From contig QHOV01000082.1 in NCBI GenBank assembly GCA_003218885.1, positions 1 through 40,361 on the forward strand: 40,361 bases of DNA, given 5' to 3'. The notes under the pieces were generated by a model. It worked only from the letters and a program-made list of their open reading frames with translations. It ran no database searches and was not told where the DNA came from. Positions 1 through 40,361 of the stretch are shown here, piece after piece (positions within the stretch are counted from its first letter, which is position 1; each line of letters opens with the position of its first letter). The position numbers and the translations under genes were made by a program. Origin of the DNA: Verrucomicrobiota bacterium. Lineage in GTDB: Bacteria; Verrucomicrobiota; Verrucomicrobiia; Chthoniobacterales; UBA10450.

Positions 1-244
1 CGCGGCCATTATTTCTTTCTGCGCAATCACGCTGCTATTTTTTCTCGGCTTGGTTCAGCTCATCCTTCTGGATGTTACCTCCACAACGCGCGATTTGTTG
101 GGCTATTTCTCCGCCATCGAACACATGGGGACATTCTCGCGGGGTATAATCGATACTCGGCCAATCGTTCTCTACGTGAGCATGACCATTGTGATGCTGA
201 CGCTCACCTACCAGGCATTTCAATCCCGCAAATGGAGGCTCTAA
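1..244 (+). CDS. ABC-2 type transporter permease, C-terminal fragment (GldF-like)
   Basis: This is the last 80 codons of a membrane protein whose start lies outside the window; the frame is open from base 2. A hydrophobic helix runs through about residues 2-21, a short extracytoplasmic-type stretch follows (FSRGIIDTRPIVLYVS), and a final helix precedes the charged end SRKWRL. That layout is typical of the last two helices of ABC-2 permeases. The stop at 242-244 is followed by a second in-frame TAA and then the ATG of the GldG-like gene, so the two genes are almost certainly co-transcribed and probably encode one complex. The permease identity rests mostly on the neighbour; the fragment alone is too short to prove it. 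Confidence 0.7.
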   Translation, partial: AAIISFCAITLLFFLGLVQLILLDVTSTTRDLLGYFSAIEHMGTFSRGIIDTRPIVLYVSMTIVMLTLTYQAFQSRKWRL

Positions 245-247
245 TAA

Positions 248-1753
248 ATGACTGACGAGAGAAAGAAGGCGCCGACACGCTCAGGGAAGAAAATTGGCCG
301 GATTCGGATTGGTCTCAATGTTCTCGCCCAGACCGCGCTGATCTTATTTCTCGTTGCGATGGTGAATTCCTTCGCCTTCAAGCACTACGCGCGTTGGGAC
401 TTTTCCCGCGACCAGAAATATACACTTTCAGATAAAACGAAGCGTTTCGTCGATACGCTCAAGGGCAAGATGCGCATTACAGTTTTCTTTTCGCCCACTA
501 CGCCGATTACCGCGGACGTTCAGAATTTGCTGACGGAATATCAATATGCCGGTAAGGGAAAGATCGACATCGAGCACATCGATCCCGAACGAAATCTTTC
601 ACGCGCCAAAGAGCTGTTCGATAAATACAAAGTCGTCACGGACGAGAGTCTTTTGGTGCTGGATTACGAGGGTCGCAACAAAACGGTCAAAGCGTCCGAG
701 ATGGCCGATATTGACCAGAGCGGGATGGCCTTTGGCGAAGGCCCGCGCGTGGCCGCATTCAAAGGGGAACAAGCCATCACGAGCGCGATGATCGACCTTG
801 TGGAAGGAAAAAAGAAGACGCTTGGCTACGTCACCGGTCACAAGGAACCGGCGCTTTCAGAAGGCACTGGCCCGATCACCGTGCTCAAAACGTTTATCGA
901 AAACGAAAACATCAAGTTCCAAGACCTGAACCTTCTCGATCTGGAGGCGATCCCGGCCGACGTGAACGCTGTCATGATCGTCGGGCCACAGTACGATTTT
1001 TCCGATCGCGAAATGAAATTGCTGCGCGACTTCTGGGATAAGCAGGGACGGATACTGCTTCTCCTGGATCCGGCGGCGAAGACGCCGAGGCTGCGTGGCT
1101 TTCTAAACGAGTTGGGCATCAAGGTAAATAACGATCGGCTGATGGTTTTTTTGCGCACTGGGATCCAGGAGTTGGCACTGACGCGAGATGTGCAAGCGCG
1201 TTTCTTGGGCGATAGTCCAGTCACAAAACGGCTAGCCGATGTGCGAGCGCTCTTTTTCGGCGGCACATCTTCCCTTACGCTTGAGCCGGACCGAGTCCGT
1301 GCTGCCAACATCCGCCTAGAACTGCTGATCCAGGCTGAAAAAGGTTATTTTGCCGAAACGGATTACAACACCGACAACCAGGCAAAACTGGAGGCCGACG
1401 CCAAGCAAAGCAGCAACGTGCCGCTAACAATTGGCGCAGCAGTCGAAAAAGGAGGCAGCGCAGATCAGCGGGTGCAGGTGAATTCGCCACGCCTGGTAGT
1501 AGTTAGTAACGCGACTTTTGTTCAGGACAATGCCATCACGCAAGATCAGCAGGGGCTCGACTTCATCTCTGGCAGTGTGAACTGGCTGTTGAGCCGGGAG
1601 CAGCTTATCGGTATTGCGCCAAAAATCCCGAAGCCTCTCACTTTCAGCCTCAGCGAAGAGGCGTTGCGCCGGCTGCGCTGGATTGTTCTGGTTTTCATGC
1701 CGCTGGTTCCTGCCGTGATCGGAACCATGGTGTGGTGGCAACGGCGCGTTTGA
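248..1753 (+). CDS. GldG-like ABC transporter auxiliary protein
   Basis: A 501-residue protein with one N-terminal membrane helix (about residues 23-44), a large extracytoplasmic part and a C-terminal helix (about 478-497) ending in WWQRR. The segment RWDFSRDQKYTLS just after the first helix, followed by KGKMRITVFFSP, is characteristic of the GldG / ABC-type uncharacterised transport family (PF09822-like). In that family the protein partners a GldF-type permease and an ATPase. It lies 3 bp after the permease stop and 1 bp before the DUF4340 gene, an arrangement seen in many Bacteroidota and Verrucomicrobiota. The substrate is unknown. The family assignment is firm; a gliding-motility role is not implied by this context. 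Confidence 0.85.
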   Translation: MTDERKKAPTRSGKKIGRIRIGLNVLAQTALILFLVAMVNSFAFKHYARWDFSRDQKYTLSDKTKRFVDTLKGKMRITVFFSPTTPITADVQNLLTEYQYAGKGKIDIEHIDPERNLSRAKELFDKYKVVTDESLLVLDYEGRNKTVKASEMADIDQSGMAFGEGPRVAAFKGEQAITSAMIDLVEGKKKTLGYVTGHKEPALSEGTGPITVLKTFIENENIKFQDLNLLDLEAIPADVNAVMIVGPQYDFSDREMKLLRDFWDKQGRILLLLDPAAKTPRLRGFLNELGIKVNNDRLMVFLRTGIQELALTRDVQARFLGDSPVTKRLADVRALFFGGTSSLTLEPDRVRAANIRLELLIQAEKGYFAETDYNTDNQAKLEADAKQSSNVPLTIGAAVEKGGSADQRVQVNSPRLVVVSNATFVQDNAITQDQQGLDFISGSVNWLLSREQLIGIAPKIPKPLTFSLSEEALRRLRWIVLVFMPLVPAVIGTMVWWQRRV

Positions 1754-1754
1754 T

Positions 1755-3638
1755 ATGAACTGGAGGACTACCCTCATCCTGGCAGTCATTGCGCTCGCTG
1801 GTTTCGCTTACTTCAGGTTCTTTGAAATGAAACGGCCGAGCACGGAAGAAGCCAGGCGGCTGGCCCAAAACGTGGTCAATTTCGACAGAAACAAGGTCGA
1901 TGGCATCGTCATTAAGAATGGCGATCAACAGATCGAAATACGGCGCCGGGAGAGCAAGTGGCGACTTGAAACCCCGATTAAAGATCAAGCCGATGGCGCT
2001 CTGGTCGACAATTTGTTGTCGGATTTGGAGACCTGGGAAAAGGAGGGAACAATCCCAGCGAAAGATATTGAGGCTGATAAGAGCAAACTGGCTGAGTATG
2101 GCCTCAACAATCCGAAGCTAAAACTCAAATTGCTCGGCCGAGATAAACCGCCGGAAATCTGGTTTGGAAAGGACGCGGCGTTGGAAGGCAGGATGTATGT
2201 GCGCCTTCAGAATTCCAAAGAAACATTCCTCGCCAAGCAGTCAATCAGGAGAGACATCGACAAAAAACCGGGGGAATTTCGCGATAGAAGACTAACAGAC
2301 CTGACTACTGCGCAGGTGCGCCGCATCACGTTGAAGACCCCTGCGGGCGAAATGGAGATGGAGAAGAAAGGCGATCATTGGGACATTCTTAAACCGCTGC
2401 GCGCGCGAGCCGATGACCAGAAAGTCGGTGACTTGATTGCACAAATCACGACGGCGCGCATTCAACAATTTGTGGCCGATGATCGTGGTGACCTGCGCCC
2501 TTATGGATTGGCGGAGCCGCGCGGATCAATCACGCTGTTTGATGAGGCCGAGAAAAAGGACGAGAAGGTTGAGATCGGAGAGTCGATCAAGGTCTTCGGG
2601 CGAGAGGATAAAGGCCAGACGCTGCAGATCGGCAGCGTGCCAGAGAAGGAAAAAGACCAGATCTATGTGCGATTCGCTCCTCGCCGGTCCGTCTACACGC
2701 TCCCGAAAAAGACCGAAGAAACCCTAAACACGAAACCGGCCGATCTGCGCGACAATCATTTAGTTCGGATCGACACAAACATTCTCGATCGGATCACGAT
2801 CGATGCGCCAGGAAAAGGCAAAACCGTTCTCGCGCGCAAAGATGGAAATTGGACAATTTCCACCCGAAACAATGTGCCGGCGGATTCAGGTGCAGTCCGG
2901 CGCCTGATCGACACGCTGCAGAATGAGCGGGTAACAAGATTTGTGGAAGACGTCGCGTCCAATCTGCCGAAATACGGCCTCGAGAAGCCGCAGGCGCAAT
3001 TGACATTCAGTTCATTTGCTTCGGAGAACACTGCTGAAACGAAGGCGGGTGAGCAGCCGTTTGCCGGGATCGCCTTTGGAAAACCAGAAGGCGATAATGT
3101 TTACGCGCAGCCGACGGATGAGCCATTCGTCGTGGCAGTCCGTCGCGGTCTGCTGGATCAAATTTCACCGGATCCCTTGCAATGGCAGGAGCTGTCGATC
3201 TTTAAGTTCAAGCCCGAACAAATCCATCGGTTAAGTGTCACGGCTGAGAAGGAGCTGTTGCTGGAGCGCGATCAAAATAATCAATGGCATTGGCTGAAAG
3301 GAAGCGGCGAGATCAATCAAGCCAATGTGCAGTCGCTGCTGAACACATTGTCGAGCTTGCGTGCGGTGCGCTGGCTCGGAGCTACAACGCCTCAACATGG
3401 CTTCGCAAACCCGCAGCTTGTGCTCGCCTTCACAACTTCACCGGATAACAAGACGTCCCATAAGTTGAGCATCGGCGCACAAAACAATGACGGCACGTGG
3501 TGCGCGCGCCTGGACGGACGCGAAGGCATCTTTGCAATCAGCAATTCGGACTTGAACACCTTGAGATTGCCGCTGGAGGCGCAAGCTACGGCATCGCCTC
3601 CGCCAACGACGACACCGGTGACCAGTGTGGCGCCGTAA
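1755..3638 (+). CDS. DUF4340 repeat protein
   Basis: A 627-residue protein with a single N-terminal membrane anchor (about residues 4-22) and a large outside part made of about four DUF4340-type repeats. Each repeat is marked by a Tyr/His-Gly-(Leu/Phe)-x-x-Pro turn: YGLNNP near 115, YGLAEP near 250, YGLEKP near 406 and HGFANP near 547. Each turn is followed by a beta-rich stretch with a GxxxxG-like motif. The C-terminus is a Pro/Thr/Ala-rich tail. The start ATG is one base after the GldG-like stop, so it belongs to the same operon. The family accompanies GldF/GldG-type transporters, but its molecular role is unknown. Directly after the stop lies a repeat of family C (3648-3741). Confidence 0.85.
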   Translation: MNWRTTLILAVIALAGFAYFRFFEMKRPSTEEARRLAQNVVNFDRNKVDGIVIKNGDQQIEIRRRESKWRLETPIKDQADGALVDNLLSDLETWEKEGTIPAKDIEADKSKLAEYGLNNPKLKLKLLGRDKPPEIWFGKDAALEGRMYVRLQNSKETFLAKQSIRRDIDKKPGEFRDRRLTDLTTAQVRRITLKTPAGEMEMEKKGDHWDILKPLRARADDQKVGDLIAQITTARIQQFVADDRGDLRPYGLAEPRGSITLFDEAEKKDEKVEIGESIKVFGREDKGQTLQIGSVPEKEKDQIYVRFAPRRSVYTLPKKTEETLNTKPADLRDNHLVRIDTNILDRITIDAPGKGKTVLARKDGNWTISTRNNVPADSGAVRRLIDTLQNERVTRFVEDVASNLPKYGLEKPQAQLTFSSFASENTAETKAGEQPFAGIAFGKPEGDNVYAQPTDEPFVVAVRRGLLDQISPDPLQWQELSIFKFKPEQIHRLSVTAEKELLLERDQNNQWHWLKGSGEINQANVQSLLNTLSSLRAVRWLGATTPQHGFANPQLVLAFTTSPDNKTSHKLSIGAQNNDGTWCARLDGREGIFAISNSDLNTLRLPLEAQATASPPPTTTPVTSVAP

Positions 3639-3647
3639 ATCTCTCTC

Positions 3648-3741
3648 GTCATTCCGAGCGAAGTCGAGGAATCCCGTGGGTTTGCTTGAGGGTCTCAACA
3701 CGGCATCCTTCGAGTTCGCTTCGCTCGCTCAGGATGACGCG
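3648..3741. repeat. Family C interspersed inverted repeat, full copy
   Basis: The left end GTCATTCCGAGCGAAGTCGA (from 3648) and the right end TTCGCTCGCTCAGGATGACG (to about 3739) are imperfect inverted copies: GTCA, GAGCGAA and their complements pair. About 30 bp of unrelated sequence lies between. It fills the gap between the convergent DUF4340 and ubiE genes and could fold into a long hairpin at the ends of both transcripts. A left half-copy occurs at 19603-19635, which shows it is dispersed rather than local. Confidence 0.7.
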
Positions 3742-3743
3742 AA

Positions 3744-4424
3744 TTATGATTTTTGAGCCGTGTAAATTGTGACGATTCCGCCGGTGAGCGGTTCAAACGT
3801 GGTGTGCGTGAAACCGTTCGCCGCCATCAACTCGCACATCGCACCGCCGCTCGGAAATTCCTCGATCGAATCGCCAAGATAATCATAGGCGGTTTTCTTC
3901 CCTGTTAGGAAAGCGCCAAGTAAGGGCAGGCAACGATGCAAATAGAAACGATAGATTGCGCGCAAGATCGGCGTTGTAGGCAGTGAGAACTCGAGCACGA
4001 GCAAGCCTCCGCTCGTCCTGAGCGCGCGCGACATCTCAGTAAGCGCAGCTCCCCAGTTTTCCAGATTGCGCAGCCCGAATGCGATGGTGACGCAATCGAA
4101 TGAAGCATCGTCAAATGGCAGGTTCATCGCATCGGCAAGTACGACTTGGCGCACACCCTTTCGCTGCGCAAGGTCCAACATTTCCGACAGGAAATCGACG
4201 CCCACGATTTCCGCATCCGGCAATTTTTTTTGTAAGGCAAGCGCCAAATCTCCGGTGCCAGTCGCAAGATCAGTAATTCTGTGTGGTCGCCAACCGGAGA
4301 CGATTTCAGCCGCACGTCGTCGCCAGTAGAAATCGATTCCACAGCTAAGCAAATGATTTGCGAGATCATAGCGCCTGGCAATGGATCCGAACATTTTTCG
4401 GACCCGCGCACGTTGCGTAGTCAT
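3744..4424 (-). CDS. ubiE: Demethylmenaquinone / ubiquinone-type C-methyltransferase UbiE/MenG
   Basis: A class I SAM-dependent methyltransferase that carries out the C-methylation step of menaquinone or ubiquinone biosynthesis. Near the N-terminus is the family signature MFGSIARRYDLANHLLSCG, followed by the SAM-binding loop DLATGTGDLALAL, then NLPFDDASFDCVTIAFGLRN and the final GGIVTIYTAQKS. The length (226 residues from ATG 4424) matches the family. A GTG at 4457 would add 11 residues but has no ribosome-binding site; ATG 4424 is preceded by a weak GAAGAA and fits the family N-terminus better. The UbiD-family gene at 14481 may belong to the same pathway, but no other quinone gene is present, so quinone type cannot be decided. 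Confidence 0.92.
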   Translation of the reverse strand: MTTQRARVRKMFGSIARRYDLANHLLSCGIDFYWRRRAAEIVSGWRPHRITDLATGTGDLALALQKKLPDAEIVGVDFLSEMLDLAQRKGVRQVVLADAMNLPFDDASFDCVTIAFGLRNLENWGAALTEMSRALRTSGGLLVLEFSLPTTPILRAIYRFYLHRCLPLLGAFLTGKKTAYDYLGDSIEEFPSGGAMCELMAANGFTHTTFEPLTGGIVTIYTAQKS

Positions 4425-4591
4425 TTCTTCAAGATTTGATAGAACACCAGCTCGCACTTTTATGATAATTAATTTTGCTGGTTATCACATCGATATAACT
4501 AATAGGCAGGGCCAGGCAGGTAACGTCAGGCATCCAGTTGTTATAAAAATTGTAATTGCCATCCCAGCCGACCCCGGCTATCTAACAACAC

Positions 4592-5014
4592 ATGGATATA
4601 TCCGTTAAAACTCTACAAGAAGCGATCTCAATTCGCCGACAAATCGACAATCTGGAAAAACGTCTTTCCTCACTTCTGGAAGGCGCCCCTCCGAGGCCAG
4701 CAGGTCCCACGGGTGGCCGCTACTTTTCGCCCGCGACGCGAGCGAAGCTTGCGGCAGCTGCCAAAGCTCGTTGGGCAAGAAAAAGGGGCGCGACAACAGC
4801 GACTCCTATCAGGAGAAAAGGCCAGCTCACGCCGGCCGGGCGAAGAAAGCTCTCCCAGTTAATGAAGGCTCGCTGGGCGGCAAGAAGGAAAGCCGCGGGC
4901 ACGAAGAAAGCTCCTGCGAAGAAAAAAGGCCAGCTCACGCCGGCCGGGCGAAGAAAGCTCTCCCAGTTAATGAAGGCTCGCTGGGCAGCCAGAAGGAAAG
5001 CCGCAGCGAAGTAA
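4592..5014 (+). CDS. Small basic H1-like/DNA-binding-type protein with duplicated module
   Basis: A 140-residue, extremely Lys/Arg/Ala-rich protein. The N-terminal 30 residues (ISIRRQIDNLEKRLSSLLEG) look like a short coiled coil. Next comes one degenerate module (FSPATRAKLAAAAKARWARK), then two nearly identical modules, each reading LTPAGRRKLSQLMKARWAAR, at about residues 79-98 and 115-134. The modules lie 36 codons apart and are joined by a Lys/Ala-rich linker. The composition and the TPxxRxKLxxxxKARW motif suggest a nucleoid-associated or H1-like nucleic-acid-binding protein. That role is inferred from charge, not from a recognised catalytic family. There is no clear ribosome-binding site before ATG 4592. 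The neighbours are ubiE (divergent, across an AT-rich gap) and tRNA-Leu (opposite strand). Confidence 0.75.
   Translation: MDISVKTLQEAISIRRQIDNLEKRLSSLLEGAPPRPAGPTGGRYFSPATRAKLAAAAKARWARKRGATTATPIRRKGQLTPAGRRKLSQLMKARWAARRKAAGTKKAPAKKKGQLTPAGRRKLSQLMKARWAARRKAAAK
4816..5004 (+). repeat. Intragenic direct duplication, about 81 bp, unit offset 108 bp
   Basis: The stretch from about 4816 to 4896 recurs at 4924-5004 with only two mismatches visible near the end (GGCGGCAAG against GGCAGCCAG). Such near-identity at synonymous positions indicates a recent duplication of the basic module within the gene. Confidence 0.85.
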
Positions 5015-5088
5015 TCAGTCATCCAACTGGCATTGCACGTTTTCTGTTTTGCCTTTTGTTGAAGGTCGGTTTGGGGAACGAAGCTTAC

Positions 5089-5170
5089 TGCTCGCGAGAG
5101 GACTCGAACCTCCACGGGTTTCCCCATACGGTCCTGAGCCGTACGCGTCTGCCAATTCCGCCACGCGAGC
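5089..5170 (-). tRNA. tRNA-Leu (anticodon CAG)
   Basis: On the minus strand an 82-nt class II tRNA folds completely. The 7-bp acceptor GCTCGCG pairs with CGCGAGC and is followed by discriminator A. The D arm contains AATTGGCAGA. The anticodon stem TACGG/CCGTA encloses loop CTCAGGA (anticodon CAG, reading CUG). A long variable arm has a GGG/CCC stem, and the T arm carries TTCGAGT. The CCA end is not encoded (AG follows the discriminator). The long variable arm, discriminator A and GGCGGAATTGGCAGAC 5' half are all leucine-type. Confidence 0.96.
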
Positions 5171-5268
5171 AAATGGCAGTGGCCTCTACAATGCGTATGT
5201 GCCAGCCGGACTGCAAGGTCAAATCGCAGACATTATGACAGGAGGGAAGCAAACGACGTCTGGTTAGG

Positions 5269-6147
5269 TCAGTCCAATCGCTTCTTGCGTGCGCGAACCT
5301 CCAACTGATGCGCTTTGCGTACCTGACCAATAGAGCGCAAAAGATCGGCGTAATTGGACACAACGATGTCGTAATCCTTGGAGGGCTTTTCCTGCACTTC
5401 CTCCCAGGTTTTCAGCGAGGATTGATAAAGCTCGGCGGCTTTGGCGTAATCACCGCGCGAATGATAGACCACCGCCAGGTTGCATTTTGATTGCGCAATA
5501 TCGGCGAGCGGAGGTGGATGCAATTTCTGCCGGATCGCCAACGCGCGAAGATGTATTTTCTCAGCTTCAGAGTAACGGCGCTCGTTCGTGTAAAACACGG
5601 CCAGGTTGTTCAGCACTGACGCTACGTCGGCATGATCAGGTCCCAGTTGCTTTTCGTAAATTTCCAAAGCACGCAGATAGCATGGTTCTGCCGCCTTTTG
5701 CCGGCCTGACTTACGCAGATTCATCGCGACGTTGTTTAACATCGTTCCGATATCCGAATAAGGAACATCTTCGATCTCGGTGCCGGCGGTTATTGCTTTC
5801 TGATAGAGATTGATCGCTTCCTCAGATCGGCCCAGACTATCGCATAAGAATGCCAGCCGCTGCGCCGAGCGGAAGATAGCGCGCTGGTCCGGTGGCTTTA
5901 CCTTTTCCAGAATTGCATGCGCCTTCAGCAGGTATCCCTCGGCCGCGGTGTAATCTCCCTTTTGCTCGAGTAGCTGGCCTAGCTTCTCAAAGCTGGTGGC
6001 AAGTGGAGTCTGGCTACCCTTGAAAGCGCGCTTGGCGACCTCAAGTGCTGTTTCGGCAACGCGAATCGCCTCAGGCAAACGGCTTGCGGTACGCAGAGTA
6101 TCGAGTTTGTCGTTGAGGATGCTCCAAAGCCTTTCTTCACCTTTCAT
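5269..6147 (-). CDS. Tetratricopeptide repeat protein (kinesin-light-chain-like TPR)
   Basis: A 292-residue protein built almost entirely of TPR helices. Each repeat carries the ALxIxxxxxGxxHxxVAxxLxNLA-type pattern, for example in LRALEIYEKQLGPDHADVAS and NNLAVFYTNERRYSEAEKIH. At least five repeats can be counted between residues 45 and 270. There is no signal peptide, so it is probably cytoplasmic. ATG 6147 is preferred over the GTG three bases upstream; either way it starts within a few bases of the lptE-like stop (6154), so translation is probably coupled. TPR scaffolds mediate protein-protein contacts; its place behind bamD and lptE suggests envelope assembly, but no partner can be named. 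Confidence 0.85.
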   Translation of the reverse strand: MKGEERLWSILNDKLDTLRTASRLPEAIRVAETALEVAKRAFKGSQTPLATSFEKLGQLLEQKGDYTAAEGYLLKAHAILEKVKPPDQRAIFRSAQRLAFLCDSLGRSEEAINLYQKAITAGTEIEDVPYSDIGTMLNNVAMNLRKSGRQKAAEPCYLRALEIYEKQLGPDHADVASVLNNLAVFYTNERRYSEAEKIHLRALAIRQKLHPPPLADIAQSKCNLAVVYHSRGDYAKAAELYQSSLKTWEEVQEKPSKDYDIVVSNYADLLRSIGQVRKAHQLEVRARKKRLD

Positions 6148-6153
6148 CACTCA

Positions 6154-6657
6154 TCACCAGCCCTCGCTTAGCTGGCTAACTAATCGGGTGGCGAGATCCT
6201 CAGTAGCAAGCGGCAAGGCTTGTCGTTCATCACTAGTTACGTCGCTGCTTACAAAGAAACTGGTCGTCCCGACCGCCTGGCCGGGCGGTGCCAGCTCTTT
6301 GCCATCTCGTCCGGTTAGAAAGTACTTTACACTTAACGCCAGACTAAATTCGGTTGTGGCCAACACGTTCCCGCGCACCGAGCGCGCCGGCAGCCGGCGG
6401 ATGAGAGCTACTTCGCCCGTCAAAGTGGCGTCTGCTTTGTCCCCATTGGCAACCTGAAACGTCCCATCCTGTTGCAACTGCTTGATTACAGTATCAGTCA
6501 CCAAAACCTCGATGCGCGGGACCAGAGTGCGATTTTTGAAAGTTGGGACTGCGATGGTGTGAACGTCGCGCAGATAATATGGCTTTACCGGTCCGACGTG
6601 ATAGCCAAGGCAACCACAAAGGGCGAGGCAGAATACTGTCGCAAGTGAAGCTTTCAA
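6154..6657 (-). CDS. lptE: LptE-like LPS-assembly lipoprotein
   Basis: A 167-residue predicted lipoprotein with a signal peptide ending in lipobox LALCGC (modified Cys16). The sequence then reads GYHVGPVKPYYLRDVHTIAV and TFKNRTLVPRIEVLVTD, the LptE-type opening in which GY is followed by TIAVPxFxNxT and a helix. In the family LptE plugs the LptD beta-barrel and helps deliver lipopolysaccharide to the outer leaflet. The start overlaps the bamD-like stop by 4 bp (ATGA type), so the two are translationally coupled. The tail SEDLATRLVSQLSEGW-like helix is also typical. Sequence similarity in this family is low; placement beside a bamD-like gene strengthens the call. Confidence 0.8.
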   Translation of the reverse strand: MKASLATVFCLALCGCLGYHVGPVKPYYLRDVHTIAVPTFKNRTLVPRIEVLVTDTVIKQLQQDGTFQVANGDKADATLTGEVALIRRLPARSVRGNVLATTEFSLALSVKYFLTGRDGKELAPPGQAVGTTSFFVSSDVTSDERQALPLATEDLATRLVSQLSEGW

Positions 6658-7808
6658 GGCGCCGGTGAGGCCGATGCCGCTGGGGTAGAAGAAATATTGG
6701 AGCTTGTGCTCGTGCTCGGCGGCGCAAACAGGGGATCAGGCGCAGTGGTAGTGTCGGGCCCGAGTGAAGCCGGTGGCGGAAGCGAATGCGCTTCGCCTTT
6801 TTTCTTGCCAGTCTGTGCCGCAGGTACGGCGGGCTGAAGCGCAGCCTCACCGATCTTCGCGCGCAACTGGTCGATCCGTTTTTTCGCCAGATTACTTTCG
6901 GTTGACCCGGGTTGCTGCCGAATCACCTCATTGTAGTAGATTACCGCGGCGCGATAATATTTCTGTTTGTCGTAAAATTTGGCCACTTGGTAGGAGCTGG
7001 TCGTTTCCTTGTGCTCAAGAAGGTCCAGGTTTGCGCGCGCCTGAGCGGCTTTCTCGCTATTCGGATAATGGAGAAGGAAATCTTGGAAAGCTGTTTTGGC
7101 ATTGGTGGTTGCCGCCGCATCCGTGGTGCCCTTTCGTGCCGCCATGAGCCAGATATAACCGATCTGATATTGCGCATCCGCTGCGACCGGCTCGTTTGGA
7201 AATTTGTTGATCACAGCCTGGTACGCTTCGATTGCCATCTCGGGCAAGTTCTGTTTCTCGCGTGCGAGGCCAATGTTGAATTGAGCGCGCGCCGTGTATT
7301 TCCCGTATGGCGCGGTGCGGACGACGTTCGCGAAAATCGTTACAGCCCGATCCAGCGAGTTCCCAAGCGAGATCCCCAGAATTTTCCTCTTTTTGCCAGT
7401 CAGATACATTTCGCCGATGCGAAACTGCGCCTCGATTGCTTCATCGAAGTGCGGGTTACTGGGATATCTTTCGACCAACTGCCGATATGAATCCGCCGCG
7501 CCAAGATAGTCGTGCACTTGTTCCTGCAATTGCGCCGCGCGATAGAGGGCACTCGCGGCAAGAGCATCTTTGGGATAGCGCCGCGGGATGTTTTTGTACG
7601 CATGAATCGCTCGTTTGAGGTTCCCTTCCTTTTCAGCAGTCTGTCCAGTCTGATACAACTCCAGCGCTGTCCCGCTGATTTCTTCTTCCCCGGGGGCGAC
7701 AAACTTGGCTTTTTTGCCCGGTTGAAAGACCACTGAGGCCGCTACCGATTCAGAAAAAATCAAAGTGGCAGCTGTACAAAGCAAAGCGGCACGAATCAAG
7801 AAATCCAT
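6654..7808 (-). CDS. bamD: BamD/YfiO-like outer membrane assembly TPR protein
   Basis: A 384-residue exported protein. A signal peptide covers about residues 1-23 (ending ESVAAS), and then TPR units follow: residues about 52-85 (YQTGQTAEKEGNLKRAIHAY), 87-125, and later YPKDALAASALYRAAQ and YPNSEKAAQARANL motifs. The repeated pattern of xxYPxSxxAxxA between helices is the BamD/YbgF hallmark. BamD works with BamA to insert outer-membrane beta-barrels. The C-terminal 45 residues are Pro/Ser/Thr/Ala-rich and probably unstructured. Oddly, no lipobox Cys is seen after the signal peptide, although BamD is normally a lipoprotein. It heads a three-gene run with lptE and the TPR gene. Confidence 0.85.
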   Translation of the reverse strand: MDFLIRAALLCTAATLIFSESVAASVVFQPGKKAKFVAPGEEEISGTALELYQTGQTAEKEGNLKRAIHAYKNIPRRYPKDALAASALYRAAQLQEQVHDYLGAADSYRQLVERYPSNPHFDEAIEAQFRIGEMYLTGKKRKILGISLGNSLDRAVTIFANVVRTAPYGKYTARAQFNIGLAREKQNLPEMAIEAYQAVINKFPNEPVAADAQYQIGYIWLMAARKGTTDAAATTNAKTAFQDFLLHYPNSEKAAQARANLDLLEHKETTSSYQVAKFYDKQKYYRAAVIYYNEVIRQQPGSTESNLAKKRIDQLRAKIGEAALQPAVPAAQTGKKKGEAHSLPPPASLGPDTTTAPDPLFAPPSTSTSSNISSTPAASASPAP

Positions 7809-7817
7809 GGGTGTGGC

Positions 7818-7845
7818 AGGGTAGTTGACTTATCGATTCCGTCAA
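7818..7845 (-). promoter_or_regulatory. Possible sigma-70-type promoter for bamD-lptE-TPR
   Basis: On the minus strand TTGACG (7845-7840) is separated by 16 bp from TACCCT (7823-7818), 10 bp before the bamD start. The -35 box is good and the -10 box is poor. It is the only candidate that I could place in the 139-bp divergent gap to the DUF72 gene. Confidence 0.25.
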
Positions 7846-7947
7846 GGTCATCAGTCGGCCAAACCGAAACTCGATGGCTGATGTTCACCGCGACTTTACA
7901 GTAACATCTTTTCCAAACGGGCAAAACCGATTAAGTGTCTAAGCCGA

Positions 7948-8826
7948 TTGAATCTGATCGATCAGCATAAAATTCGCATCGGCGCCTGTGCTTGGAGTTT
8001 CGAAGACTGGCGCGGCTCTTTTTATCCCTCGGACTTGCCAGAGTCTCAATGGCTCGAATTTTACGCCAATTACTTCCCGGCTGTTGAAGTCGATTCGACC
8101 TTTTATGCCGCCCCGGCCGAAGCGACCATTCAGCGTTGGATCGAGATCACGCCTGCCGCTTTTCGTTTCGCCTGCAAACTCCCGCGCGAGATTACGCACA
8201 CCCGTCGACTGCGCGATTGCACAGCAGAATTGAATTCGTTTCTCCGGGCGATTGAGCCGCTCGCGCCAAAGCTCCAAGTGATTCTCATCCAGCTTCCGCC
8301 CTCCTTTGCGCCAAAAGACGGCAAAACGGCGCTGCGCAAATTTCTTGAGCAACTGCCGCCGGATTTCCGTTTCGCGATTGAATTTCGTCATGCCGGATGG
8401 CATCGGCCGCAGTTTATCCGCCTCTTGGAAAGGTATCGCATTTGCTGGGTGTGGGCCGATACCACTCCCCTCAACGAACGAAATCTTGCCCCGTTCGAGT
8501 TCCTGCCGTGCACGACAGATTTTCTCTATCTGCGTCTACTCGGTGATTATGCAACGAAATACGACGTTGATGGCGGCCACGTCCATCGTTATGAAAAATT
8601 GCTCTGGAAACGTGAAGCCGCGCTGGACAGCTGGTCACTTAAAATTGAGCGGCATCTTCCCGAAGTGCGCAATGTATGGGCGTTCACCAGCAATCACTTC
8701 GAAGGATTCGCACCCGAAACCTGCCAACGGCTCGCCCAACGTCTGGGCTTCATGTTGCCGCTGCCCTCCGAAACAGAACAGGCTTTGTCACCACAGAGAC
8801 AATCGCAGCTCGACCTTCAGTTATAG
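7948..8826 (+). CDS. DUF72 family protein
   Basis: A 292-residue TIM-barrel-type protein of the DUF72 (YecE) family. It opens IRIGACAWSFEDWRGSFYP, equal to the family IRIGTSGWSYxxWxGxFYP. WLEFYANYFPAVEVDSTFYA and a C-terminal VWAFTSNHFEGFAPETCQRL (family VYFNNHxxGxAxxNAxxL) follow. The biochemical function of DUF72 is unknown. A stop at 7879 limits the frame, and the only usual initiator before the conserved part is TTG 7948, so a TTG start is chosen. The 3' end overlaps the convergent PHP gene by 6 bp. Confidence 0.9.
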   Translation: MNLIDQHKIRIGACAWSFEDWRGSFYPSDLPESQWLEFYANYFPAVEVDSTFYAAPAEATIQRWIEITPAAFRFACKLPREITHTRRLRDCTAELNSFLRAIEPLAPKLQVILIQLPPSFAPKDGKTALRKFLEQLPPDFRFAIEFRHAGWHRPQFIRLLERYRICWVWADTTPLNERNLAPFEFLPCTTDFLYLRLLGDYATKYDVDGGHVHRYEKLLWKREAALDSWSLKIERHLPEVRNVWAFTSNHFEGFAPETCQRLAQRLGFMLPLPSETEQALSPQRQSQLDLQL

Positions 8827-9645
8827 CGGCACCTGAATACGGTTGTGCTTTTCGAAGATGCACACCCGGCGAATCCCAAAGTTCGCCATCTTTTGCGCGA
8901 GGCTCCGAAAATTGTCGCCGAGCTGCGCGTGCGAATGCGCGTCAGAGGCCGTAGTGAAAGAAATCCCCTTGTCTATTGCGAGCTCAATGATCCGGTCGCC
9001 CGGGTAAAGCTCGTTCACCGGCTTGCGCCATCCAGCGGTGGAAAGCTCAATCGCGAGATTCTGTGCGTGAATAAAATCGAGTGTTTCGCTCAGCAAACTG
9101 CCGGTCCCTGTGCCCGGCCGATGACCGTGGATTTTGATCAGATCCAGATGAGCGAGGCAATCGACCAGCCCCGTCGCTGCTATTTCACGGACACGGCGAA
9201 AATAATCGGCGTAAATCGCGTCGATACTCCGGCCTTCAAATTGCGCGGCGCCATCCGGCACGCTGTCGAACATCTGATCGGCGCGAGTAAGGAAATGAAC
9301 CGAGCCCAGGACAAAATCGAGCTTGTCCCAATGCTTCTCAATCCAGTTTCGGCCAGCCGCCGAGTGGATTGGGTCATTATCGAGCTCGATGCCCGCGCGG
9401 ATTCGCAAATCGGGATTTCTTTCCCGCAAACGATCGATTTCATCGAAGTCGATTCCTGCGTGATAACGATCGTGATCAGTAAAAGCGATGTCGGTTAACC
9501 CTGATCTACGCGCTGAATCCGCCCAAGGCTGAAGCAACGCCTGAGTGTACCACTGTACCCGATGTCCCTGCGGATGGCTGTGGTAGTCGGAGAAGAGTTG
9601 ATAGGTTTTGGTTGAGAGTCGATTGGCAGTCACGCTCGGCTCCAT
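8821..9645 (-). CDS. PHP-domain histidinol-phosphatase-like hydrolase
   Basis: A metal-dependent phosphoesterase of the PHP superfamily, closest in layout to histidinol phosphatase HisK/HisJ. The metal motifs occur in order: SDYHSHPQGH near residue 20, FTDHDRYH near 55, the conserved Glu in AGIELDN near 86, LGSVHF near 114, LAHLD near 165 and SDAHSHAQLG near 235. All family metal ligands appear present, so it should be active. In the family the histidinol-phosphate enzyme serves histidine biosynthesis, but no his gene is nearby, so the substrate is open. ATG 9645 is preferred over the TTG just before it. Immediately upstream is a 7-bp-phased tract (9646-9680). Confidence 0.85.
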   Translation of the reverse strand: MEPSVTANRLSTKTYQLFSDYHSHPQGHRVQWYTQALLQPWADSARRSGLTDIAFTDHDRYHAGIDFDEIDRLRERNPDLRIRAGIELDNDPIHSAAGRNWIEKHWDKLDFVLGSVHFLTRADQMFDSVPDGAAQFEGRSIDAIYADYFRRVREIAATGLVDCLAHLDLIKIHGHRPGTGTGSLLSETLDFIHAQNLAIELSTAGWRKPVNELYPGDRIIELAIDKGISFTTASDAHSHAQLGDNFRSLAQKMANFGIRRVCIFEKHNRIQVPL

Positions 9646-9680
9646 CAACTATCAGCTACCAACTAACGACTTTCGTCAAG
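9646..9680. repeat. 7-bp-phased tract (CAACTAT type)
   Basis: Five consecutive heptamers read CAACTAT, CAGCTAC, CAACTAA, CGACTTT, CGTCAAG. The phase is kept though the units diverge. It fills the 30-bp gap between the PHP start and the stop of the next minus-strand gene. Confidence 0.6.
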
Positions 9681-10206
9681 GCACAGCCAGGAATTTTTGC
9701 CGGATCCGCAACTCCGGGTATTGGGGAAAGAACACTTCGGCGATAAAGACCTTGTTCGGCGCGAGCTCGCGCGTCGAGATTGTTTCGCTGTACTCGATCC
9801 GCTCTTGCGGATTAACTAGAATCGTGGCGGGTTTGTCCGCGATGGCATGATTGTCGGACCACTTTGCCAGGATGTCGCCCGCGGAATTCGTCAGGTAAAT
9901 TTCAATCCGCTGGTTCGTCGGAAAGTCGAGCGCCACAGGACGCTTTGACAGATTTGCCAGCGTCACTTTGATTCCGAGCTGGCGAACCTCAGACAGCTTT
10001 ATGGTCTGCGGCGTGATTTGGAGATCGAGAGCGAGCCCGCGCAGCTTTGGATCTTTGTATTGCGGGACAACCTCTGGAGAGAACGGATGGAGAATGCGGC
10101 CCAACCAACCCCGTCTACGCGGCGTCGCCGTTGGCGCGGCGTCCTGGCCAAAGATGCCCCCGGCCATAAAAAGTATCAGAAGGAGCGAAACAATGCGGCG
10201 CTTCAT
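9676..10206 (-). CDS. Exported BsuPI-like (intracellular proteinase inhibitor-type) protein
   Basis: A 176-residue protein with a clear signal peptide (MKRRIVSLLLILFMAGGIFG, cleavage about residue 20) and a beta-sandwich-type remainder. The stretch LDFPTNQRIEIYLTNSAGDI, followed by KWSDNHAI and a late EYSETISTREL, fits the BsuPI / intracellular-proteinase-inhibitor fold, in which FxxxSGQxYDFxVxDxxGxxVWRWS is the marker. Inhibitory activity cannot be assumed; in many bacteria this domain is only a structural module. It lies just upstream of the PHP gene on the same strand and divergently from the exported protein at 10276. Confidence 0.6.
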   Translation of the reverse strand: MKRRIVSLLLILFMAGGIFGQDAAPTATPRRRGWLGRILHPFSPEVVPQYKDPKLRGLALDLQITPQTIKLSEVRQLGIKVTLANLSKRPVALDFPTNQRIEIYLTNSAGDILAKWSDNHAIADKPATILVNPQERIEYSETISTRELAPNKVFIAEVFFPQYPELRIRQKFLAVP

Positions 10207-10224
10207 GAGTGGGCTTAAACAGCC

Positions 10225-10238
10225 CCGAAAGTTTTCGG
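10225..10238. promoter_or_regulatory. 14-bp near-palindrome in divergent promoter gap
   Basis: CCGAAA-GT-TTTCGG lies in the 69-bp gap between the divergent genes 9676-10206 (-) and 10276 (+). The perfect 6-bp arms around a 2-bp centre are operator-like, but no regulator is known here. Confidence 0.25.
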
Positions 10239-10275
10239 AGTTGCAAAATTCCTGTCAAACCATTTATCAATCGGC

Positions 10276-10752
10276 ATGAAAATTCTCCGGCTATTTGCTC
10301 TTTGCCTGCTTTGGGCGCCGATAGTAGGCGTTGCGAAACAATCGCATTGCACTTTCCGAGTGCATGTCCAGGCGAATCCTCGAGACACCGAGGTTTTCGC
10401 CACATCGGTGCGCACCCAAGTTTCCGGTAAAGAGGTGGCAATCGAAAAGATGCCGTGGATTTCGGAGCGAGATGTCATGGCGTTTTCTCCTTACACAGCC
10501 AACGATGGAACCTATGGCGCGCTGCTTCAGCTCGATGATCATGGGCGCGTGGTGCTCGATACTTTGAGCGTTGAGCGCCGCGGCGGTTTCCTCTTTGTTT
10601 TCATCAATGGCCGATTCATTACCGAGCTCCAAATCGACAAGCGCGTTTCGGATGGAAGAATCTATATTCCTTCAGGCCTTACCGCAGCCGACATTAGCTT
10701 GATGAAAAAAGACTGGCGCTTGGTCGGCCAACGAAAACGTCAATCGCGTTGA
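10276..10752 (+). CDS. Exported protein of unknown function
   Basis: A 158-residue protein with a signal peptide (MKILRLFALCLLWAPIVGVA, cleavage about residue 20). I do not recognise a named family with confidence. The second half (YGALLQLDDHGRVVLDTLSV, then FINGRFITELQIDKRVSDGR and IYIPSGLTAADISLMKKDW) resembles the P1-type fold of SecD, where a VxVDGxxxSAPxIxxxI strand pair is followed by GGxxxIxGxFT. This is a resemblance of pattern only. It is 6 bp upstream of the M23 peptidase gene on the same strand, so the two are probably co-expressed and both act outside the cytoplasm. Confidence 0.7.
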   Translation: MKILRLFALCLLWAPIVGVAKQSHCTFRVHVQANPRDTEVFATSVRTQVSGKEVAIEKMPWISERDVMAFSPYTANDGTYGALLQLDDHGRVVLDTLSVERRGGFLFVFINGRFITELQIDKRVSDGRIYIPSGLTAADISLMKKDWRLVGQRKRQSR

Positions 10753-10758
10753 TCCACC

Positions 10759-11799
10759 ATGCGATTATTCGCTGCCGCAATTGTCCTCGCTATTTTTTCG
10801 TCAATCGCGATGAGGACTCAGAGTGCGCAGGATCACGCTCTCGATCTTGTTCTGCCTACGGATAATGACGCTCTGTTCTCGGGCGACGGTCCGGCCTTTT
10901 ACCAGTACGTGGAACGCAATTACAAAGGCATGAAATCGACGCCGTGGGAGGGCGGCAAATACGGCTTTGTGCGCGATCCCACCGACACACCGGGTGGTGT
11001 CGTTTACACGCGCTTTCACGAAGGAATCGATATTCGCTCCGTGCGTCGCGATGAAAACGGCGAGCCGCTCGATGAAGTCCGCGCCATTGCCGATGGGAAA
11101 GTCGCGCACGTTAATCTCGTGCCCGGCTACTCGAACTATGGGAAATACATTGTGATCGAGCACCGCTGGGACGGCTCCAGTTACTACAGCTTGTACGGAC
11201 ACCTGAGTTCCATCCGGGTGCACTCGGGCGATTCGGTCAAACGCGGCCAGCCTATCGCCGTCATGGGCTACACTGGAGTTGGGATAAACCGGGAACGGGC
11301 GCATCTCCATTTGGAATTGGATTTAATGTTCAGCCATCAATTCGAAGCGTGGCATGACGCATTGTTCAGAAATGACCCGAATCATAACGGCATTTATAAC
11401 GGCCTGAATCTTGCTGGGCTCGACATTGCGCGGCTCTATCTTGCGCTCCACCAGAATCCCTCGCTTACCATTCCTGAGTTTCTCAGCGGCGAAGAAACCT
11501 TCTACAAGGTGACCTTGCCCAAATCGCCCCATTTCGAATTGCCGAAGCTTTACTCCTGGATGCTGGCCGGAAACCGAAACCAGCAAGCTTCGTGGGAAGT
11601 CTCTTTTGCGCGTTCCGGTGTGCCGCTAAAACTAGAACCGAGCGACAAACACGTGACCCAGCCAGAGCTGAGTTACATCAAGAAAAGCTCGATTAATTAT
11701 TCGTCCTTGACCCGTGACATAGTCTCCGGTCACGGCGAAACCGCGCAGCTTACCGGTTACGGCAGGCAGTTAATGCGACTGCTTATTTATCCCGACTGA
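10759..11799 (+). CDS. M23-family metallopeptidase (LytM-type)
   Basis: A 346-residue exported protein whose signal peptide ends near residue 23. The M23 metal site is complete: HEGIDI (HxxxD) near residue 91, LYGHL near 151 and HLHLEL (HxH) near 180. The loops between (VIEHRWDG and GDSVKRGQPIAVMGYTGVG) match LytM domains. Active members are zinc endopeptidases that cut peptidoglycan cross-links. A C-terminal 120-residue extension without a recognised domain follows the catalytic part. No SH3 or LysM domain is seen. It follows the exported protein at 10276 by 6 bp and converges on the molybdopterin operon. Confidence 0.88.
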   Translation: MRLFAAAIVLAIFSSIAMRTQSAQDHALDLVLPTDNDALFSGDGPAFYQYVERNYKGMKSTPWEGGKYGFVRDPTDTPGGVVYTRFHEGIDIRSVRRDENGEPLDEVRAIADGKVAHVNLVPGYSNYGKYIVIEHRWDGSSYYSLYGHLSSIRVHSGDSVKRGQPIAVMGYTGVGINRERAHLHLELDLMFSHQFEAWHDALFRNDPNHNGIYNGLNLAGLDIARLYLALHQNPSLTIPEFLSGEETFYKVTLPKSPHFELPKLYSWMLAGNRNQQASWEVSFARSGVPLKLEPSDKHVTQPELSYIKKSSINYSSLTRDIVSGHGETAQLTGYGRQLMRLLIYPD

Positions 11800-11815
11800 C
11801 ATTTCGGTCGTTTCA

Positions 11816-12298
11816 TCAGCACGACGTCGGCGTCCCTTGCGCAAGCGCGACACCATGGGGAATTGCGCCTTGCACAAAGCTGAGACATTCCACTGCGCCG
11901 CTCGGTTTTCCCGGGAGCGCAATCACCAATGAGCCATCGACAATTGCGGCGAGGTTGCGGGACAAAATGGAATTGGGCGTGATCTTCATCGACTCCGCCC
12001 GCATCACTTCGCCGAAGCCCGGCAACTCAACGCGCATGATTGCGCGAATTGCTTCTGGGGTGACATCGCGCGGTCCGACACCAGTGCCGCCAGTGGTCAG
12101 AATCAAACCACAGCCTTGCTGAGAAAACGAGCGGATTGTTTCCTGAACGCGTTTTGCGTCGTCCGGCACAATCGCTTCCGCGAGTACCTGCCACCCCGCT
12201 TTTTGCGCCGCTCCTTTCAACGCGGGTCCGCCAAGATCCTTGTAGTCACCCGCGCTCGCGCGATCCGAGACCGTGATGATGCCAACTTGTATTTGCAT
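11816..12298 (-). CDS. mog: Molybdopterin adenylyltransferase / MoaB-Mog family protein
   Basis: A 160-residue MoaB/Mog-fold protein. The opening VGIITVSDRASAGDYKDLGG, the nucleotide-binding loop LTTGGTGVGPRDVTPEA (residues about 67-83) and the late ALPGKPSGAVECL are diagnostic. Mog adenylates molybdopterin before metal insertion; the length and context fit, but MoaB (often inactive) has the same motifs, so the exact activity is uncertain. It is the last gene of the minus-strand run moaA-moaC-mog, 16 bp after the moaC stop. Confidence 0.88.
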   Translation of the reverse strand: MQIQVGIITVSDRASAGDYKDLGGPALKGAAQKAGWQVLAEAIVPDDAKRVQETIRSFSQQGCGLILTTGGTGVGPRDVTPEAIRAIMRVELPGFGEVMRAESMKITPNSILSRNLAAIVDGSLVIALPGKPSGAVECLSFVQGAIPHGVALAQGTPTSC

Positions 12299-12314
12299 GT
12301 TTGTAACGGCGACT

Positions 12315-12809
12315 CTATTGGCGCCGTGATTTTTCGCTTCGGCGGTCGTAGACCGCCGCTACAGGGCGTTTTGTCTTTTCGATCAAACGCACATCGTAAA
12401 TGTGCATCTCTTTGTCCACGGCTTTGCACATATCGTAAATCGTAAGCAACGCGACAGTAACGCCAACGAGCGCTTCCATCTCGACTCCGGTCTGCGCAAC
12501 CGTTTTCGCGGCGCATTTGACCTCTGCGCCATCATTAGAAGCGACAATGTCGATCTTAACTTCACCGAGCGGCAGGGTGTGGCAAAGCGGTATGAGGTGC
12601 GCCGTTTGCTTTGCAGCCTGAATGCCGGCAATCCGCGCAGTGGCAAACACATTGCCTTTCGCGATTTGGTCCTTGGAAATTAGATCAAGTGTCTCGCGCC
12701 GGAGCCGAATCTTGCCGCGGGCGACAGCTCTTCGCTCACTCACGGGCTTGGCCGAAACATCGACCATCTGGGCGCAGCCATCGTCGCTGATGTGAGTGAG
12801 TCGCTGCAT
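12315..12809 (-). CDS. moaC: Cyclic pyranopterin monophosphate synthase MoaC, with repeat-derived tail
   Basis: MoaC turns the 3',8-cyclo-GTP made by MoaA into cyclic pyranopterin monophosphate. The family core is complete: MVDVSAKPVSERRAVARGKI, KGNVFATARIAGIQAAKQTA, HLIPLCHTLPL and GVEMEALVGVTVALLTIYDM. The conserved chain reaches IYDVRLIEKT near residue 145. The last 16 residues (PVAAVYDRRSEKSRRQ, 149-164) are encoded by a family A repeat (12341-12366) and the sequence next to it, and they replace the usual C-terminus. The start follows the moaA stop by 3 bp. The active site should be unaffected, as the tail lies after the conserved domain. Confidence 0.92.
   Translation of the reverse strand: MQRLTHISDDGCAQMVDVSAKPVSERRAVARGKIRLRRETLDLISKDQIAKGNVFATARIAGIQAAKQTAHLIPLCHTLPLGEVKIDIVASNDGAEVKCAAKTVAQTGVEMEALVGVTVALLTIYDMCKAVDKEMHIYDVRLIEKTKRPVAAVYDRRSEKSRRQ
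12341..12366 (-). repeat. Family A repeat, left half only, in moaC 3' end
   Basis: On the minus strand it reads CTGTAGCGGCGGTC-TAC-GACCGCCG: the outer CTGTAG end plus an 8-bp hairpin with a 3-nt loop. The right-hand hairpin of the full element is missing. It is read in frame as the last residues of MoaC. Confidence 0.8.
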
Positions 12810-12812
12810 TCG

Positions 12813-13814
12813 TTAGCCGCCGATAGCGATCATCTTGCGGTTCGGTTGGTAATTGTCGCGAAAATCGTGCTGAGCAGGTTTGCGTTCGACAACATCGAGA
12901 AAGAATTGCTTAAGGTCCTCATCACTCGCGCCGGCGCGCAGAGGTTTCATGATGTCGAACTCTAGATAGCTTCCCAGGCACGGACGCAATTTCCCATCGC
13001 AGGTGAGGCGAAGTTTGTTGCAGTTCTCGCAGAAATGCAGATTGGTCATCGCCCCGATAAAACCGATCCGCTGTTCGCGGCTGGGAACTTGATAGTAAGT
13101 CGCTGGCCCGTTTGTTCGAAATTCCGTCTCCGGGATCAGACTTCCGTAAACCGATTCGATTAACCGTTTCGCCTCGAACACCGACATGAAATTGTCTTCG
13201 CTGAGCACTTCGGTCGTGCTCACCGGCATCATCTCGATGAAACGCAGGATCAAATTGCGCGACGCGGCGAATTCGATCAGCGGGATCAATTGGTCCTCGT
13301 TTCGGCCGCGCATCAGGACGGTGTTCAATTTGATCTGATCGAAACCAACTGCGATTGCGGCATTAATCCCCTCGAGCACCTGAGCGTGCAAATCCCGACC
13401 CGTGATCTTGGAATACACATCTCGATCCAATGTATCGAGGGAGATGTTGACTGATTGGACACCGGCGTCGCGCAAGGTCATTGCCATTGTTTTGCTAGGT
13501 GTGATTTGGCGCGCAAGCAAAGTTCCATTCGTAGAGAGACCCAAACTCTTGATTCCAGAAATTGCCGGGATTTGGGCAATGAAGTGGACAACGTCCCGGC
13601 GCGTCAGCGGCTCGCCGCCGGTGACTCGCACTTTTGAAACGCCTAGTTCGGCTGCAATGCGAATAAGACACAGCGTTTCCTCGAACGTCAGAATTTCTTC
13701 ACGTGGCAACCACTCCTGCAATTCCTGCGGCATACAGTAGGTACAGCGTTCGTTGCAGCGGTCAGTAATCGAGACACGCAGGTAGGAAATCCGATGGCCG
13801 TAGCGATCCTGCAT
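12813..13814 (-). CDS. moaA: GTP 3',8-cyclase MoaA
   Basis: A radical-SAM enzyme that starts molybdenum cofactor synthesis from GTP. The SAM cluster motif CNERCTYC gives Cys20, Cys24 and Cys27. VRVTGGEPLTRRDVVHFI and GLSTNGTLLA follow, and the second iron-sulfur cluster is in FCENCNKLRLTCDGKLRPCL. The protein ends in the catalytic Gly-Gly tail (MIAIGG) needed for activity. At 333 residues it has the usual length. It is the first gene of moaA-moaC-mog; moaD/moaE/moeA are not in the window, so the operon is partial. It is divergent from the lipoprotein gene at 13890. Confidence 0.96.
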   Translation of the reverse strand: MQDRYGHRISYLRVSITDRCNERCTYCMPQELQEWLPREEILTFEETLCLIRIAAELGVSKVRVTGGEPLTRRDVVHFIAQIPAISGIKSLGLSTNGTLLARQITPSKTMAMTLRDAGVQSVNISLDTLDRDVYSKITGRDLHAQVLEGINAAIAVGFDQIKLNTVLMRGRNEDQLIPLIEFAASRNLILRFIEMMPVSTTEVLSEDNFMSVFEAKRLIESVYGSLIPETEFRTNGPATYYQVPSREQRIGFIGAMTNLHFCENCNKLRLTCDGKLRPCLGSYLEFDIMKPLRAGASDEDLKQFFLDVVERKPAQHDFRDNYQPNRKMIAIGG

Positions 13815-13889
13815 TGGAACGCAACTCTACCGGCGGACGATGTTGAATCAACAAAGCTGGAGATAATTGACGCGCTATAGGCAGCACAT

Positions 13890-14420
13890 ATGATCGTCAG
13901 CATGAAAGGTCGAATTCTTCCCAAAGCGCTGCCGCTTTGCCTCGCAGCCAGCGCATTGATTCTTGCGAGTTGCGAGACAACTCAGGACCGTATTTCCAAG
14001 CATCCCGAAATTTATCAACGCCTTTCGGCCAGTGATCAGGCGCTGGTAAGTCAAGGCCAAATCCGCGCAGGCATGTCTCAAAACGCGGTGTGGCTGGCCT
14101 GGGGCGGGCCCGAACGCAAGATCATAGGCAATATGCGCGGGCAACCGACCGAGACCTGGATTTATATAACCTACGAAACTGCTCCATACCCCTATGGCGG
14201 GCCGTACGGGCCGTGGGGGTGGGGTTACGGCTTCGGCCCCAGTGTGGCCTTTGTCCGGACACACCATCACGGGCACTCGTTTGTCTTTTGGGGCAGCCCC
14301 TTCTACGATCCGTTCTATTATGCTTACATTCCGCCGAGTATTCCTGTTCCGTATAAGACCGTCACATTCGCCAATGGGCGCGTAGTGTCATTCCAATACA
14401 TGGAACGCCGGTATGGCTAA
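13890..14420 (+). CDS. Predicted lipoprotein with SmpA/BamE-like core
   Basis: A 176-residue protein whose signal peptide ends in the lipobox ALILASC. Either ATG 13890 or ATG 13902 may initiate; the second gives the cleaner signal peptide MKGRILPKALPLCLAAS. The part IRAGMSQNAVWLAWGGPERK, followed by ETWIY, is the SmpA/OmlA (BamE-like) pattern in which IxxGMxxxxVxxxxGxP precedes an aromatic strand. The middle is Gly/Pro/Tyr-rich (YPYGGPYGPWGWGYGFGP) and the end has VVSFQYMERRYG. An envelope-linked role is likely; a true Bam function is not shown. It is divergent from moaA. Confidence 0.7.
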   Translation: MIVSMKGRILPKALPLCLAASALILASCETTQDRISKHPEIYQRLSASDQALVSQGQIRAGMSQNAVWLAWGGPERKIIGNMRGQPTETWIYITYETAPYPYGGPYGPWGWGYGFGPSVAFVRTHHHGHSFVFWGSPFYDPFYYAYIPPSIPVPYKTVTFANGRVVSFQYMERRYG

Positions 14421-14480
14421 GCAACATTTCTCTCACTTTTCTCCACGCAATTGAGCAGAATCGATTGCGGCGCCTGAGCA

Positions 14481-15950
14481 ATGGCTTACCGCTCGTTTAC
14501 AAGTTTCCTCGCCGCTCTCGAAAAAGTGGGCGAGTTGAAACGCATCACGGTCCCCGTCGATACCGATTTGCTCATAGCAGAATGGGCGGACCGCGAGATG
14601 AAATCGCCCGGCGGCGGAAAGGCGCTGCTGTTTGAGCAACCGGTTGTCGATGGAAAAAAATCCCCGTTCCCGGTTGCGATTAATACCATGGGTTCGCACC
14701 GGCGCATGGCTCTCGCGTTACAGGTAGCGGATGTCGCGGATATCGCACAGGAAATTCAACTTATTCTCAAAGCAAAACCACCAACCAATCTGCGCGAAGG
14801 TTGGAGTTTGCTTAAACAAGGAATTCATCTGCTGCACGCGCGTCCGAAGCAAGTGAAGGAAGCGCCTTGCCAGGAAATTGTGCACCGGATCGGCAACGAA
14901 GGTGACTTTTCATTGAGCGATCTGCCCATTCTCAAATGTTGGCCGAAGGATGGTGGCCGCTTCATTACATTAGCGAATGTGCATACCCGTGACCCGGAGA
15001 CAGGTGCGCGAAACGTGGGGATTTACCGGATGCAAGTTTATGACGAGTGCACGACCGGAATGCACTGGCAACTCCACAAGGTCGGTGCGCGCCATGGCAA
15101 GCGCTATTACGAGCGCGGTGAGCGCATGCCAGTGGCAGTTACGCTGGGCGGTGATCCCGTTTATACATTCGCTGCTACCGCGCCGTTGCCGGACGGTTTG
15201 GATGAACTGTTTTTCGCTGGGTTTTTGCGAAAGAGATCAATCGAGCTTGTTCGCTGCAAAACGATCGATCTCGACGTACCGGCGGACGTAGATTTTGTCC
15301 TGGAAGGCTATGTGCAGCCCGGTGAGATGCGTCCCGAAGGTCCCTTTGGAGATCACACCGGCTTCTATACTGCGGTTGAGGATTATCCAGTTTTTCATGT
15401 GACCGCCATCACGCATCGACGCGATGCAGTTTATCCGACAACGATCGTGGGCAGGCCTCCGATGGAAGACTATTACATCGGCGACGCCTGTGTGCGCATT
15501 TTGCTGCCGGTATTCAAGATGAATTTTCCAGAAATTGTTGACATGACGCTGCCGCCGGAAGGCGTTTTCCATAACCTGGTGTTCGTCAGTATTCGAAAGC
15601 AATATCCGTATCAGGCCTTCAAGGTCATGCACGGTCTCTGGGGCATGGGCCAGATGATGTTCAGCAAATATATCGTGGCCGTGGATGAAGATTGCGATGT
15701 CCACAACACCAGCGAAGTGCTTTTCCGATTGTGCGCGAACACTGACCCCGCTCGCGACACGACCGTAATCAAAAATCCAAGTGACTCGCTCGATCACGCA
15801 CCGAGCGATCAAAACATCGGCTCCCACATGGGCCTCGACGCGACGCGCAAATTGCCGGGTGAAAACTATCACCGCCCGTGGCCGGAGCTTTTGAAGATGA
15901 CCAAGGAGGCTAAAGCGCTCGTCGACGAATTACAGAAGAAGGCGCGTTGA
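14481..15950 (+). CDS. UbiD-family prenylated-FMN decarboxylase
   Basis: A 489-residue member of the UbiD family, which uses prenylated FMN to decarboxylate aromatic or alpha,beta-unsaturated acids. It opens SFTSFLAALEKVGELKRITV. The flavin/metal region NVGIYRMQVYDECTTGMHWQ near residue 180, the catalytic loop PEGPFGDHTGFYTAVEDYP near 285 and TTIVGRPPMEDYYIGDA near 325 are present. The loop carries EGPFGD, with Asp where Fdc-type enzymes have Glu, as in E. coli UbiD. No UbiX (flavin prenyltransferase) gene is in the window. A role in quinone synthesis together with ubiE is plausible; the substrate cannot be told from sequence. Confidence 0.85.
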   Translation: MAYRSFTSFLAALEKVGELKRITVPVDTDLLIAEWADREMKSPGGGKALLFEQPVVDGKKSPFPVAINTMGSHRRMALALQVADVADIAQEIQLILKAKPPTNLREGWSLLKQGIHLLHARPKQVKEAPCQEIVHRIGNEGDFSLSDLPILKCWPKDGGRFITLANVHTRDPETGARNVGIYRMQVYDECTTGMHWQLHKVGARHGKRYYERGERMPVAVTLGGDPVYTFAATAPLPDGLDELFFAGFLRKRSIELVRCKTIDLDVPADVDFVLEGYVQPGEMRPEGPFGDHTGFYTAVEDYPVFHVTAITHRRDAVYPTTIVGRPPMEDYYIGDACVRILLPVFKMNFPEIVDMTLPPEGVFHNLVFVSIRKQYPYQAFKVMHGLWGMGQMMFSKYIVAVDEDCDVHNTSEVLFRLCANTDPARDTTVIKNPSDSLDHAPSDQNIGSHMGLDATRKLPGENYHRPWPELLKMTKEAKALVDELQKKAR

Positions 15951-15962
15951 TCTCGCGCGTCG

Positions 15963-16034
15963 CTGTAGCAGTGGTCTGTGACGGCCGATGCCATGAGGAG
16001 AAGCAAATCCGGCGCTCACAGAGCGCCGCTACAG
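15963..16034. repeat. Family A double-hairpin repeat
   Basis: It opens CTGTAGCAGTGGTCTGTGAC and closes CGGCGCTC-ACA-GAGCGCCGCTACAG-type sequence. The right hairpin is a perfect 8-bp stem with loop ACA. The left hairpin is partly decayed. The outer ends CTGTAGC/GCTACAG are complementary. It lies between the UbiD stop and the convergent glycine-zipper gene. Confidence 0.85.
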
Positions 16035-16043
16035 CCTCATTTG

Positions 16044-16433
16044 TTACGGTTTGCGGAAAAGCCGGCCCGTATCGACGTCGCGCGTAAGTCCACCATGCGG
16101 AACTCCGCGAAGATCGTAAACGCGGCCTGTGTAAGGGCAATAATAAAAACCGGACGTTCCAGCCCAACGCGCATACGGATAACCGCCCGGAGGCGGCGGA
16201 CCATAACGTGCAGCTTGATCCTGCTGTATGGCTGCGCCGGTTAACGCACCGGCCGCGGCTCCTGCGGCTGCGCCAATTGACGCGGCGCGAACATTACCGG
16301 TCGCCGCGCCGCCTATGATCGCGCCAGTTGCTGCGCCCCATGCTGCGCCCTGGCCGACCGGGGTATCACATGAACTGAGGATCAAAGCGCTTATCGCAAC
16401 AACCCAAATACCAACGAAAAGATCTTTTGTCAT
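16044..16433 (-). CDS. Glycine-zipper lipoprotein
   Basis: A 129-residue protein with a lipobox-type signal peptide (ALILSSC, Cys22). Residues about 28-68 form a Gly/Ala zipper (GAAWGAATGAIIGGAATG and AAAGAAAGALTGAAI), which can pack as two close membrane-associated helices, as in SlyB/Rcc01693-type outer-membrane lipoproteins. The C-terminal part has YPYARWAGTSGFYYCPYTGR, a short aromatic segment, then VYDLRGVPHGG. There is no catalytic motif. It is the last gene on the minus strand before the convergent UbiD gene; whether it joins the lepA-hpnD run is unclear. Confidence 0.75.
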   Translation of the reverse strand: MTKDLFVGIWVVAISALILSSCDTPVGQGAAWGAATGAIIGGAATGNVRAASIGAAAGAAAGALTGAAIQQDQAARYGPPPPGGYPYARWAGTSGFYYCPYTGRVYDLRGVPHGGLTRDVDTGRLFRKP

Positions 16434-16491
16434 AAGTTTACGCTCGTTGACGGATTGAACTGCGCAATCTCGAGAATGTTGCAGGTCAGGC

Positions 16492-17313
16492 TTAAAAAGA
16501 CTTCAATAGCTGCGCCGCGATCCGGCGAGCTTTCTCCAGCCCCGTCAGGCGATACTCCTTTTCGAAAACGCGAAACTTGTCCCGCTCCATTTTGCGAAGG
16601 AGGCCGCGATAAATTGAACCCATGATTTCGGCAGGCACCATCGTCCCGCGATCCTCAGATGGAAGCGCCCCAGCTGCGCGCGAGAAAAACTCTGTCGCAC
16701 GCGCGGCTTCGAATTTCATTAGGCCAACGAATCGTTCGTTATATTGTCGATTCTGCAGCTCAGTCTCGGAGTAGTTGCAACGCACCAGATCCTCCTGCGG
16801 CAGATAAATTCGGCCGGCCTGCAAATCTTTGCCGACATCACGAATGATATTCGTCATTTGCAAGGCGAGTCCGAGCTCGAGCGCATATTCTTTGCAGCGC
16901 GGGTTGCGATATCCAAAAATCTCGATGCTCACCAGACCTACCGCGCTGGCCACCCGGTAACAATAAACGCGCAGATCCTGGAACGTAGCATACCGAAAGA
17001 TTGTCAGGTCCATCTCTACGCCGGCGATGATCTCCTCCAGCATCTCAGGTGAAAGCGAGTATTTGTTCATCAGACCTCTCACGTCGCGAGCAAGCGCAGG
17101 CTCGTCTTGAGCTCCTGCGCGCAGCATTGCACGCCAAGCCGCCAAGTGCTTTTGCTTCTCGGCGACGCTGAGCTCCGAGGAATCGGCGATGTCGTCAATC
17201 ACGCGGCAGAACGCGTAGAAGACAGTCATGTCGCGTTTGCGCTCGCGCCCTAATGAAATGAATGCCAGGGCCAGATTCGATTTGCTCTCGCGCGTAATGG
17301 TCGCCGCGTTCAC
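16492..17313 (-). CDS. Squalene/phytoene synthase family protein (HpnD-like)
   Basis: A 273-residue trans-isoprenyl diphosphate synthase of the squalene/phytoene synthase family. Two Asp-rich motifs bind magnesium-diphosphate: DDIAD (residues 40-44), after FYAFCRVI, and NIIRDVGKDLQAGRIYLP near 180. YCYRVASAVGLVSIEIFGY and the length fit the HpnD (presqualene diphosphate synthase) branch of hopanoid biosynthesis. Phytoene synthase is an alternative. No hpnC, hpnE or squalene-hopene cyclase gene is visible, so the pathway cannot be confirmed here. It starts 25 bp after the unknown membrane protein, in a minus-strand run. Confidence 0.85.
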   Translation of the reverse strand: MNAATITRESKSNLALAFISLGRERKRDMTVFYAFCRVIDDIADSSELSVAEKQKHLAAWRAMLRAGAQDEPALARDVRGLMNKYSLSPEMLEEIIAGVEMDLTIFRYATFQDLRVYCYRVASAVGLVSIEIFGYRNPRCKEYALELGLALQMTNIIRDVGKDLQAGRIYLPQEDLVRCNYSETELQNRQYNERFVGLMKFEAARATEFFSRAAGALPSEDRGTMVPAEIMGSIYRGLLRKMERDKFRVFEKEYRLTGLEKARRIAAQLLKSF

Positions 17314-17338
17314 GTCCGCTTTCTTGCAGGCTGGTTTC

Positions 17339-18517
17339 CTAATATTGGATCCATTTCTCCTGGTTTACGCGGTGAGTTTCGCATTGCCGAAATAAACACA
17401 CCCACGATGCCAAAAGCCAGCCGGTGACGATTCCGCGGAGAAAAGCGAAACTGAATTTCCAGAGGAAAAGTGCGCCCAACCGATCAGCAATTGCGCTGCG
17501 TATGACGGCGTCGCAGATCATGATCCCAAAAAAATGCACTCCGCAAATGATCAAAAACCACCCGAGACGGCCTCCATTTTGGCGGACGAACTGGGCGTGG
17601 GCGCGCATCGCTTCGAGCAATGTTTCATTATGGAGCGCCAGCGAGATTTGAACCGAACAAAAGGCAATGATCAAACCGCTCATAAGCACCCGCGCAATGG
17701 GCAGGTAATCAAGGACGCCGGGAATATTGGTGAAGTAGGCTAAGACGAGCGGTAATCGGACGATCAACGTGCTTACTGCAACGACAATGCCGGCCCATTC
17801 CAAAACATAACTGAAGCGCCGCATGGCGAAGCGGAAGAGTTCTCCTTCTTCAAAGCTAACGCCTTTTATCCACGCCAGACAGACTGTGATGAGATACACT
17901 TGGATATAAACTCCCAGGAGATATTCGAAAATAAATGCGCTCGCATCCACTGTAGCCGAGATGCGCAGCAGCCCGGGAGCCGGGACCAGACCGCTCCACT
18001 CCGGTAATCGCCAGAACACGATCGGCTTCAAAAGCGACGCCAGTGCGCTCAGCAACAGAATCAAATAAATGAGATAACCTCCGAACCGATAGCGCTTCCA
18101 CAATGCTCGGAGTAACGCGCCGTGTAGCCCGCGCCAGTTTACCAGCATGAACACCGCAGCCACGACCGAGAGCGGGTAGGTCGTAGTGGCGTTATCGAAA
18201 ATTCCTGCGACCCCTTCCAGCGCAGGCAACGGCGTTTCCCTCCATACCTCTGTAAATCGCGGCCAATACCAATGGGGTAATGAGATGATCTGGCTCGGAT
18301 CGAGGTCGGCCCAGTTTCGAATTGGCGTGAAGGTAGCAAACTGGAAGACGAAATAGCCGAACCCCAGCAGCGCGAAGGTGATCCAGATGCGTTTGTAGCG
18401 TCCGATGCAGCGAAAACCGTCCCCCAGCGCCCGCCGCACCGGATTAAAAAGCATCACAAGCGCGTATCCACCACAGAGCCCCAGCACGGGATAGACACGC
18501 GCGAGACTGGACAGCAT
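17339..18517 (-). CDS. Polytopic membrane protein of unknown function
   Basis: A 392-residue protein with about nine predicted membrane helices, for example YPVLGLCGGYALVMLF near 9, ITFALLGFGYFVFQFAT near 46, YLIYLILLLSALASLL near 146, LMSGLIIAFCSVQISLAL near 278, FLIICGVHFFGIMICDAV near 322 and LRGIVTGWLLASWVCLF near 363. I recognise no named family and no catalytic motif. It lies 16 bp after lepB and 25 bp before the HpnD-like gene, on the same strand, so it is probably co-transcribed with both. A role in membrane lipid or envelope biology would fit the context but is only a guess. C-terminal residues are polar (ETHRVNQEKWIQY). Confidence 0.7.
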   Translation of the reverse strand: MLSSLARVYPVLGLCGGYALVMLFNPVRRALGDGFRCIGRYKRIWITFALLGFGYFVFQFATFTPIRNWADLDPSQIISLPHWYWPRFTEVWRETPLPALEGVAGIFDNATTTYPLSVVAAVFMLVNWRGLHGALLRALWKRYRFGGYLIYLILLLSALASLLKPIVFWRLPEWSGLVPAPGLLRISATVDASAFIFEYLLGVYIQVYLITVCLAWIKGVSFEEGELFRFAMRRFSYVLEWAGIVVAVSTLIVRLPLVLAYFTNIPGVLDYLPIARVLMSGLIIAFCSVQISLALHNETLLEAMRAHAQFVRQNGGRLGWFLIICGVHFFGIMICDAVIRSAIADRLGALFLWKFSFAFLRGIVTGWLLASWVCLFRQCETHRVNQEKWIQY

Positions 18518-18533
18518 GCGGCAGAAATTTCGC

Positions 18534-19535
18534 CTAACGAATCAGCCCCCAGTGCGGATTAAACGGCCAATAAACAAACAATCCGCGCCCAACCAGGTTT
18601 GTATCAGGCACAGTTCCCCAATAGCGGCTGTCATAGCTGTTGTAGCTGTTATCGCCCAGGGCAAAGTAGCCGTCCTGCGGCACCGTGAACGAACGATCTG
18701 GTTGCGACAGATACTCACGGCCCAGGGCGTATCCTCGATAAGGAGGTGTCGCCGACATTACCCGAGCGAAACCACAGCCCTCCGCTTTCTTGCCATTCAC
18801 ATAGAGAAATGGCGGGTCAATTCGGAGCCGATCACCCGGCACACCGGCCAACCGCTTAATATAAAATGGCGACCCTGCCTCCGGGTCTTCCCGAATCCCC
18901 GGAATATGATTGGTCCTAAAGACAAAAACATCGCCGCGATGAGGCTTAGCAAAATTGTAGCTAAATTTATCCACAAAGACCTGGTCACCCGTATCGATTG
19001 CGCCTCTGGCAATGATCTCGCCGCGGTGACAAATGCGACCCGGGTAAACGTTGAAATTCGGAGCGATTTCAAAAACTTGATCATCCTCACGCGAGACCAC
19101 GTTGATGTAATTGCGACCCAGAACAATGAACTCGCCGATCTGTCGCAGAATATTCGGCGGGGGGTCTGTGCTGGGATGACCAATGATGCCGTTTAACGTC
19201 GGCTGCATGGAGCCGGTGGGAATTTTGAACGGCTGCAAGAAATAGCAGCGAATGCCCACCGCCACAATAATGGCCACCAAAATCACCTCGCAGTTCTCTC
19301 GCCAATGCGACTCCCAGGTCACCGGCGTCACCCTGTGTAACGTCTTATCAAGCGTGTCGGCTGCGCTGTGAATTCTCTCGCGGTCTTTCTGGCGTAACGC
19401 GTCGCGGAGGCTCTTCATTCCCGCAACGATTTCTTCCCGATCCGAGCCACTGAGCAGATCGTCCTTGTAGCGCAGGTACTTGCGGGCATGCCGCAGAAGC
19501 AACCGGCTATGTTTAACGTGACGGGATGTGAACAT
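18534..19535 (-). CDS. lepB: Signal peptidase I
   Basis: A membrane serine protease that removes signal peptides from exported proteins. All family boxes are present: PTGSMQPTL with nucleophile Ser109, YIKRLAGVPGD with general base Lys227, and ALGDNSYNSYDSRYWG near 295. One membrane helix (about residues 83-99) precedes the catalytic domain. An extra N-terminal region of about 80 residues (KYLRYKDDLLSGSDREEIVA, helical and charged) is longer than in E. coli, and a 60-residue insert between the Ser and Lys boxes is also present. It follows lepA on the same strand, as in many proteobacteria. The 110-bp lepA-lepB gap is filled with repeats. Confidence 0.95.
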   Translation of the reverse strand: MFTSRHVKHSRLLLRHARKYLRYKDDLLSGSDREEIVAGMKSLRDALRQKDRERIHSAADTLDKTLHRVTPVTWESHWRENCEVILVAIIVAVGIRCYFLQPFKIPTGSMQPTLNGIIGHPSTDPPPNILRQIGEFIVLGRNYINVVSREDDQVFEIAPNFNVYPGRICHRGEIIARGAIDTGDQVFVDKFSYNFAKPHRGDVFVFRTNHIPGIREDPEAGSPFYIKRLAGVPGDRLRIDPPFLYVNGKKAEGCGFARVMSATPPYRGYALGREYLSQPDRSFTVPQDGYFALGDNSYNSYDSRYWGTVPDTNLVGRGLFVYWPFNPHWGLIR

Positions 19536-19555
19536 GAGTTAAATGGTGAAGCTCA

Positions 19556-19590
19556 AATGACGAATGACGCATGAATGACGAAATGCGTCC
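19556..19590. repeat. 7-bp-phased tract (AATGACG type)
   Basis: AAATGAC, GAATGAC, GCATGAA, TGACGAA, ATGCGTC follow one another in register between lepA and lepB. A family C half-copy comes a few bases later. Confidence 0.5.
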
Positions 19591-19602
19591 TCCAGCCCAT
19601 TG

Positions 19603-19635
19603 TCATTCCGAGCGAAGCACAGTCGAGGAATCTCT
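19603..19635. repeat. Family C repeat, left half
   Basis: GTCATTCCGAGCGAAG, then CACAGTCGAGGAATCTC, matches the left end of the full copy at 3648 except for a short insertion. It lies next to a heptamer tract, in the lepA-lepB gap. Confidence 0.7.
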
Positions 19636-19646
19636 CATTGCAAGAG

Positions 19647-21443
19647 TCATTGCGTCTTTAACACCTCAATAAACGCTTCCTGCGGGATATTGATCTTCCC
19701 GATGCTTTTCATTCGTTTTTTTCCTTCCTTTTGTTTCTCCAGCAATTTCCGTTTGCGAGTGATATCGCCGCCGTAGCATTTCGCGGTCACATTTTTCCGT
19801 AACGCCGAAACACTCTCGCGCGCAATAATTTTCCCGCCAATGGCCGCCTGAATTGCCACCTGGTACAGCTGCCGCGGGATGACTTCCTTAAGTTTTGCAG
19901 CGAGCTGGCGTCCGCGCGCCTCGGCACGATCCTTGTGCACGATTGTCGAGAACGCATCGACCGGCTCACCATTGACGAGCAGATCCAGCTTCACCAATTT
20001 CGCCGCCCGGTACCCAGCATGCTCATAATCCATCGAACCGTAGCCGCGCGTAACGCTTTTAATCTTGTCATTGAAATCGACGAGAATTTCGTTCAGCGGC
20101 AATTCGCAATGCAACATCACACGGCGCGTATCGAGCGACTCGGTGCGTTCCATCTGCCCGCGTTTCTCCAGAATTAATTGCAGAATGTCGCCGATGTTTT
20201 CATTCGGGCAGAGCACGTACGCCTCTACAATCGGCTCCCGAATCTCCTGGATCACGCTCGGATCGGGCAGGTGAGCAGGGTTGTCGATCAACAATTTTTC
20301 TCCGCGGGTGGTCAGCACTTCATAAACCACGCTTGGACTGGTTGCGATGATGTCCATGTTATACTCGCGCCGGAGTCGTTCCTGGATGATCTCCATGTGA
20401 AGTAGCCCAAGAAATCCGCAACGAAACCCGAAGCCCAGCGCGACGGAGCTCTCCGGTTGATAGACAAAGGCGGCGTCGTTCAAGCGCAGTTTCCCAATTG
20501 CAGTCTTCAAATGTTCGAAGTCACCAGTGTTGATCGGATAGATCCCGCTAAAGACCATGGGATGAATTTCCTGAAATCCGGGAAGCGACTCGCGCGCGGG
20601 GCGGCGCTGGTCCGTAATGGTGTCGCCGATCTTTATGTCGGCGGTCGTCTTGATGTTTGCGATGAAATAGCCGACGTCACCGGGATTTAACTTTTCCTGC
20701 GGAAGCATTTTCGGCGTAAACACGCCTACCTCCTTGATCTCGTACCGCGAGTTGTTGTTCATCAACATGATCGCGTGGTTCGCTTCCATTGTTCCCGAAA
20801 CGACGCGCACATAGCCGACTACGCCGCGATAAACATCAAACACCGAATCAAACACCAGCGCGCGCAGCGTCTCGTCTGCCGGCGGTTGCGGCGGCGGAAC
20901 GCGCGTTACGATTGCCTCCAGAATTTCCTCAATGCCGATCCCCATCTTTGCGCTGGCTTTGATCGCTTCCTCCGCAGGAATGGCAAGGATTTCTTCCAAC
21001 TGGCGCTGCACGGCGGCAACATCAGCGTTTGGGAGATCGATCTTGTTAATTATCGGAACAATCGTCAGCCCTTGTTTGTGAGCGAGATGAACGTTCGCCA
21101 CGGTTTGCGCTTCTACGCCCTGCGCCGCGTCCACCACTAACAGTGCGCCCTCGCAGGCGGCAAGGCTGCGCGAAACTTCATAAGCAAAATCGACATGCCC
21201 CGGCGTGTCGAGCAGGTTCAGCTGAAACGTCTCGCCCCGTTTGCTCGTGTAACGCATCGTCACCGGATGCGCTTTGATTGTGATCCCTCGCTCCCGCTCC
21301 AGATCCATCGAATCAAGCAACTGGTCCTGCTTTTCCCGCTCCTGGATCGTGCCCGTCCGCTCAAGCAACCGATCTGACAACGTCGTTTTGCCGTGATCGA
21401 TGTGCGCGATGATGCAGAAGTTGCGCGTGAACTCAATTGCCAT
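19647..21443 (-). CDS. lepA: Elongation factor 4 (LepA)
   Basis: A ribosome-associated GTPase that acts on stalled or mistranslocated ribosomes. The start ATG 21443 gives the usual opening MAIEFTRNFCIIAHIDHGKT, with the P-loop AHIDHGKT at residues 13-20. LLDTPGHVDF (G3), IINKIDLPNAD (G4) and SAKMGIGIEEIL (G5) follow. The LepA-specific C-terminal domain is intact, with VTAKCYGGDITRKRKLLEKQ near the end and MKSIGKINIPQEAFIEVLKT after it. An upstream GTG at 21494 would add 17 residues without homology and is rejected. At 598 residues the length is standard. It is the first gene of the run lepA, lepB, membrane protein, hpnD-like. Confidence 0.97.
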   Translation of the reverse strand: MAIEFTRNFCIIAHIDHGKTTLSDRLLERTGTIQEREKQDQLLDSMDLERERGITIKAHPVTMRYTSKRGETFQLNLLDTPGHVDFAYEVSRSLAACEGALLVVDAAQGVEAQTVANVHLAHKQGLTIVPIINKIDLPNADVAAVQRQLEEILAIPAEEAIKASAKMGIGIEEILEAIVTRVPPPQPPADETLRALVFDSVFDVYRGVVGYVRVVSGTMEANHAIMLMNNNSRYEIKEVGVFTPKMLPQEKLNPGDVGYFIANIKTTADIKIGDTITDQRRPARESLPGFQEIHPMVFSGIYPINTGDFEHLKTAIGKLRLNDAAFVYQPESSVALGFGFRCGFLGLLHMEIIQERLRREYNMDIIATSPSVVYEVLTTRGEKLLIDNPAHLPDPSVIQEIREPIVEAYVLCPNENIGDILQLILEKRGQMERTESLDTRRVMLHCELPLNEILVDFNDKIKSVTRGYGSMDYEHAGYRAAKLVKLDLLVNGEPVDAFSTIVHKDRAEARGRQLAAKLKEVIPRQLYQVAIQAAIGGKIIARESVSALRKNVTAKCYGGDITRKRKLLEKQKEGKKRMKSIGKINIPQEAFIEVLKTQ

Positions 21444-21495
21444 GAGAGCGCCACTATGCGAGCGCGGCTGCGCTCGGTCAATTGTTCCGGCCACG

Positions 21496-21531
21496 CATTC
21501 GTCTCATTTGTCCCATCCGACTCATTCGATT
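21496..21531. repeat. 9-bp-phased tract
   Basis: CATTCGTCT, CATTTGTCC, CATCCGACT, CATTCGATT: four units of 9 bp between the divergent lepA and small membrane protein genes. This differs from the 7-bp phase of the other tracts. Confidence 0.45.
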
Positions 21532-21543
21532 AAGATCGCCAGC

Positions 21544-21747
21544 ATGCCAAAGCTTACTTTTTCAGATACTGCAGATGCAGAAATAGGCCCAGCACCTGTT
21601 GATATTGCCAACGGATCGCCGTTTCAGCGTCAAAGACGGGAAGATGACCCAGTTCGGAATGGAATCTTTATTGGCCTCGCAATTGTGCTGCTTGTGTTCC
21701 TTGGGAGTATGATCGCGGTGCTAATGATGCACGCACCGCCTTTATAA
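21544..21747 (+). CDS. Small single-pass membrane protein
   Basis: A 67-residue protein starting at ATG 21544. The N-terminal 40 residues are polar, with QRQRREDDPVRN just before one hydrophobic helix (GIFIGLAIVLLVFLGSMIAV) and a short end MMHAPPL. There is no signal-peptide cleavage site, so a C-terminally anchored topology is likely. No family is recognised. It lies divergently from lepA, and a family A repeat begins two bases after its stop. A reading frame from further upstream is open, but it lies in the repeat tract and is not supported. Confidence 0.55.
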   Translation: MPKLTFSDTADAEIGPAPVDIANGSPFQRQRREDDPVRNGIFIGLAIVLLVFLGSMIAVLMMHAPPL

Positions 21748-21748
21748 G

Positions 21749-21866
21749 CTGTAGCGGCGGTCTATGACCGTCGGCACCTCGCCAAATTCGCAACTTTCGA
21801 TTTTGAAAATGCGCAGCTCGCAAAATCACGTCATTTTACGACGGCGCTCGCAGAGCGCCGCTACAG
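21749..21866. repeat. Family A double-hairpin repeat, 118 bp
   Basis: It begins CTGTAGCGGCGGTC-TAT-GACCGTCG (hairpin with one mismatch) and ends CGGCGCTC-GCA-GAGCGCCG followed by CTACAG (perfect 8-bp stem). A 65-bp centre separates the hairpins. The outer arms CTGTAGCGGCG and CGCCGCTACAG pair perfectly over 11 bp. Confidence 0.9.
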
Positions 21867-21868
21867 AA

Positions 21869-22585
21869 ATGCAATCCGCAATCCGCAATCGGCAATCTGC
21901 AATTGCCAGGCGCCTTCTGCTTTTTGATATCGATGGCACGTTGATCCATTCCGGGGGCGCGGGAGTTCAAGCGCTCAAATCCGCCTTCAAAGAGCGCTTC
22001 GGTATCGCGGATGATCTGCACGACATTGAAATCGCCGGCATGACCGATTCAGGCATCATCGTCAGCATCCTGAACAAGCATAAAATTCCCGCAACCAATG
22101 AAAACGTGAGCGCGTTTCTGGACAGTTATGTGCATTTTTTATCGCTGGAATTGCCGCGCCGTAAAGGCAAACTCCTCCCCGGCGTGCTCAAGCTGCTCGA
22201 AAAGCTCAAGTCGCGGTCACATCTGGTGCTCGCCCTTCTCACTGGAAATGTCTCCCGCGGAGCGCGATTAAAGCTCGAGCACTACGGCGTCTGGCACTTT
22301 TTCGAATTTGGCGCTTTTGCCGATGATCATCGGGATCGCAACCAGCTCGGGCGTTTCGCTCGCGCGCGCGCAAAAGAGAAGCATGGGCGCGAGTTCGCTG
22401 CATCGGAGATCGACGTCATTGGCGATACGCCGCGCGATATTGCCTGTGGCAAAGCGCTAGGGGCGCGAACTATTGCGGTGGCAACCGGCAGATGGAGCCG
22501 TGATGAACTTGCGAAATATCAGCCGGATTTTTTGATTGATGATCTCTCAGATGTGGAAACCATTATCGATACGCTCGGATGGTGA
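21869..22585 (+). CDS. HAD-family phosphatase (phosphoglycolate-phosphatase-like)
   Basis: A haloacid dehalogenase superfamily hydrolase. Motif I is LLLFDIDGTL with the nucleophile Asp and acid/base Asp two residues on; ALLTGN gives motif II (Thr), the Lys is in the next helix (SRGARLKLEHYG), and DVIGDTPRDIACGKALGA supplies motif IV acidic residues. The layout matches Gph/PGPase-type subclass IA enzymes. Start choice is unusual: no other initiator lies close before motif I, and ATG 21869 sits at the edge of the repeat, so the first residues (MQSAIRNRQSAIARR) are encoded by the 7-bp-phased tract. It is followed 23 bp later by the STAS gene. The natural substrate is unknown. Confidence 0.85.
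   Translation: MQSAIRNRQSAIARRLLLFDIDGTLIHSGGAGVQALKSAFKERFGIADDLHDIEIAGMTDSGIIVSILNKHKIPATNENVSAFLDSYVHFLSLELPRRKGKLLPGVLKLLEKLKSRSHLVLALLTGNVSRGARLKLEHYGVWHFFEFGAFADDHRDRNQLGRFARARAKEKHGREFAASEIDVIGDTPRDIACGKALGARTIAVATGRWSRDELAKYQPDFLIDDLSDVETIIDTLGW
21871..21905. repeat. 7-bp-phased tract (GCAATCC type), five units
   Basis: GCAATCC, GCAATCC, GCAATCG, GCAATCT, GCAATTG in perfect register, starting five bases after a family A repeat and encoding the N-terminus of the HAD protein. This is the cleanest of the heptamer tracts. Confidence 0.9.
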
Positions 22586-22608
22586 TCCATTGACGATTGG
22601 AAGGTGAA

Positions 22609-22956
22609 ATGAAAAAAAACGCTTCCCCAGCTAACCCGCCGCGGCGAAGAGACCGTTCTGAGGTGTTGCCGCTCAAGGGCGAAATCGATCTGCACGTCTC
22701 CCCTTCAGTTACGGCGTCACTCAATGCCCTGATCGAGAAAAAGCCGCAACGTTTGGTGGTGGATCTTTCGGACGTGACTTACATCGATAGCGCCGGTTTG
22801 GCCGCATTGATTGAAGCCATGCAAAAGGTGGAAGCGTACGGCGCCAAGTTCTTGCTGGCTGGATTGCAGGAAACTGTGCGTTCCATTTTCGAAATCTCAC
22901 GCCTCGATCAGGTATTTCAGATCTTCCCAGACGTGGACGCTGCGCTTAGGAACTGA
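22609..22956 (+). CDS. STAS-domain anti-sigma factor antagonist-like protein
   Basis: A 115-residue single STAS domain. VLPLKGEIDLHVSPSVTASL leads to VVDLSDVTYIDSAGLAALIE, in which the Ser of DSAGL is the phosphorylation site of SpoIIAA/RsbV-type antagonists. RSIFEISRLDQVFQIFP closes the fold. Such proteins release sigma factors or switch phosphatase partners in a phosphorylation-dependent way. The start ATG 22609 is preferred over TTG 22597 because a good GGAAGG lies 5-10 bases before it. No kinase (RsbW-type) or phosphatase partner gene is in the window. It follows the HAD gene on the same strand and converges on the WaaG-like gene. Confidence 0.9.
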   Translation: MKKNASPANPPRRRDRSEVLPLKGEIDLHVSPSVTASLNALIEKKPQRLVVDLSDVTYIDSAGLAALIEAMQKVEAYGAKFLLAGLQETVRSIFEISRLDQVFQIFPDVDAALRN

Positions 22957-23035
22957 TCTGATGCAGCAACTCCCCTGAGGTATCGGTCGCTAGCGCCGCT
23001 TCGTTTACGCGTTCGCGATCGCGAGGAGGCGCGCG

Positions 23036-24160
23036 CTACCTAGAGGCAACATGCGTCAAAATCTCCAGCGTTTGCTCGACGTTCCTTGAAATATCGAACT
23101 GCGACGCACGCTCAATGTTCGCCGAGCGCGCCGCAGCGCGGCGCGACGGATCGGACCAGAACCGAATAGCGTCACGCAAACCAACCAGATTACCAGCGTG
23201 ATTGACAATTGATCCATGGACAGCGTCTTCGATAATTTCGCTGAAGCCGTTGGAACCTGTTGTGACTACCGGTAATCCACAGGCGAGCGCTTCAAGACAG
23301 GCATTGGAAAATGGATCGTAAATCGTAGGCAAGATGAAGATGTCCGTAGCTGCGTAAACATGCGAAATGTCTGCAACTTCGCCGAGAAACTGCACCGGCT
23401 CCTCGCGCCAAAAGCGCAGGCGTTTCGTTTTGTAGAGCATCTTATTTCCCCGGCCAGCGACGAGGAGCCGCATTTTTCTGTTCTTGCAGAGCGCCATCGC
23501 CTGGATTGCAAAAAGCAAACCTTTGCGCTCCCAGCCCGAGCCTGCAAATAGCAGCACAATTTGATCCGGTTTCAGTTTCAAATCCTTGCGCGATTTTTCG
23601 CGAAGCTCGGAATCAAACCGGAATTTGTCGAGCGGAACGCCATTGTGAACGATGTCGATCCTGTCTGCCGGATAGCCATAAAGATCGACGATCTCATTCT
23701 TGACCATCTGTGAAGCAACGATCGCCCGCCCGGCTTTGCGGCTAGCAAGAAGCGATTCCTCCAAATGCAATAGATCGCGATGCTTGCGGTTGAGAGCCCG
23801 AGCAAACTGCTTCAGAGGAAGCTCGAATTTTCTTCTGCGCGCGAGCCAGGCACGATGGACTCCGTCGCCTGCGCGATAAACGTCGCAGCTCCAGACGCGC
23901 TCAAGGCTCAACAAGCCATCGCAGTCGAGCCGGGGCCGGATTTGTTCCAGCTCATCGGCAAACCCAATGACGGATTCTGCGCGTAGGCGCGTGATCGGTC
24001 CAAGCGGCCATTGATCCTCCGGCCATTCATTCGTGGCGATAAGTTGCACCTCGTGCCCGGCCTCGATGACTCCGCGCGCGAGGCGTTTTAAGTACGCTTC
24101 TGCGCCACCGGTCGGAGAATAACCGCGTCGGACCAATGCGAGTCTGAGTCCTTCTTTCAT
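23036..24160 (-). CDS. GT4 glycosyltransferase, WaaG-like
   Basis: A 374-residue GT-B glycosyltransferase that fits the lipopolysaccharide core glucosyltransferase WaaG in length and layout. The N-terminal GGAEAYLKRLARGVIEAGHE is the acceptor-domain loop. FAGSGWERKGL (near residue 208) and the nucleotide-sugar site DPFSNACLEALACGLPVVTT near 285 belong to the donor domain. SRKAGRAIVASQMVKNEIVD is also WaaG-type. It would add a hexose to the inner core at the cytoplasmic face. It starts six bases from the oppositely directed GT4 gene at 24178, so both promoters must overlap coding sequence. Confidence 0.85.
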   Translation of the reverse strand: MKEGLRLALVRRGYSPTGGAEAYLKRLARGVIEAGHEVQLIATNEWPEDQWPLGPITRLRAESVIGFADELEQIRPRLDCDGLLSLERVWSCDVYRAGDGVHRAWLARRRKFELPLKQFARALNRKHRDLLHLEESLLASRKAGRAIVASQMVKNEIVDLYGYPADRIDIVHNGVPLDKFRFDSELREKSRKDLKLKPDQIVLLFAGSGWERKGLLFAIQAMALCKNRKMRLLVAGRGNKMLYKTKRLRFWREEPVQFLGEVADISHVYAATDIFILPTIYDPFSNACLEALACGLPVVTTGSNGFSEIIEDAVHGSIVNHAGNLVGLRDAIRFWSDPSRRAAARSANIERASQFDISRNVEQTLEILTHVASR

Positions 24161-24177
24161 GTTGGGTGGAACGGGGA

Positions 24178-25470
24178 ATGTCCTTCCGTTTGAGACTCAG
24201 AACGCCACTTTACATGCTCCACGTTCGCCAGAATACTTCTAACCCGATGCCGGGTGAAATCTTAAACGCTCCTGCACCACCACTTTCCGCCGTCTATGCG
24301 GCGCGTACTTTACCAAGAAGCCTGCTCTATTCGATTTTCGCCCGCATCGGGGGTTCCGGCCTGGATACGGATGCTTTTGAAACCTTGCGCGCCTCGTATC
24401 GCGGGGGATTCCTGGGTAAAGCAATCGCTTATGGCAACCGGCAGAATGAAATTCCCGGCTCGCTCATCCATTCTCTGCGCTGGCATCCGGTACGGCTCAT
24501 TTCCTTTCTTGATCGACCCTATTATTACGGCGCGAAAAAAAAGTATCTCGACTGGATCACGTCACGGCATCTGGCAACCGGGCGCTACGACATGTTTCAT
24601 AGCTGGTCGGGCGACTGTTTGCGCTCGCTGCAAATTGCAAAACAACGCCGCATTCCTTCGATCGTTGAGGTCCCAACCTGGCATCGCGATGGCGGCAAAC
24701 AGAAATTCGAGCAGGCGAAAATTGCCGCGCCGCCAGGCAAGATTTCGGGTCTTCGAAGGTGGAAAGCCAGACTGTTGCTCCACCGGAGGCGTTTTGTTGA
24801 AGAGTACAAACGCGCTGATCTTCTGCTCGTCCTGTCAGAGACGGCCGCCGAAACCTTTCGTATCCGCGGTTTCCCGGAGGAAAAACTCTTCTATTTGCCC
24901 CGCGGGGTGGATGTGGAGCGCTTCAAGCCGGGCCCTCAGCCGGCAAAATTTCGCGCTGTTTTTGCAGGCGCATTGATCAAGCGAAAAGGTATTCAACATG
25001 TGCTCGAAGCATGGCACCGCCTCAAACTACCCGATGCCGAGCTATGGTTGATTGGTTTCGTGCACGATGAAGCGAAGCCATATCTCAAGGAATTTTGGCG
25101 CGATAACATTCGCGTCGTCGGATTCGTCCGCGATCCGGAGAGTTATCTCAACCAAGCCACGGTGCATGTTTTTCCGTCGCAATGGGAGGGGAGCGCCAAA
25201 GTCACATATGAAGCAGCTGCGTGCGCGTTGCCTCAAATCACTACGCGCGAGGCAGGCGACGTGGTCCGCGACGGCATCGAGGGAATTATCGTGAAACCCG
25301 GAGATGTCGGCGCCATCGCAACGGCGCTCGAGCATTTGTATCGACATCCTGAGATCGTTCAGCAAATGGGCAGCGCGGCAAGACGTCGCATGGTTGAAAA
25401 TTTCACCTGGGACCATTTTCGAACACGATTGCTGGACGCATATGCAACCGCCATGCAAATGGCGCGATGA
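24178..25470 (+). CDS. GT4 glycosyltransferase
   Basis: A GT-B fold glycosyltransferase of about 430 residues, unlike WaaG in its N-terminal half. The donor domain shows AVFAGALIKRKGIQHVLEAW near 265, LWLIGFVHDEAKPYL, VHVFPSQWEGSAKVTYEAAA near 330 (the E-x7-E motif) and REAGDVVRDGIEGIIVKPGD. The N-terminal start is uncertain: GTG 24166, ATG 24178 and ATG 24214 all precede the first conserved part (AARTLPRSLLYSIFAR). It is probably part of lipopolysaccharide or capsule synthesis, since a heptosyltransferase follows. The substrate is unknown. A family A repeat starts five bases after the stop. Confidence 0.85.
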   Translation: MSFRLRLRTPLYMLHVRQNTSNPMPGEILNAPAPPLSAVYAARTLPRSLLYSIFARIGGSGLDTDAFETLRASYRGGFLGKAIAYGNRQNEIPGSLIHSLRWHPVRLISFLDRPYYYGAKKKYLDWITSRHLATGRYDMFHSWSGDCLRSLQIAKQRRIPSIVEVPTWHRDGGKQKFEQAKIAAPPGKISGLRRWKARLLLHRRRFVEEYKRADLLLVLSETAAETFRIRGFPEEKLFYLPRGVDVERFKPGPQPAKFRAVFAGALIKRKGIQHVLEAWHRLKLPDAELWLIGFVHDEAKPYLKEFWRDNIRVVGFVRDPESYLNQATVHVFPSQWEGSAKVTYEAAACALPQITTREAGDVVRDGIEGIIVKPGDVGAIATALEHLYRHPEIVQQMGSAARRRMVENFTWDHFRTRLLDAYATAMQMAR

Positions 25471-25475
25471 CGATC

Positions 25476-25536
25476 CTGTAGCGGCGGTCTGTGACCGCCG
25501 ATTCTTTATTTCGGCGTTCACGGAGCGCCGCTACAG
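25476..25536. repeat. Family A double-hairpin repeat, compact 61-bp copy
   Basis: CGGCGGTC-TGT-GACCGCCG and CGGCGTTC-ACG-GAGCGCCG (one G-T wobble) are nested inside the perfect 11-bp outer arms CTGTAGCGGCG/CGCCGCTACAG. The centre is only about 12 bp, so this may be closest to a minimal form. It sits 9 bp before the GTG of the heptosyltransferase gene. Confidence 0.92.
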
Positions 25537-25545
25537 TCAGAAGCC

Positions 25546-26568
25546 GTGAAGATTCTTCTCCTGCAACTCAAGCGAATCGGCGATTTGATTTTGACGACGC
25601 CGGCCGTCGCAGCCTTGCATGACAATTTTCCAGATGCACAACTCACACTCATCGTTTCCAGTGACTGTGCCGATCTACTGCCAGCCATTGCAAATGTCGA
25701 TCGCACTTTGATGGCGCGGCGCAATCTCCGTGACCTCGCTCTGTTTTTTTCCGTTGCAGCCAGCAGATTTGACTGCTGCATCGATTTCACACGGAACGAT
25801 CGCTCGGCCTTTCTGGCGCTTTTATCCGGCGCGCGAAGACGCGTGGTGTCCTATCGGGTGCGCGAACAGTCGAAGATGCGCGCACCTGCTTACACCGATT
25901 TTATTCCCGTCCGAATGCGGGACGTGCACACAATCGACTACAATCTGGCTTTACTTGAGCCACTTGGGATCCGAGCGGCTGCCTCCGCCCCATATCTGCA
26001 TCTGCCACAGGAGGCCTACGAAAACGCCGACGCGCTTCGGCGCAGTTGGAAAATCACCAAGCCTTACGTGATTTTGCATCCCGGATCGGCCCGCCGGGAA
26101 AAACTCTGGGAGCCCCGGTGGTGGACGGAGGTGATTCACCGCTTCGGCCAAGACAACGGTCTCGATCTTGTTCTGACCAGTGGGTCATCGCCCGACGAGC
26201 AAACGCATATCGCGGCGATTAAGAACAAGGTGCAGCAACAAATCATCGATCTTTCTGGAAAGACAGACTTGCTAACGCTGGCGGCGTTGATTGCCCAGGC
26301 TCGGCTTCTTGTGACGGTCGATTCCGCTCCCGTGCATCTGGCGGCTGCCACAAGTACGCCGCAAGTAATCCTGTTCGGGCCGACCAACCCATTTCATTGG
26401 CGGCCCAGGGAAAGCCCGGCCCTCATTTTACAGGGAAATTCAGTTGCGCCGGTGACCGAGTTTGTGCCGCTCCAGCCGCGCTTTGCAATGAGTCAAATCT
26501 CGACGGAAGCCGTGATTAGTGCTATGGATTCGCTGCTGTCGCTTCGTGCGGCGGCGCAAACTTCATGA
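25546..26568 (+). CDS. ADP-heptose:LPS heptosyltransferase-like protein (GT9)
   Basis: A 340-residue GT9 enzyme of the WaaC/WaaF/WaaQ type, which transfers heptose from ADP-heptose to the lipopolysaccharide inner core. It opens KILLLQLKRIGDLILTTPAV, the family hallmark. VILHPGSARREKLWEPRWW (nucleotide-sugar domain) near 175, LVTVDSAPVHLAAA near 260 and VILFGPTNPFHWRP near 277 are typical. The start is GTG 25546, with a family A repeat ending just before it. Its stop overlaps the start of the msbA remnant (ATGA type), so the two were translationally coupled. Which heptose position it serves is not known. Confidence 0.92.
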   Translation: MKILLLQLKRIGDLILTTPAVAALHDNFPDAQLTLIVSSDCADLLPAIANVDRTLMARRNLRDLALFFSVAASRFDCCIDFTRNDRSAFLALLSGARRRVVSYRVREQSKMRAPAYTDFIPVRMRDVHTIDYNLALLEPLGIRAAASAPYLHLPQEAYENADALRRSWKITKPYVILHPGSARREKLWEPRWWTEVIHRFGQDNGLDLVLTSGSSPDEQTHIAAIKNKVQQQIIDLSGKTDLLTLAALIAQARLLVTVDSAPVHLAAATSTPQVILFGPTNPFHWRPRESPALILQGNSVAPVTEFVPLQPRFAMSQISTEAVISAMDSLLSLRAAAQTS

Positions 26569-26972
26569 GCGGCGTAAAAGCGGCTAAGGAAAAGCAGTCA
26601 TTTGGGGAAACGTTACGCGCAGCTTCCGCTTCGTATCGGCGGCTCTACAGTTACGTCAAGCCCTATAAGATGCGTTTCACCCTGGGACTGGCGTTGGGGA
26701 TAGCCTATGGCGCGGTCAATTCACTCTTCCCGCTAACGATTGCCCGCGTCACCAGCACCATTTTCCACGGTGCCGCTCCCAATCCGATGGCCCTACGTTC
26801 AAATCTGGGAGCCCTGGATACAGGCCCAAAGATCAATTCGATTGTTCTGATCTGTCTCGCCATCCCGGCGATCATGACCGCGCGCAGCCTCTGCTCGTAC
26901 GGAAGCACCTATTGCATGCAGTGGGTGAGCAACAAGGTCGTCACCGATATCCGCGCCCAGCTTTTCAAATGA
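26565..26972 (+). pseudogene. msbA: MsbA-type ABC exporter, N-terminal fragment (frame broken)
   Basis: The first 135 codons of a lipid A / lipid-linked glycan flippase. TM1 (MRFTLGLALGIAYGAVNSLF) and TM2 (SIVLICLAIPAIMTARSLCS) are present, followed by CMQWVSNKVVTDIRAQLFK and a stop at 26970-26972. In intact homologues about 22 more residues (the loop HxxxxxxxFFxxxxxGxLxSRI) come between this point and NDTR. Here they are missing, and the next open frame (26983) is shifted. TCAAA at the junction occurs in both expected flanks, so a deletion of about 70 bp at that microhomology fits. The start overlaps the heptosyltransferase stop by 4 bp. An assembly error remains possible. Confidence 0.8.
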
Positions 26973-26982
26973 TACCCGGGTC

Positions 26983-28371
26983 ATGCAGATGGCTTTGACT
27001 AGCGTCGGTAGCGACGTTTTTAAACAACCGATCACCATTGTTGGCGCGATCAGTGTGCTCCTCCTGATGGATTGGAAATTTACCGCAGTCACGATGATTC
27101 TTTTTCCAACCTGTTTGCTGCCGCTTCGTATTTATGGGCGTCGCGCCCGCAAGGCAGTGCAAAATGAACAAGCAGGCATGGGCGAAATGGTCGTGACGAT
27201 GCAGGAAACATTCGCTGGCATTCGCGTGATCAAGTCGTTTGCGCGTGAAGCGCACCAGGAAAAGGAATTCAAGCGCAGCAATCAACTACAGTTTTCGCAG
27301 ATGATGCGCATGATCCGGTCGATGGAAGCAGTCGGCCCGCTGGTTGAAACCATCGCCGCAGTCGGTGTGGGAATGGCGTTGCTTTACGTTTACGCCGCGA
27401 ACCTGAGCGTCGGCCGATTTTTCGGATTGATCTCAGGAATTTTCATTCTCTACGACCCGATCAAGACGCTTAGCAGGATTCACATCCTGATGGAGCGATC
27501 AATCGCGGCTACTGGTGCGATTTTCTCGATTCTGGACTCAGAGTCCACGGTGCAGGACACGCCGAACGCCGCGGTCCTCAAGTCTTCCCAAGGCCGAATT
27601 GATTTTGAAAATGTCACGTTCCGCTATGCAAACACCGCTGCAGATGCTATCAGCAATCTGACCTTGCGTTTCGAACCGGGGAAAACTCATGCCCTAGTCG
27701 GCGCCAGCGGTGCGGGCAAAAGCACGATTCTCTCACTGATCCTGCGCCTATACGATCCGACCACTGGCGCTGTGAAAATCGATTGCGAAGATCTGCGCTC
27801 GGTGACACAAAAGTCCTTGCGCGGACAGATTGGGCTCGTCACGCAGGAGACGTTTTTGTTTCACGATACCATCTTCAATAACATCCTGTTCGGCCGGCTG
27901 GACGCTACACCAGAGGAAATTTACGAAGCCGCACGCGCTGCCTATGCCCACGACTTCATTACGGCCCAGCCAAAAGGTTATCAAACAGTCATTGGCGACA
28001 AAGGATGTCTTCTCTCCGGCGGACAGCAGCAACGCCTCGCCATCGCGCGCGCTATTCTGAAAAACGCGCCGATTCTTTTGCTGGATGAAGCCACTTCATC
28101 GCTCGATTCCGAATCGGAACAGCAAATTCAACAGGCTCTGGCTGAACTGGCCGCTGGACGCACGGTAATCGCGATCGCCCACCGTCTCTCCACCATTCTA
28201 TCCGCCAATCAAATTATTGTGATGGATTGCGGCCGAGTTAAGGAGATCGGGACGCATGCCGAGCTGCTCGAAAAATCTGGCTACTATCGCCGGTTATACG
28301 ATCACCAATTCAATCGTATTCAGAAGGAACCCGAAGCCGAAGCAGGCATTCTTGTTGAAGAGCTCGTGTAG
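26983..28371 (+). CDS. msbA: MsbA-type ABC exporter, C-terminal part, displaced frame
   Basis: A 462-codon frame carrying TM3-TM6 and a full nucleotide-binding domain. The frame is open before the ATG: SNDTRV precedes MQMALTSVGSDV, as in intact homologues. ATPase motifs are complete: Walker A GASGAGKST near 248, Q-loop VTQETFLFHD, signature LSGGQQQRLAIARAI, Walker B ILLLDEATSSLD and the H-loop IAHRLST. The missing link to the fragment at 26565 removes the first coupling-helix region, so neither half should be a working flippase alone. It would otherwise move lipid A-core across the inner membrane, in keeping with the flanking glycosyltransferases. Confidence 0.85.
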   Translation: MQMALTSVGSDVFKQPITIVGAISVLLLMDWKFTAVTMILFPTCLLPLRIYGRRARKAVQNEQAGMGEMVVTMQETFAGIRVIKSFAREAHQEKEFKRSNQLQFSQMMRMIRSMEAVGPLVETIAAVGVGMALLYVYAANLSVGRFFGLISGIFILYDPIKTLSRIHILMERSIAATGAIFSILDSESTVQDTPNAAVLKSSQGRIDFENVTFRYANTAADAISNLTLRFEPGKTHALVGASGAGKSTILSLILRLYDPTTGAVKIDCEDLRSVTQKSLRGQIGLVTQETFLFHDTIFNNILFGRLDATPEEIYEAARAAYAHDFITAQPKGYQTVIGDKGCLLSGGQQQRLAIARAILKNAPILLLDEATSSLDSESEQQIQQALAELAAGRTVIAIAHRLSTILSANQIIVMDCGRVKEIGTHAELLEKSGYYRRLYDHQFNRIQKEPEAEAGILVEELV

Positions 28372-28404
28372 CGATTTGGAAAGGAATGGCCATAGCCTCT
28401 CGCG

Positions 28405-29133
28405 ATGCCATTTAATATCGACCTCCACACGCATTCTTTTTTTTCCGGAGACGGTATTTCTAGTCCGGAAGACTTGATTGCAGCCGCGCGCGCCAAAGGT
28501 TTGAACGGCATCGCCATCACCGATCATAACACGTGCGACGCGGTTAATTACCTGCTCGAGAAAGGCCTGATGCGGCTGGACGGGTTGCCGGTCAACGATT
28601 TTCTCGTTCTTCCGGGAGTCGAGGTCACGACCGCCGATGGTCATCTTCTCTGTATCGGTGCGGAGCTGCCCTACCTGAAAGGAAAACCAGCGCGCGAAGT
28701 CTGCGACATCATTCATGAACGCGGCGGCCTCGCCATTCCTCCGCATCCATATGATTTGTTCCGCGCCGGCATCCGTTTTTCCACTCTGGAAACGCTGCCG
28801 GTGGATGCGATCGAGGTTTTCAACGCTGCGACCACACTCCGCCGCTACAACCGTTACGCTTTCAAGTACGCGCAGATTCGCGGTTTGCCCATGACTGCTG
28901 CCAGCGACGCGCATCATGCCGCCGCCGTTGGGACGGCTTACACAATCGTGAACACCGATGATTTTTCGGTGAAAGGAATTCTCGCGCAGATCCTAAAGAG
29001 CAACGAGCTGAATCAAAAATACCAGACCCCGCGGGATAGCCTCCGCAAAACCTGGAACAACTGGTTGCGATTGCGGCGCCGAAAAAAAAATCCCGACCTA
29101 GCTGCGAAAGACCGTGGCCACAACGGCCGCTGA
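28405..29133 (+). CDS. PHP-domain phosphoesterase
   Basis: A 242-residue PHP-superfamily metal-dependent hydrolase. Metal motifs are IDLHTHSFFSGDG at residues 5-17, AITDHNTCD near 37, PGVEVTTADGHLLCIG near 71, PPHPYDLFR near 113 and SDAHHAAAVGTAYT near 170. This order is typical of YciV/RNase AM-type and related phosphoesterases. The substrate is unknown. It lies 33 bp after the msbA remnant on the same strand. The last 20 residues (WLRLRRRKKNPDLAAKDRGH) are basic and lie beyond the domain; the DNA there merges into a 7-bp-phased tract, so the tail may be of recent origin. Confidence 0.85.
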   Translation: MPFNIDLHTHSFFSGDGISSPEDLIAAARAKGLNGIAITDHNTCDAVNYLLEKGLMRLDGLPVNDFLVLPGVEVTTADGHLLCIGAELPYLKGKPAREVCDIIHERGGLAIPPHPYDLFRAGIRFSTLETLPVDAIEVFNAATTLRRYNRYAFKYAQIRGLPMTAASDAHHAAAVGTAYTIVNTDDFSVKGILAQILKSNELNQKYQTPRDSLRKTWNNWLRLRRRKKNPDLAAKDRGHNGR

Positions 29134-29157
29134 CCACTGATGCAGACCACTAACCAC
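29130..29157. repeat. 7-bp-phased tract (CTGACCA type)
   Basis: CTGACCA, CTGATGC, AGACCAC, TAACCAC in register, directly joined to the left end of a family B repeat (29158). The first units overlap the stop codon of the PHP gene. Confidence 0.6.
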
Positions 29158-29191
29158 CCTGTCCGCCGTAGCCTTGGCGAAGGCGGATGAC
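29158..29191. repeat. Family B 34-bp repeat
   Basis: The element contains TCCGCC (29162-29167) and GGCGGA (29182-29187) around a 14-bp centre GTAGCCTTGGCGAA. It is identical over 34 bp to 31491-31524. Its right end lies 11 bp before the DUF1330 start. Confidence 0.92.
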
Positions 29192-29202
29192 TTCTAGTGC
29201 GA

Positions 29203-29490
29203 ATGCCCGCTTACGTCATCGTTGAAATCGACATTGTCGATCCAGCCGGCTACGAAGAATACAAAAAGCTCGCCAGCGCGACCGTGGAGAAGTACGGCGG
29301 CAAATACGTGGTTCGCGGCGGCAGAACCGAAGTACTCGAAGGCCATTGGAAACCGAAGCGCATCGTGGTGCTTCAATTCGAATCAGCGCAGCGTGCCAAA
29401 GACTGGCTGAATTGCGAAGAATATCGCGAACCGCGCAAAATGCGGCACCGCACGGCGAGGACAAACATGATCCTGGTCGAGGGGATGTAA
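29203..29490 (+). CDS. DUF1330 family protein
   Basis: A 95-residue ferredoxin-like-fold protein of the DUF1330 family. It starts PAYVIVEIDIVDPAGYEEYK and contains KYVVRGGRTEVLEGHW, RIVVLQFESAQRAKDWLNCE and a late NMILVEGM, all close to the family pattern. The biochemical role of the family is unknown. ATG 29203 is chosen over GTG 29197. It sits directly behind a family B repeat, which may carry or block its promoter, and before a family A variant. Confidence 0.92.
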   Translation: MPAYVIVEIDIVDPAGYEEYKKLASATVEKYGGKYVVRGGRTEVLEGHWKPKRIVVLQFESAQRAKDWLNCEEYREPRKMRHRTARTNMILVEGM

Positions 29491-29506
29491 GTGTCGGCTG
29501 CACGCG

Positions 29507-29585
29507 CTGTAGCCACGGCCCTGTGGGCCGTCGCGCTGTGTGAAAAGTAGCACCGAGATGGACCGGCCACAGGCCGGTGGCTACA
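29507..29585. repeat. Family A variant with exchanged stem sequences
   Basis: ACGGCCC-TGT-GGGCCGT and ACCGGCC-ACA-GGCCGGT are two perfect 7-bp hairpins inside the outer arms TGTAGCCAC/GTGGCTACA. The stems differ from the other copies but the plan and loops are the same. The right end supplies the TAG stop of the GT2 gene on the minus strand (29581-29583). Confidence 0.85.
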
Positions 29586-30486
29586 ACTTTACGAAATCGC
29601 GCTGGCCGGTACCAGGCCGCTTTTTCATTTCACGCTCCTTCAGCAGGATCGTGCGCTCATACCAAGCGAGCAGCCGGCAGAACACCCATCCACGGTAGCC
29701 GTCACGAAAACCCTGCTTCCAGACGTAATGATAAAGGAATCGCAAGCTCGGACGGAACGGAGCTCTCGCCGTGAGTTTCTTTAGCCAGCGCTTGCGCTCT
29801 ACCGCCGTTCCCAAAGGTGATGCTCGCAATGTCTTTTCACCTGCTCGCTCATGCAGCTTTCCGGACGCCGCCGCTTCCCAGGTCGAATAGCGGTTATGTT
29901 TCTCGACGAAGGTGGCAATATCTGGAAAAGCGTAATGCTCCATCGGAGCGGTCAAATATTCCGCCCCCCCATTTAGCAATACGTGCTCATGCACCTCGTT
30001 ATCTCCAGAGACAAGGTTGTCGTCGATTTCGATCTGTTCATATCGACCCAGCCGATGCCGGAACAGGCGCAGATTCCAACTCGGAAAATAACCGCAATGG
30101 TTTATCCAGCCGCTCAAAAACCAGAACCGACGGTTCAGATAAAATCCGTCCACGTCAGTGCGGCGAATCGCCTCTTTGACTTCGCGTTCTAACTCGGGTG
30201 TGACGCGTTCGTCGGCATCCACGATGAGCACCCATTCATTTTGCCAGGGAATATTTTCCAAAGCCCAGTTCTTCTTTCGTGGGAAATTTCCATTCCAAAC
30301 GAACTGCACGACGCGGGCTCCGGTCGCCTCGGCAATCGCTTGCGTTCCATCTGTGCTCGCCGAATCAACTACCACGATTTCTTCTGCGAACGAAACGCTG
30401 GCAAGGCAGTCCCGCAGGTTCGCCGCTTCATTCTTGACCGGGACAAGCACCGACAAGGGCACCCGCGCGTCGGCTTGCTCGCTCAT
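29581..30486 (-). CDS. GT2 glycosyltransferase, WaaE/LgtF-like
   Basis: A 301-residue GT-A glycosyltransferase. PLSVLVPVKNEAANLRDCLA opens it, EEIVVVDSASTDGTQAIAEA follows, and LIVDADERVTPELEREV carries the DxD metal motif. The late block WINHCGYFPSWNLRLFRH and ERAGEKTLRAS resemble WaaE/LgtF-type lipopolysaccharide core beta-glucosyltransferases. ATG 30486 overlaps the WcaF-like stop by 4 bp (ATGA type), so the two are coupled. It is the last gene of a four-gene minus-strand run beginning at 33621. Its stop codon lies in a family A repeat. Confidence 0.88.
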   Translation of the reverse strand: MSEQADARVPLSVLVPVKNEAANLRDCLASVSFAEEIVVVDSASTDGTQAIAEATGARVVQFVWNGNFPRKKNWALENIPWQNEWVLIVDADERVTPELEREVKEAIRRTDVDGFYLNRRFWFLSGWINHCGYFPSWNLRLFRHRLGRYEQIEIDDNLVSGDNEVHEHVLLNGGAEYLTAPMEHYAFPDIATFVEKHNRYSTWEAAASGKLHERAGEKTLRASPLGTAVERKRWLKKLTARAPFRPSLRFLYHYVWKQGFRDGYRGWVFCRLLAWYERTILLKEREMKKRPGTGQRDFVKL

Positions 30487-31028
30487 TGAATAATCTCGCG
30501 TTTTTTCGCTTCGCGCGCTGGGTTTCCAATCACAATGCTCCAAGGTTTCACGTCCCTCATCGCTACCGCCCTTGCACCAACAATCGCTCCTTCACCGATT
30601 GTAACGCCCGGCCCCACGAACGCATCCGCACAAATCCAAGCGTCGGAGCCGATCGTAATCGGCGGACGCTGCAACGGAAAATCCGCTTTGGTGTGATCGT
30701 GAGTTCCTGCGCAGACATGCGCGCGGTGTGAAATCGTTACACGCGCCCCCAGCGTCACGCGGCCGAGATTGTAAATAAACGCATGCTCCCCGATGGCGCT
30801 TTCATCTCCCGCGTCGAGATTCCATGGGAAATAAATCGTCGCCGAAGGATACACATGAAGGTTGCGACCAATTTTTGCTCCGAAACAGCGGAGCACAAAT
30901 CGCCTCCAGCCGAAACACGGCCTGGGACTGAACCGAAAAAGTGGCTGGGCGCAAGCCCACAACACGCGGCGGATAATCTCGCCCGATGAGTACTTCCTGG
31001 CCCGACGATTTTGTTCAATGTCCAGCAT
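30483..31028 (-). CDS. WcaF-like hexapeptide-repeat acyltransferase
   Basis: A 181-residue left-handed beta-helix acyltransferase. Hexapeptide repeats ([LIV]-G-x4) are visible in IGRNLHVYPSATIYFPWNLD and TIGSDAWICADAFVGPGVTI, with GEGAIVGARAVAMRDV at the end. Catalytic His is likely in the CAGTHDHTKADF loop. It fits the putative colanic-acid acetyltransferase WcaF group, which O-acetylates sugars of exopolysaccharide or O-antigen. It lies 9 bp after the GT4 gene and overlaps the GT2 gene. The donor is presumably acetyl-CoA; the sugar is unknown. Confidence 0.9.
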   Translation of the reverse strand: MLDIEQNRRARKYSSGEIIRRVLWACAQPLFRFSPRPCFGWRRFVLRCFGAKIGRNLHVYPSATIYFPWNLDAGDESAIGEHAFIYNLGRVTLGARVTISHRAHVCAGTHDHTKADFPLQRPPITIGSDAWICADAFVGPGVTIGEGAIVGARAVAMRDVKPWSIVIGNPAREAKKREIIQ

Positions 31029-31033
31029 GCTTC

Positions 31034-31075
31034 CTCTTCAAACTCCTATTTCCGACTCCTGCCTCTCATATCTGA
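31034..31075. repeat. 7-bp-phased tract at GT4 3' end
   Basis: CTCTTCA, AACTCCT, ATTTCCG, ACTCCTG, CCTCTCA, TATCTGA in register. On the minus strand they encode the last residues of the GT4 protein (ERQESEIGV) and its stop codon. Confidence 0.7.
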
Positions 31076-32330
31076 TCGCATCCGGCGTTGGCCCCCCGCC
31101 GAGCACCCATTCATAAACCGAGCGCATCTGTTCGCCAATTCGAGGCCATGAAAATCTTGTCGCCACCAGAGTGCGTCCACGAATACCCATTGCTCTGCGA
31201 TCGTCATCACTCATTTCTATGAGTTGTTTTAAGCCAGTGGCAATTTCCTCGGGGCTCGTTCCAATTTGTAACGCTGCTCCGGCAGTGAAGCCTTCGAGCA
31301 GATTACACTCGGATGTCATCAACACCGGCTTCGCGTACGCCCATGCTTCCAGCACCGTCATCGGAAGACCTTCACTCAATGATGGCAGGATGAATCCGTC
31401 GCAAGCGCGATAACAGTCGCTTTTGTCCGTGCCGAATCGGGACCCAAGAAAAGCCACAGAAGGCGAACCTGATGACTGAGCGTTGACCTCCCTGTCCGCC
31501 GTAGCCTTGGCGAAGGCGGATGACCTCTGACTGCTGACGTCTAAAACTGAAAGCCCGAGATTATCTGCCAGATGCTTGAGCTTCTCTTCATATCCGCCCT
31601 GGGACCAACCGGCGATAGCTAGGACCCACGGAGCGTTGGTCGAAGGATGCGAGTTGAGTGTTTGTTTCCAGACGCGAATAAGATTCCCCAAATTTTTCTT
31701 TGGATGCAGTCTGCCCAGATAAAGCAAAATTTTTCGGCCTTGGGCAAATGTTCGAAATACTGGACTCTCAGTTTTCAACGCTGAACTCTCAACCAGCTCA
31801 GGCAAATCAATTCCATTGGGAATTACGCAAATCGGGTTGCGCATTCCGTAGGAACGGATCGACCGCGCTTCTGCTTCGCACAGTGCACGCAGGCATGGCG
31901 CGCCGCGCAAATGTCGATCCTCATAAAGCAGCGCGGCGATTCGTTTTTTCCACATCGCATTTCGCAGCGCCCATGAGTCCAGCATACCCTCCGGGTGCAC
32001 GATGTAAGGCCGGCCCGTCCGCCGATGCCATTGTCGCGAGGCAACGGAGCAGTATTTCCACAAACCGTGTGTGGACAAAATATCGAGATCAGCGGCAAGC
32101 AGCGCCGGCACCAATTTATTGGAGTAGCCCCATGGGCGTAACTGCGGTCGATACGTGCAAACAGAAAGAGGCCGCCACTTTAGCAAATCGAATGTGCTAT
32201 TTGGATCGCTGATCCCAAACACGCTCGCGGTCGTATTTGTGGACGTCACTGCTTTGGCAAGTCCGCGCACGCTCTGAAACAAGCCGCCTGCTTCGCGCGA
32301 AACGCTGCTGACCAGAAAACCGACTTTCAT
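31038..32330 (-). CDS. GT4 glycosyltransferase carrying repeat-derived inserts
   Basis: A 430-residue GT-B glycosyltransferase. LLYLGRLHPKKNLGNLIRVW near 200 and DGFILPSLSEGLPMTVLEAW near 315 (E-x7-E motif) define the donor domain; FLVSSVSREAGGLFQSVRGL is the N-terminal acceptor loop. Three parts are encoded by repeats: ESSALKTESPV near 178-191, SSAFAKATADREVNAQSSG near 262-285 (a family B element with heptamer flanks) and the tail ERQESEIGV. All keep the frame. The second insert falls between the strand LSVLDV and SVAFLG, at a surface loop of this fold, so activity may survive. It is in the minus-strand run of four glycan genes. Confidence 0.88.
   Translation of the reverse strand: MKVGFLVSSVSREAGGLFQSVRGLAKAVTSTNTTASVFGISDPNSTFDLLKWRPLSVCTYRPQLRPWGYSNKLVPALLAADLDILSTHGLWKYCSVASRQWHRRTGRPYIVHPEGMLDSWALRNAMWKKRIAALLYEDRHLRGAPCLRALCEAEARSIRSYGMRNPICVIPNGIDLPELVESSALKTESPVFRTFAQGRKILLYLGRLHPKKNLGNLIRVWKQTLNSHPSTNAPWVLAIAGWSQGGYEEKLKHLADNLGLSVLDVSSQRSSAFAKATADREVNAQSSGSPSVAFLGSRFGTDKSDCYRACDGFILPSLSEGLPMTVLEAWAYAKPVLMTSECNLLEGFTAGAALQIGTSPEEIATGLKQLIEMSDDDRRAMGIRGRTLVATRFSWPRIGEQMRSVYEWVLGGGPTPDAIRYERQESEIGV
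31469..31553. repeat. Composite repeat inside GT4 gene: heptamers + family B + heptamers
   Basis: CTGATGA, CTGAGCG, TTGACCT lead into the 34-bp family B copy (31491-31524), which leads into GATGACC, TCTGACT, GCTGACG, TCTAAAA, CTGAAAG. The family B part is identical to the intergenic copy at 29158. The composite is in frame on the minus strand. Confidence 0.88.
31758..31799. repeat. 7-bp-phased tract (CTCTCAA type) inside GT4 gene
   Basis: TACTGGA, CTCTCAG, TTTTCAA, CGCTGAA, CTCTCAA, CCAGCTC in register; read in the GT4 frame as ELVESSALKTESPV. It lies in the linker before the donor domain. Confidence 0.65.
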
Positions 32331-32403
32331 GTGCTTAGAAGTGGCAGAGGCTGCCAGCGCTCAGTCACATCGTTCATTGATCTGTGCGTGGACGCACGCT
32401 TTC

Positions 32404-33621
32404 CTAGAGGGGCAATTTTATCAATGTGCGGCCGAGCAGCGAGACTTTTCGTGGATGGGTGAGCGCCAGTTTCGCGGCTTGCTCCAAACCTTCGCCGAAA
32501 TGCTCCGGCGCAAAATTCTCTGCGACTCTATAGCTCGCATCTCCGAGGTTCCTTCGTTCGTAGTCCGACAACGAAGCTATCTGTAACAGGCGCGACGGCA
32601 ATTCGCGCTCATCGATTGGATCAAAAGTAAACCCGTTGCCTCGCACAAGTTCCGGCACACAGCCGCATCGCTCCGACACAATCACCGGCAGTCCAGACGC
32701 GACGGCTTCATTCACAACCAGACCCCATTGCTCAGTCGTGCTGGCATGCACGAACGCCTTCGCTAAGGCATAGTAAACCGGCAACTCGTCGTACTGTTTG
32801 AAGCCGGGAAGATGCACGTTGGCGTGCAACCGGGGATCAGAAATCAGACGACAGAGATCAGCCTTGAGCGGCCCGTCACCGAGGATCACGAGATCCCACG
32901 GCGCGTTCTCCTTGCCGACGTCCGAACTCTGACGTCCGACCTCAGACCTCTGTCGATATTCCGCGTAAGCCCTGATGAGCCCGGGCAGATTCTTCTTCTC
33001 GATGAACCGCGCCGAAGCAACAAAGTAATTCTCCGGCAAGCCATACTGTTTTCTGACCTCTGACTTCCGACCTCTGGCCTCTTCCGCCCTTCGGCGGAAA
33101 TAGGCGTTATCGACTACATCGTATCCGGTAAAGATGCGGTCACGAAGCATCCCAAGCTCAACCAGATATTCAACGTGACGCTGACCGCCTACCAGCGCAG
33201 CTGAGTAAAGACCGACGACCCGTCGCTTGATCATTTCCTTCCACCAGGTGCGAGGTTCGTCCTGGCGCGCGCTCTCTGACATTAGGACCATGGGTATTCC
33301 CTGGCGCACACAACAATTCGCGGCAGCCAATGATCCGAAATCGTTCCAGCCGTTGACCGCCACTACATCGGGGTTCGCCTGCTCCAACGCAGACCAAAAC
33401 GCTCGCCGAAGTTGGGCCTTCGCCAGGTATTGGTCTGTTGCTTCAGAAAAGAGAGAAACTTTTTGATAATGCGCAGGCGCCTCCGCTGCGCCCCATGGCT
33501 CATCTCCTTTGGCTGACCATTCAATACCAGTTACCGACAATCTATCGGCCGCCGCATTCAGCCGCGCATGGTGATAAGGACCAATGTGATGAAAAACAAC
33601 AGCGATAGCAGGCTTATTCAT
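32404..33621 (-). CDS. GT4 glycosyltransferase with two heptamer-derived inserts
   Basis: A 405-residue GT-B glycosyltransferase. The parts FVASARFIEKKNLPGLIRAY near 198 and AFVHASTTEQWGLVVNEAVA near 285 (E-x7-E-type donor site) with ERCGCVPELVRGNGFTFDP are typical. Two short Arg/Ser/Glu-rich stretches, RRAEEARGRKSEVRKQYG near 175-192 and RQRSEVGRQSSDVGKENAP near 220-238, coincide exactly with 7-bp-phased DNA. Both keep the frame and sit in loops. This is the first gene of the minus-strand glycan run (GT4, GT4, WcaF-like, GT2). The substrate is unknown. Confidence 0.9.
   Translation of the reverse strand: MNKPAIAVVFHHIGPYHHARLNAAADRLSVTGIEWSAKGDEPWGAAEAPAHYQKVSLFSEATDQYLAKAQLRRAFWSALEQANPDVVAVNGWNDFGSLAAANCCVRQGIPMVLMSESARQDEPRTWWKEMIKRRVVGLYSAALVGGQRHVEYLVELGMLRDRIFTGYDVVDNAYFRRRAEEARGRKSEVRKQYGLPENYFVASARFIEKKNLPGLIRAYAEYRQRSEVGRQSSDVGKENAPWDLVILGDGPLKADLCRLISDPRLHANVHLPGFKQYDELPVYYALAKAFVHASTTEQWGLVVNEAVASGLPVIVSERCGCVPELVRGNGFTFDPIDERELPSRLLQIASLSDYERRNLGDASYRVAENFAPEHFGEGLEQAAKLALTHPRKVSLLGRTLIKLPL
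32914..32955. repeat. 7-bp-phased tract (TCYGACS type), six units, in GT4 gene
   Basis: GCCGACG, TCCGAAC, TCTGACG, TCCGACC, TCAGACC, TCTGTCG in exact register; encodes QRSEVGRQSSDVG on the minus strand. 42 bp is two 21-bp periods, which keeps the frame. Confidence 0.88.
33052..33099. repeat. 7-bp-phased tract plus hairpin in GT4 gene
   Basis: TCTGACC, TCTGACT, TCCGACC, TCTGGCC, TCTTCCG, then the perfect hairpin TTCCGCC-CTTC-GGCGGAA (33082-33099). The hairpin arms resemble those of family B (TCCGCC/GGCGGA). Confidence 0.85.
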
Positions 33622-33686
33622 CTTCGTGATCAGACAGGGACTTCCAGCGTTCCCACAGAACTAATCGAATGTTTTTCAGTGACCAT

Positions 33687-33712
33687 GCCAATAAAGCATT
33701 GCCAAATAAAGC
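33687..33712. promoter_or_regulatory. Direct repeat in divergent gap before 33752 gene
   Basis: GCCAATAAAGC and GCCAAATAAAGC follow each other, with starts 14 bp apart, in the 130-bp gap between the divergent GT4 gene and the gene at 33752. It could be a regulator site or chance; no clear promoter is seen. Confidence 0.2.
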
Positions 33713-33751
33713 CCGCTATGGCAGGAAAAGAGTGGTCAGCCGGAGAGCGCG

Positions 33752-35071
33752 GTGGTCGCGAAACGAAATGTTTTGAAGAGCCAGTTACCGCTCATCATTG
33801 TCGCGGCAACAGCGGTTTTGCTTGCCATCATTTATTTTTTTCATCCCCGCTCGAAATGCGAGAGCATCTTTGAACAAACCGCTGATCGACTGGGCGGAAA
33901 TCTGGAGTTTATCAACATCAAAGGCGGACTCGTGCTCGGTCGTGAGAAAGTGCAGGAGCTGACCGAAGGCTCTCAAAAAGTCGCGCTCCACTTAAAGACC
34001 TGTTGCATCGCGCAGCAGGCCGGCAGCATCAACGCAGACCAGTTCCAGTTTTGCATCAGCGGAGCCAAGGATTATGAAACGAAAATCATACAGGTCGCGA
34101 CGAATATTAAAGAGGCCAAAGCAGCAGAAGAACAGCAGAAGCCTGATCTCGCGAGGCAGAAAACGGAGCAAGCCAGGGCAGCGGCAAACGAAGCCATCAA
34201 CACCGAAAAGACCTTGGCCAAGACAACTGAGTCTTTGGCTGCGACTGCAACCCCCAAATCCACGTTGCAGCAGCCGTCAACAGCTATGTCGGCAGTCGAA
34301 TTTGAGAAAAGCTCTATGCCTGCAATCGTCGTCGAAAAGTTTGATGGTCCGCCTGATGCCTTGGATGAGTTCCACGTTGTAAAAGCCGGAACTAATTTGA
34401 GGGGCATGTATCAGGTAAAGTATCAACCAAAGCCCGGTAGCACGGTTGTTGTCGAACCGGGCACCTATGACGTCGTCGCGAGAACCAAGGGCGGCGGAAC
34501 CTACCTCTTGGCCGGAAATGTTGAAGTGAAGGATGGAACGATGGCCAGGATCAATCCCAATACGATCCTGGGTAGCATTATCGTCGATCCGCTTACTCGG
34601 AAGGAATTTCCCGAAATCAAGGAAGTCGTTGTCTTCGATGCGGGCACGACCGGACGCGCCCATGTTGCGGGCACGCCCCGGCTGATTCGTCAACGGACAG
34701 ATAAGCCAGCAGCCATGTTGCCGATCCCTGCCGGCACTTACGACGTGGAATGTAAGACTGCGGACGGCACTGAATTTACTCTCGTGAAGAACGTTTCAGT
34801 GAAGGCGCGCGAATCCAAGCGGATCACGACCGACAACGAAATAGCCGGGTTCGTCGTTAACGATCCAAAGGTAAGTGGACTGGAAATGGAAGCGATCTAC
34901 GCGCTTCGGGCTGGAACAAACGAGATCGCTGCGCAGGGCAAGCGTTTTGGCGATCCGATCCTGGTTTACGCCGGCGAAGCTTATGACATCGCTCTTAAAC
35001 AGTCAGGCGGGGTCGCGCGAATAAAAAATAACGTGACACCGAAACGCGGCGCGCTTACCGAAGTTCCCTGA
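33752..35071 (+). CDS. Membrane-anchored protein with three similar beta-modules
   Basis: A 439-residue protein with one N-terminal helix (LPLIIVAATAVLLAIIYFF, about residues 12-30), a cysteine pair region (LKTCCIAQQAG), a highly charged helical stretch (about 110-160, AKAAEEQQKPDLARQKTEQA) and then a beta-rich C-terminal half. That half has three similar modules marked GTYDVVARTKGG near 236, GTYDVECKTADG near 328 and EAYDIALKQSGG near 408; the first two end in GSIIVDP and GFVVNDP respectively. The modules look PEGA-like (short surface beta-domains), but this is pattern only. GTG 33752 has GGAGAG about 8 bp before it. No enzyme motif is seen. The function is unknown. Confidence 0.75.
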   Translation: MVAKRNVLKSQLPLIIVAATAVLLAIIYFFHPRSKCESIFEQTADRLGGNLEFINIKGGLVLGREKVQELTEGSQKVALHLKTCCIAQQAGSINADQFQFCISGAKDYETKIIQVATNIKEAKAAEEQQKPDLARQKTEQARAAANEAINTEKTLAKTTESLAATATPKSTLQQPSTAMSAVEFEKSSMPAIVVEKFDGPPDALDEFHVVKAGTNLRGMYQVKYQPKPGSTVVVEPGTYDVVARTKGGGTYLLAGNVEVKDGTMARINPNTILGSIIVDPLTRKEFPEIKEVVVFDAGTTGRAHVAGTPRLIRQRTDKPAAMLPIPAGTYDVECKTADGTEFTLVKNVSVKARESKRITTDNEIAGFVVNDPKVSGLEMEAIYALRAGTNEIAAQGKRFGDPILVYAGEAYDIALKQSGGVARIKNNVTPKRGALTEVP

Positions 35072-35126
35072 GAATCTGTGAGGCCTCCTGCAACGCCGCG
35101 GGCAACTGCGTCGTGTGGGTGAGATT

Positions 35127-38100
35127 TCAGTAGGAAATACGGAAGTCCTCTGGAAGCGCACCGCCGCCGGCTGTCGCGCCGGTTGAATCGTGTGCCGCAC
35201 CACTCGCAGCGGCTTTGGCTGGCGGCGAGGGAATGGGCTGTTGACCTTTTGCTTTGAGCGACTCGTTTAACGCGGGCAGGTCTTTCGCGAGCAATTGGTC
35301 GAATTGTTTTGTCGCGTCGGCGAGCTCTCGCTTGAGCGTGTCGATGTAAGCGATCTGGTAACCGCCCGGTTTTCCTTCGTAACTGAGGATCGCGCCGTAA
35401 AGCTGGTCGGTGTGCTCACGCAACCGTTCTTCGCCGGTGATCGCGCCGCCTTCAGTGGTAGCGACGATTTTCTTGCGCACGCCATCAACTTTTCCATCGA
35501 AATCGCTGACGTTTTCACGAATCGGATCGCCTTCCGGCAATGCTGCGGTACTCTGGGCCAGCGCCTTTCGCAACGCGACAATCCGTTCCAACAGCGCGCT
35601 TTCGTCTCCGAATAGCGCGTGGACCTTCATCGCTGCATCAAACTGCGCTTTGCGGTCTGCTTCGCTAAACTTCGCTCGGCGATCCAGACCCACCGTCAAT
35701 TTTGTTTCCGAAACTTTCCCGCCCTTTGTCAGGCGCACAGTGTAAACGCCGGGCACGAGACGCGGCCCGCGCGTTCCTGCGGACGCAATCTGCGCAGCAG
35801 GCGGCACGCGCGGCGGTTTCGCGCGCATCGCCCAGGTCACCCGGTTCAGGCCAGGGCGTCTGCTGGCCGGCAATTCGTCAATGACGCGGCCGGAGGCGTC
35901 CAGCACTTCCAGCTTCAATCTCCCAAAAAGATGGCGCTCGCGCTGATAGTAATTGATCACAGCTGCGTCCGGAGGGTTATCGCCGACAAACACCGCATCG
36001 CCATTGGCCCAGCCGCCGCTGCCTTCAATTCGCTGCTGCACCGGACGCGCTGACACGAAAACTGCATCCTGAGCCAGAAGATCTGGCGTCAAAGCGCGCA
36101 GCGGTGTGATGTCGTCCACGATCCAGATGCCGCGACCGTGCGTCGCCAGAACCAGATCATTGTCGCGCGGATGAATTGCCAGATCGCGAACGGCAACGGC
36201 AGGAAAATGGTTGCCTTTGAATTGCGCCCAGTTTTTGCCGCCGTCGATCGAGACCCAAACCCCAAACTCCGTGCCAAGAAACAGTAGGTCAGGTTTCACC
36301 AGGTCTTCCTTAATCACATGCGCGTAGCCGCGGACGCCTTTCACGTCCTGCGGAGTGACGAGCGGCGTCCAGGTTTTGCCGTAATCCGTCGTCTTGAAAG
36401 CGTACGGCGCCATGTCGCCGAACGTATGCCGATCAAACACGGCGTAGGCCGTGCCAGCATCAAAGTTGCCGGCCTGCACCCAGCTTACCCATGAATTCTT
36501 CGGCAAACCGGAAACGTTGCCGACGACATTTGTCCATGTCTTGCCACCGTCGCGCGTTAGCTGAAGATTGCCGTCATCGGTGCCGACCCATATCAGCCCT
36601 TTCTGTTTGGGCGATTCGCTGATGGAATAAATCGTGGTGTGCATTTCCGCCGACGAATTGTCCACGGTCACGCCGCCGGATTGCTCTTGCTTTTGCTTTT
36701 GGGGATCGTTCATGGTCAGGTCGGGCGAGATGCGCTCCCACGTCTGGCCGTGATCGCGAGAACGGAACAAGAATTGTGCGCCGACGTAGATGGTCCCCTT
36801 TTCATTCGGCGACAGCGCGATTGGCGTGTTCCAGTTGAACCGGAGTTTTTCGTTGTAGTTTGGTCGTGGCTTAATGTTGCGCGTCTGATGTGTCTTTCGA
36901 TTTACCCGACCGATCTCGCCGCCTTGGTATTCGGCATAAATGTAATCCGGATCCGCAGGGTCGGGAAACATCCAGAAACCATCGCCGTTGTACATGTTTT
37001 CCCACTGCGCGTTGGTGATGCCGCCAGGATACTGTGATTCGCCCACCCACGAACTGTTGTCCTGCAAACCGCCGTAAACCCGGTAGGGATCGTTATCGTC
37101 CATGCTGACGTGATAAAACTGCGATACCGGCAGATTATTTCCTTTCCACCATTTACTGCCGCCGTTGTACGAGTACCACATTCCGCCGTCGTCGCCCACG
37201 AATACCACTTGGGTATTGGTTGGATCGATCCACACATCATGCGCATCACCGTGCGCTCCTTGAAAACCGCCCACCACCGCAAAGCTCTTCCCTCCATCCT
37301 CACTGACAATCAGTGAGCCATCGGGCTTGAACAGGCGGTCTGGATTTTTTGGATCGACAATCAAATTCGCGAAGTAAAACGGCCGCCATACCATCCATTG
37401 GCTTTTGTCGCGCTTGTCCCACGTTGCCCCGCCATCATCGGAAACGAACAGCGCGCTGTTCGGCGATTCGACAAACGCGTAAACGCGTTTCGCATTCGAC
37501 GGCGCAACGGCCGCTGCGATGCGGCCGTATGGTTTCTTCGGAAAACCTTTGTTGGCCTCAGGCGTGATCTCCGCCCACGTCTCGCCGCCGTCTGTGGATC
37601 GAAACAGACCACTGCCCGAAGGCGCCGTGGGGCTTTCGCCGCCGGAGCGATACTCCCAGCCTTTACGCCGGAAATCCCACATGGCTGCCAACATCACGTC
37701 CGGATTCGTCGGATCGATTTCAATCGAAGTGCAGCCGGTGGAAAGATTGGAGCCCTTCAGGATTTGCTTCCACGTTTTGCCGCCATCAGTCGTCCGGTAA
37801 AGACCGCGATCCGGCGAATCGCTCCAAAGCGCGCCCGGGACGGCCACGAAAACCGTGTCGCTGTTCTTTGGGCTCACCACAATCCTTGCAATGCGCTCGG
37901 AGTTTTCCAAACCCGCGTGCGTCCAGGTTTCGCCCCCATCGGTTGACTTATGAATTCCGTCGCCAATGGAAACGCTGTTGCGCGTCCACGATTCACCAGT
38001 CCCAACCCAAACATTTTTCGAATTTTTCGGATCGAGCGCGATAGCGCCGATGGATTGCACAGGCTGCTCGTCAAAGACAGGTCGAAACCGGGTGCCGCTG

Positions 38101-38330
38101 TCGTCGGATTTCCAGACGCCGCCGCTGGCCGCGCCGACAAAGAGCGTGATTTTACCAGAGGGTTCTCGGGTTGCGGCGATGGCCGAGATGCGACCGCTCA
38201 TGGCTGCAGAACCAATGTTCCGCGCGCCGAGACCGGAGATGGTCGCCGAACTATAGGGAGCGTTTTGGGAGTAGGACGGAACGCTGCACAGAACCAGCGC
38301 AGCGGATAAAGAAAACTTCAAAGAGCGCAT
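35127..38330 (-). CDS. Exported Asp-box (BNR/VPS10-type) beta-propeller protein
   Basis: A 1067-residue protein with a signal peptide (about residues 1-21, ending PSYSQ). At least nine Asp-box motifs (S/T-x-D-x-G-x-T/x-W/F) are visible, for example KSTDGGETW, RTTDGGKTW, RSTDGGETW, VSDDGGATW, VSEDGGKSF, SRDHGQTW, TRDGGKTW, TTDYGKTW and SIDGGKNW, so residues about 40-720 probably form one or two propellers. The remaining 330 residues include a helical region (KREL ... QFDQLLAKDLPAL). The group is often annotated as VPS10/sortilin-type or as a glycosyl hydrolase, but no catalytic site can be assigned. It is separated by 18 bp from its stop-side neighbour, on the same strand as the LolA-like gene. 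Confidence 0.88.
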   Translation of the reverse strand: MRSLKFSLSAALVLCSVPSYSQNAPYSSATISGLGARNIGSAAMSGRISAIAATREPSGKITLFVGAASGGVWKSDDSGTRFRPVFDEQPVQSIGAIALDPKNSKNVWVGTGESWTRNSVSIGDGIHKSTDGGETWTHAGLENSERIARIVVSPKNSDTVFVAVPGALWSDSPDRGLYRTTDGGKTWKQILKGSNLSTGCTSIEIDPTNPDVMLAAMWDFRRKGWEYRSGGESPTAPSGSGLFRSTDGGETWAEITPEANKGFPKKPYGRIAAAVAPSNAKRVYAFVESPNSALFVSDDGGATWDKRDKSQWMVWRPFYFANLIVDPKNPDRLFKPDGSLIVSEDGGKSFAVVGGFQGAHGDAHDVWIDPTNTQVVFVGDDGGMWYSYNGGSKWWKGNNLPVSQFYHVSMDDNDPYRVYGGLQDNSSWVGESQYPGGITNAQWENMYNGDGFWMFPDPADPDYIYAEYQGGEIGRVNRKTHQTRNIKPRPNYNEKLRFNWNTPIALSPNEKGTIYVGAQFLFRSRDHGQTWERISPDLTMNDPQKQKQEQSGGVTVDNSSAEMHTTIYSISESPKQKGLIWVGTDDGNLQLTRDGGKTWTNVVGNVSGLPKNSWVSWVQAGNFDAGTAYAVFDRHTFGDMAPYAFKTTDYGKTWTPLVTPQDVKGVRGYAHVIKEDLVKPDLLFLGTEFGVWVSIDGGKNWAQFKGNHFPAVAVRDLAIHPRDNDLVLATHGRGIWIVDDITPLRALTPDLLAQDAVFVSARPVQQRIEGSGGWANGDAVFVGDNPPDAAVINYYQRERHLFGRLKLEVLDASGRVIDELPASRRPGLNRVTWAMRAKPPRVPPAAQIASAGTRGPRLVPGVYTVRLTKGGKVSETKLTVGLDRRAKFSEADRKAQFDAAMKVHALFGDESALLERIVALRKALAQSTAALPEGDPIRENVSDFDGKVDGVRKKIVATTEGGAITGEERLREHTDQLYGAILSYEGKPGGYQIAYIDTLKRELADATKQFDQLLAKDLPALNESLKAKGQQPIPSPPAKAAASGAAHDSTGATAGGGALPEDFRISY

Positions 38331-38348
38331 AAGTAAGCGGGTTAGGAT

Positions 38349-39101
38349 TTATCTGGAAGCGGTTGGAAAATGAAAGGTCGAATCGTCAACCGGTACGTTG
38401 GCTTCGACCTTATCGATGATGATCTTTCTCTTGTCAGGATCTCCTTTGCGACCGGACTCAATTGAGGTCGGAACGAATACGCCGGCTGCTTTCTCGTAAT
38501 CTCCGAGGTCAGTCTCAACTTCCTCGTACGCCCCGTGTCTCGTTCGCTGAGTCAGGATGCGGAATTCGAGGAAGTGATCGGGATCGAGATAGACAAAGCT
38601 CACGTCTCCGTTTTTGCGCACCACTTTTAGTTTGTGCGCCAGCGTTCCATCCACCTCTTCAGTCCCGAGATATTCAACAGTGCTTCCCTTTGCCTTCCAA
38701 TCCACGAGCGGCCCGTCAATCTCCGCCTGCTCCTGTAGAGATTTCAGATCGTCAGCCGACATTCTTTCGGGATCTCTGCGTCCAAAAAAGGGTGACACTC
38801 TCCAGCCTTCTTTTCCGTCGTACGCCTCGATTTGGGTCATGCCTTGGATTGTTCCTTCGGTTCGCACTTCGCTCGGTCGCTTTTTCGTTTGCAGATAAGC
38901 GAGCTGGATCTGGCCCTGTTGTATCAGCATTTTGCCACTAAGACGCAGGGATTGTAGCGCGTTTAGCGCATCGGCCCCGCCCTTGGCTTCGATATTCTTG
39001 GAAACCAACTGATCGACAGTCGCCTGACTTTCATTTTGAGCGAATCCTACCGGCACCGTGAAAGCAGCAGAGATAAAACAAATTATAAGACGTCGATTCA
39101 T
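38349..39101 (-). CDS. Exported LolA-like (outer-membrane-lipoprotein-sorting-type) protein
   Basis: A 250-residue exported protein, signal peptide MNRRLIICFISAAFTVPVGF. After LVSKNIEAKGGADALNALQS, a LolA/LppX-type beta-sheet is suggested by SLRLSGKMLIQQGQIQLAYL and EAYDGKEGWRVSPFFG, which match the family pattern of a Gly-x-Asp-rich turn and WxxxP. It probably binds a hydrophobic partner in the periplasm. ATG 39101 is chosen because an upstream start (39149) would place a polar 16-residue leader before the signal peptide. It precedes the propeller gene by 18 bp on the same strand, so the two may form an operon. Confidence 0.75.
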   Translation of the reverse strand: MNRRLIICFISAAFTVPVGFAQNESQATVDQLVSKNIEAKGGADALNALQSLRLSGKMLIQQGQIQLAYLQTKKRPSEVRTEGTIQGMTQIEAYDGKEGWRVSPFFGRRDPERMSADDLKSLQEQAEIDGPLVDWKAKGSTVEYLGTEEVDGTLAHKLKVVRKNGDVSFVYLDPDHFLEFRILTQRTRHGAYEEVETDLGDYEKAAGVFVPTSIESGRKGDPDKRKIIIDKVEANVPVDDSTFHFPTASR

Positions 39102-39142
39102 ATGAAGTTTGCGAGATGGATTTAGATAAGTGGTAGCACCGA

Positions 39143-39166
39143 TATGCAAAGCCGGGGCCTATGCAA
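39143..39166. repeat. Short direct repeat upstream of LolA-like gene
   Basis: TATGCAA occurs twice with a 10-bp GC-rich centre (AGCCGGGGCC). It may be an operator for the LolA-like gene or chance. Confidence 0.2.
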
Positions 39167-39195
39167 GCGGTCACTTCTTGGAATTATTTGCTTCC

Positions 39196-40361
39196 TTAAC
39201 CTAATGCCCCAAAGGCGAGGCCGAGGCCGTAGGTGACGACTGCGACGATGATGCCGATCCACGTCATTTCCAAGCCTGAAGCCCACCAGGAACGGATCGT
39301 GATCAGCGATTTTAATGCGCCGACCAGAAAGTGCGCAGCCAAACTGATGCCGAAGGAAATGGCTACCGCAGTCATGCCACCCGTGAAGAAGAACGGGATG
39401 ATCGGCACAAAAGCGCCGATCGCAGTGGAGACAGCAGCCGAGATCGCGGCAGTCCATTGATTCGGAAATCGATGCTCGGATAGCCCGAGCTCGCTTTGCG
39501 CCATGGCCTGCACGAACTGCTCCGGCTGCTGCGCGAGGCGCTCTGCCATTTTCTGTGATTCCTCCGGAGTGAATCCTTGCAATTGATAGAAGAGCGACAT
39601 CTCCTCAATTTCTTCCTCCGGATTTTCCTCTACTTCGGCGCGCTCACGCGAAATCTCCGCTTCATACACTTCCGCCTCGCTTTTTGCAGCCAGGTACGCG
39701 CCCGCGCCCATCGACAACGTGGAAGCGAGCATTCCCGCTAGCCCGGAAATCAGAATGTAATGTTGCTGATTGTTGGTGGCGCCGGCCACGCCTGAAACAA
39801 TTCCAAATACCGCGCCCAATCCATCGTTTGCGCCGTAAATTGCGTCGGCCACCCAACTGCCCCCTCGTCCGTGCCAGCGTTCGCGCTTCAGAATTTTGTC
39901 CAGCGCCGTGCGCGGGCTAACCGGCGGTGCCATTGCACTTAGTGCTCGCGCATGCGCCTTTTCTTCGAGCGCGCTTTTCCGTAAAAATTCCTGCACATCT
40001 TCTTCGCCCGCGAAAGCCCGCTCGGCTTGATCATGGAATTCTGCTTCTTGCCGTTCTTCCGTCGCTTCCATCCGGCGAATGGCAATCTCCGCGCCCGCAA
40101 TTTTGTTCCACCAACGATTCAACCGGCGCGCAATCGTATCCTTCAGAACAGGCGGCTCGGCTCCGAGGTCTCTTAGCTTCTTCTCCCAACGCTGCGCGTG
40201 GCGTTCTTCCGCTTCCGCCATGCGCAGGAGGATGCTTTTGCGTTTCTCGTCCCGCTCGCGCTCGGCGAGATCGCGATAGGTTTGAGCGGTCTCGACTTCA
40301 GCCTGCCAGTTGCGCCTGACCACCCCGATCGTTTCCTGTCGATCTTTCGTATCACGAGATG
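39196..40361 (-). CDS. Ferritin-like / VIT1 fusion protein (MbfA-type), 5' partial
   Basis: The frame is open to the window edge, so the start lies outside; GTG 40321-40323 is not preferred because the open frame before it (TKDRQETIGV) reads like coding sequence. The N-terminal part is a ferritin-like di-iron domain with two E-x-x-H motifs: AEAEERHAQRWEKKL and ALEEKAHARAL. A VIT1/CCC1-type membrane domain follows (VADAIYGANDGLGAVFGIVS, then several Gly/Ala helices and FVPIIPFFFTGGMTAVAISF). MbfA-type fusions export iron or manganese from the cytoplasm under metal stress. The ligands seem complete. No iron regulator site can be examined, as the promoter is outside. Confidence 0.9.
   Translation of the reverse strand, partial: SRDTKDRQETIGVVRRNWQAEVETAQTYRDLAERERDEKRKSILLRMAEAEERHAQRWEKKLRDLGAEPPVLKDTIARRLNRWWNKIAGAEIAIRRMEATEERQEAEFHDQAERAFAGEEDVQEFLRKSALEEKAHARALSAMAPPVSPRTALDKILKRERWHGRGGSWVADAIYGANDGLGAVFGIVSGVAGATNNQQHYILISGLAGMLASTLSMGAGAYLAAKSEAEVYEAEISRERAEVEENPEEEIEEMSLFYQLQGFTPEESQKMAERLAQQPEQFVQAMAQSELGLSEHRFPNQWTAAISAAVSTAIGAFVPIIPFFFTGGMTAVAISFGISLAAHFLVGALKSLITIRSWWASGLEMTWIGIIVAVVTYGLGLAFGALG

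Follow-up and report, generated by a model that had tools for sequence, protein, structure and literature searches.

Degenerate heptanucleotide arrays with differing units at orthologous sites in genes and spacers of a Chthoniobacterales lineage

The window analysed here is the whole stretch of 40,361 nucleotides (positions 1 to 40,361 of contig QHOV01000082.1, assembly GCA_003218885.1) from a Verrucomicrobiota MAG of the order Chthoniobacterales. It holds, among others, ORFs for a signal peptidase, lepA and a HAD hydrolase, as well as the genes GT1 and GT2, the latter a glycosyltransferase gene; an Rfam scan of the window returned one tRNA and nothing else. Tracts of 7-bp period lie in and between these genes, accompanied by two copies of a hairpin, HP1. 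Each tract was scored at lag 7 (match +1, mismatch -1.5), and the controls were six copies of the window generated by a second-order Markov model. The features are as follows.

9646..9680, + strand: CAACTAT-like tract between ORFs; score 8.5, borderline
19556..19590, + strand: AATGACG array in the spacer that separates the ORFs for the signal peptidase and lepA; score 9.5, borderline
21871..21903, + strand: GCAATCC array (4.7 units) close to the 5' end of the HAD-hydrolase ORF; score 21.0, TRF score 52
29158..29187, no strand assigned: second copy of HP1, identical in sequence, adjoining the 29130 tract; seen in the sequence
31034..31075, - strand: weak tract at the 3' end of GT1; score 3.5, within chance alone
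31469..31553, - strand: TGACCTC-type array in GT1, split by HP1; score 6.0, or 13.0 without HP1
31491..31520, no strand assigned: HP1, a putative 30-bp hairpin insertion of 10 codons within the GT1 array; seen in the sequence
31758..31799, - strand: weak CTCTCAA-like tract in GT1; score 5.0, within chance alone
32835..32861, - strand: site C of GT2, a weak tract resembling TCTGATC; score here 6.0
32915..32950, - strand: site A of GT2, a TCTGACC-type array located in a loop where a helix ends; lag-7 score 9.0, lag-14 score 12.5
33052..33082, - strand: site B of GT2, an array whose sense unit is GGTCAGA, within the glycosyltransferase gene; score 11.5

The preliminary description had read nine loci as runs in exact register, each of four to six heptamers. 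All nine are readable where it placed them; the description as worded suits only 21871-21903. In comparison with the Markov copies, the tracts at 21871 (21.0) and 33052 (11.5) stand above the controls, those at 19556 (9.5), 32914 (9.0) and 9646 (8.5) are borderline, each with a chance expectation of 0.3-0.5 per 40 kb, and those at 31469 (6.0), 29130 (5.0), 31758 (5.0) and 31034 (3.5), as written, fall within chance. Excision of the hairpin at 31491-31520 raises the 31469 tract from 6.0 to 13.0, while excision of the copy at 29158-29187 brings the 29130 tract merely from 5.0 to 6.5. The noted tracts are thereby partly confirmed as a real phenomenon, and the 29130 tract is unproven as a heptamer array.

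Counting arrays that score at least 12 in 883 kb sampled from the genus gave 26 at lag 7, against 0, 1, 18, 9, 4, 5, 0, 6 and 0 at lags 4, 5, 6, 8, 9, 10, 11, 12 and 13, respectively. Head-to-tail 7-nt units thus exceed chance expectation and outnumber other unit lengths, as in heptanucleotide SSRs, with lag 6 also high. The genome to which the window belongs, sampled as 37 stretches totalling 331 kb (of which ~9.7 kb is N), contains 12 lag-7 arrays, compared with none in two Markov controls, and 10 at lag 6. A lag-7 excess in bulk autocorrelation, which had been anticipated, does not appear in the window (0.2443 at lag 7, 0.2467 at lag 5 and 0.2435 at lag 8) or in sampled noncoding DNA, for which the ORF mask was over-wide and the gene calls of the own genome and of G006 were marred by N stretches or failed training. 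Part of what the preliminary description had named as refuting it thus applies: strong arrays are most frequent at lag 7, with those at lag 6 little rarer, and the bulk signal shows no excess there.

Although the unit of each tract had been taken to be locus-specific, the units are instead drawn from a limited common repertoire. Identical units occur in 4.3% of array pairs, against 0.07% for random heptamers (54 arrays, genus plus family and order samples), and in 3.2% when sampling is limited to one array per 3 kb (48 arrays). Arrays of ATTCGAA were matched in 24 of the 35 genomes of the genus and, among 288 genomes of the phylum, 34 had arrays of TCTCAAC; for the latter unit the reversed control is worthless, because its reverse is its own rotation. 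The GCAATCC array at 21871 is found in G032 also (score 11.0), and AATCCGC-class units also lie at two further loci of that genome, L258 and L273. As a separate matter, sharing of TCTCAAC with other phyla was considered and rejected, with no match (18-mer, at most 1 mismatch) in 40 genomes reached via lepA loci, which include five Verrucomicrobiota and two Lentisphaerae by record title.

As for placement, 43 of 56 arrays lie outside called genes, against a noncoding fraction of 0.19 in the sequence (home-made gene caller, retrained, N-only stretches left out), a noncoding preference that is also expected of heptanucleotide SSRs. Arrays in the sampled congeners typically have ~4-5 units and are mostly intergenic. 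Their median length is 32 bp and 26 of 58 have four whole units, in a sample that is not random: 13 of the 20 G032 stretches lie on contigs chosen via the HP1 list and other loci were retrieved for HP1 or GT1/GT2, which applies to HP1 copy counts as well. A role as terminators between converging genes was not borne out, as none of 37 spacer arrays with genes called on both sides occupies such a spacer (these make up 15% of spacer bases). Small palindromes adjoining arrays were likewise set aside as a rule, the tendency being weak (stems of at least 5 bp at 29% of 97 arrays and at 18% of random sites).

The heptanucleotide repeats of cyanobacteria go by the name STRR. Bacterial heptamer repeats are already known, and our literature search found no account of unit switching inside genes. 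The GGGNATC SSRs of Xanthomonas and Nostoc resemble the present arrays in having a 7-nt unit, about four units and an intergenic bias, and at corresponding intergenic positions they too differ among relatives in length and sequence (PMC4692102). Unlike those SSRs as there described, the arrays reported here include several unit classes per genome, are degenerate and consist mostly of units that are not G-rich; at an orthologous site one class can stand in place of another, within genes too. Short heptamer arrays, some in ORFs, are likewise formed by the TAACTGA direct repeats of Beggiatoaceae, Cyanobacteria and Bacteroidetes; that system has one favoured unit just upstream of start codons, whereas here a repertoire is found mostly in tandem-gene spacers (PMC4679880).

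Mapping across relatives placed 29 of 32 arrays from 14 stretches on the window, and 24 of these 29 cluster at five short sites, all within or next to GT1 and GT2. Strong arrays, each mapped by one flank, lie at or beside 31034 in G032 (17.5), G001 (15.0 and 11.0) and G024 (11.5), and with both flanks mapped the site at 31758 carries CTGAATC in G021 (16.0) and GTTGAGA in G038 (15.0). The 31469..31553 stretch of GT1 is an in-frame extra, absent or altered in most aligned relatives except G032. The signal-peptidase/lepA spacer, which holds the 19556 array, differs in G032, where the sequence has a lag-7 score of 7.5. The earlier proposal that the shared feature is the period holds in this respect, position and 7-bp period being kept at several orthologous sites while the unit differs among relatives. 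No ongoing switch was seen among the genomes compared.

Judging from these sequences, simple slippage would not by itself explain a change of unit at an orthologous site. The arrays might nevertheless be ordinary heptanucleotide microsatellites, born by polymerase slippage on chance seeds, under the preference for 7-nt units known from bacteria, and then decaying with no exchange between arrays, so that differing units would be independent births at permissive places. The intergenic bias is in keeping with such an origin, and two papers relate that, among long repeats, heptamers were reported to be the most abundant class in many bacteria and that a 7-nt polymerase contact was proposed (PMC4679880, PMC4692102). 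We consider it rather unlikely, since units are common to separate loci, arrays recur repeatedly at the same GT1/GT2 sites, array length is constant inside a gene, and 7-bp indels are not in excess, with a single 7-bp gap among 84 between the closest pair, G000 and G032, over 53 kb containing few arrays.

The GT2 gene was compared in 16 genomes, with the partial matches G002 and G031 omitted. Site B carries either GTCAGAA or ATTCGAA, the latter type in 7 of the 16, and measures 69 bp in 13 of them. At site C the alternatives are TCTCAAC, whose arrays score 12.5-31 in the nine of 15 compared genomes that have them, and a weak TCTGATC-like form scoring 4-8; the site is 78 bp long in 15 of 15 genomes. 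Site A varies in length among relatives. A frame or promoter-spacing switch of the phase-variation kind was not found in GT2, the gene in which it was sought, as lengths at B and C either stay the same or differ by 12 or 30 bp; the listed frames of GT2 are free of stops in 15 genus loci. G022 has one extra TCTCAAC unit relative to G012, which arises via three substitutions, with the length unchanged.

In scans with 200 permutations, the class signal spans ~65-80 bp at site B and 42 bp at site C and is near zero in the rest of the gene, of which only the drop outside the arrays is informative, the classes being defined by the arrays themselves. The flanks of site B are without class structure. 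On the GT2 tree (partial sequences G034 and G003 omitted), parsimony gives 4-5 changes at site B and 4 at site C; support is moderate, with 5 of 11 inner branches open and starred branches forcing only 2 changes, and in 42 of 200 shuffles the class labels were at least as clustered as observed. Alternatively, old alleles could have been reassorted between species by ordinary homologous recombination over longer stretches of the gene, with arrays as passengers. Such recombination would fit the sister genomes G028 and G011, which differ in class at both B and C, and the uneven divergence between G000 and G032 in GT2, which amounts to 36-43% in the surroundings of sites A to C and 0-8% further downstream. 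The difference of this pair at site C is part of a ~200-bp block, and divergence is patchy in the 5' part of GT2 too, so a longer recombination is possible there. As a general account it is improbable, given that class linkage is absent beyond ~42-80 bp and that the presence of two period-7 alleles at one site would be left unaccounted for.

Sites B and C lie on predicted helices, with site A in a loop at a helix end, and the peptides of both site B classes have a common E-[VI]-R spacing. These features would suit selection at the protein level, whereby heptad peptides work in helices and genic arrays are convergent. However, the site B helix is present without an array in G022 and G012, and most arrays, with similar units, lie outside called genes; we therefore doubt strongly that selection of this kind is the source.

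An unknown polymerase activity or a mobile element had also been suggested as the source of the period, and neither was found; the sole mobile-looking element, HP1, has no heptamer period. An enzyme dedicated to writing the period in a 7-nt register, whether transposase, reverse transcriptase or templated polymerase, might account for the narrow array length, and Y1 transposase matches do occur in 33 of 35 genus genomes. A search among Y1 transposases, however, revealed neither template nor linked enzyme: lag-7 arrays scoring at least 9 lie at 2 of the 6 Y1 loci examined, HP1 at none, and the own genome has a single Y1 match (E 1.5e-5), making such an enzyme highly improbable.

To an origin of the degenerate arrays by 7-nt misaligned copying together with short-patch replacement between arrays we give about an even chance. 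The tracts would be degenerate heptanucleotide tandem arrays of ~4-5 units, of a class spread across the genus and part of the family and order, lying chiefly in spacers and occasionally in gene stretches that tolerate them. Misaligned copying with a 7-nt step may give birth to arrays and let them grow; once established, an array would behave as an exchangeable short block, its site being overwritten by another array of the repertoire through short-patch recombination or template switching. Such block exchange would lead to a fixed site, a fixed period and a changing unit. Within genes, survivors would be limited to in-frame or length-neutral events, and a 7-nt period is perhaps tolerated as a 7-residue peptide period suiting a helix, on a stop-free strand. 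A stronger proposal, which is rather unlikely, is an active Chthoniobacterales process, a short-patch and period-locked gene conversion or template switching, that uses a genome-wide repertoire of period-7 arrays to overwrite patches of ~40-80 bp. It would act at recurring sites, often length-neutrally, and would bring about repeat-unit switching in genes and spacers alike.

The reason why bacteria often favour seven-letter repeats is a long-standing open question. Orthologous sites that keep their period, and usually their length, but differ in the seven-letter word offer natural experiments for separating slippage, recombination and selection. Such sites further suggest that enzyme helices of a soil lineage may be partly writable in a low-information repeat code.

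With up to 3 mismatches allowed, HP1 has matches in 34 of the 35 genomes of the genus and its reversed control in 0, and the sampled sequence, which is a non-random sample, contains 50 distinct copies. It lies inside some arrays, and in each of the 11 array copies its excision puts the units back in register at 2 mod 7. It may be a separate insertion that also lands in arrays; its 30-bp length is evident in the arrays, and it may be mobile. As a dispersed palindrome within the 20-40 bp size range, it agrees with REP elements. A terminal GTAG or CGTC tag is absent, CYTG preceding the hairpin in the 30-bp copies and GTAG being internal, and HP1 was found at none of six Y1 transposase loci with up to 7 mismatches allowed. 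HP1 is thus unlike REP elements in having CYTG before the hairpin, no terminal tag and no adjoining transposase at those loci. It resembles REP elements and rickettsial palindromic elements in being a short dispersed hairpin with some copies in-frame in genes and inside other palindromes (PMC3733652). The same study reports GTAG REPs within ORFs for the verrucomicrobium O. terrae (PMC3733652).

Contig C91, which makes up the window, belongs to a 2.3-Mb MAG (217 contigs, 82% complete) whose lepA has its closest named matches among Spartobacteria/Chthoniobacterales records (identity 75-79%), which would place the window in Chthoniobacterales. All of the proposed 7-bp-phased tracts from 31034 to 33086 lie within or at two ORFs:

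31038-32330, minus strand, GT1, glycosyltransferase ORF
32404-33621, minus strand, GT2, glycosyltransferase ORF

A 1067-residue ORF matching Sortilin-Vps10 and BNR repeat is also present (35127-38330, minus strand).

The preliminary description had listed nine such tracts. On comparing their lag-7 scores (match +1, mismatch -1.5 along a 7-base offset) with six second-order Markov copies of the window, two stood out clearly, since tracts 21871 and 33052 outscored all control segments; tracts 9646, 19556 and 32914 were borderline, and 29130, 31034, 31469 and 31758 as written were no better than chance. Removal of HP1, a 30-bp hairpin at 31491-31520, raised the score of tract 31469 from 6.0 to 13.0. 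Strong arrays with other units in relatives match the positions of tracts 31034 and 31758, the mapping of the former being supported by a single flank, and tract 29130 is unproven as a genuine array.

In 37 stretches of the window's own genome, 331 kb in total with some 9.7 kb read as N, 12 arrays scoring at least 12 were found at lag 7, as against none in first- and second-order Markov controls; lag 6 gave 10, and lags 4, 5, 8, 10, 11 and 13 gave 0, 0, 2, 3, 0 and 0. A genus sample of 883 kb, drawn partly from contigs picked for HP1 matches, held 26 arrays at lag 7, 18 at lag 6, 9 at lag 8 and one in total at lags 4, 5, 11 and 13. Bulk autocorrelation, proposed earlier as the check, was flat and without lag-7 excess in the window and in sampled noncoding DNA, so it is individual, discrete arrays that account for the excess (median length 32 bp; four whole units in 26 of 58). 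Array densities per 100 kb, all from small samples, were 0-7.3 in five congeners, 0-10 in five family genomes, 0-5 in six order genomes, 0 in 93 kb of lepA loci of named Verrucomicrobia and 0.2 in 468 kb surrounding lepA in other bacteria. Lag 8 is the next commonest non-triplet lag in the genus sample, and octamer arrays of AAGTTAAA/TTTAACGA type occur in the own genome (L002:18150-18207, L032:622-655 and L032:701-723).

The units, thought at first to be locus-specific, in fact recur across loci: 4.3% of pairs among 54 arrays share an identical unit, where heptamers drawn at random from that DNA give 0.07%. AATGACG is found in 8 arrays, AACGCCC in 6, AACGTCC in 5 and AATCCGC, the unit class of tract 21871, in 2. 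ATTCGAA arrays were matched in 24 of 35 genus genomes and in neither the own genome nor its closest relative, G032 (105 matches, while the reversed pattern gave 6; overlapping matches are included). Outside called genes lie 43 of 56 arrays. Partner arrays within 250 bp (54 arrays) were inverted only in 13 cases, direct only in 2 and both in 6, and seven inverted pairs folded into long stems. AACGYYC-type inverted pairs with such folds occupy spacers at L180:10199-10293, L032:12941-13022 and L178:17973-18058, some stems having A and T runs at their ends.

In 14 stretches from 13 relatives, selected for GT1 orthologs, 29 of 32 arrays scoring at least 9 could be placed on the window, 24 of these at five short sites that lie within GT1 and GT2 or next to them. 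GT2 was aligned across 16 genomes (the own genome, 14 congeners and, from a different genus, G038), and at two sites of this gene length is mostly constant. Site B (window array at 33052-33082) carries GTCAGAA-type sequence in 7 genomes, ATTCGAA-type in 7 and no array in 2, with a lag-7 score of at least 11 in 10 of the 16; it measures 69 bp in 13, the remaining three holding a 30-bp or 12-bp hairpin insert. Site C (window tract at 32835-32861) measures 78 bp in all 15 available sequences, of which 9 have TCTCAAC arrays (score 12.5-31) and 6 are weakly TCTGATC-like (score 4-8). Between the near twins G022 and G012 (5% apart), three substitutions turn the next seven bases into an extra array unit in G022 at unchanged length; the G022 form is probably derived, because the non-array form there is common to other genomes. 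A TCTCAAC 18-mer array pattern has 114 matches in G213 and 47 in G202, of the same class, against 1 in the window's genome.

Along GT2, with classes set by the arrays themselves, between-class distance exceeded within-class distance at site B in three 21-bp bins (about 65-80 bp) and at site C in two (42 bp; third bin +0.04), the excess lying within 0.05 of zero in nearly all remaining bins; in the scan for site C, a single bin made up of sparse insert columns gave -0.30. Just before the site B array the distance is 0.57 between classes and 0.26 within, and it is equal at both flanks. A GT2 tree built without the array sites needs 5 changes at site B (counting the no-array state), 4 at site C and 3 for HP1 at site A (32915-32950); 2 of the site B changes are required by well-supported branches, and in 42 of 200 shuffles the labels fit as well. 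Between the own genome and G032, the site C difference forms part of a block some 200 bp long, and GT2 also differs by 13-33% in its first part, which counts against a purely local event. In an AlphaFold2 model of GT2 (14-sequence alignment, mean pLDDT 74), B and C fall on helices, and A is placed with low confidence at the end of a helix.

These discrete period-7 arrays, with their common unit repertoire, recurrent sites with differing units and short class blocks, may be made by misaligned copying with a 7-nt step and swapped through short-patch replacement, and frame and helix constraints may filter the survivors within genes. A 2007 survey, as recounted in PMC4679880 and PMC4692102, proposed 7 nt as the polymerase contact length. 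There is no 7-bp indel excess in 53 kb compared between the own genome and G032 (1 of 84 gaps is 7 bp), and neither an ongoing unit switch nor a responsible enzyme was seen among the genomes compared. No description of heptamer-unit switching, or of heptamer repeats in this lineage, turned up in the searches made of an open-licence library. The repeat phenomenon is real, moderately surprising and of a known general kind; one trait of it, the switching of units at sites that stay put, in one gene also with length unchanged, merits strain-level data.

Some arrays hold 30-bp hairpin inserts. HP1, also present at 29158-29187, is carried by 34 of the 35 genus genomes (at most 3 mismatches; reversed control 0), and 11 of 50 distinct copies in the sequence sampled lie inside lag-7 arrays. 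Deleting 30 bp (6 copies) or 37 bp (5), both 2 mod 7, restores register in all 11, which are partly dependent, the window and L164 copies at least being orthologs. Flanking lag-7 sequence was seen at 8 of 50 copies and at 14 of 500 random sites, flanking lag-8 sequence at 4 of 50 and 5 of 500. HP1 is REP-sized but lacks the REP end tag, and the six Y1 transposase loci examined held no copy of it; intragenic REPs are on record in PMC3733652. The copy in L235 splits another palindrome, of the kind found at window 19602-19636, where the element (GTCATTCCGAGCGA...GAGGAATCTCTC) adjoins an AATGACG array and 33 bp of the region are absent from the G032 alignment. A third hairpin type, the 12-bp insert (TCCGCCTCAGGCGGA context), lies within ATTCGAA arrays at site B of G026 and G024 (L279, L280), and at site A of L279 the HP1-like copy of G026 is broken by further hairpin sequence, in what looks like a hairpin within a hairpin.
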